A stretch of DNA of 42,141 nt from Terramyces sp. JEL0728 (taxonomy: Eukaryota; Chytridiomycota; Chytridiomycetes; Rhizophydiales; Terramycetaceae): assembly GCA_027603945.1 (NCBI GenBank), contig JADIIU010000111.1, positions 1 through 42,141 on the forward strand. Reading direction: 5' to 3'. The notes below the pieces were generated by a model that saw nothing but the letters and a program-made list of their open reading frames with translations, was not told the DNA's origin and did no database searches. The translations under genes were made by a program, and so were the position numbers. Shown piece after piece: positions 1 to 42,141 of the stretch (its first letter is position 1; each line of letters starts with the position of its first letter).

Positions 1-233
1 TGCTTATGTTCATGTTGCTTGATATTGTCAAAGTATACACTTTCAAAGTATGGTCGTTTGAACTTGTCGCAACTATCTGGCCAACTGCAGCACACAAAGC
101 TAAACTTGCCAAAAAACAAGCTAGAAGAGAACAATTAGTAAGAATCAAGGTCATCCTGAAGAAGATCAAGAAAGTCAAGACTGTTATTAACGCAGCGAAT
201 GCTTTTTCAAGAGGTTTAAAATCCAAAAAGTAG
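1..233 (+). CDS. 3' end of an unidentified gene (5' part outside window)
   Basis: An open frame runs from the left edge to a TAG stop at 231-233. The last 50 residues are very basic, rich in Lys, Arg and Ala, with a helical look, and end in GLKSKK. This could be the C-terminus of a nuclear or ribosome-associated protein, but no family is recognisable. A methionine near base 6 is probably internal, because the reading frame is open to the edge and no promoter-like sequence is visible. Exon boundaries inside the fragment cannot be settled. Confidence 0.4.
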   Translation, partial: LMFMLLDIVKVYTFKVWSFELVATIWPTAAHKAKLAKKQARREQLVRIKVILKKIKKVKTVINAANAFSRGLKSKK

Positions 234-542
234 TGTACATCGGATCAATGTAATAAATGCGCGCATAAAATATTATATTCGTTTACCAGAGTCCCTTGAT
301 GTTTCTATTTCAAACGGTTGACACCTGCTATCCGTCCGAAAATTTCAACGCCTGCCTACCATCTTGAATAAAATATTCCGCAATCAATAGTTTAATCATA
401 CTAATGCCTTGAAAAGATTATAGCAGAATATTTAATTGAACAAGATTATATTTCGTGCTCAGCTGAGCCTTGGAGCGAAATCGTCTGCGCCACATTCCCT
501 TTGAAACTCTTGCTGTTTCGAAATTCTTAACCTCTTACCAAT
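234..542. other. intergenic region, 309 bp
   Basis: There is no convincing coding sequence. An AATAAA-type polyadenylation signal (TAATAAAT, about 251-258) follows the upstream stop codon. The remainder should hold the promoter of the gene at 543. I see no clear TATA box there and no RNA gene. Confidence 0.5.
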
Positions 543-1610
543 ATGGCTAAACGAATTACGAAGAATGATATAAGTGGGCCGACCCCACTCCAAACGACAA
601 CTCAATATCTAAAGCAATCGTTCGATTCAGGAATTGATGTGCGCAGCGAAAACCAAAGAAAACAGGTCCAACCAAATAATTTCACTGGGGCTATTCCGTT
701 TGCAGTGGGAAGACATGATGTGTCTGTATCAGTTGCAGGCGGCCCTTACGATCCACGCAACAACGAATCAAAGGAACCAAAGACAATGACTTATATGCAA
801 TATCAAACATTTGTTCATGCAATCGGAGCTTACAAAAGACAGATTCAAGCAATGGCAGCGGCAACTGAAACATTTGTGCGAGCATTGCAAGAAGTCGCCG
901 ATTGTGTTCCTGCAGGTAATTGAGAATTAATGGCAGCGCAAGTTAACGATGTCAATGTCGTTTCCGATTTAGATTTTTTGATTGATTCATCTCAGCTTAT
1001 TGTTAATGCACACCAAACATGGGCCACCAACATTGAAAAGGAAGTAGAAGAACCACTAACGGCATGTTTGAATGAAATCCCCCAACTTGCAAAAACAAAG
1101 CAGGAAGCAAATAAACAGCAAATACAGAAATTGATCCAGCAGTTACATTCAGAAGAAGACTCCTCATACAAAATGAAAAAGAAAAAGACTAGAGATTTAG
1201 CGGAACTGCAAAAGGTACAATGATTTAACCCAGTCCCTTAATTTGAGGATGGCGCTTGCTGACGAAATCAAGAGATTATCGCTATATAATGAATGCATCC
1301 CAGACAAGTTATCACAAGAAAATGTGCCATTTATACTGCAGCTGCTGACCAAAACAGTTGAAGCGGAACTGGAAACTTACGAGACAGTATCCGAAGGCTT
1401 CCATAAAGTACTAATATTTAACCACAGATTGGTAGTGTGATGGACTCTAGATCGCCAGATGGCTTTCGTAATAGAAACTCTTTCTTTTCCAGCGGATCAA
1501 TTCATAACTTGAAAATTCCAGCAGAACCTAATACAGAGATACTCCCCACTTCGCCTGATAAAGAACTTAATATGGAATTTATACGAGCCGCTATGGCAAA
1601 CTTCTTGTAG
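543..1610 (+). CDS. I-BAR/Ivy1-like membrane-curvature protein
   Basis: Splicing exons 543-915, 937-1214, 1234-1407 and 1428-1610 gives 335 residues with no internal stop. The introns are 21, 19 and 20 nt long. Residues about 75-270 are predicted long helices. They include an alternating segment with an ALQEVADC motif and a charged coiled-coil stretch rich in Lys and Glu, as in IMD/I-BAR-type domains of fungal Ivy1-like proteins. Those proteins dimerise, bind acidic phospholipids and shape membranes. The last 60 residues are Ser/Pro-rich and probably disordered. The family call rests on general helical pattern and not on a signature motif, so another BAR-like family is possible. Confidence 0.6.
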
Positions 1611-1636
1611 TTTTAATTAAAAAGAATTTTTATATT

Positions 1637-2783
1637 TCAAGCAGTCACTTCATTTAATGGAAGTGGTGGTAATTCATCCGTCTTTGTCAGAAACAATCTT
1701 ACTTTTACGGTCACATCAATATGGGTTTCCTGAGGTTTTGCAGGGGTAGGTTCCATTGTAGCATGGCTTGAGTCAACTACAGATTGGTCTTGTTTTATTT
1801 CTGGATCAAATTTTACCAATGTATCTGTTGGATGTTCTGGAGCAATGTTTGTTTGCGATTGGACTTTGGCAGGAGCTTCATTTATTTGTTTATGTTCTAC
1901 TTCTTCAGGGTTTGCTGTAGCTGCTTCTGCTGGTTTGGATTCCACAATTGGTTCAGATGTAGGATGCGCTTCACGTTTTGATTCTGAGATTACAAGTTCT
2001 TTCAAAGCTGATTCTGCGGGTTCTTCCACAGGCTTTGAACTTTCTACCTGTTCTTGTGCATCAGCTGTAATTTCTTTTGGGGTTTCTTTGGTTGATTCAT
2101 GTTTGATTTCATCCAATTGTTTGGTGTCTGCCATTGCGTCAACTCCTGATTCAATAACAGGCTGTGCTTTAGATTCTTCTGCTGGAGCAGATTTACTCTC
2201 TTGGGTTTCTTTGGACGGTGTTTCCTAATGTCAATGGATTATCACCAATTCATCTCTGATTGCTTCCAGCTCTGGTTCTTTTGCGGATGGAATTTCCTAT
2301 CATAAGTAAACCTTACCATTGTGGTTTTCAATGGTGTTTCTGGTGGTGCTGAAATGCACTCGCTAGGCTGGGAATCCGTGTTTGTAGAAACTGAGTTTGA
2401 CTTTTCAACACATTGTTTGAAAGTAATTGCGTCTTGATAAATCTTTGATTACCGGCGGCATTAGCAAACCTGATTGCAATTAATTTTGGAGTGTTGTCTG
2501 TCAGGTCCTGCTTTACGTTATAAACCCATGAACGATCTGACCCTTCACTCATTACAAGAGTCAGGTTAGGGAATGCTACATCAATAATGGCTGTACTTGA
2601 ATGTGATAGCATTGGCAAATCGAGCTTTAAATCTGCCATAGTAACCGTGTTATTTTTGACAGCTACTTTGCCGGCACCTCTGTAAATCCATTCCGAGTTT
2701 GCCTGGTTAATATAAATATACTTTGTCAAAATGAAATAACTTAGCGGTACTTGATTAATATCGTATTACAGTTCGCAGTCCAT
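1637..2783 (-). CDS. Ran-binding (RanBD1) domain protein with acidic tail
   Basis: Six exons on the minus strand (2783-2770, 2749-2722, 2702-2453, 2432-2317, 2296-2246, 2224-1637) give 348 residues; the five introns are 20, 19, 20, 20 and 21 nt. The first 115 residues are a RanBD1 fold: AKLFHFDK, EWIYRGAGKV, the signature GSDRSWVYN, then AIRF and a closing DAITFKQCVEK helix. RanBD1 proteins bind Ran-GTP and help dissociate export complexes or stimulate GTP hydrolysis. The remaining 230 residues are low-complexity, rich in Glu, Pro, Ala and Lys, and lack FG repeats. The domain begins almost at residue 1, so the usual N-terminal arm is missing unless an upstream exon was overlooked. Ran itself lies at 32646-33357. 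Confidence 0.88.
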
Positions 2784-3065
2784 TATTTTGTAATTTTTCT
2801 ATCGTAATTTATACGTGGTTTGGCCGTGGATAGGACCAACAATCGGCCCTAATCATTACTCATGGAAGGAATGTGTTTCCACCTTGCGAAACCGTCTAAT
2901 CGTCACTAGAGCAGCTGTACCGAGAAGGTACCGCAGAATACTTATATCAAAAGCATAAATCTAATCGTGTAGCATTCGGGATCCATTCCAAGATTAAATT
3001 GACGGCTGGCTCGCTTAGCTGAAGTAAGCCTTGAATATTTTTTTTTGTTGTTGGAAAATCAAAAA
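2784..3065. promoter_or_regulatory. shared divergent promoter region
   Basis: These 282 bp separate the start codons of the RanBD1 gene (minus strand) and the RNA polymerase I subunit gene (plus strand), so they must contain both promoters. A T-rich run (about 3040-3048) precedes the polymerase start. No tRNA or other RNA gene was recognised. Confidence 0.45.
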
Positions 3066-6000
3066 ATGAATATATCAAACCCGGTTTCATCCAGTATACA
3101 GAAAGTTTCCTTTTCGTTTTACGAAACTCAGGATATTAAAAATTTTTCAGTTAAATCAATTACAAACCCACAAATTTTTGATACTCTCAATCATCCAACC
3201 ACAGGAGGTCTCTACGATCCTTGCCTTGGACCACATAACAAGGATACACTGTGTGGTACGTGTCAGCTGGACCACAAATCTTGCCCTGGCCACTTTGGAC
3301 ATGTCGATTTGACTGTACCGGTTTATAATCCAATCAACTTTAGACTCATGTACAAGCTGCTGCAATCAGCTTGCCATTACTGCCATCATTTCAGAGTATC
3401 TGACTTGGTAACTAGTTTATACGCTGGCAAGTTGCGCTTGATTCATGCAGGGCTATTGGTTGAAGCAAGTGATATAGATTCATTAATCGATGTTAAACCA
3501 AGAAAAAAGAGTGACGACGAAGAAGAGGAAGAAGACGATCAAGAAGATATTGCTGAAGGTCCGAAAGAAAGGATTTTGAAGCAAATTGACGAATACGTGA
3601 AAAATGCATTAGCAAAAGTTGATAAACACTTCATTAAGGTAATTGTTACTGATATAGACTACGTTAATTACTCAAACTCTACGCAAAGTTGAACGTCAGT
3701 ATCTCTCTGTTATTTCTGCACAGTCTTGCCAAAATTGTCATGGATATTCTCCAAAATTCAGAACTGAAGGAAATGTAAAGATTTTCGAAAAACCATTGAA
3801 TCCAAAGCAAAAATCCACAATGACGGCTAGAGGTTTGACTAGAGCCAAGTTGTTTGCAGATGCACCAACTATTGATGAAAAGAATATGCCGGACACAGAT
3901 GTTTACATTACACCATTGACTGTCAAGGCCCACTTGCAATTGCTATGGAAAAATGAAAAATATGTCCTTGATTTGCTATATGGGTCAAACAGAAAAGGCA
4001 TCCGTACTTCCAATCCAAATATGTTTTTCTTGGAAGTTGTAGCTGTTACTCCTTCCAAATTCCGCCCAGTCTCTGTTGTTGGAGACCAAATGTTTGAACA
4101 TCCTCAAAATATTTACTTGTCTGACATCATCAAAGCAAATATTCAAATCCAAGACATTTCGCAAATGGAGAAATCGTGGCAAGAAACCAATGCAAATGAA
4201 GATCCAAAATTGAAAGCCTTGAAGGCTGATGATTTCTTGAAAAGGAAGGTTGATGGATGGATCAAATTGCAGGAATCTGTAAACTACTTGATTGATTCAG
4301 ACAAAGCACCTGCTCCAAGTAAGCTTCAGAGCTAACAAATAGTGGGAAAGGTCGCGCCTCCAGGTGTGCGTCAGTTACTAGAAAAGAAAGAAGGCTTGTT
4401 TAGAAAGCATATGATGGGTAAGCGAGTCAACTATGCAGCGAGATCTGTTATTTCACCAGACCCTTATATCGAAACTAATGAAATTGGTATTCCACCGGTT
4501 TTTGCTAAAAAGTTGACATATCCAGAGCCGGTTATACCACACAATGTCAAGGAAATGCGTGCGTGCGTAATTAACGGTCCTGACATTTGGCCAGGTGCTA
4601 CTCATATTCAAAATGAAGACGGTACTTTGACATCATTGGGTGCTTTTGATATCGCTGGAAGAACCGCTTTGGCAAACCAACTCTTGACTCCTTCTTTACA
4701 AACCGGACATTCAAGCACTTGTAAACTTTCAATTAACAATAGCCCACCAATTCAAAAACACCAACAAAAAAGTTTATAGACATTTGCGCAATGGAGACTT
4801 TTTGTTGCTGAACAGACAGCCTACTCTGCACAAACCTTCTATCATGGCTCACACTGCCAGAGTGCTGCCAGGTGAAAGAACCATTAGAATGCATTATGCT
4901 AATTGCAACACCTATAATGCTGATTTTGACGGTGACGAAATGAACGCTCACTTTCCTCAGAACGAAATTGCTCGTGCTGAAGCTATGGTTATTGCTCGCA
5001 CTGATCAGCAATATTTGGTGCCTACTGATGGCGGTGTTTTAAGAGGTCTCATTCAAGATCATGTTGATGCTGGTGTGGATATGTGCTCTAGAGATTCTTT
5101 CTTCAAAAGAGAAGAATATATTCAATTGGTTTATGCCGGTCTTCGTGAAAGCAACTCTGCCGCTTCAATCGGGAACGGAAATATTGAAACCCCAATTGTA
5201 TTTGGTGTCGATGGTAGACTTATTTTGCAGCCTCCAACCATTTTGAAACCAGTTCCTAGATGGACTGGAAAACAAATTATTTCCACAATTCTCGATAATA
5301 TTACACCGCAGGACAGAAGTCGTTTGAATTTAATTTCCAAATCTAGAATCCCAGCCAAACAATGGGGACCGACGGCACCGGAAGAACAGCAGGTGATTAT
5401 TATGGATGGTGACTTGCTTACTGGTATCCTGGATAAATCCCAATTCGGCGCCAGTGGAAATGGGCTAGTACATGCCATTTATGAAGTATACGGACCTCCA
5501 TATGCAGGAAAACTGCTTTCAATACTTGGAAGACTATTCACAGCGTATTTACAGAGTGTTGGCTTCTCTTGTAGAATGGACGATTTGTTGCTTACACCTG
5601 AAGGCGACAAGGTCAGGAGAGATTTGATCAACAGCGCTTCAAAAATTGGTTACGAAGCATCTTCAGAATACGTAAACCAAAAGAATGTAAAGAATATCAA
5701 ACTGGGGCTAGAACTTGTGCTTCGAGATTCAGAAAAGATGGCTGGGTTAGATTCAGCTATGAAAACCAGAACCAACAAAGTTACTTCTGAAATTATCAGC
5801 TCTTGCGTTCCAGACTTGTTATATAAACCATTCCCTAGAAACAACATGCAAGTTATGACTGTTTCTGGTGCCAAGGGTTCGTCCGTTAACGTGTCCCAAA
5901 TTTCTTGTTTATTAGGGCAACAAGAGTTGGAGGGCAAAAGAGTCCCTACCATGGTTTCAGGGAAAACCTTGCCGTCATTCACTGCATTCGATACATCTGC

Positions 6001-8067
6001 AAGATCTGGTGGGTATATTACAGGACGTTTCTTGACTGGAATCAAACCTCAAGAATACTACTTCCATTGTATGGCTGGAAGAGAAGGTCTAATTGATACT
6101 GCTGTAAAAACCTCTCGCTCAGGTTATTTACAAAGATGCTTAATCAAACACTTGGAAGGTATTAGAGTCCACTATGATCAAACTGTTAGAGATTTAGATG
6201 GATCTATTTTACAATTCCACTACGGTGAAGATTCGCTTGATGTATGTAAACAAACAACTCTCAAGAAATTCGATTTTAATGCGCTCAACTATCATGCTTT
6301 AATTAGTCGTTACAATCCAGGAAGCATAGCAGACAAAGTTGAAGAAGACAAGGTCAGAAAGTTTGTCAAAAAGCACAAGAAGAAGGGCATTGAACACGAT
6401 CCAATTCTTTCTCTGTTCAGTCCAAGTAGATTTATTGGCGCTGTTTCTGAAGCATTTAAATCTAAATTGGATGACTATATCAAAAAGAACCCTTCCAAGT
6501 TAATTGCCGGATCCAACAGCGATAGACAAACTTGGTCTTGCCCATTGATCGAGCCAGATAGATTCAAGATGTTGATGAACCTAAAGTACATGCACTCCTT
6601 GGTGGAACCAGGTGAATCAGTTGGACTTTTGGCTGCCCAGTCCATTGGAGAACCTTCCACTCAGATGACATTGAATACTTTCCATTTTGCTGGATTTGGT
6701 GCTAAAAACGTTACTTTGGGTATCCCGCGTCTAAGAGAAATCATTATGACCGCATCATCCTCCATTAAAACTCCGCTGATGCGTTTGCCACTGAAGGACA
6801 ATGTCAGTGAAGCAAAAGGAAATGAATTATGTGAAGAAATCTCCAGATTGGTGCTGTCTCAAATTATGCAAAATGTAACTGTGACTGAAACCCTCGTTCC
6901 AAAGGTAATTTTCGTTAATTTCAGTCTTATTCTCAACCTAGAAGTAAATTATTAAAAATCAAATTGGAATTTTGGCACCAGAAACACTACAAGCTGCAAT
7001 ACAACATTACTATATCAAAATTGGCAGACATCTTGGAAAAATCATTCGTTCCTGCTCTTGAAAGAGCAATTTCTCGAGATTTGAAAGGGCGATTAAGGAA
7101 AGATGTAAATGACATTGAAAACATTGGCGTTGGAGTTGTCGAAAAAGCAGCACCGTCAAAGGGCGGTGATGAAGATGAACCAGCTGCTGAAAAGACTGTT
7201 GAAGAACAGTCAGATTCTGGGGAAGATACAGACAATGAAAATGATGGCGATGCTACCACGTCAAAAGGAAAAGCCAAGAGAAAGCAACAATCCACCTACG
7301 AAGAAGATGAAGAAGATCAAGAAAGATCAGACAATGAAGAAGCCGACGAAGCACAGGATGAGCAAGAAGATAGAATTGTCGACAGCTCCAAATATGTCTC
7401 TGGATTCAAGTTTGATAAAAGTACTGGACAGATTTGTGAAATTTCCGTAAAGGTAGCCTCGTTTAACCAAAGTTCCCTGCAGATACAAAGAAAATGCTGA
7501 TGGTCGCATTAGTAGAGTCTGTTTGTCAAAATGTGGTCATTCACCAAGTAAAAGACATTCAAAGATGCTTCCCACAGCCAAACGAATCAGAAAATGACAC
7601 TTCAGTAGGATCTATTTAATATTTAGGTAAATCTTGGCACTGAAGGCTGCAACCTTAGGGGAATGTGGGACTATTCAGATTATATCGACATTAGCAAAAT
7701 TTATACAAATGATATTTCTGCTATACTCAGAACTTATGGTGTTGAGGCAGCCCGGTCTGCAATCACCCAGGAAATTGCTTCCGTTTTCGGCGTTTATGGC
7801 ATTGACGTTGATCCAAGACATCTTTCCCTGATTGGTGACTACATGACCTTTGAAGGAGGGTACAAGCCGTTCAACAGAATGGGTATGGACTCTAATACTT
7901 CTCCGTTTACGCAAATGTCTTATGAAAGAACCACTCACTTCCTCAATACTGCAACTTTAACGGGAGATTTCGATCCGCTGGATTCGCCATCTGCTAGAAT
8001 AGCGCTGGGCAAGGTTGTCAAAGGTGGCACCGGATCTTTTGATGTTTTGCAGCCATTAATTCAATAA
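3066..8067 (+). CDS. RPA190: DNA-directed RNA polymerase I largest subunit
   Basis: Seven exons (3066-3638, 3658-4318, 4343-4720, 4743-6904, 6925-7452, 7473-7604, 7627-8067) give 1624 residues, close to the roughly 1660 of yeast Rpa190. Introns are 19, 24, 22, 20, 20 and 22 nt. The clamp zinc site (Cys 53, 63, 66, 73) is followed by an acidic loop and a second Cys pair ([11 protein letters not shown]). The catalytic loop [17 protein letters not shown] lies near residue 596 with all three Asp present. The bridge-helix/trigger-loop region [18 protein letters not shown] is near residue 1160. The long acidic insertion near residues 1335-1420 is typical of Pol I. The C-terminus [12 protein letters not shown] matches the family end. 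It synthesises pre-rRNA in the nucleolus. Confidence 0.97.
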
Positions 8068-8499
8068 ATCTATGATTACATAAGCCCAGATTGTACGTTG
8101 TGAACAGTCTGACGTGTCAGCAAACGTCATGCTCCAAGAATAAAGCGTACTTTGGACAATGCTCGACATCCAGGTAAAACTAAACTTTTGTATTAAAAGA
8201 GATTCTTGTAATTGGCATTGATTATAAGCTATGTTTATCGCATTTGTTTTGAATATCCATCCCACAAATTTTACCAACATTTCGCGTAATATGTATTTTC
8301 ACTATTACCAATATCTCGCACACTGATTTCTTTTGCATTTCGCTTAATTTTTTGCGATATAGGTTGGTTTGCATAATGTGGCCCAACACCTTTGCATAGA
8401 CAATGTAAATAATGTGATCAGCCTAACAATCCATTTGTTTACATAATAGACCATGGAGGCTCAACATATAAATAATCACAAAAGTAACATTCCACAACT
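8068..8499. promoter_or_regulatory. intergenic region with CRE-like half sites and a TATA box
   Basis: These 432 bp hold no coding sequence that I can support. Two inverted CRE-like half sites, TGACGT at 8110-8115 and ACGTCA at 8124-8129, lie just after the polymerase stop. A TATA box at 8467-8474 serves the next gene. Confidence 0.4.
8467..8474 (+). promoter_or_regulatory. TATA box
   Basis: TATAAATA lies 33 bp upstream of the ATG at 8500. The same spacing recurs at many other genes in the window. Confidence 0.6.
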
Positions 8500-9372
8500 A
8501 TGTCTCACTTATCTCAGCCTTTTCCCGTATCCCGCCTAGTTAATAGACCAGATGACTCCTACCAACTAAAGTCTTTACCCTCCCTGTCAACGCTATTGAA
8601 ACCTTTCCCAAAGGAAGAATCGGGATATGACTCTAGCACATCGACACCGTCCTCACAAAAGAGTTCTTCGATCGATGACTCGAAACAGAAAATAGAGCTG
8701 GCAATCAATTGTCTGAATTTGGACGAAGAAAGTCTCAAGGATCTCAAAGACGCATTTGAATGTAATTCGGCAACGGACAACAAGGATGCAGCAAATGCAT
8801 TACTGGGACTTAAGAATAGGTCCGATGTGTACTGCGAACAGTATTCGAATAGGGAAATAGCAATGAGACAAAGACAAGCGAGATTATGCAGGAAAAAACC
8901 CGATTATTTTAAGCCGCAATATTTTGAACCTGTCGCAAGATACTACCGCCCTGTTCCCACAATATCTCCAATACACGTTCCACGGATGGTAGAACATTAT
9001 GTTCCGCCGCCATACATTCCAAACCAAATCCAAGAAATAAGAGAATACACTAATATATTGACAAAGCTCCGTCAAAATGATCACTACTGGGAAATAATGG
9101 CATTTGCTCCAGGTTTTGATTACTCGAATATCCGCGTTGCATTTATCAAATATAATCAGAAACGAGGGATAGAAGAAAAGATTGACGCTATACTGATTGA
9201 AGCATGCAGAGTTAAAGTAATACAAAACAGCCTGGGTAGAGTCATGAGGAAGTCTCTGTCTGCTAAAAATATTGTTCCATTGCTTGGCACTCCTGATTTT
9301 GGCAGTTTGACAATCAACAGGGTCGGCAATGGATATTTAAAGATCAAGATCCAAAAAGCAAAGCAAAAGTAA
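8500..9372 (+). CDS. uncharacterised 290-residue protein
   Basis: This is a single uninterrupted exon that I do not recognise. The first 70 residues are Ser/Pro-rich and likely disordered. A middle segment (about 105-185) is rich in Tyr, Pro and Arg, including a YVPPPYIP stretch. The C-terminal third (about 190-290) looks folded, with alternating hydrophobic residues and many basic ones, and ends in KAKQK. There is no signal peptide or membrane segment. The start is supported by the TATA box 33 bp upstream. The gene converges on the ACBD6-like gene, with 39 bp between the two stops. Confidence 0.75.
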   Translation: MSHLSQPFPVSRLVNRPDDSYQLKSLPSLSTLLKPFPKEESGYDSSTSTPSSQKSSSIDDSKQKIELAINCLNLDEESLKDLKDAFECNSATDNKDAANALLGLKNRSDVYCEQYSNREIAMRQRQARLCRKKPDYFKPQYFEPVARYYRPVPTISPIHVPRMVEHYVPPPYIPNQIQEIREYTNILTKLRQNDHYWEIMAFAPGFDYSNIRVAFIKYNQKRGIEEKIDAILIEACRVKVIQNSLGRVMRKSLSAKNIVPLLGTPDFGSLTINRVGNGYLKIKIQKAKQK

Positions 9373-9411
9373 AATAAATATGCATCACATTAATCTTTTT
9401 TAAAGCATTAG

Positions 9412-10057
9412 TTATTGGAGTGATAATGCCGTCTCCTTGTCTGAATTCATGATATCTTGTCTGGCGCCTTTTGAAATTAGATAATCTGCGCAATCTTTGT
9501 TTTCAGATAGAAGAGCATAGTGTAACGCAGTGTTGCCATCATTATCTTGCAAATCCAGGTTTGTATCGAATAATTTCACCATTTCCAAATGCCCTCCATC
9601 TGCAGCCCACATTAAAGGAGTCATCCCGTTGCTATCTACTCCACCGCAGGGAAGCAGTGTTTTTACTTTATCGATATCTCCGTCCTGGATAAAATCAAAA
9701 ATAGTGTTTTGAGACTGTTTTGAATTTTCGGCGACCATTACCGATACTTTAACACGATCCTGCTTTTGGACATTCCCTTCCTGTTGTTCTTGGACAGTAC
9801 TTTCACCTGCTACTTTATTAAATAGATTTATGTATTCTTGTTTTGCTTGTTCCTGGGTCATATCTACTTTGTTCCAGGCATCCCATTTGGCACGCTCTCG
9901 AAATTCAAAGTATCCCGGCTGTGGAGTGTTGCATTTGCCAACCATCGCAGTCTTGTACAGTCCATAAAACTACATTAGATTGGGGTACTTGAAGTTGTAG
10001 ATTTGTGGGGACACTCAATCCTTTTACTTTCTCCACTGCACTTTCGAAATCTGACAT
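9412..10057 (-). CDS. acyl-CoA-binding protein with ankyrin repeats (ACBD6-like)
   Basis: Exons 10057-9989 and 9969-9412 give 208 residues across a 19-nt intron. The N-terminus is an acyl-CoA-binding domain: LQLQFYGLYK, then GKCNTPQPGYFEF and AKWDAWNKVDM, the helices that hold the CoA moiety. After a short linker, residues about 120-205 form two to three ankyrin repeats with NGMTPLMWAADGGHLEMVKL and DGNTALHYAL. This is the domain order of animal ACBD6 (about 280 residues), which binds long-chain acyl-CoA and partners with N-myristoylation. The start MSDFESAVEK is typical of acyl-CoA-binding proteins. There is no membrane segment, so it is probably cytosolic or nuclear. Confidence 0.9.
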
Positions 10058-10220
10058 TTCAAAATTTGAAACTTATTTTGCTGCCCTCCAAAAAGAAATT
10101 GGAAATGTCTCGTCTTCAAATAAATTGGAAATGTATCAGCAATATTGTTCCTCGAAAATAAAAAAAGTGAAACTTACACGTGAAGAGTTTGGAACAATGG
10201 AACATTGTCCCAGATCGTGA

Positions 10221-10227
10221 TATAAAT
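10221..10227 (+). promoter_or_regulatory. TATA box
   Basis: TATAAAT lies 32 bp before the ATG at 10253. Confidence 0.55.
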
Positions 10228-10252
10228 CTTTTGAACTTGAGATGCTGGCCAG

Positions 10253-10978
10253 ATGCTTCTAAACGCTATTGGCACTCTGTTGCTTGCACGATCGGCTAGC
10301 GCGCAAACCCACAACATTACCGTAGTGATTGCGGCAGACAATCTCTGGACTCTCAACATGCCGTCTGGAAACTCTTCCATCCCAATCAAAGGGCCATTAG
10401 ATGGAACAGGTACCAACTATGCCTGGAAACAAATTGCTACTTATACCCAATCAGTTACTGGCAATGGCCCATGGTTAGTCACTGCTCAAGCCTACAATGA
10501 AGGAAATATCGCGGGGTTCTTTTCCGCAGTGTATCTGGATGGCAAACCATACACAGCAACTGGTATTCAAGGATCGTTGTGGAAGGGCACACAAGGCGAA
10601 TGCAATCCACTTTGGGCCACCAGCAATTACGACGATTCCAACTGGCAAAGTGCTTCAACCCCTTGCACTGCCGCTCAAGAAGCTATTTGGGGAACTAATT
10701 ACATGAATCAAATATGGAACGCAACCCCTGGACTGCAAACCAGAGGTGTTTGGTTCCCAGATTGTACTGTCGCGAATGCTTACCCAAATAACCAATGGAG
10801 GCTTAAAGTCGCTTTACCAGCTACCGTTGCAAATACCGCAGTTAATAATGCCCAAAGCAATTCGCCAACTACTGTTGCATCGGCCACCGCTTCCTCTTCA
10901 GCTCCTACTCAATCTCCAACCAACCCATTGATTGGCACAAACAAGAACGGAAATCAATGTAGAAAAAGATCCTTTTAA
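10253..10978 (+). CDS. secreted protein with galactose-binding-like fold and Ser/Thr tail
   Basis: A single exon encodes 241 residues. Residues 1-17 are a signal peptide with probable cleavage after SASA. Residues about 20-190 look like a beta-sandwich with several Trp, four Cys and an NYDDSNWQSA motif. That D-W pattern is common in galactose-binding-like modules of secreted proteins. Residues about 192-235 are Ser/Thr/Ala-rich and likely O-glycosylated. The C-terminus is basic (CRKRSF) with no GPI signal, so the protein is probably released or wall-bound. The exact family is not identified. Confidence 0.8.
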   Translation: MLLNAIGTLLLARSASAQTHNITVVIAADNLWTLNMPSGNSSIPIKGPLDGTGTNYAWKQIATYTQSVTGNGPWLVTAQAYNEGNIAGFFSAVYLDGKPYTATGIQGSLWKGTQGECNPLWATSNYDDSNWQSASTPCTAAQEAIWGTNYMNQIWNATPGLQTRGVWFPDCTVANAYPNNQWRLKVALPATVANTAVNNAQSNSPTTVASATASSSAPTQSPTNPLIGTNKNGNQCRKRSF

Positions 10979-11381
10979 CTGAATAAACTTTCGTGATACT
11001 GCTCAATCATTGATTTCTGAGCCCAAATTTTCAAACCAAGAGTATAGTCTTAAACAAGAGGATGGTTTAAAAGAACGAAAGCCTTCTATACAGAAACCCT
11101 TTGCGCTTTCGGATTTACTCATTGCTATGTTGTTTCTCTTTGCTCAACGAAACTAACGGTCACGTGACAAATAACAAAAGTAACAATTCCAATGCGAAAT
11201 AACCAAAATTAATCGTCATGCATGCTCCACAGGTATGAATACACCGTGCGGGGCAAGATATGGCATTAACAAAAAGATTAGCCTGCGAAAATCAACTCGG
11301 AAGTTGTTTTTGAAACGGTACGCCTCGAGCCCCTAATCGGCAGGCGTTATTTAAAGCGAAAGGGGATTTTACTTTCAGTTT
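10979..11381. promoter_or_regulatory. intergenic region, 403 bp, with an E-box
   Basis: There is no coding sequence I can support. A perfect 10-bp palindrome GTCACGTGAC at 11159-11168 contains CACGTG, the core bound by Cbf1/USF-type bHLH factors. It lies about 220 bp before the transporter gene. A TATA-like element is at 11348-11355. Confidence 0.45.
11348..11355 (+). promoter_or_regulatory. TATA-like box
   Basis: TATTTAAA lies 34 bp before the ATG at 11382. Confidence 0.5.
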
Positions 11382-14056
11382 ATGCTTGGATTGTTACTCA
11401 ATACTTTGTTTGTAGCTGTGGAAGCACAATCCATTTCAGACCCGCAAACTGTCAGCCAATATGCTTTTGATCCAGTATTTTGGGGAACAAAACTAAGAAA
11501 ATATGTCGATTGTCCTATTTCAAACGCACCAACTAATGTACCGTCAACTGTTCAAAGATGCCAATATCCTCGTACACCAATTCCTTCTGATCCAGATTTT
11601 CAAGGACGTGGATGGACCTGCGATCCTGGATTCTTTTGCCCAGGACAAACTGAAAAGTTTTCCTGTACTCCAGGCTTCTATTGTCCTGAGAATACTATGG
11701 AACCAATTTACTGTCCAAAAGGTTTCTTCTGCAGCAATGACACCAAAACTATCGAATACTGCCCAGTTGGTAATTACTTTTAATATCAGGTAAATTTTGT
11801 CCAACAGGGACACTAAAACCAAAGTTCTGTTTAACTTATTGTCCATTAGGTAGTTTCGAAGCCCCGCAATTTTCAGTAATTATCATCTTTTTGGTTGTCG
11901 CCTTGCTTGTTTATGGTTTCTATCACTGGAAAACAAAAGCAGATAGTATCAGAGAAGGAAAAAGAAAGGGTGAATTGGAACAAACTGCTGCTGCGGCCCG
12001 ATTCGCCAGAAATATGCAAGATAATTCGATGGACAAGTTGGAGCGCACTTTTGACATTGAATTTGAAAATCTCGGCTTAATGTTGCCATCAGGTGTTGAG
12101 ATTATGAAGGGAGTCACGGGTACTTTAAGAGCTGGTAGAACCTGCGCTATTATGGGTCCATCTGGTAATTTTCTTTTTTATTTTAGGCGCTGGTAAAACA
12201 ACTTTTGTTACTTTATTGACCGGCAAGGTCCCAAGAACTTCAGGAACTGTTAAGCTTAATGGGCAAGTTGATGAGCTTTCAAACTACAGCAAATTGATTG
12301 GTTATGTTCCGCAAGAAGATATTATGATCAGAGAACTGACAGTCAGAGATATTTTGATGCACTCTGCTCGTATGCGTCTCCCTTCATCATGGGAATACCA
12401 CAAGGTTAAAGCAAAGGTCAACAAGATTATTTCCTTCTTGGGGATGAAGCATGTTGCCAGCTCTATCATTGGTAACGAGGCTGAGAGAGGTATTTCAGGT
12501 GGGCAGCGTAAACGGTACATTCTTTGGCTAATAATAGTGTTAATATTGGTATGGAATTAGTTGCTGAACCATCTGTCTTGTTTTTGGACGAACCTACTTC
12601 TGGTCTAGATTCTTCAACTTCATTTGAAGTTTGCAAGAACTTGAGAGAAATTGCACAAAGCCAGGGGCTCACTGTTGGTGCTGTCATTCACTCCCCGTCC
12701 CCTGCTACCTTCCGTCAATTTGATGACTTTTTACTTTTAGGTAAAGGAGGTAGAGTTGTATACATTGGTCCTCGCGAAGATGCAATCAAATACTTTGACT
12801 ATATTGGTTTCGCTTGTCCGCCTGAAGAATCACCAAGTGATTTCTTCATGGATGTTGCTTCTGGTGTAGTTGCTTCACAATACGACCCTTCGTTTGAACC
12901 TTCGCACCTCTTTGAATACTGGGAAACCCGTCGCAGCTTCAAGTATGCTGGGGCTAGAAGAATGTCCCCTCAGGAAGCTAACCAAGCCCGTGAAAACTAT
13001 TTGCGTCAATCCAAACCTGAATTGTTCAACGACGATACTATAAAGAAACACAAAGCTCACGATTACTATGGGTTTACCAATTACATTGCTGTAGCCCTTG
13101 CCAGTATCCTCAAAGAAATCTGGGCCTTCCTCAGAGATATTTTGACTGAACTTGGACAAACCGTTACTGGGCTCTTTACCCAAGATAAAGTCAGAAAGAA
13201 TGCAAATATTTTCCTGCAAGGATGGTTCTGTATGAAGCGTGCTGTACATCAAGTTTACAGAAACTTTAACGCAACACTTGTCGATTTAGCGTTGAATTTT
13301 ACTGCTGGCCTGTTCATTTCTATTGCAATTCAAAAGTTTACATATCTTGGAGCTTCTCCCAACGAAATGTGTACATATGCACCTACAAATGTGGCATACC
13401 AATGCCAAGCAACTGTTGATACTATCCGACAGGCTGGTATGTTTATTGCTCTTGGCAGTTTGTTTGTTGGTATTTCCGTTGCTGGAAACACATTTGGATA
13501 CGAAAAAGTTGTGTACTGGAGAGACACTGCATCCGGCATGTCTGTAATTCCATATTATGTTGCAAAGGCATTGGTTGATGTTCCGCGTATCTTGATTGGC
13601 GCGTGTGTTTACTTTCTTTCCTTGATTACTTTCTTCCCGTATGCGCAAAAGTTTGGATTTTTGCTCTCTGTGGTTATTTGCTTGCACTTTTACGCATTCG
13701 CTTTAGGGTATGCGCTTTCAACTGCTGTTCCTTATTCCAAATTGGCAGTTTATGGCACTGGGTTCTCTCTGCTCTGGGCTCTTGTATTATCCGGTGTAGT
13801 TCCAGATTTATGGGATGTAAAGACTTCTTACCCTTCAGTTGTGCAATGGTTTTGGGAAATATCAGCACCAAGATGGGCAATTGAAGCAATTTGGATCAAG
13901 GAAGTCTCAGCAACTGGATTCAACCTCAAGACAGATCATTTCTACGACTTTGATGACTACAATCTCTGTATCACCAATATGATCAAAATCACATTGTGCT
14001 GGCACTTGTTGTCGATTCTAGGATTGAAATTGTTTGACAGATCTAAACAGAAATAA
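11382..14056 (+). CDS. ABCG-family transporter with Cys-rich ectodomain (Adp1/plant ABCG24-like)
   Basis: Exons 11382-11769, 11790-12164, 12187-12514 and 12538-14056 give 869 residues; introns are 20, 22 and 23 nt. A signal peptide is followed by a Cys-rich ectodomain with repeats such as PGFFCPG, PGFYCP and KGFFC (about 75-150). Next comes a membrane segment (SVIIIFLVVALLVYGF). The ATPase domain has Walker A GPSGAGKTT, signature GISGGQRKR and Walker B VLFLDEPTSGLDSST. The C-terminal half has about six membrane spans. This order (ectodomain, TM, ATPase, six TM) matches yeast Adp1 and plant ABCG24/28 half-transporters, which work as dimers. The second intron splits the Walker A codons, and the third lies in the signature motif. 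The substrate is not predictable. Confidence 0.93.
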
Positions 14057-14131
14057 ATACTTGTTTGAGTACTCGCCATAAGGAGCAAATATTAATTAGA
14101 AATCTATTTTTATTCAATGAAATTAAATTGC

Positions 14132-15796
14132 TTACATAAGAGCACCTGCAACACAAGCAGTCATCCAGGTAGCAACAGTACCAGTCAACATAGCAGAAAC
14201 AGCCAATTCAGCAAAGTCTGCAGCTCTAGATGGAGCAATAGCACCGAGAGCACCAATTTGGATACCAATAGAGCCAATGTTTGCGAAACCGCAGAGAGCA
14301 AAGGAAAGTAAATCAGCAGTACGTGCACTGAAAACGTTGTTCTTGATGCTATCACGTAGACCAAGATAGGCAGCAAATTCATTGATGATCATCTTTGTTG
14401 CCATGAGTTGACCAGCCAAACGAGATTCACCCACTGGCATACCAATCAAGAAAGCAACTGGGGCAAAGACATAGGACAAGAGGAAAGCAATGGTGATTTC
14501 ATTTTGTTTTCCAGTAGTGTATTCGAATATGTTGATCATTGCAAACAACCATCCAACAACAAAGTCAACAGCGTTGTAGAGGGAGATAATTGCCAACAAA
14601 CCACCACCAATGAGAATGACCAATTGCATACCAACAGCAGAACCGTTGGAAGCAGCGTGCAAGAAGTTGGCATCCTTGTGGTTGGATTCTGGAACTTTAA
14701 CTTCACCTCTTGAGAGAGATTCTTCGGTTTCTGGGTATCTCATCTTGGACAACAACAAACCAGCTGGGATAGACATGATACAGCAAGTCAAAATGGTGGA
14801 TTGTTTTGGAACAATGGTAAGGTAAAAGATCAATACAGAACCAGCGATAGTAGCGAAACCAGAAGTCATGATGGAGTGGATTTCAGATCTGGTCATGAAT
14901 TCAACAAAAGGAGCAACGAGTAACGCGTTTTCACCTTGGCCAATGAAAGGAGAAGCACAAGCTACAACGGATTCGGTACCAGAGGTGTCCATAGCACGGA
15001 CAAAGAACCAACCCATCTTTTGAACAATGTATTGCATACCTCCCCAGTAGTAGACAATGTAGATGAATGAACAGAAGAAAACGATGGCTGGGAATACAGA
15101 CTTTGCAAAGTTATCGTTATCAAAATCACCAAAGATAAAAGCAGCACCAGTGTGGGAGAATCCAAGGAAATCAGCCAAAAAGTGGGAAATGTAGTTGAAC
15201 AAATCGAAACCCCATTGAGTCTTTAAAACAACCAAAGCGATAAAATATTGAATCAAAAGACCAGTGGCAATAGTGTACCATGGAATGTTTTTTCTGTCAT
15301 TGGAAAGGAGAGTCATTACAGCCAAGATAACAACAATACCCAACAATGATTGAAGTCTGTAGCCAATGGTGTTGTCCCCATTAGTAGCAGATAACAAAGA
15401 AGTAGCAGCAATCAAACCAAGCGCAAGACCACCAATAACAATAGAACGGAATCTTTCTAGAACAGCACGGAGTCCTTCTGGAATAATACGGACAACTAAT
15501 CTTCCAACTGCACCTGCACCAGCACCAATTGGTCTGTAAACAACTTGAGACATGGATACATGGCGAGCCAACAATCTAAGAGTGATAAATACGTAAGCTA
15601 CAATACCGACACCGAATCCTTGCTTGCCATTTCCCAGTGAAAGGAATGCGAGAAAGTAAGCAGTGAGTGGAACCCAGATAGCCAAATCAATTATGAGAGA
15701 GTTGCGACTCCTTTTACCGAACTTTGGTTTGGTTGCAGTAACCTCTTCAACGACAGTAGTAGTTTTTTCTTCAATCTGGATTTTTTGTTCTTCCAT
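14132..15796 (-). CDS. concentrative nucleoside transporter (CNT/SLC28 family)
   Basis: A single 554-residue exon. The cytosolic N-terminus is Glu/Thr-rich, and about ten or more membrane spans follow. Family signatures are intact: FGFSHTGAAFIFGD-type loop, GQGENALLVAPF, MTRSEIHSIMTSGFATIAGS, NEFAAYLGL and CGFANIGSIGIQIGALG. These line the Na+ or H+ and nucleoside sites of CNT proteins. It imports nucleosides by cation symport at the plasma membrane. The UMP-CMP kinase at 28647 would act downstream on salvaged pyrimidines, though the two genes are not linked in one unit. The start is supported by a TATA box 34 bp upstream. Confidence 0.95.
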   Translation of the reverse strand: MEEQKIQIEEKTTTVVEEVTATKPKFGKRSRNSLIIDLAIWVPLTAYFLAFLSLGNGKQGFGVGIVAYVFITLRLLARHVSMSQVVYRPIGAGAGAVGRLVVRIIPEGLRAVLERFRSIVIGGLALGLIAATSLLSATNGDNTIGYRLQSLLGIVVILAVMTLLSNDRKNIPWYTIATGLLIQYFIALVVLKTQWGFDLFNYISHFLADFLGFSHTGAAFIFGDFDNDNFAKSVFPAIVFFCSFIYIVYYWGGMQYIVQKMGWFFVRAMDTSGTESVVACASPFIGQGENALLVAPFVEFMTRSEIHSIMTSGFATIAGSVLIFYLTIVPKQSTILTCCIMSIPAGLLLSKMRYPETEESLSRGEVKVPESNHKDANFLHAASNGSAVGMQLVILIGGGLLAIISLYNAVDFVVGWLFAMINIFEYTTGKQNEITIAFLLSYVFAPVAFLIGMPVGESRLAGQLMATKMIINEFAAYLGLRDSIKNNVFSARTADLLSFALCGFANIGSIGIQIGALGAIAPSRAADFAELAVSAMLTGTVATWMTACVAGALM

Positions 15797-15822
15797 TTGG
15801 ATGGATAGATTTTTTTTAACTC

Positions 15823-15830
15823 TATTTATA
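15823..15830 (-). promoter_or_regulatory. TATA box
   Basis: TATAAATA on the minus strand begins 34 bp before the nucleoside transporter ATG at 15796. Confidence 0.6.
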
Positions 15831-16084
15831 CCGCAATGGGCGACTTAAATGGTAAGGGCTCGATCTGACTTTCCAAACTGAGCGTGGCTGATTTCAGAAA
15901 CGGCCTTCAACTAGTGCCAAAACCGCTGCTTATTGTCCAATTCAACTGGTTGGGTGGGGAGAAATGATATCCAGGATGGGTTCGGTAGGTATTTTTACTG
16001 CTAATTCCCACAAACCCCATTGGAAATTAATTTATCTAAAGTCTGTTCTCGAGGATCCCTTTAAAACAACCACATGGCCCACAG

Positions 16085-17051
16085 TTAGGGATGTTTGTGT
16101 GACCTTTTAATTATCTCGTGAAGAGTATCAACAGACTTACCTAGCCCGCTGCGGGAGTAGTGGATGGCAGGACATTCTCTCCAGCATCTCTGGTATATCC
16201 TCAGGGATTTTCCTGTATGCAAAAAGAAAAAATTTGTTTTAGTTCTGAAACACAGTGGTGTACATCACTGGGAAAAATTTAATGAAATTAATAGTAGCCT
16301 GCCGCAATCAAAAAACAAATCTTTGCAATGGTAGATCTTTTATTGATATCCAAAGTTATCATTGGGTCCAGCGGCACAAATTTAGTTCCTTCGCCGCTTG
16401 GATTTCCATATTTGAAAACGTAACACGTTTCCATAATCCCATTGCGATAGTGTTATCCGAACCCCAAAATTCATTGATGATAATTAATCTTCAAATTGGT
16501 GATGGGAGCGTCTTGCACTTCTCGTTGTTCCAATGTGATTGAAGGCGGCTCATATTCAAATATCTTGTGATCCGTTAATTTAAAGCAACAGCGATATGAA
16601 CTACAGATTAATTCACTCCCAAATGCATTGATTTCAAACTCCAGTTGAAGTATCTGCGGTAGGTGTTTAAACAATACAAAGAACCTTTGCTGGCAATGCA
16701 ATATCTCTGGAGAGCCTCTGCCATAAAGAATGTTTATCTGAATGGCAGCCATTAATCCTATCATATCTGAATGGCAGCCATTAATCCTTGCGATCGTCAA
16801 GACATTTACAGAACGAACTAAAAGTAAGCATATTCAGATCAATCAAAATACAGTGTATCCCTATAATTGAGATTAAATATTCCTATTGCCATACAAAGTA
16901 TTTTAATATAATCAGATCGTGGGAGCGAATCTTGGAGGGGTAAAATGTCACCGATCTCATCAATGTAATACAAAGAGTGGATAATCGCCAAATTGTTTAT
17001 AGGACACACCTTGATAGCTGGCGAGGAATCATATGCAGATATCTCCCTCAT
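16085..17051 (-). pseudogene. unresolved or decaying minus-strand gene
   Basis: Several coding-like blocks lie on the minus strand, but I could not join them with the splice rules that work elsewhere. Block A (17051-16839) starts with an ATG and reads as 70 residues. Block B (16800-16474) is 109 codons. Two in-frame stops follow, and the same frame then reopens (about 16435-16289) with NPSGEGTKFVPLDP. A last block near 16213-16140 reads KIPEDIPEMLERMSCHP before an AG|GTAAGT donor-like site. The family is unknown. A 24-bp direct repeat within the region would shift the frame. It is either a recently broken gene or one with unusual exons. The flanking bases 15831-16084 and 17052-17171 hold nothing I recognise. 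Confidence 0.3.
16736..16788. repeat. tandem direct repeat, 24-bp units, 29-bp period
   Basis: The 24-bp sequence starting ATCTGAATGGCAGCC occurs at 16736-16759 and again, identically, at 16765-16788, separated by 5 bp. The perfect identity suggests a recent slippage or duplication. Confidence 0.9.
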
Positions 17052-17171
17052 AGCGAGCGATCTTTGCCTCCATTTTCCCTCGCTTTACCAAAGGAAAGTG
17101 AGTCAATGTCAATGTCATCCCTTCAACCTTTCGACGCATTAAACTTTTTCTTACTCCCTCATAAATTAAAA

Positions 17172-18819
17172 ATGGATCCAAGTTTCGAATCGCTTCCATA
17201 CGAAATATCAAGTTTAATATTCACTTTCTTGTCACCAGAATCTGCTCAGATCTTTTCCCAATTGTCCAGATACTGCAACAAAATATCAACTGATTCAACC
17301 AACAGAGCAATCTTATTTTTAAAGCATTATGGAAAAGGGCAGGCGCTATATAATATCTATACTTATCACAGATCTATCCTGGAAGTCTCTCTGACTTTGA
17401 TAATGTTGAAAAACGGTGCACTGTTTCCAAGATTCCTTGCGCAACTATCGGTTCAAGATGTACTCTAAATGTAACGCTAGTTTCAATCGAAAACCCACAA
17501 CCCACCATCAACACCGCTCTACGTGTTTTTCGTCAACCAGGCGTTCAATACTTACAACGAACTCACAAACTTCAAACTCAACGTAATATAATTTAATATT
17601 AGGATCATCGTGAGTTTGAAAGATTAGTTAGAGCTCCAAATCCAAACGCCAAGGAAAACATTGACAAGTTAAAAACTCTGATTACTAAATTTGGATATTT
17701 CCCCACTCTAGATCAAAGCCATCGCATAGTAGCAGAATCATTGTACTTGCTCGGAAACATTGATCTAGTTCTTATTTCGGATTTGCAACGGTATACTGGA
17801 TTGGATGTAGCTGAATTCCAAGAAGGCGTGATGGATAGAGTTCTCGAGCATGCTGTATCTACAAAGTACGTTCAGAATTTCATTGATGTTGGGTTCAAAT
17901 TAACTGATCGCACTATCAAGAAAGGCATCGCTGGTGCCCGTCCAATAGTATTCGCAATTCTCGGCAGTCTTGTACCGAAAACTAAACTTAAACTATTGGC
18001 TGAAGATACAATTTATGAGTTGTTTGGTCCGTACCTGAACAGGGTAGAGTCATTGAATATCAGCTGGGACAGCACCGCTGTGCAACGTATTATCCACCAC
18101 TACAACATATCCGATGAAGCAATTGAGCGAGCATTATTGGATGATCCGAGTAAGACTTGTACAGACACCAAAGTCCATCCAAACTTTCCCGTCACAAGGC
18201 CGTACCTTAAATCTCGTCCATATTTTATTTGGAGTTGGATCCTTGATACTTATGGTCCACATCACCGTCTATCTAGTAATTCAAATTAACTATAGTTGCA
18301 TGCTTTGATGATGCTCTGAGTAGAGCAGTCGCCGACCAGACACTGCATGACTTGCTGGACAATTTCTTGGAGCAAGGCGTAGTGCTACGACCCAGACATG
18401 TAAAAATCTTGGCCTGCAGAGTGCTGCACCGTAACATGACCGCAAACGCTCTACAAATATTTATACATTTGAGAAAACAAGTACAGGAGCGTAGAAGGTT
18501 AGCAACAAGTAGGTTCAGTTCATCATTTGATGACATTACTCAAGTGCATGAGCCGGAATTACAGGGATTCTTGGAAGCTCTATACCGCGATATGTTGGCT
18601 AATGAAGACTGGAAACAAAAGTCTGGCACGATACAACTAGGCGGTGGGATAAATGGCGGGACATATCAGATTAGCAGAACACCGACAGACGTCCTGCGGT
18701 TTATCGATGTCGGCAAATCCATGATTCAAGATTTGGAGAGTTGGGGAATAACTTCCAAAGAGAATTTGCCAAAGAATGCGGTGGACGATGCTACTGTATT
18801 TTATCGAATCAAAACGTAA
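17172..18819 (+). CDS. F-box-like protein, 528 residues, function unknown
   Basis: Exons 17172-17459, 17481-17582, 17603-18275 and 18296-18819 give 528 residues; introns are 21, 20 and 20 nt. The N-terminus (LPYEISSLIFTFLSPES, then SRYCNKIS) resembles an F-box helix set, which would link it to Skp1 ubiquitin ligases. The rest is mostly helical with no repeat I can name. It includes RPYLKSRPYFIWSW, a pattern seen in large fungal families of F-box-like helical proteins. The ATG at 17172 places the F-box at residue 5. In-frame ATGs upstream at about 17106 and 17112 are possible alternatives. There is no signal peptide or membrane span. Confidence 0.75.
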
Positions 18820-19105
18820 GTTGTTTTTAATGTCTAGGTGGTTCAAGAATGGTAGCAGTGTAGCACCAATGTAGTTTTGTTTTTTAGTTGTACAGCAATA
18901 AATGTGAATTGATATTCTTATGCATGCTGCCCATAGTTGACGGCTATGCAGCGTGATGGCAGTAACTACGCGCTTGTGCTAACTAAACAATGTAACATCG
19001 TCAATCATTTCAAGGGAACTGTGAGGCATATTTGCCACCCAATCACTTTCATTGGTGTTTCACATAGACAAAATAAAAATCGATATTTAATGGGATTTAT
19101 TGAAG

Positions 19106-19594
19106 TTACAAGGCGAGAGCGATAGCTACTATTAATCCTAATCCAGCAGCGTTCTTAATAGCAGAAGCAGGGGTAGTAGCACCAGCTGGAGGGGTTGCAA
19201 GTCCAGCTCCGCTTCCAGTAGAGTTGGTGGAGCCAGTTCCGCTTCCACTTGGGTTAGCGGAAGGTGTAATAGTTACATTCCATAACGAGGCAAGAGTTTG
19301 TGCAGCGACTCCGTTAGCACAATCTCTTTGCAACTTTACCAAATAAGTTGCGGCTTCAGGAGTGCTTGAAATCAAACAGTTGGTGCAATCTTGGGCCTTG
19401 ACAACAATTGGGCAAACACAGGTTGCCATTGAGTTTGCTGCAGTAGTCCAGTCTGCATTGCTTTTTGGGGTTGAAGTTTGTTTACATGAAGTGAATGAAA
19501 CTGCGTTGCATTGTGAAGCACATGCTGATGGTGGTGCTGCGTTGGAGTTTTGAGCAGCTGTGAATGTGAGAAGTGTTAAAATAACGCTGAACAT
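19106..19594 (-). CDS. GPI-anchored Cys-rich cell-surface protein
   Basis: A single exon encodes 162 residues. A signal peptide (about 1-19) is followed by a domain with eight cysteines, spaced as SAC, SQC, TSC, TCVC, DC, TNC and DC. A Ser/Gly/Thr/Pro-rich stretch and a hydrophobic C-terminus (AAGLGLIVAIALAL) preceded by small residues fit a GPI-attachment signal. Eight Cys in about 90 residues recall the CFEM and related fungal wall modules, but the spacing is not a clean CFEM match. It is probably a wall or plasma-membrane surface protein. A TATA box at 19637-19643 lies 49 bp before the ATG, further away than usual here. Confidence 0.8.
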   Translation of the reverse strand: MFSVILTLLTFTAAQNSNAAPPSACASQCNAVSFTSCKQTSTPKSNADWTTAANSMATCVCPIVVKAQDCTNCLISSTPEAATYLVKLQRDCANGVAAQTLASLWNVTITPSANPSGSGTGSTNSTGSGAGLATPPAGATTPASAIKNAAGLGLIVAIALAL

Positions 19595-19906
19595 GTCTAT
19601 AGTTTATTGGAAACAAAGACGTTTGAGGTTGATGGCTTTTATAGACCTGGGCGTATGCCCAATGCGGCAAGTCACAGACAAAGAGGACTTTGTGACCGCA
19701 AAAGTATACCTTGAATCAATGGCAGTAATATCAGGGGAGAGGAATAACAGAATTCTAGATAGTTCTATCCGGGTTTGGTAGCATAGCACGAGCAGACGAG
19801 GATCTGGCAGGTTTACCCAGGCTTCTACTTATTGAATCAGCCCACGACGCCAGCCTCAAGAGTAAATTAAAAATAGAGACAAACTCCAGCAATAGATGGC
19901 AAATGT
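19595..19906. promoter_or_regulatory. intergenic region, 312 bp
   Basis: It contains the minus-strand TATA box (TATAAAA, 19637-19643) for the Cys-rich protein gene and the 3' flank of the dehydrogenase gene. No coding sequence is supported. Confidence 0.45.
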
Positions 19907-21486
19907 TTATTGGGGCAAGTACTTGTACGGGTTGAGGATTCCCTTGGGGTCAAACACCTTTTTGATTTGCTTCATGTAAGCAATGAATTCGACATCTTTG
20001 CTGTATTCAAGGTACGGCGCTTTCATCAGACCAAGACCGTGTTCAGCACTTATGCTCCCTTCGTTAGAGCGGGTAAGTTCGTATACATAAGGCTCGATGG
20101 CTTCTTCAAGCTCTTTGGTGCGTCCAGTGGTAAGAATGTTCAAGTGCAGATTTCCATCCCCAACATGTCCAAATCCAACAACGTTTGTAATTGGCGCTTC
20201 TTGTTCTGGATGATATAATCGCTTTTCGCGAAGATGTTGGCGCATATTTAAAACAATTTCGTATAATTGGGTAACAGGCACACTTAAATCGTATTTGTAC
20301 ATTCCACCTTCCTTTGCACAGGCTTCTGGAATCCCTTCACTAATTTAGCTGCAATTACCGTATCTTCCAAAAGTGGGTTTGCTGAGACTGGTCCATTGCT
20401 AATACCCCATCGCTTACGATATCGTTTTCCATTAAATTCTCAATAAGTTTTTCTACTTTTTGGTCATCATGGTCCTTGTTCATTCCCTGGGTTTCAATCA
20501 AGCAATAGAATGGAGACTGCCCTTCAAATGGATCTCTATTGTTAGTCCGATGCATATTCAAAGTCAATTTCATGTTGATTTGGAATTTCAACTCTGATCT
20601 GAAAAGGACTTACCTTAATCCCAAATGTTTTTTTACCAAATCCAAAGATGGTTGATCAAAGAATTCAAACGCACTCATAATTTCACCCAAATCCTTTTTG
20701 GATGCTTTGAATGCCTCCAGCACTTTTTCGTAAGAGTCGAGTCCAAACAAAGCAACAGTGACAGACTGTGGTTTTGGCGGGGTCAAAATTGAAACTCCAG
20801 TAATAATTCCTAGTGTTCCTTCAGATCCAATAAATAGTTGTTTCAAATCGTACCCAGTGTTATCTTTTCTCAATGGCTTACCAAGCTGCATAATGGTACC
20901 ATCAGGTAGCACTACTTCTAAAGACAATACAGTCCCATGCAAGGATCCATAGCGTAATAATCTGATCCCGCCAGCATTGGTAGCAACATTTCCTCCGATA
21001 TGACAGCTCCCTTTTGCTCCCAAGTCTAACATTAATGCAACATACCAAGGGGCATAATGTATCCTTTTTCTTGTAGCCAATTGTCCAGAGTTTCCAAAAT
21101 ACACCCCGCATCTGCATTCAGAATCCCTGAAACATGATCAAAATCCCTGATTCTGTTCATCAGCTGGGTAGATAAAATAACTTCATCATCAACTGGGACA
21201 CTTCCACCAACAAGGCTGTATTAGAAATTGCATACCCAGTGTTTCCTCCTTGGGGAACGACGGCAATGTTTTCCTTGTAGCAATACTTCATAACTTCCGA
21301 TACCTGCTGAGTGGTTTTTGGTCTTAAAACGACACCAGAGTTTCCCTTGTACTTGTTCATCCAGTCATTATTATACAATTCCAAATCGGAAGTAATCACC
21401 GAGCCGTTCAATATGGTCTTGAAATGATTTATGTCTGCTTCAGTGATTTTCTTGAATGTTGACATGCATCTTTTAACGATGTTCAT
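19907..21486 (-). CDS. D-2-hydroxyglutarate dehydrogenase (FAD-linked, Dld2/Dld3/D2HGDH family)
   Basis: Exons 21486-21236, 21215-21046, 21025-20614, 20535-20359 and 20339-19907 give 480 residues. Introns are 20, 20, 78 and 19 nt. The FAD-binding domain has [15 protein letters not shown], then [13 protein letters not shown] and [12 protein letters not shown]. The substrate/metal domain has [14 protein letters not shown] and [10 protein letters not shown], with the His and Glu residues that bind the metal. It oxidises D-2-hydroxyglutarate (or D-lactate) to the keto acid. A basic N-terminus ([13 protein letters not shown]) could be a mitochondrial presequence; Met8 is an alternative start. The 78-nt intron (20613-20536) is the longest secure one in the window. 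It has a GTAAGT donor and a GACTAAC branch site. Confidence 0.95.
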
Positions 21487-21750
21487 TTCAAAAATGAAAA
21501 ATTACATTCATCACCCACATGATCTGCAGACGAAATCTTGGCAATCCGACAGTGGTTCTTTGTACCATTGGACCAATTGCCTTTGTCATACTTGCAACAA
21601 ATGCATAAAGAATCTTCATTTAGAAAATATGTGGGGCTGGCCAGTAAATAACTGAGAATTCAATCTCTTACATTAGAGCATATCGATTTTAGCATATCGT
21701 GTTGAAACACCAAAAAATGAAACTTTGTGGCAAACCAAGTTGATATTTCA

Positions 21751-22691
21751 ATGATACAGCTGCTGATATCCGCAGTTAAATGTCAGGTAGAAATAAGTGT
21801 CAACAGCCCGCAATGCTGGGGGACACAGAGTCCTATAAACCAATTTTCTCAGTTCTATCTTTTGACAGTCAACATTAAATCCAATCTTTCTACTCCAGGA
21901 TTACCGCTTTCAATCCCACAGGACAACCAAACCCAATGTTTCCCTTCGCTGACATCACCAAATACTTTTGCTTATATTCAATTCAATACTGATTCCAACT
22001 TGAACACTTTGTACGACAAATGCTCCAGTTACAGCTGCACTGAAGGCTGTATTTTAAGCGGACTGGCGAATACCCAGCCATGTGCACCATACAGTTACTC
22101 CAGCTATACGATAAATTCCAATTCAAGGTAATCGTTCGATAATGTAGAATTAACAAGAGATACTACTCCCCGCTTGATGTTTTCTGCAACAGCACTGAAT
22201 TATATATGATTAGCGTACCGATATATGACAGTTGCACTCTGATCAACACGTATTATGGAAAATCTGCATTGATAGCAGGAAATCTCACCCAGTATCTGTG
22301 CACTGATTCTGAGTGTAGAAACTGCACAACATCCAGCGCTGTGAAACCTTGGTCGTTCAACAAAGAATGCGAGGCAGTGATAGATTCAACCGGCAGCGTG
22401 ATTTCTAGGGTCAAAAGCCAAGTTATATCCAGCATACAAAATAATACCCCTGCTCCAACAGATGAGACAAGTTCAAACGGAATCAGCGCATGGTATTTCA
22501 TCATACCAGCAATTGTAGTGGGAGCGGCATTCCTTTGTCTTATTTCTTACTGCGGACTAAAGAAATTCAAACCAGGCAAAGTAATACGAGGCGAGGAAGC
22601 TAAACTCAGTGAAGAGCAGTCGGGAGTAATGCTACTGCAACTGGAATCGGTGTTGCGGGAATTCCCAACAGATGTGGATGATATAGATTAA
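21751..22691 (+). CDS. receptor-like single-pass membrane protein, array copy 1
   Basis: Exons 21751-22127 and 22148-22691 give 306 residues across a 20-nt intron. A short hydrophobic N-terminus may be a signal peptide. The ectodomain has two Cys-rich halves. The first has VNSPQCWG, QCFPSL and CSSYSCTEGC. The second has VPIYDSCTLINTYYG, LTQYLCTDSECRNC and a terminal Trp/Cys. A membrane segment (WYFIIPAIVVGAAFLCLISY, about 235-254) is followed by a tail of about 50 residues. It is paralogous to the next two genes and is the most diverged: its tail lacks the SGLD...TY...YLE motif they share. No known family is recognised. Function could be adhesion or sensing, but that is a guess. Confidence 0.8.
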
Positions 22692-22795
22692 TAAAGTGCT
22701 TTTGGATCTAGTTCTAGCCCCTCGAATTGAGAGATCAGTTTTGTTTTCAGGTGCCACACGATGCAGTCACGCCGAAAAATCTTTTTCAAAACAGG

Positions 22796-23880
22796 ATGTA
22801 TACACTGCTGATAGCATCCATTAGAGCAGAGTTAATCTCAGTTCCAGTTAATGATCCGCAATGCTGGACATCGCCAGACTTGAACACCAACGTGAACAAG
22901 TTTCAAAACATGTACTATTTAACAACAACTTTGATGAATGATACAGTTGGTGTTTCTCCAATCAAACGAAGCCAGGCTGAATTGCCGGTGTTTGCCAACC
23001 CATCAACCGGCAGAAGTGCTCCTCCTCCTCCGATGACTATTGGGTGCTATCCTTCTGTTCAGAACCCAAGCTATTATTCTTATTGGAAGTACGACAGCCT
23101 AACACAAACCATTTCTAATTATGATTATTGTTCAGACACTAATTGCTCCTCTGGATGTGCGATCAGAGGGATGGAGGTATATCCAAAATCTTGGAATGCG
23201 CCGTGTACCTTGATGACGTATACTGATCCAGCTGTCCAACTGAATAACAGGTATGCTAGATTTAACGTAGTTTGGTGATGAATTATTACCGTAGAGTAGA
23301 TGCAGCATGCAGTGGAAGTGTAATTTACTCTATAGTAGTTCCGATATACAAGACTTGTACCAAAGTGGGTAATTACTATGGTATTTCTACCTTCTCTGGA
23401 AATTCTCTCACTCAATCATTGTGCACAGATAGTTCATGTCAAAAATGCCAAACTTCAGATCAAATTAATTATTGGTTAAAGAGTGATACTTGCGCTGCAA
23501 CCACCAGCCAAAATGGTACGCCAATGTACAATACAAAGAGTGTGCTCTTCGTGGACGGTGCAGTGTCCAGCAATACTCCTGGATCCTCGTCAACTTCACC
23601 AACGCCGACCCCTGGATCTCCAAACGCAGATGCTGTTTCTTGGCAATCGGTTGCAATCCCAACTTTGGTAGCAGTATCAGTCATTCTAGCCATCGTGTTT
23701 TTGATTGGAATCGTAAAGTACAAGATTTCACTACAGAAAAAAGCAGTAATGGAAAGAAACACTAGCAGATTAAACAGACTGAATGCAAGCGCTCCTTTTG
23801 TTGAACAGCCTACAGAGATTGTCTCTGGGCTTGATCACGAGACGTACCTTCTTTACATGGAAACTCTGGATAAAAATTGA
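22796..23880 (+). CDS. receptor-like single-pass membrane protein, array copy 2
   Basis: Exons 22796-23250 and 23271-23880 give 354 residues. The 20-nt intron is in the same phase and place as in copy 1. The signal-like N-terminus MYTLLIASIRAELISVPVND runs into the shared motif VPVNDPQCW. Further shared motifs are GCYPSVQNP, YDYCSDTNCSSGC, VPIYKTCTKVGNYYG and LTQSLCTDSSCQKC. A Ser/Thr/Pro-rich stalk leads to a membrane span (VAIPTLVAVSVILAIVFLIG, about 277-296). The cytoplasmic tail ends with SGLDHETYLLYMETLDKN. The tail motif is nearly identical in copy 3, suggesting a docking site for one intracellular partner. An earlier in-frame codon exists, but the hydrophobic start at 22796 fits a secreted protein. 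Confidence 0.82.
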
Positions 23881-24140
23881 TTTGTTATATTACTATAAAC
23901 TATATTTTCGACCTTTTTATCCCTTTCGGCTGGCATTCTTGCGAGGTTTAAGCAACATCTGCTTCTTGAGAGACGGGATAAGCTGCCAGGCAATCCAACT
24001 CGGAAACCGTTAATTCCACCCCAAACTAGCGCTACATGAGCGCAACAACCGAATGTTTCAATCCAAACATTGCTCGTCTATTTATGCACACAAACCACGC
24101 GGTATTAAAAATTGACATCTCCGACGTGAGAACACTCTGC

Positions 24141-24148
24141 CATAAATA
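24141..24148 (+). promoter_or_regulatory. TATA-like box
   Basis: CATAAATA begins 33 bp before the ATG at 24174. This supports that ATG over the earlier in-frame one at 24036. Confidence 0.5.
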
Positions 24149-24173
24149 CATCATCGATTGGAATATTCCTTAT

Positions 24174-25079
24174 ATGATTCAACTTTTGTTTCAAACGGTA
24201 AACTCAATCCTCATACCTGTAAATGATCCACAGTGCTGGCAAACACCGACTGCAGATCTACTTGAAAACCACTACTACATCAAAACTAATAGCACAAGGA
24301 TAAAAAAGGGAATCGTGTACGCACCTGGTCCTGGATATGTCGTAAAGGACTATCCTACAGCCGGCTGTTTCCCCTCGCTAAACCAAAAAAACTCGTTCGC
24401 ATATTGGGACAACACTTCTTTCTACGACTACTGCGCAACCCCCGATTGCTCCGGAACTTGCTTATACATGGGTAAAATCACCACACAACCATGTAAAACA
24501 ACGTCAACAGTACAATCATTGACTATACAAACAATCAATATCGGGTTCTACACCGACACGCTCTGCAACTCGGATCCAATATACGAAATACTTGTACCGC
24601 TGTATGAGCAATGTACAACACTACAAAACTCTACGTACGTGAAATCTATTGTTGGAAATGAGGTTATTGAGCAGCAGCTTTGCACAGATGGTCTCTGCAC
24701 CAAGTGCGCTACTTCAACGACAACTGATGCATGGCAGCTACCTAACGACTGCACACTGGACCATATTTACGATGATATTACGTTGATGAAACGTGTGATA
24801 CAAACAATAGCTGCGACACCAACTGCAACAGCAACCACACATCCATCAACCGCGAATCAAAGCACAAGCAGTTCAATTTTATGGGTACTAACAGCGCTAA
24901 TAATCGTTCTGGTTATATGTCTGGTGATTCTGATTGCATTTTACTTTAAACCTAAATCTATTGAGCCAGACGACAGGATTTTAATGTTGGAACCAAATAC
25001 GTTCATGTCGGGACTGGACAGACCAACCTACCAAATGTACCTTGAATCAATAGATAACAACTATCTGATGAAGAAATAA
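24174..25079 (+). CDS. receptor-like single-pass membrane protein, array copy 3 (intronless)
   Basis: A single exon from 24174 gives 301 residues. The frame is open back to 24036, but the start MIQLLFQTVNSILIPVND aligns with the hydrophobic starts of copies 1 and 2 and sits 33 bp after a TATA-like box. The ectodomain keeps VNDPQCW, GCFPSLNQ, YDYCATPDCSGTC, VPLYEQCTTL and QLCTDGLCTKCATS. A Thr/Ser-rich stalk precedes the membrane span (ILWVLTALIIVLVICLVILI) and a tail with MSGLDRPTYQMYLESIDNN. The intron shared by copies 1 and 2 is cleanly absent here. The gene converges on the Trm3-like gene, with 41 bp between stops. Confidence 0.82.
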   Translation: MIQLLFQTVNSILIPVNDPQCWQTPTADLLENHYYIKTNSTRIKKGIVYAPGPGYVVKDYPTAGCFPSLNQKNSFAYWDNTSFYDYCATPDCSGTCLYMGKITTQPCKTTSTVQSLTIQTINIGFYTDTLCNSDPIYEILVPLYEQCTTLQNSTYVKSIVGNEVIEQQLCTDGLCTKCATSTTTDAWQLPNDCTLDHIYDDITLMKRVIQTIAATPTATATTHPSTANQSTSSSILWVLTALIIVLVICLVILIAFYFKPKSIEPDDRILMLEPNTFMSGLDRPTYQMYLESIDNNYLMKK

Positions 25080-25120
25080 ACCGTTGTATAGTTGACATCG
25101 ATTGAAGATTTTATTGAATT

Positions 25121-28100
25121 TTACTTTTGAATGACTTGCTGTTTAACGTACTCCCATATTATCATTGATCCTGAGACATGTACGTTCAAGCTCCGAATCA
25201 GCCCATACTGAGGAATTTCGACAATATAGTCCATAAGTACCAACAGGGCTGGTGGTATACCTTCGCGTTCTTTGCCGAGCACAAGCACGCTCTTTTTAGG
25301 AAACTTGAATTTCTCTAGTGAGACAGAATGTGTCGCTTGTTCAACACCAATCAGGCTATACCCAGCTTGTTTAAGCTGAAGCAAGTACTCTGTTAAATCT
25401 GGGGTTTTGACTTGTTTGATTGGCATCCACTTGTCTGCCGAAACACAGCTTGCAATAAAGTTTGGATCTTTGAGTGCGTTTAGGTTATCCATTACTAGTA
25501 ATTCTGCATTGAAGGTTTCTAGAGTTCGACACAAACCACCGAGATTTGGCGCTTTTTCAATTAGCGACGCAACGACTACAAGCGGGTTGCGTCTTGCATT
25601 ATCCTGTTTTTGGGTGAAATCAAGATTGGTGATTTTCTCCCACGGTACAATCTTTTTCTGTAGGATATTAGTTTCAATCTCTACATGTTCCTTCTTTGTC
25701 CTCTCCTGCTTCAGCCGTTCACTCTTACTAGCTTCTACCCGTTTTCCCAATCTACCTTCATACCCAGACTTGACTCTACCATCCGGATCCATACGAATAA
25801 ACGCAGTGCAAGATATCCGTTCTTCATTATCCAATTCAAGTATTTCAATGACATTATTAAACAAAAATTCCAGGTTGAGATCTTTGAGCGCATGAAACCC
25901 ACTGGTAAAATAATAGTCACGACATTTTTGTAAATGCTTTTGTATGTCGTTATGATGATTGATATATTCTACTACAGTTTTAATATGCTCCTCTCCATCT
26001 TTCAACTCATTGTAAACAGTGGATATAATGTACTGCGCCATTACACGAATGTTGAAATGGTTGTTTGTTAGCCACGGATACAGAGTGTAAATCTATATTA
26101 GATCATTTGTACTTGCTCTGCAACGTAGATTTTCTCGCTAGTTGCATTAAATATCATCAATAAAATACTAAACAATGATCCAATAGTGTGTGCTCGTTGG
26201 CCATCTCTAACGAGCTCTATGATTTTAGGCAAATACAATTGCGTATTAGTAATAACTAATCGTGCAATAATCCATTCAATAAAGACCCTGGTCTGTGCAA
26301 TACTTTCCTTGATCATTAGTTTCAATAGTAGGTCAAGATCGGTAAAATCAGAGTCAAAAAGTAGATGGACTGACTGCCAAATACGTAAATTACGTTTATG
26401 CTCTTTGCTATTAATGAATTTTGCATTTTCTAGTTTGTTCAAAAGAGAGTAAATCAACATTGTATCATTTGTATTGTTTAGTATCGTGTTTGCTCGTATT
26501 CGCACAGTGTAGTCTAGGTTGTAAAAGTTCCATTCGGCTGTATCTTTAATTTCACTGATTTCATCGCTTGAAAAGAACGGCAACTTTTGTTTTAGTGCAA
26601 TCAAAGATTCATGTTTCTGGTCAAGAATATCCTGTTCTCTGGTTGGTCCATAAAGACACATTTCAACCAGGATATCCTTGTTTACACCGTGCATTTCTTT
26701 AGATGCTAGTGGAACAATCCCAAACCTGGTTTCGCCCCATTTCAGGTATCGATCCCACATTATCTTTTGTAACTCTGGCTTTTGAAAGGCTATTTTTGTA
26801 AATGTCTCCAAAAGAAATGGAAAATCCTTTGTTGTCCATGATTCGTCTATTATTCTAATCCCTATATCCAGAATAGTTTCCAATTGTTCAACAGTTAACG
26901 ATTGCTTGTAAATTGACCTGAACAAGTACCCAGCAGTGTACGAAGTACTCCCATCCAACAAATCAATCATTTCTTGGTACTCCAACTGCATAAACTCCAG
27001 CACCTTGTATTTGGTAATATTAAATTCTTTATCGCCAACAAGTTTCAATATAGATTTTGGAATTTCAATTTCAGGATTATGAATCAATCGATAGTACAGA
27101 CAATGCAAACCAACGTATTCAGGATAGTACTTGTTACCGACATTGATTTCCAACTGGTATTTATCAACAGTGCCAAAACATTCCTTGATAATTTCCAAAT
27201 CATTAGAATGCTGGATTTCATTCCTTACGAATTCTCTTAAATGCTGATTATTTGTTGATAGTTTCATCAATAAATACTTTTTCGGCTCATAAGGTGAGTT
27301 TAGTCTGTCAGTGGTAACTCCATAACGAGACAGAATTTCTATTCCTTGCTTTTCCGATTCAAATGGATTGGCTGCATTAATAAATTCTTTCATTATTTTT
27401 TGTATTTCGGTTTCTGGGAATTCAATTAGGCAGCCAGACAAGTGAATACACGCCAAATAAAGTGCAGTGTATTGTTTGTACAATTTCAGAATTGGTAAAA
27501 GTGCTTCTGCAAGGATCTGTTTCAAATTCAAGTGTTTAAAGAAATGCATATCCTTTTTCAGCAATAAATAAATATTTTGTAAATCATTTTCATCAATTTG
27601 TAATTCGATAGTAGATTCCGTAACGTAGGCTTTCAATCCTTCCAAGTAAAACAATACAGGAATTCTGGTCGTGATCAGTGGTAATACAGATAATACCATT
27701 TTCAAGTCTTTTAATCCGCAAACATAATTGGCAACTAAATCGCCAAATTCGCATTCAATATTGCTAGCTAGCATTTGGTAAAAAGCTGGTTTATCCAAAT
27801 AGATCAGCAGTTCCTTTTGGAACTCTTTGTCTTGTATATCCAAAGAAAGTATATGTTGGACTAGTCTTTTTCTAACAGGAAAAGAAGAGTTTTGTAATCC
27901 TATTTTAGTAGAAATTACCTTTTTTGAGGATAATTATATTCCACGGATGAGGAATCTCTTCCAATAATTTCAATTGAGGAATAATCAAGTGAATATATGG
28001 TTCTTGAATAGTTTCAAATAATATGAAAAAGTCATTCATTTCCGGTCGCAGTCTTTTCAATAGCAATAAGGCGTACTTGATTTCATTCTCATCCAGCAAT

Positions 28101-28638
28101 CCTTTCTAGTGTTAATTTATCCTTTTTAGGTTGGACAGAGGTAATACAACAGAAAGAAAAGAATACTTACTTGAATTAAAGATACAGTAGTGTCATTCCA
28201 CAAATCAATAGTAAACAGATCACACAACCTCAGCAATCCAAACAAATCATTCTCAACTTTTGCGTAAATAATCCCTTCATATTCCATCATTTGCGGATAA
28301 CAAAACGAAATAATCAGCTTTGTTGGTTCCAATTCCAGTATCTTTTCTTTATCCAGTAACGAAATGAATTTCAAGTTTTGTTTTGTCAGCACAAGCTTGT
28401 GTTTGAAAATAGGAGCTAGTAATTCCATGACTGTGAATGGCTGTCTGAACTCTTTATTTCCAGCAGCAATATCATCATTTTCATTGTTGAATGAATCAAA
28501 TATTGGCTCCAATAAAGGTAAAATATCCTTTTCTATTCCTCTACTAATAATCTCTTTTAAGACAAGTGTAATATCCTGATGATCAATCATAAGCCCAAGT
28601 AGTCTCTTTAATTCACCATCCGAGATGAACTTTTCCAT
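25121..28638 (-). CDS. TRM3: tRNA guanosine-2'-O-methyltransferase (Trm3/TARBP1 family)
   Basis: Exons 28638-28171, 28105-27919, 27899-26113 and 26092-25121 give 1137 residues; introns are 65, 19 and 20 nt. The first 950 residues are helical and HEAT-like, as in Trm3/TARBP1. The C-terminal 170 residues are a SPOUT (SpoU) methyltransferase: NLGGLCRTLETFNAELLV, VLVLGKEREGIPPALL and RSLNVHVSGSMIIWEY. These three motifs form the knot that binds S-adenosylmethionine. Family members methylate G18 in the tRNA D-loop. The protein is shorter than yeast Trm3 (about 1436). An in-frame ATG at 28698 would add 20 residues but would overlap the kinase gene by 52 bp. The 65-nt intron has a GTAAGT donor. Confidence 0.92.
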
Positions 28639-28646
28639 TTCAAAAA

Positions 28647-29402
28647 ATGAATCGCTTTGCAAAAATATTAATTCCAGCAGGATTGGGAATTGGTGCATTC
28701 GCTTATTACAGGCAACAGAAAGAATATAGTGTTGTGTTTGTGTTAGGTGGGCCAGGCAGTGGCAAAGGAACCCAATGTTCTAAATTAGTGAAGGATTATG
28801 ATTTCATCCATCTTTCTGCTGGCGATTTGTTGAGAGAAGAGAGAAACAGAAAAGATTCACCTGTTGGCCAATTGATCAACACTTACATTGCGGAAGGTAT
28901 TCTGATTGTTGATTATAGGCAATTTATATTAACCAAGGCAAAATTGTACCAAGGGGAATTACAATTGGTTTGTTAAAAGAAGCAATGAAAAAGAGTGGAA
29001 AGGACAAGTTTCTTATCGATGGATTCCCAAGAGCATTAGATCAAGCAGAGGAATTTGAAGAACAGGCAAGTACAGCAATATATCTGCTATATACAAACGT
29101 ATCCCACAGATATAACCACAACGACAGTCTAACGATAGGTATGCAAGGGTAAACTCATTTTGTACTTTGACTGCCCAGAACAAGAAATGTTGAAGCGATT
29201 ATTAAAGAGAGGCGAAACAAGTGGCAGAATAGATGACAATATCGCATCAATCAAAAAGCGATTCAGTACTTTTCATGATAGCAGTTATCCAGTAGTTGAA
29301 TATTATGAGAAACAGGGCAAAGTAGAACGAGTATCTTGCACGGATACTGTTGATGGTGTCTATGAAAAGACCAGAAAAATCATTGAAAAGAGATTGAAAT
29401 AG
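28647..29402 (+). CDS. UMP-CMP kinase (adenylate-kinase-like, Ura6/CMPK family)
   Basis: Exons 28647-28896, 28938-29065 and 29139-29402 give 213 residues. The P-loop GGPGSGKGTQ (34-43) is followed by HLSAGDLLREE, KFLIDGFPRALDQ, the LYFDCPEQEML strand and the lid GETSGRIDDNIASI. It transfers phosphate from ATP to UMP or CMP. The first 22 residues contain a hydrophobic stretch (ILIPAGLGIGAFAYY) not found in yeast Ura6, possibly a mitochondrial signal or membrane anchor. The introns are unusual: 41 nt, and 73 nt with a GC-AG boundary (CAG|GCAAGT). The 73-nt call is favoured because the joined protein aligns gap-free with the yeast enzyme; a 40-nt GT-AG alternative would insert 14 residues. Confidence 0.92.
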
Positions 29403-29485
29403 GTTTTTCATTAAACCATTGGGAGATTGAATAAATTGCCATTTATTCCACAGTTTGATTCTTGTTTGGTGATGGTCCAAAACCA

Positions 29486-29743
29486 TCAATATGGAAAGTC
29501 TACAACCACATCAACTGTTATTACTAGAGGCAGTAACCCAGGGTCGTTGTGCGAGTAGAATACCCGTGATGGTGGTGCAATAAAGTGATCATATTCACCT
29601 CCAAACCCACCAAGTAATTTAGAAACATATCCATTCCTATTTGATGGTGGAGGCACTCTAGTTTTACCATGTGCTGGAATAACAACATTCCCAGATGGAA
29701 TAAGTAGCCCTAATGCACTCGTTACCAGTAGTATAATTTTCAT
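29486..29743 (-). CDS. small secreted protein, array copy A
   Basis: A single exon encodes 85 residues. A hydrophobic signal peptide (MKIILLVTSALGLL) is followed by IPSGN, a Pro-rich basic stretch and GYVSK. The shared C-terminal block is RVFYSHNDPGLLPLVITVD. The mature part has no cysteine, so disulfide folding is excluded. It is clearly paralogous to the next two genes. A TATA-like TAATAAAT (29769-29776) lies 33 bp before the ATG, inside the 38-bp gap after copy B. No known family is recognised. Confidence 0.78.
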   Translation of the reverse strand: MKIILLVTSALGLLIPSGNVVIPAHGKTRVPPPSNRNGYVSKLLGGFGGEYDHFIAPPSRVFYSHNDPGLLPLVITVDVVVDFPY

Positions 29744-29768
29744 AGGAAAAGTATAATGTAAACAAATG

Positions 29769-29776
29769 ATTTATTA
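29769..29776 (-). promoter_or_regulatory. TATA-like box that also contains AATAAA
   Basis: TAATAAAT lies 33 bp before the ATG of copy A (29743) and 5 bp after the stop of copy B. It could serve as both promoter element and polyadenylation signal. Confidence 0.45.
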
Positions 29777-29781
29777 GCAGA

Positions 29782-30015
29782 TCAATCCGAGATATATTCA
29801 GTGATATCAATATAGATAACCAATGGCAGCAATCCTGGGTCATCACGGTAGTAAAAATGAGGAACAGGTACGCTGTGTATTCCAGAAAATATAATTTTAG
29901 GAACGTAGCCTTTGCTTGCAGTACTTTTAGGAGGAGATTTGGTAGTATGTGGAACTGTATATCCTGTCGGTATTAGTAGTGATTGTATGGTTGTTAGTAA
30001 TGTGAAAATACGCAT
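29782..30015 (-). CDS. small secreted protein, array copy B
   Basis: A single exon encodes 77 residues. It has a signal peptide (MRIFTLLTTIQSLL), then IPTGYTVP, a Lys/Ser/Pro-rich segment, GYVPK and the shared block HFYYRDDPGLLPLVIYID. There is no cysteine. An AT-rich AATAAATA-type element about 33 bp upstream fits the promoter spacing seen across the window. The tail after the conserved Asp is short (ITEYISD) and variable between copies. Confidence 0.78.
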   Translation of the reverse strand: MRIFTLLTTIQSLLIPTGYTVPHTTKSPPKSTASKGYVPKIIFSGIHSVPVPHFYYRDDPGLLPLVIYIDITEYISD

Positions 30016-30126
30016 TGTGTAAGAATGGACAAAGAATTTATTTATTATTGTAGCTGCTGTAGTGCAGAGTATTATTCAGTTGGCATAGCTGCCAATCAAT
30101 CAAGCTGCTAATCCAAATCATTTCCA

Positions 30127-30348
30127 TTATATTTGATTGAAATGGTCTATTTTGATAGTTAGAGGTCGTAATCCAGGGTCAGTGGTATAGTAGAAATACC
30201 TATACGGAGGTTTGTGGATCCAATAGATGGAGTTGATTGGTGGAAGAGTCTGTACAAGATTATCTCTAATGCGCGTATTATTTGGCAGTACTCTGTTTTG
30301 CGATGGTATAACCAATGCATAGATATTTGTTATCAGAAATAATTTCAT
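30127..30348 (-). CDS. small secreted protein, array copy C
   Basis: The ATG at 30348 gives 73 residues beginning MKLFLITNIYALVIPSQN, aligned with the starts of copies A and B. An earlier ATG at 30375 would put a non-hydrophobic extension before the signal peptide and lies only about 11 bp from the AATAAA-like box, so it is rejected. The shared block reads YFYYTTDPGLRPLTIKID. This is the most diverged copy: it lacks the GYV.K motif and has several aromatic residues (IYWIHKPPYRYFYY) before the block. Confidence 0.75.
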   Translation of the reverse strand: MKLFLITNIYALVIPSQNRVLPNNTRIRDNLVQTLPPINSIYWIHKPPYRYFYYTTDPGLRPLTIKIDHFNQI

Positions 30349-30423
30349 ATTGCTAAGACAATGACTAAAGATCATGTGGTTTATTGTGAATGGGCCATAA
30401 TAGGAGCTTGTCGCTCTGATTGG

Positions 30424-31266
30424 TTAGCTTTGGTCTGGAATAGAAACAACTTTTCGGTTTCTTGCTTGTCTTTTTGTCTTGACTGATTGTACGCTATTCT
30501 TGTATACCTTTACTGGCTGTGTAGCATTTATTTGAGCTGTGTCTGAAATAAGAAGGATATTTCTATCATGAAGAATGGCATTTTGGAAAATATTTTTTAC
30601 ATCAATTTTTGTATTAGAACTTGGAATGCTTTCTTGAACATTTGTTTGTTGCTTGTTTTCTTCTTCCACATATGCATTTAAAGTATTCCTTCCATTTCTA
30701 TACTTTGCAAGTTGTGGGTATTTCTTGTACAGCTCTTGTATCGTGTCATCTATTTTGTGCTCTAATTCTGAATTTAATACTGATTCTGGCGTTTCCAGTA
30801 CATTTTGGTTGAAACTAGACTCATCACTTTGATGCGAGTAAATGTAGTTGCCATTCATGTATTCATCGCCGTTCTTTTCCAAGCAACTGATTTTGTAAAT
30901 TGGATTTTTACAGCTATTGTGGTGTTTCAATGGAAATTTCTTTGCAGAATGATCCCATTCGTCATGTATAGTCTCTAATCGTTCCAATTCCATCATATCC
31001 ATGTCAAATCCATTCATTTCATCCATATGCCAGTGTCTAATTGGCATGTCTTCTAATGGCACTACAATTTCTTTATTTGTTTGTATGCTATTCAGAATAT
31101 CACCCTGAGAAAGCCCTTCTCCAACCTCTAGAGACTTGGCCAGCGGTTCTTTAGGTATTGCATCCTGCTCACTGTATTCCACAACGGAATTGAATTTGAT
31201 GTTTTTAAAGATATCGGTGATTTCTATTTGCTTTGCCAAAGTAAGTGAGAAGAGCAAAACTTTCAT
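30424..31266 (-). CDS. uncharacterised acidic protein, 280 residues, possibly secreted
   Basis: A single exon. A short hydrophobic start (MKVLLFSLTLA) could be a weak signal peptide or anchor. The rest is polar with long Glu/Asp- and Asn/Gln-rich segments, a Met/Asp-rich stretch (DEMNGFDMDMMELE), two central Cys and a basic end (KTKRQARNRK). No family is recognised. It lies directly upstream of the small secreted array on the same strand, with 75 bp to copy C, so shared expression is possible. The start is supported by a TATA box 33 bp upstream. Confidence 0.65.
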   Translation of the reverse strand: MKVLLFSLTLAKQIEITDIFKNIKFNSVVEYSEQDAIPKEPLAKSLEVGEGLSQGDILNSIQTNKEIVVPLEDMPIRHWHMDEMNGFDMDMMELERLETIHDEWDHSAKKFPLKHHNSCKNPIYKISCLEKNGDEYMNGNYIYSHQSDESSFNQNVLETPESVLNSELEHKIDDTIQELYKKYPQLAKYRNGRNTLNAYVEEENKQQTNVQESIPSSNTKIDVKNIFQNAILHDRNILLISDTAQINATQPVKVYKNSVQSVKTKRQARNRKVVSIPDQS

Positions 31267-31291
31267 TTGAAGTTGGCCGTCCTTTTTTCAT

Positions 31292-31299
31292 TATTTATA
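31292..31299 (-). promoter_or_regulatory. TATA box
   Basis: TATAAATA on the minus strand starts 33 bp before the ATG at 31266. Confidence 0.6.
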
Positions 31300-31509
31300 T
31301 CTTTTGATTATTTACACACACAATGCGAAATCGCAATGAGACTTTCAAAGCATTCGTTATGCGAGCTGGTCGGAAGAGCCTCTAGTGAATCTAATGTATT
31401 GGATACCCGACAAAACTAAAAGAGTTTGCTGATGATAGTCCAATATTTCAAACTTCCTTAATTAGCAATAAAATAATATTTTTAATGATATTTTTACAAT
31501 AATTAATAA

Positions 31510-32222
31510 TCATTCAGCAGCAGCAGAAACAGACCCATAATCAGGAGTAACAATGGAAGACAAGAATTCAAGCTCTTTAAATTCTTTATCTTTTCTTTTC
31601 GTACTTTTAGGTCGTCCTCGTCGTTTATGCTCAACATCAACGCAATCGTCCTTTCCTAAATGCTTACATCGCTTACACGGGCGATTGGAATCGCATGCTA
31701 GATGTGCCTTCTTGCAATGTACGCAGGCTTTGCCGACATGCTTTGGCCGTTTTCTATTTGGCGAGTGTCTGTACTTTACAGTTTTCTCTATGACGGGCGA
31801 CGACTTTATTAGAGCAATTATACTATTTCACTTGGTACCGAAGGACATTCCTGGTTCAAGTAAGATCCTGGCGATACTAATTCCATGGCACCATTTGGAA
31901 ACCACAGGTTTGTTGAAAATCCAGAGTACTCTTCCATTGGATAGTATCTTTGCCATTCCTGCTGCTCATAGTTAGTATAATTTGGAAATGGAGGGCTATA
32001 ATACAACGAATTCTTTCCTGGGGTTTCAGGAAACCGTTCTTGTCTCTCTGGATTCAATTCTCTGGCTGTATCTTCCTTTATTGGCGAGTCATTCAGAGTT
32101 ATTCCCAGTTGGTTGTCCATAAATACCGATAATTGTAAGGATGAAGGGGTTACAGGGCTAGTGTAATCTAATTCAGATTCCATGTCCTTTTCGCGAGACG
32201 TAGAAGTGAATCTAAAAGACAT
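31510..32222 (-). CDS. Zn(II)2Cys6 zinc-cluster transcription factor with C-terminal DNA-binding domain
   Basis: Exons 32222-31824 and 31803-31510 give 230 residues across a 20-nt intron. The zinc cluster (about 160-187) reads CVHCKKAHLACD, then CKRCKHLGKDDC: six Cys spaced C-x2-C-x6-C-x5-C-x2-C-x7-C, which fits the fungal family. It is followed by HKRRGRPK, an AT-hook-like basic stretch. Residues 1-150 are rich in Pro, Ser, Glu and Tyr and likely disordered, perhaps an activation region. Most family members carry the cluster near the N-terminus; here it is near the C-terminus. There is no fungal-specific regulatory domain. The start codon lies 16 bp from the divergent gene's start. Confidence 0.85.
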
Positions 32223-32238
32223 TTAGAAATACTGAAAG

Positions 32239-32645
32239 ATGAAATACAATCTACCTTTTCAAGAAATCGAAAGATTTAAAAGCTTTTCAATCTCACGTTC
32301 GACTATTACGTGACGTCAGTTCATATTTTGAGTTGACAGTGTTAGTCGTGTCAAAACTCCAAAGTTGAAATCAAGGCTAAACCCAGAGGAATTTACTCAA
32401 TTATATCAGGAAATGAATACATGGGAGGAAATGTCTTGGAAACCAATTCGATATCAAGAGATTCGCGCCATGGAAGGAAACTATACCTTGCAATTTGAAT
32501 CCAAATCCAGGTATCGTTAATAGAAACCACCACCAACTAAAGACGCAGATCAACTTGATTTTCAACACGAATTTCAAAGGTCTGTATCCAAAATCACATT
32601 CCAAAATGTTAACCATATACCCTTTATTCCAAGATTGCACAACTA

Positions 32646-32649
<4 letters not shown>
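32239..32649 (+). CDS. uncharacterised gene, probable; 3' splicing unresolved
   Basis: An ATG at 32239 opens MKYNLPFQEIERFKSFSISR, a possible mitochondrial presequence. Removing a 30-nt intron (32310-32339) joins it in frame to a coding-like exon (32340-32510) containing TWEEMSWKPIRYQEIRAMEG. The frame then hits a stop at 32518. Downstream, the same frame reads KPPPTKDADQLDFQHEF and RLHNY to a stop at 32647-32649. A 69-nt intron (32511-32579) is phase-compatible but would discard part of this. A 13-nt splice is not in frame with it. A frameshift is also possible. No family is recognised. Confidence 0.45.
32311..32318. promoter_or_regulatory. CRE palindrome TGACGTCA
   Basis: A perfect ATF/CREB-type site lies about 90 bp upstream of the zinc-cluster gene start at 32222 (minus strand). 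It also lies inside the proposed first intron of the plus-strand gene at 32239. Confidence 0.5.
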
Positions 32650-33357
<708 letters not shown>

Positions 33358-33471
33358 TTTTTAGATTGGATCTGTAGTTGAAAAAAAAATTAGGTAAGCC
33401 ACATTTCGGACTCACGCTTGAGCCAGTTACAAGAAGCGACAGGAAAATACCAACCGCCTAGCCAAATACAT

Positions 33472-33883
33472 TTATTTGTATTTGAGATTATTGAAATTTG
33501 CAGTTATTCTTTGCTTGATGACAGGAAAGAATGATAAACGTGCTGTAATAGCACCTGATTGATAATGTACCCCTCTGAAGGTATTCTGCAGAAATGTAAA
33601 TGGCAGTCAAAGTGCTTGAAACTATGCAATTGGCGACCGCTTTGGCAAAATCTTGATAATACAGGAAAGATCCAGTTTGAATAATATCAAAGCCCTTCTC
33701 AGATACCGCGCTCCAAGAAACACCTGCTGGGTTGATTAACCAGATTAATACTCCAGATTCTCTACTCTATAGTATTGAAACCTGTTTTGCTTTGATACGT
33801 GTCCAACCTACGTATAGCGAAAAATAAACCCTGAGAATCTCATTCGAATTTGACGTAGTGGAGAATTTCATTGCCATTTCCAT
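33472..33883 (-). CDS. small uncharacterised protein with 15- and 16-nt candidate introns
   Basis: Exons 33883-33782, 33766-33571 and 33554-33472 give 126 residues. The open stretches alone do not reach the usual length, but both joins keep phase. Residues about 40-100 include GVLIWLINPAGVSW and a mildly hydrophobic helix region (FAKAVANCIVSSTLTAIYIS), perhaps a membrane protein. The C-terminus is basic (NFNNLKYK). The candidate introns are GTTTCAATACTATAG and GTACATTATCAATCAG. The first starts GTTT, unlike others here, and its own TAG is in frame, so stop-codon decay is an alternative. It is divergent to VMP1, with 73 bp between starts, and has three possible ATGs (33883, 33877, 33871). No family is recognised. 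Confidence 0.45.
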
Positions 33884-33956
33884 ACGGTCGAATTTAAATA
33901 CCAACTTGCAGGAGGCTTGTGAAATCCGCTGAAAAAGTAACCTCAATCTAACTGCA

Positions 33957-35113
33957 ATGGAAAAAATTACTATCTGGAACTCACCATTGCAAATTCTCAA
34001 ATACTTTATGTTGTATTTATCAGACTCACTATTATCAATCGTCTTTAGATTATTTCAAAATGTAATCCAAGTTACAGTATTCCTTTCATTATTATTTGTC
34101 ATTTATATTTTATATTATACTGATGGTGGACACCAGGAGGTATTTTTCACTAATCGAAAGACGTTTCAAGTTGTAGAAGGGTTTTTGGTTTGGTACGGGT
34201 GGTGGGTTGGACTTGGTATAGCGTCCTCGGTCGGGTTAGGCACAGGATTACATACATTTGTGCTGTTTTTAGCACCATTGATAGTGCAAACCACAGTAAC
34301 GGCGTATTCGTGTCAGTCGCTTGACTTTAAGACGCATGGACACGATAGGTAATTTAATGCTAATATCAGCTTCATTTGCCCCGAAACCCAAGCCGGAAAT
34401 ATCACTATATTCAATATTTTTGGCAAAGTATTTCTCGAAACGACATTTTGGGGGATAGGCACTGCGATTGGAGAGCTACCGCCGTACTTTGTTGCCAGAG
34501 CAGGTATTGAGATTGTAACACAGCCGCGTTAGCAGGACAAGACGACCCAGAGTTTGCATCGATTGAAACTATACTAAAGAAAAAGATGAATGAACGAACA
34601 ATATACGAGAATCTACAGGTAATGATGCACAGCATGATGACAAATTTAGGGTTCTGGGGTATATTAATATGCGCATCAGTAATTTGCGTTAATGCAGGTT
34701 CCAAATCCACTGTTTGATCTGGCAGGAATAATGTGCGGACATTTTGGTGTTCCGTTTGTCACATTCTTTGGGGCAACTTTGATAGGAAAGGCTCTCTTCA
34801 AATGCAACATCCAAGGATTTTCAATGGTGGTCGTGTTCTCCAAAGATATCCTAGTGCTGATCAGGGAAACGCTGTCTGATAAAGCACCGGTTCTAAATGA
34901 AATGCTTGGGACGATATTGGACAAACTGGCCAATCAATACAGTACCACACCAGTAAATGTTGCTAACGATAGAATGAAACAGAGAAAAATACCAATTTCA
35001 TTGCGTTAGGCTGGAACACCTTTTTGATTGGAATGATTGTTTATTTCCTGTTATCCACTATCGAAGCACTTGCCGTATCTCATATGAAATTTCTAAGCAA
35101 AAAAACTAAATAG
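33957..35113 (+). CDS. VMP1: vacuole membrane protein 1 homologue (VMP1/TMEM49)
   Basis: Exons 33957-34348, 34370-34503, 34524-34678, 34698-34952 and 34973-35113 give 358 residues; introns are 21, 20, 19 and 20 nt. Signatures are [55 protein letters not shown] and [13 protein letters not shown]. This is a DedA/SNARE-associated core with several membrane spans. VMP1 is an ER lipid scramblase needed for autophagosome formation and ER contact sites in animals, plants and amoebae. The N-terminus begins directly at the family's IW..P..L motif, so it lacks the cytosolic extension of the animal protein. A last membrane span ([19 protein letters not shown]) precedes a Lys-rich end, KFLSKKTK, which could be an ER-retention-like signal. 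Confidence 0.93.
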
Positions 35114-35216
35114 ATTATATTTAAAGAATTGTTGGAGTATCCGCCGTAGTTTATCACTAAGAATTCTGACTAATACCGTGTAAGAAACCTCGAATGTATT
35201 AAACAATTTATTATCA

Positions 35217-37199
35217 CTACCCCATCTCCCTTACGAATTTGAGACGGTACTTTTTCCACAATTCCAACATGTCTTTCTTCAATTCGTACATGAGCATGTT
35301 CCTCCTTGTCATGCGTCTGCCTCCATCTTGAAAGTTGCCTTTAAATGTAACAAAGAAACTACATAGCAGCAGATGAGTATTTTGCATTTCTTTTATATTG
35401 AGGGCTCCAACACTTATGAAATCTTTGTTTTGGTTAGCAACAAATTCTTTTACTTTGCCTTCCAGCTCTGTCAGTACTTCATACGGAACCTCAACGTCTA
35501 TGTAAGAAATAATTACCGATTGTGAATGAGATTTCATCCGATTGATCTTGGGACCGTCTTATATTGCCAATTGGCTTTGACACCAGAGTCGCTGAAATTA
35601 GTGCAAATTACATGTTGGAACGTAGAGCTTTTGTCCATCACTGGTTCTTCTAAAGATTGTGGTTAATAAATGGATTTCTTCGACAATCATTGTGATTCCA
35701 TCAATCATAACCCTGTCTCCAATGTCATATGGATGGGTAACAAACAAGAATATGATACTTTCAAAGGTTGTTTTGGCTTGCGTTCCGAAAATGAAACTGA
35801 GAGCAATAATGATACTGGTGAATGGCAAAACTGTGCCCAAGTTGATTCCAAATATTGGCAGAGCGAATAGTCCAGTCAAGAGCAGGATAAATCCGTATAT
35901 AATCCGGTTCAAATTGCCTAAAGCTTGCGATACATCTCGCAGCGACTTTAGCAGATTCCTTCTTTCTTTATATATTTTTTTGATTCCCCTTCTTAGCGCT
36001 TTTTCATCAATGTATCCACAAGCATCATTGTCAAACAACGCAAAGGCTTCTTTTGCAGTGTCGATGTTTTCAAAACACTGATAAAAAGTTGCAATGGTGA
36101 TATCGTTGCTGTCGTTGAGTGATCGCCAGAGCTTTTTTGACAGATTGATTGCGTTCTTGTCTGAAATCAAACTCAGTGTTTTCATTGTTTTGCTGTAGCC
36201 TGATGACCCAATCTTGATTGAAGAGTCTTTGAACTCGCTATTTGATATCGAAGGTGCAACGTCAACTGGTGAACCGGATCCGTCCTTCTTTTCATCAGTT
36301 AACTCTCTTTCCAGTTTGGTGGTAGAATTGGATTTTAACACCGAGAGTTCCAAATCGATCTTTACATCAGGTTTGAAATTGACCCTTGGAGAATTTTGGT
36401 TGTTGTGACTTTCAAACATGGTAGCAAGCGCAAAATGTCTGATTGATAACTTTAACGTTTCTAATATTTTGTTTGATTTTTTAGATGCTTCGATTCTATC
36501 CGAATATGCTACATTGTGAAAGTTGATTGCTATTATTAACAAATTTCGTGCCTACAGATATGATAAACAACTTTTGCAGGAAAAGTAGTATGAATAATAC
36601 GGCAAACAGCATCAGCGTTTGGGCGAGTGCGAGCCAGTACGGAACTAGTAGGAATTGAGCAAAAAGAACAAAGTAGTACATTAATACAAACACTGAGCCA
36701 AATGCCACGGCCATATGATATTTCACACTCGGCAAATGGCCAAGATTAGTCCTCCACTTTTCACTGCATCCTCCGTATATTGCTGAAATGAATGCGACAC
36801 ACAACAGCGGAGCTATCTTTAGGAAATGCCAGAAAACCACGGTAGACATCCATGAAGCGCTCAACCACATGGACCTAGAATCAATAATAGTTACCATCGG
36901 ACCAGCTGTGGTTGAAACGCCAACTGTCCCTGGCTCATTAACCCATCATAATCCCAAATTAACAAGTTAGGTAGATTATTAACATTAATTTCAACCAAAT
37001 ATACAGCTGGAAAAGCCAATATACTTGAAACTATTATTCCATTGAAGAAAAAGGATGCCCATCCGCGATGTTTGCTGCAGCAGTATACTTTCTTTTTCTG
37101 CTTTGTGTCTGTGGTATCTGTTTGGTCTTCTGCTTCATATTCTGAATCATCATCCGTGAATTGTTCCTTTTCCTTCTCTGATTTAGCTTTCTTTGGCAT
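35217..37199 (-). CDS. MscS-family mechanosensitive channel with EF-hand-like motif (Msy1/Msy2-like)
   Basis: Exons 37199-36895, 36874-36552, 36529-35612, 35591-35517 and 35497-35217 give 633 residues. Introns are 20, 22 (GC-AG), 20 and 19 nt. A charged cytosolic N-terminus is followed by four or more membrane spans, a cytosolic segment with INFHNVAYSDRIE, an EF-hand-like FDNDACGYIDEKALRRGI, then the MscS pore helix and beta domain (FESIIFLFVTHPYDIGDRVM). Fission yeast Msy1/Msy2 share this order and act at the ER and nuclear envelope in Ca2+ responses to hypo-osmotic shock. The EF loop lacks the usual acidic residue at position 5 and Glu at position 12, so Ca2+ binding is doubtful. Confidence 0.92.
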
Positions 37200-37258
37200 C
37201 GTTTGTCAGTGACGCGCGTTAAAAGTAGAGCGAGAAAATGTTTTCAAACGTAGATTTA

Positions 37259-37888
37259 TTAAAAGTTAAAGGTCCACTCTGTAGGGTAAATCCTCTCGGT
37301 TATTATCGGTTGAAAATGCCAATTCGTGGAGCCACTCGTAAGGATTGGTTCAACGGGGGCCATTTGCGCTGGAAAGTGGAAGGAAGGCAATTCGCTATAA
37401 GATTGTTGAGGTATGTCCAGGTCAAGGTCTAGCGGCGGAGTGGGCCAATTTGAACTGTAATTATTCTGCAGAGTTGGCGGATTAAATATATCTTCTATAG
37501 AGCTATAACTGCATGTGGGACTCACATACGGGTCATATAGTGTGTCTGCACTCGCAGGTGTATCATTAATGTTCTTTCCAGGAGTTTCTGGTGCTTTGGC
37601 AGTATACCTCCTATCCTTCCTTTCTCTGTTCAGTTCCAACACTTTGCATCCGCCTAGCTTTCTTAAATGCGATGAATAGTGCTGCATCATGTTATCCCTC
37701 CTAGAAAACTTTGATTTGCATCCAGGAACGAGACAGCCATGAGATTTCTCTCCCGTATGCACCCTCATGTGCCTAGCAAGATGTCTAGGTTACATTCGTA
37801 ATTACCCGCTGGTTGAGAATGTAGAATGACAGTCTGGGTAAAGGCAAAAATGCCGTTTAGAATTCTTTGATCTATTTGAAGCTACCAT
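37259..37888 (-). CDS. two-finger C2H2 transcription factor (Nrg1-like), copy 1
   Basis: Exons 37888-37806 and 37784-37259 give 202 residues across a 21-nt intron. Finger 1 has CLYPDCHSTFSTSGHLARH and finger 2 has CLVPGCKSKFSRRDNMMQHY; the linker is VHTGEKSHG. This matches fungal Nrg1/Rgm1-type repressors, whose fingers bind CCCCT-like sites. The C-terminal 120 residues are Pro/Ser/Tyr-rich and likely disordered. The intron cuts finger 1 inside the STSG codons. It is paralogous to the genes at 40958 and 41548, which lack the intron. A TATA-like element begins 32 bp before the ATG. Confidence 0.88.
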
Positions 37889-37913
37889 TTGTGGATTTGA
37901 ATTTAGTTGCGGG

Positions 37914-37920
37914 TTTTATT
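37914..37920 (-). promoter_or_regulatory. TATA-like box
   Basis: AATAAAA on the minus strand begins 32 bp before the ATG at 37888. Confidence 0.45.
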
Positions 37921-38176
37921 TGAAAAGTTACGGATTACCACTGGACCCTTTGAAAGCATAAACTTTGCTTGATTGTAACGTAATTCGGTAATTGGAGTTT
38001 CAACAGCCAAAAAAGAATAGCCAGCAGCCATGAACAAACCATCTTTCCTCAATTACATTCTATTCTCCTTGGTTTATCAATGTCTGTAATCTTGAGCACA
38101 AAATCAGAATTTGCACATCACCAATTACCGTTCCCCCGAAAAAAAGCAGACACAGACATCAATGGGACAAATATAT

Positions 38177-40048
38177 TTATCTAAACATGTCATACACTAC
38201 AGCGACCAAGCCAAAAACGATTAGCGAGAATCCAGTCACGAAAAGCAATAGGAAAGGTATGCTTTGCATCCAAAGAGTTTGTTTGTAAACCGAAATCAAA
38301 TCATGTAAATACCCTTCAAAAAGCACACTACCTTGCTTCAAATCACCCTCAATACCACCAACCTTGCCAATGAGATCCAAACTATCCATCATTGAAGAAG
38401 AGTCATACCCAAATAGATCTTGAGTAACTCTAGGAATCACTATTTGGATACCATCTTTAAGATCGTTTGCGATTTCCTTGATTACAAAAGTAGCATTTCC
38501 CAACAAGCAAGAATAGAAATCACCAATTGCTTGATCTAAAATGGGAATTGGCTTGAGTGTATCTTGAATTGCTGATTCAAAACTAGAAAAGACTGTCGTG
38601 ACTGAACTGTCGATTTCAGAAATAGTTGAATCAATAAAGCCAAACAAAATTGTATTCATGTCAGTTTCAATGCCATCAAGGGCACTATTGATTGCATTCA
38701 CATACGGCCCGACAGTTGCATTGACAGCAACTTGGGCTATATTTTCTATCCCATGAACTGAATTTTCAAGTTCTGTTTTGACTGTTGGAAATATTAATGA
38801 AAAGATCCATGGAACCAAAATCGTTTGTAAATGCATGGCTGTAAACCCAAGCAATCCGACTATAATGCATATCCATGCTATAGGATGGTTAACATAGTCA
38901 ATAAACCAAACAGCTCTTGTTTTCCAGCTACCAGACAGTCTATCAAAAATTCTGTAGTCTAATAAACAATTCATAAACAAATCTGATTTGACGTAATAAT
39001 AAACTTCTTCTGGGTCAGGGCTTTCAAACAACGATTTGGTTCCAGTCAAATTTCTTTCCAAATACTGCAGCTTTTTCCTTTCCAAATGATGATTGTAGAT
39101 GTTGATGGCAGAGTATGTCACCAAAGTGAGTAGCATTCCAACAAGTAAAATAAAGATTCCTACGACAATACCGACAGTCAAAGCCTCAGTTAACCTATCA
39201 ATAAATGCCATATCCAGCATTTGGTCGCAAAATCGGATACTAGTAATCTGATCTGGTAAAGGCAGAAAATCAAAAGCGTGTGGATCAGATAAATTTGATT
39301 TGGATATGACTGAACTGATTTTAGTATTGACATTGGTTGTCAAAGTATCAAATGGCGCTGATATCAAATCAGATACTTTTTCATGTATGGAATCGAGTGA
39401 AACTGGTGCGGCACCTAAACTACCTAGTAGATTAGCAGTTGAAGCAGGTAGCGACCAGTGCAAATTGTCAGAAACTCCAGGAATGGTAAACGGAATAGGA
39501 ATATTGAATGATGGAGCATGTCCAAACGCCATTGAGTTCAGCCCGCTCTTGATTGATGATAATTCCGAATCAAGTGTGTTCAAGCTACTCTCTAATGCAC
39601 TCAACATCCCGGTCAACTGTTGATTGACGAAATCTGTAATTTCTTTACTGTTTGCAGATACTTCTTGCAAACTAGCCTGTAAAGATAATGTAACTAGACA
39701 TTCTAGGGTTTTTTGGTAGCGGAATAAGATATAGAGCAAGATATTCTTGGCCAATGCCATTGTAAACTGGACTGATTGAGTTGCGTGTTTTTCAGATACT
39801 TGAATCATCTTTGTTGTTTGTCTGTTGATTGAAATAGCAACGTAGCGAGGAGTAGAAGCCAGCGTATTCGTAGTGGATTCTAACGTAGTACAAGATTGTA
39901 GTATATCTTTTTTAGTTTGAGTAGTGTGGTTCTGTAGGCATATGGCTGCCATCACAAGGGACCAGAGTGCGAGTAATAAACCAATACAATACTTGTTGAG
40001 ATAAGATCTACTGATTCGTGCATCAATTCCGATATTCTTCTGAAGCAT
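38177..40048 (-). CDS. PRM1: plasma membrane fusion protein Prm1-like
   Basis: A single exon encodes 623 residues, close to the family size (about 660 in yeast). Membrane spans occur near 18-37, about 290-315, 385-405 and 592-615, plus a possible re-entrant segment near 98-120. Two large loops are rich in Ser, Asn and Thr with amphipathic helices and several Cys (RFCDQML, FYSCLLGNAT). The topology and the motifs SLPASTANLLGSLG and WKTRAVWFIDYVNHP fit Prm1, a multispan glycoprotein that dimerises and promotes membrane merger between mating cells. This implies a sexual or hyphal fusion cycle. A GATAAAAG box lies about 30 bp before the ATG. The intergenic DNA on either side is 288 bp and 216 bp. 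Confidence 0.87.
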   Translation of the reverse strand: MLQKNIGIDARISRSYLNKYCIGLLLALWSLVMAAICLQNHTTQTKKDILQSCTTLESTTNTLASTPRYVAISINRQTTKMIQVSEKHATQSVQFTMALAKNILLYILFRYQKTLECLVTLSLQASLQEVSANSKEITDFVNQQLTGMLSALESSLNTLDSELSSIKSGLNSMAFGHAPSFNIPIPFTIPGVSDNLHWSLPASTANLLGSLGAAPVSLDSIHEKVSDLISAPFDTLTTNVNTKISSVISKSNLSDPHAFDFLPLPDQITSIRFCDQMLDMAFIDRLTEALTVGIVVGIFILLVGMLLTLVTYSAINIYNHHLERKKLQYLERNLTGTKSLFESPDPEEVYYYVKSDLFMNCLLDYRIFDRLSGSWKTRAVWFIDYVNHPIAWICIIVGLLGFTAMHLQTILVPWIFSLIFPTVKTELENSVHGIENIAQVAVNATVGPYVNAINSALDGIETDMNTILFGFIDSTISEIDSSVTTVFSSFESAIQDTLKPIPILDQAIGDFYSCLLGNATFVIKEIANDLKDGIQIVIPRVTQDLFGYDSSSMMDSLDLIGKVGGIEGDLKQGSVLFEGYLHDLISVYKQTLWMQSIPFLLLFVTGFSLIVFGLVAVVYDMFR

Positions 40049-40071
40049 TGTCGTTGTTTCAACTGCCAGCC

Positions 40072-40077
40072 TTTTAT
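40072..40077 (-). promoter_or_regulatory. TATA-like box
   Basis: ATAAAA (within GATAAAAG) on the minus strand begins 29 bp before the ATG at 40048. Confidence 0.45.
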
Positions 40078-40264
40078 CTGCACTTTGCGGTCAAGTTGGT
40101 TGGCAATGAACGTGTCAAGCCAATAGTCACTAGCGGGACTACCAACAATGAAATACCAAAGGATACCATCTCGCATTCACTCTAATTCCTTCATCTCAGC
40201 TTCCCGCCAGAGATGTTGCTGTTGCAGTGAAATAAAGTATCCACTAATGCTACAATCACTTTAT

Positions 40265-40842
40265 TCAACCATAAAACGGATCCCACTCTTCTTCACTATC
40301 CTGCGCTCTAATTTCTGCCCACTTCTTTTCTCTCTTCAGTCTCTCATACTCTACATCATCCGTTTCAAACTCTTGCCTACAAGAAGGACAAGTATTATGC
40401 TAAATTAAAGAAAAGGTACTAACTGAAGCCAAGGGACTATACATTCAGAGTGGTAGACATGCTTGCATGGCAGTACGTTTGAATCCTTTGTACAGGCTTC
40501 TAAACAAACTGAACAAGATGCTGGCGCAGAGTCTGTAAACGGTGGTAGAGTTTCAATGAATCTCTTTGAAGCTGGCGGAGTGCCTTTAACACTGAATTAA
40601 AACTAGATTACTTTGCACTGGCTTCTTGAAACAGCTGGTTGAGTATATCATCCAGTACTTGGTTTGATCCAGCTTGTCTGTCCCTCATTGATTCGAATAC
40701 TGATTGAACCATTTCGAAATTGATTTGCTGTTGCTCAGCCATGAATGCGGATACGTCTGGATTGATTAATTGAGTGCTGCTTCTTGTTTCCTGTATTCCA
40801 TGTTCGACTATTATTAACCCTGGTCTTACGAAAGTAGGACAT
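40265..40842 (-). CDS. RING-H2 E3 ubiquitin ligase (RNF181-like)
   Basis: Exons 40842-40830, 40807-40612, 40591-40420 and 40399-40265 give 171 residues; introns are 22, 20 and 20 nt. The N-terminus MSYFVEHGIQETRSS resembles the start of RNF181. The RING-H2 domain runs from CSVCLEACTK through LPCKHVYHSECIVPWLQ to CPSCRQEF, with all eight zinc ligands present. PASKRFIETLPPF precedes the RING, as in the RNF115/126/181 group. The tail is charged and ends in EEEWDPFYG. It should transfer ubiquitin from an E2; the substrate is unknown. The first exon is only 13 nt of coding sequence. Confidence 0.9.
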
Positions 40843-40957
40843 GAAAAAATCAAGCTGCAAAATTGTGATTTGGACAAGTGATAAATATGCAGCGCAGGGC
40901 TTTATTTAGATTCTATCGTACTTTGATTAACTTGTTTGGAAGAGTTCCACCATAATC

Positions 40958-41389
40958 TTAGTTTCTCCTTTCCTGGTTATATTCATCATATATATCAGGA
41001 TCACTTTTCTGGAATGTCTGGATAGGCGGCAGTGTATTTCCAGTACTGAATGGATTGGAATAAGAAATAATATGGTATTGATTCATTAGCGGAAACTCTG
41101 CTTGGAATTGCAAAGTACCTGACGGCAATTCATTCGAAGGCGGTTCAGCCAAAGTGCCAAACTGTACATTCTTCAAATTCTGTATTTTCTTCAAATGAGA
41201 CCGGTAGTGTTGCTTCATATTATCCCTTCTTGCAAACTTTGATGTGCAGTTGGGGATGGGACATTCATGCGCTCTTTCGCCTGAATGGATCCTTGAATGG
41301 CGACTTAGATGTCCCGATGTCGAAAAAGAAGTTTGGCAACCTTCGTATGTACACGTATATTTCTTGTTAAGAGCCATAAGTATTTTCAT
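40958..41389 (-). CDS. two-finger C2H2 transcription factor (Nrg1-like), copy 2
   Basis: A single exon encodes 143 residues from the ATG at 41389. Finger 1 is CTYEGCQTSFSTSGHLSRH and finger 2 CPIPNCTSKFARRDNMKQHY, joined by IHSGERAHE. The tail is Pro/Asn/Gln-rich. A TATAAAG element lies only 17 bp before the first ATG but 27 bp before Met5 (41377). By the spacing used elsewhere, translation may begin at Met5, giving 139 residues. There is no intron in finger 1, unlike copy 1. Confidence 0.85.
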   Translation of the reverse strand: MKILMALNKKYTCTYEGCQTSFSTSGHLSRHSRIHSGERAHECPIPNCTSKFARRDNMKQHYRSHLKKIQNLKNVQFGTLAEPPSNELPSGTLQFQAEFPLMNQYHIISYSNPFSTGNTLPPIQTFQKSDPDIYDEYNQERRN

Positions 41390-41547
41390 TTGAATGTCTT
41401 TATATCTTTTTCAGGGTTCACCTCACTGTCGAATCCGCAGGGTTCAATACCTGTTTTTCCTATAAATAGAATAGGTTTGCTATGTTTTACCAAAACAGTC
41501 TGGAAGCATAGAGAGTGCTATTTATTATTAATTGATGCAAGATTAGA

Positions 41548-41883
41548 CTAATTCAACCAGGAATTGTATTCCGGATAAGAAAAGCTAATATCATGTGGAT
41601 TACTGCGTAAATCTATTGTCGGGTAGCCTTGTAGCGGATCATAAATCACAGCTTCATTTGTACATTTCTTTGCTTGCTTGGTATTGGTTTTTATCTGTTT
41701 CTTTAAATGCGCTCGGTAATGCTGATTCATATTATCTCTTCTAGAAAACACTGAGTTACAGGCAGGTAGCGGACATTTATGTTCTTTTAAACCTGAATGG
41801 ATGCGTTCATGGCGACGTAAATGGCCGGAAGTTGAAAAAGACTTTTGGCATTCCTGTAATTGACAGTAAAATCGTTTTTTCAT
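41548..41883 (-). CDS. two-finger C2H2 transcription factor (Nrg1-like), copy 3
   Basis: A single exon encodes 111 residues, almost only the two fingers: CQLQECQKSFSTSGHLRRH and CPLPACNSVFSRRDNMNQHY, with linker IHSGLKEHK, then HLKKQIK and a short Tyr/Pro-containing tail. It is the shortest copy and is next to copy 2 in tandem, with 158 bp between them. A GATAAACA element about 30 bp before the ATG supports the start. With so short a tail it may act as a competitor or depend on partners. Confidence 0.85.
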   Translation of the reverse strand: MKKRFYCQLQECQKSFSTSGHLRRHERIHSGLKEHKCPLPACNSVFSRRDNMNQHYRAHLKKQIKTNTKQAKKCTNEAVIYDPLQGYPTIDLRSNPHDISFSYPEYNSWLN

Positions 41884-42076
41884 TGAAAGATCTTTTTAGA
41901 AATTGTGTTTATCAAGCTGGCGTCTTTTTTACTTGCTGGAAGGGAACCCGAGAAATACGTATGGTGGAATACACAACCTGGGACAGCAGAAACGAGTGCT
42001 GAGCGTGGGGTGGTGCATTATGAAGCGGATAAAGTCTCTCATTCCTTAAGCTATTGGTTTCTACTCGATTATTATT

Positions 42077-42141
42077 TTAATTCTCTTTGATCAGGTCCTG
42101 CTTTTGCTTTTTGCTTTTAGTTGGTCACTAACCTGCTTTTT
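42077..42141 (-). CDS. possible 3' end of a gene running off the right edge
   Basis: On the minus strand, a 19-nt intron-like sequence (GTTAGTGACCAACTAAAAG) follows an AAAAGCAG context and is followed by a Lys/Gln-rich open frame to a TAA at 42077-42079. Donor, branch-like CTAAA and acceptor resemble the short introns elsewhere, but the coding part is too short to be sure of the frame. The bases 41914-42076 show nothing that I can support. Confidence 0.22.

Follow-up and report, generated by a model that had tools for sequence, protein, structure and literature searches.

Can a stretch of about 20 nt hold everything that a spliceosome needs? Terramyces sp. JEL0728, a chytrid, raises the question: on one of its contigs, conserved genes are interrupted again and again by segments of this size. 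Ultrashort introns as such have precedents in ciliates, in relict nuclei and in a handful of other lineages; what appears to be new here, judging by sequence features, is the combination of strong, position-locked signals with an intact SF1/U2AF set in a fungus. With a probability of roughly nine in ten, we regard the segments as U2-type spliceosomal introns reduced to a fixed minimal frame, on the strength of their length, motifs and geometry, the proteins restored by their removal, and the SF1, U2AF65, U2AF35 and U2 genes of the host genome. Such introns would be among the shortest known and a test case for the minimum that an intron needs, in a kingdom whose rich splicing genetics allows one to ask what the smallest spliceosome substrate is, whether SF1, U2AF and U1 can occupy 20 nt together, and whether recognition is by spacing or by motif.

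A dominant length class of 19-22 nt

The 242,141 bp parsed comprised the window (the whole stretch of 42,141 nt under study) and 20 further contig pieces; they come from a draft assembly in 231 contigs, and the genome spans 15 Mb. An unweighted gene parse, in which GT..AG ends were the sole requirement and the intron-length prior was flat, yielded 160 calls, 50 of them 19-22 nt long, compared with 4/163, 4/141, 7/138, 7/137 and 14/129 calls for five other end pairs under the same flat prior. The last of these controls, AG..GT, had a small bump at 19-20 nt, which we take, as a guess, for the same introns with their ends shifted, an exon AG preceding the GT. Apart from that bump, wrong-end calls were dispersed across all lengths, and the strong 19-22-nt peak belonged to GT..AG only. 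A gene finder free to choose GT..AG pairs to bridge frame breaks might in principle have manufactured such segments, and many parser calls are indeed doubtful, with wrong-end controls yielding 129-163 calls; however, the restriction of the strong peak to GT..AG, and the homology backing the members tested, render such an artefact very improbable.

A first parse with position weight matrices returned a short-intron share of 203/271, against 10/119 in a reversed-motif control, and found 17-25 nt introns in every one of the 20 other pieces (3 to 19 each). When donor and branch weights, trained on 18-24 nt calls seeded with yTAAy, were added in a later parse, 225 of 290 calls were of 18-24 nt, the remaining 65 being scattered over 12-150 nt. 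In the window, that weighted parse, run with a flat length prior, called 53 introns (32 of 18-24 nt) and a parse limited to 17-26 nt called 42, all but one in genes with listed coordinates (41/42). The lengths of the latter (six of 19 nt, 20 of 20, seven of 21, five of 22, two of 23 and one each of 24 and 26) compare with those in a preliminary description of the locus, in which 44 introns of 19-24 nt had been spliced by hand (8, 21, 7, 6, 1 and 1, from 19 to 24 nt). Lengths thus vary little around a dominant value under some 30 nt, as in ultrashort-intron lineages. That description had portrayed the introns as sharply fixed at about 20 nt, which holds for the main class of 19-22 nt but overlooked longer introns and GC-AG introns. 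In Paramecium, intron lengths divisible by three are depleted; a similar shortage was not obvious here, where 41 of the 225 introns measured 21 nt. An in-frame stop was present in 36 of these 41, a count to be read alongside the parser's preference for introns that hold stops.

Removal restores conserved proteins

The gene for the largest subunit of RNA polymerase I (RPA190; 3066..8067, plus strand), delimited by gene parse and protein comparison, contains six tiny introns called by the parse: 3639..3657 (19 nt), 4319..4342 (24 nt), 4721..4742 (22 nt), 6905..6924 (20 nt), 7453..7472 (20 nt) and 7605..7626 (22 nt), the last two with low motif scores. Against the protein of Boothiomyces sp. JEL0838, itself a public prediction, the spliced product is continuous at 6/6 sites. 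The public RPA190 of the same strain (HDV01_000743) agrees with our splice at three of the six (3639..3657, 4721..4742 and 6905..6924) and differs at the other three, where it lacks residues; it is 57 residues shorter than the spliced RPA190, with gaps at these three tiny introns. We cite this short prediction as a warning: intron surveys that exclude introns <30 bp exist, as PMC10639083 states, and would be blind to genomes like that of Terramyces.

Splicing the three introns of the minus-strand Ran gene, namely 33299..33320 (22 nt, before Walker A), 33127..33147 (21 nt, in WDTAGQ) and 32794..32814 (21 nt), gave a protein that aligns without gaps to PDB Ran (5ytb_A) from residue 7 to residue 212. 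The D-2-hydroxyglutarate dehydrogenase (D2HGDH) protein was likewise continuous across 3/3 short introns on the minus strand (20340..20358, 19 nt; 21026..21045, 20 nt; 21216..21235, 20 nt), with no break in homology. In the plus-strand ABCG transporter gene, parsed introns lie at 11770..11789 (20 nt), 12165..12186 (22 nt, in Walker A) and 12515..12537 (23 nt, just 3' of the SGGQ signature), the latter two of the three inside one complete ABC_tran match (2-137/137). Introns had earlier been placed inside the ABCG Walker A and Ran DTAGQ motifs, among others. For RanBD1, likewise named, a Ran_BP1 match spans the 20-nt parsed intron at 2433..2452 in the RanBP1-like gene (minus strand), but lies below its cut-off.

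Elsewhere in the window, splicing a parsed 20-nt intron (35592..35611, minus) of the MscS-like channel extended its MS_channel_2nd match from 10-56 to 10-68 of 68, and a second parsed intron of this gene lies at 35498..35516 (19 nt, minus). The minus-strand RING protein gene has parsed introns at 40400..40419 (20 nt, spanned by zf-RING_2 2-44/44), 40592..40611 (20 nt) and 40808..40829 (22 nt). Four were parsed in the plus-strand VTT-domain gene, at 34349..34369 (21 nt), 34504..34523 (20 nt, motif score low), 34679..34697 (19 nt) and 34953..34972 (20 nt), the second and third spanned by a sub-cut-off VTT match, and two in the minus-strand SPOUT methyltransferase gene, at 26093..26112 (20 nt) and 27900..27918 (19 nt). 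The parse placed further introns on the plus strand at 916..936 (21 nt), 1215..1233 (19 nt), 1408..1427 (20 nt), 17460..17480 (21 nt), 17583..17602 (20 nt), 18276..18295 (20 nt), 22128..22147 (20 nt) and 23251..23270 (20 nt), and on the minus strand at 36875..36894 (20 nt). Parsed minus-strand candidates with low motif scores lie at 2297..2316 (20 nt), 2225..2245 (21 nt) and 31804..31823 (20 nt), together with a doubtful one at 1682..1702 (21 nt). In a gain test of low power, just 11 of the 86 GT-AG introns measuring 17-24 nt gained at least 3, a weakness that probably reflects similar scores at neighbouring junctions.

Sequencing or assembly errors can imitate frame breaks, and the draft state of the assembly, in 231 contigs, lends this idea what plausibility it has. 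Errors would not, however, be expected to carry a donor, a branch and an acceptor motif separated by constant distances, as the 18-24-nt stretches do, nor to restore conserved proteins on removal (Ran, RPA190, D2HGDH, U2AF35), and the Boothiomyces protein, continuous at all six RPA190 sites, comes from a separate assembly; we consider this explanation scarcely credible.

Splice signals and geometry

Among the 225 introns of 18-24 nt, the donor was marked by A at +3 (0.94) and +4 (0.64) and G at -1 (0.51), with a weak G at +5 (0.18), and GTAAGT was rare (9/225). A donor consensus beyond GT, together with GT-AG or GC-AG ends, is the mark of U2-type introns. Minor (U12-type) introns have an rTATCC donor and a TCCTTAAC-like branch; the rTATCC donor was absent among the 25 commonest donors. 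The branch motif yTAAy was strong and fixed in position, with weights that were motif-seeded, and fits an intact GUAGUA of U2. Its A lay at +14/+15 in 195/225 introns and 5-6 nt from the intron end in 209/225. The logos are biased towards yTAAy because the weights came from yTAAy-seeded 18-24 nt calls, a bias of which the GT..AG-only parse is free. No pyrimidine tract was found between branch point and AG in the 225 introns; T-rich bases sit 5' of the branch point instead (T 0.41-0.52 at positions +5 to +9). A TAAT/TAAC-like branch a few bases from AG and the lack of a pyrimidine tract had both been described beforehand, and both hold, the tract being absent downstream of the branch.

The minimal frame would then run from a donor resembling GTAATT through a few bases rich in U to yTAAy, whose A stands at +14/+15, and end, after another two or three bases, in yAG. 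We suggest that it is removed by intron definition as a single short unit, with the spacing itself serving as a recognition signal, and that the lariat would have a loop of 14-15 nt and a tail of 5-6 nt. The gap between branch point and AG is too small for a pyrimidine tract, so U2AF65 may instead touch the U-rich stretch on the 5' side of the branch point, or may serve mainly long introns.

Long introns and GC-AG introns

The D-2-hydroxyglutarate dehydrogenase gene also contains a 78-nt intron (20536..20613, minus strand; GTAAGT..CTAACAATAG), recognised by homology. Its removal raised the homology score from 517.0 to 534.6 bits, and the alignment has one single-residue gap a few residues 3' of the site. 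The other long intron credited in the window, a 65-nt candidate from the parse (28106..28170, minus strand), likewise has a GTAAGT donor. Median motif scores were -1.5 for long calls, -3.3 for the reversed control and 0.0 for short calls. Long calls outscore the reversed control on motifs, and some share of the long introns is therefore real. There was no second peak at 50-100 nt, GT-AG calls of 25-120 nt being no more numerous than those of three control pairs.

GC-AG introns are present too, one of 21 nt in SF1 and one of 22 nt in U2AF35; the former was read by eye at a place where the parser had called a 63-nt GT-AG intron. A further parsed intron in the window (36530..36555, minus strand) is ambiguous between 26 nt GT-AG and 22 nt GC-AG.

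Splicing factors and snRNAs

The preliminary description had suggested that losses among U2, U2AF and SF1 homologues would fit such introns, an expectation that the genome does not support. SF1, U2AF65 and U2AF35 are all encoded, each gene itself interrupted by 19-22-nt introns, and loss of these 3' splice-site factors is rejected; the U2AF35 protein is continuous at 4/4 splice sites, and U2 snRNA is present and normal (140.2 bits), with GUAGUA intact. Removal by a non-spliceosomal route, whether RNA excision of an unusual sort or DNA elimination like that of IESs in ciliates, is compatible with the DNA evidence taken alone. The GT/GC..AG ends with a branch motif suiting the intact U2 GUAGUA, the encoded spliceosomal factors and a longer, coexisting intron with ends of that type nevertheless make it highly unlikely.

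Of the major snRNAs, U2 was found, while U1 and U6 were not found by Rfam, pattern or BLAST searches: U1 had no match in the Rfam search, and U6 was found neither with two patterns for its core nor in a BLAST search with the consensus, an empty BLAST result being no proof of absence. A candidate U6 gene in the window at 34941-35045 was rejected, as it scored 26.9 bits in Rfam (cut-off 44) and did not keep the U6 core; the stretch has a near copy on C199, lies within the predicted VTT-domain gene and contains intron 34953-34972. A pattern for an altered U1 5' end fitting GTAATT, ATAMTTACCTGG, gave 11 matches (three for the reversed pattern), all of them ATAATTACCTGG and none U1-like by eye; a CCAG/GTAATTAT donor gives identical letters on the opposite strand.

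Within the preferred reading of U2-type introns, an SPF45/RBM17-like factor might take over from U2AF, a role reported in PMC8363638 for certain short introns of humans, and leave U2AF mainly to long introns. This sub-case is somewhat unlikely: it would suit the lack of a pyrimidine tract after the branch point and the contrast between GTAAGT donors in both credited long window introns and their rarity in tiny ones, but U2AF65 and U2AF35 are retained, and no SPF45 emerged from the five of seven G-patch loci inspected by eye for features of that family.

More speculatively, the 3' splice site may be read in compressed or inverted order, an intact SF1-U2AF65-U2AF35 set sitting on the 20-nt frame with U2AF65 contacting U-rich bases upstream of the branch, spacing replacing donor strength (+5G is mostly lost), and U1/U6 perhaps changed to match GTAATT, in Terramyces and conceivably throughout its family. 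We hold this proposal, built from sequence features, to be unlikely as a whole; we know of no description of splice-site recognition in such an order in a free-living fungus. Co-evolution with GTAATT would be favoured by a U1 starting AUAAUUACCUG or by an altered ACAGA box in U6, and ordinary U1/U6 would suggest that +5 pairing is dispensable.

Comparison with other short-intron systems

In Yarrowia lipolytica, the branch adjoins the AG, very near as in Terramyces, but intron bodies are long. Its branch consensus is ACTAAC in PMC2483917. The preliminary description had likened the intron sizes to those of Paramecium, Stentor and nucleomorphs; the likeness is sound for length, near the 15-16 nt of Stentor (PMC9505925) and 19 nt of Bigelowiella (PMC2483917), but does not extend to signals, given that PMC2483917 describes P. 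tetraurelia, the B. natans nucleomorph and dicyemids as lacking a branch-point signature. Terramyces, with its fixed yTAAy, differs from such degenerate-signal lineages, and, keeping both U2AF and SF1, also from short-intron systems without one or the other.

Stentor coeruleus resembles Terramyces in its nearly fixed length, a branch A that almost always takes one of two neighbouring places (10 or 11 versus 14 or 15), a tail of ~5 nt after it and a conserved U2 GUAGUA. It differs in a branch region without strong consensus, in a lariat loop of 10-11 nt against the 14-15 nt proposed for Terramyces, and in that all major snRNAs were found, unlike U1 and U6 in Terramyces (PMC9505925). Paramecium shares short introns, many per genome (PMC12862383, PMC2483917), but P. 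tetraurelia has no branch signature reported in PMC2483917. The B. natans nucleomorph (~19 nt) is alike in length and abundance of introns, yet its 5' sites are mostly GT(A) without a branch signature, whereas both signals are readable in Terramyces (PMC2483917); the former is a relict nucleus, the latter a 15-Mb fungal genome. The microsporidian Encephalitozoon cuniculi, a fungal relative, has short introns with a TAAYTT branch motif, but this intron-poor parasite has 13 introns of mean 35.8 nt, compared with 225 sampled near 20 nt in Terramyces (PMC2483917). Type B introns of Trichomonas vaginalis (23 nt and up) share the very small size, have motifs that can be read and are otherwise poly-T, but number 24 in an intron-poor genome, whereas in Terramyces tiny introns are the main class (PMC12316389).

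Short introns dominate predictions made under a flat length cost

The assembly of Terramyces sp. JEL0728 (Chytridiomycota, Rhizophydiales, Terramycetaceae) comprises 15,016,339 bp in 231 contigs, of which we parsed about 1.6% on both strands: the window, which is all of contig C111 (42,141 bp), and twenty 10-kb pieces taken from C1–C20, 242,141 bp together. To train the codon model we used 50 long open reading frames totalling 75,927 bp. When introns of 10–150 nt were allowed at one flat cost, with GT..AG ends as the sole requirement and no further motif, 50 of 160 calls measured 19–22 nt. Five control end pairs gave 4/163, 4/141, 7/138, 7/137 and 14/129 calls at these lengths, the last being AG..GT, whose small bump was taken for genuine GT..AG introns with shifted ends. 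In the window, GTA was followed by TAAY-AG at a distance of 20 in nine pairs for each TAAY–AG gap of 2 or 3 bases, where shuffled sequence would give 0.4 and 0.8 pairs. The preliminary description of introns of ~20 nt is thus borne out, both by the 19–22-nt peak under a flat prior and by protein continuity across the tested sites.

In a second parse, which kept the flat length cost but also scored donor and branch with weights derived from the initial calls, 203 of 271 calls measured 18–24 nt; a control with reversed motifs placed 10 of 119 there. After retraining, 225 of 290 calls fell in this range (three of 18 nt, 57 of 19, 100 of 20, 41 of 21, 18 of 22, two of 23 and four of 24), equivalent to ~14,000 tiny introns by extrapolation to the whole assembly, if the sample is typical. 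Of the other 65, a single call measured 12 nt and the remaining 64 measured 26–150 nt. The median motif score of these 64 (−1.5) lies between those of the short set (0.0) and the control's long calls (−3.3), and they therefore include spurious predictions as well as true long introns. With GC as the donor, these 242 kb yielded five calls at 18–24 nt, compared with none or one apiece for six other donor pairs.

Proteins read continuously across the predicted introns

Removal of introns of 22, 21 and 21 nt from Ran yielded a protein without gaps against PDB Ran 5ytb_A (query 7–212). In the gene for the largest subunit of RNA polymerase I (RPA190, window 3066–8067), six introns of 19, 24, 22, 20, 20 and 22 nt were removed, and the spliced protein was unbroken at all six sites relative to a public Boothiomyces sp. 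JEL0838 protein. Its top match, the public protein of the same strain (Terramyces sp. JEL0728; HDV01_000743, our P0241), agrees with our splice at three of the six sites and is missing residues at the remaining three, making it 57 residues short (1567 vs 1624 aa), probably through annotation error at these tiny introns. D-2-hydroxyglutarate dehydrogenase has three short introns with no break in homology and a 78-nt intron (GTAAGT..CTAACAATAG), removal of which raised the score against PDB 6lpn_A from 517.0 to 534.6 bits. A single full ABC_tran match (2–137/137) runs over two introns of the ABCG gene, one intron falls within the MscS domain match and another within the RING domain match; the VTT and RanBP1 matches were under their cut-offs.

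The public Ran of Entophlyctis helioformis (P0131) carries two additional residues where the second Terramyces Ran intron sits, perhaps a mis-set intron border. The best 120 of 7966 Ran matches, a set clustered at 90% in which many entries are unnamed, showed none labelled Boothiomyces, Terramyces or Kappamyces, unlike for an intronless nucleoside transporter gene, for which two Boothiomyces proteins and one Kappamyces protein rank near the top (86% identity to Boothiomyces sp. JEL0866, 57% to Kappamyces sp. JEL0829). The Ran models of these genera may be broken by tiny introns.

Donor and branch point lie in a fixed frame

Across the 225 short introns, whose motif statistics rest partly on a model trained on such introns, the donor was GTA (+3A 0.94) followed by +4A (0.64), +5T (0.49; G only 0.18) and +6T (0.52), most often as GTAATT (40), GTAATA (21) or GTAAAT (16), with GTAAGT in nine. 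T was frequent from +5 to +9 (0.41–0.52). The branch motif was yTAAy, with which the weights had been seeded; its A occupied +14 in 109 of the 225 introns and +15 in another 86, and lay 5 nt (109) or 6 nt (100) before the intron end. A branch motif close to AG, as first proposed, accordingly holds in 209 of 225, and a frame of 14–15 nt plus a tail of 5–6 nt explains most lengths.

We suggest that these introns would be recognised by intron definition, with the spacing itself part of the signal. U6 would hold intron bases +4 to +6, and because few bases are left between these and the branch helix, the early factors could hardly all be bound at once; a stepwise hand-over would be the simplest guess. 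Since usually just 2 or 3 bases separate branch motif and AG, U2AF65 would lack room there, and the T-rich stretch upstream of the branch would be its sole candidate site within the intron. The two long introns credited in the window have GTAAGT donors, which hints, at n = 2 and short of proof, that a stronger donor is needed once the spacing is lost. The lariat would have a loop of 14–15 nt and a tail of 5–6 nt, compared with 10–11 nt and 5 nt in Stentor (PMC9505925).

The factors reading the 3' end are retained

Losses of U2, U2AF or SF1, suggested at the outset as fitting such introns, did not materialise. U2 snRNA is encoded (140.2 bits) with its branch-binding GUAGUA intact, and SF1, U2AF65 and U2AF35 are all kept, themselves interrupted by tiny introns. 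SF1 (PDB match to Splicing factor 1, 1.1e-81) has introns of 19, 21 (GC-AG) and 20 nt. The parser proposed 63 nt for the second of these; the 21-nt junction, set by eye, was preferred because it restores a conserved stretch, and the protein is then gap-free around the junction against branchpoint-bridging protein 4wan_A. U2AF35 shows no gaps against U2AF 23 kDa (4yh8_A) at its four introns of 22 (GC-AG), 19, 19 and 19 nt, the first two set by eye and the last two by the parser. U2AF65, with introns of 20, 20, 19 and 19 nt, matches PDB U2AF65 over residues 108–304 and 337–432; its TIGR01642 score (251.7 bits in one piece, cut-off 310.3) probably falls short through introns splitting the gene.

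Searches of the genome returned no Rfam match for U1 snRNA, and for U6 neither an Rfam match above cut-off nor a core-pattern match; these genes may be missing from the assembly rather than from the organism. A sub-cut-off U6-like match (27 bits) at window 34941–35045 lies inside a predicted VTT-domain gene; the matching stretch recurs almost unchanged on contig C199 (L032, 1501–1606) and is probably a repeated coding segment.

Relation to published surveys and other observations

A fungal survey with two Chytridiomycota in its reconstruction calls a mean intron of 63 bp relatively short (PMC8476143), and a pan-eukaryotic survey excluded introns <30 bp (PMC10639083). No description of these introns was recognised among the matches listed from open-licence PMC literature, which is weak evidence of absence; within the literature covered, the pattern appears undescribed. 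Deposited data do contain part of the plain sequence observation, because the strain's public protein already reads across some tiny introns.

At window 21751–25079, three adjacent predicted cysteine-rich membrane proteins each carry an N-terminal PQCW motif and, by eye, look like tandem relatives. Two stretches of contig C62 ~5.1 kb apart (L051 and L052) are near-identical over ~270 bases, a putative recent duplication or mobile element.
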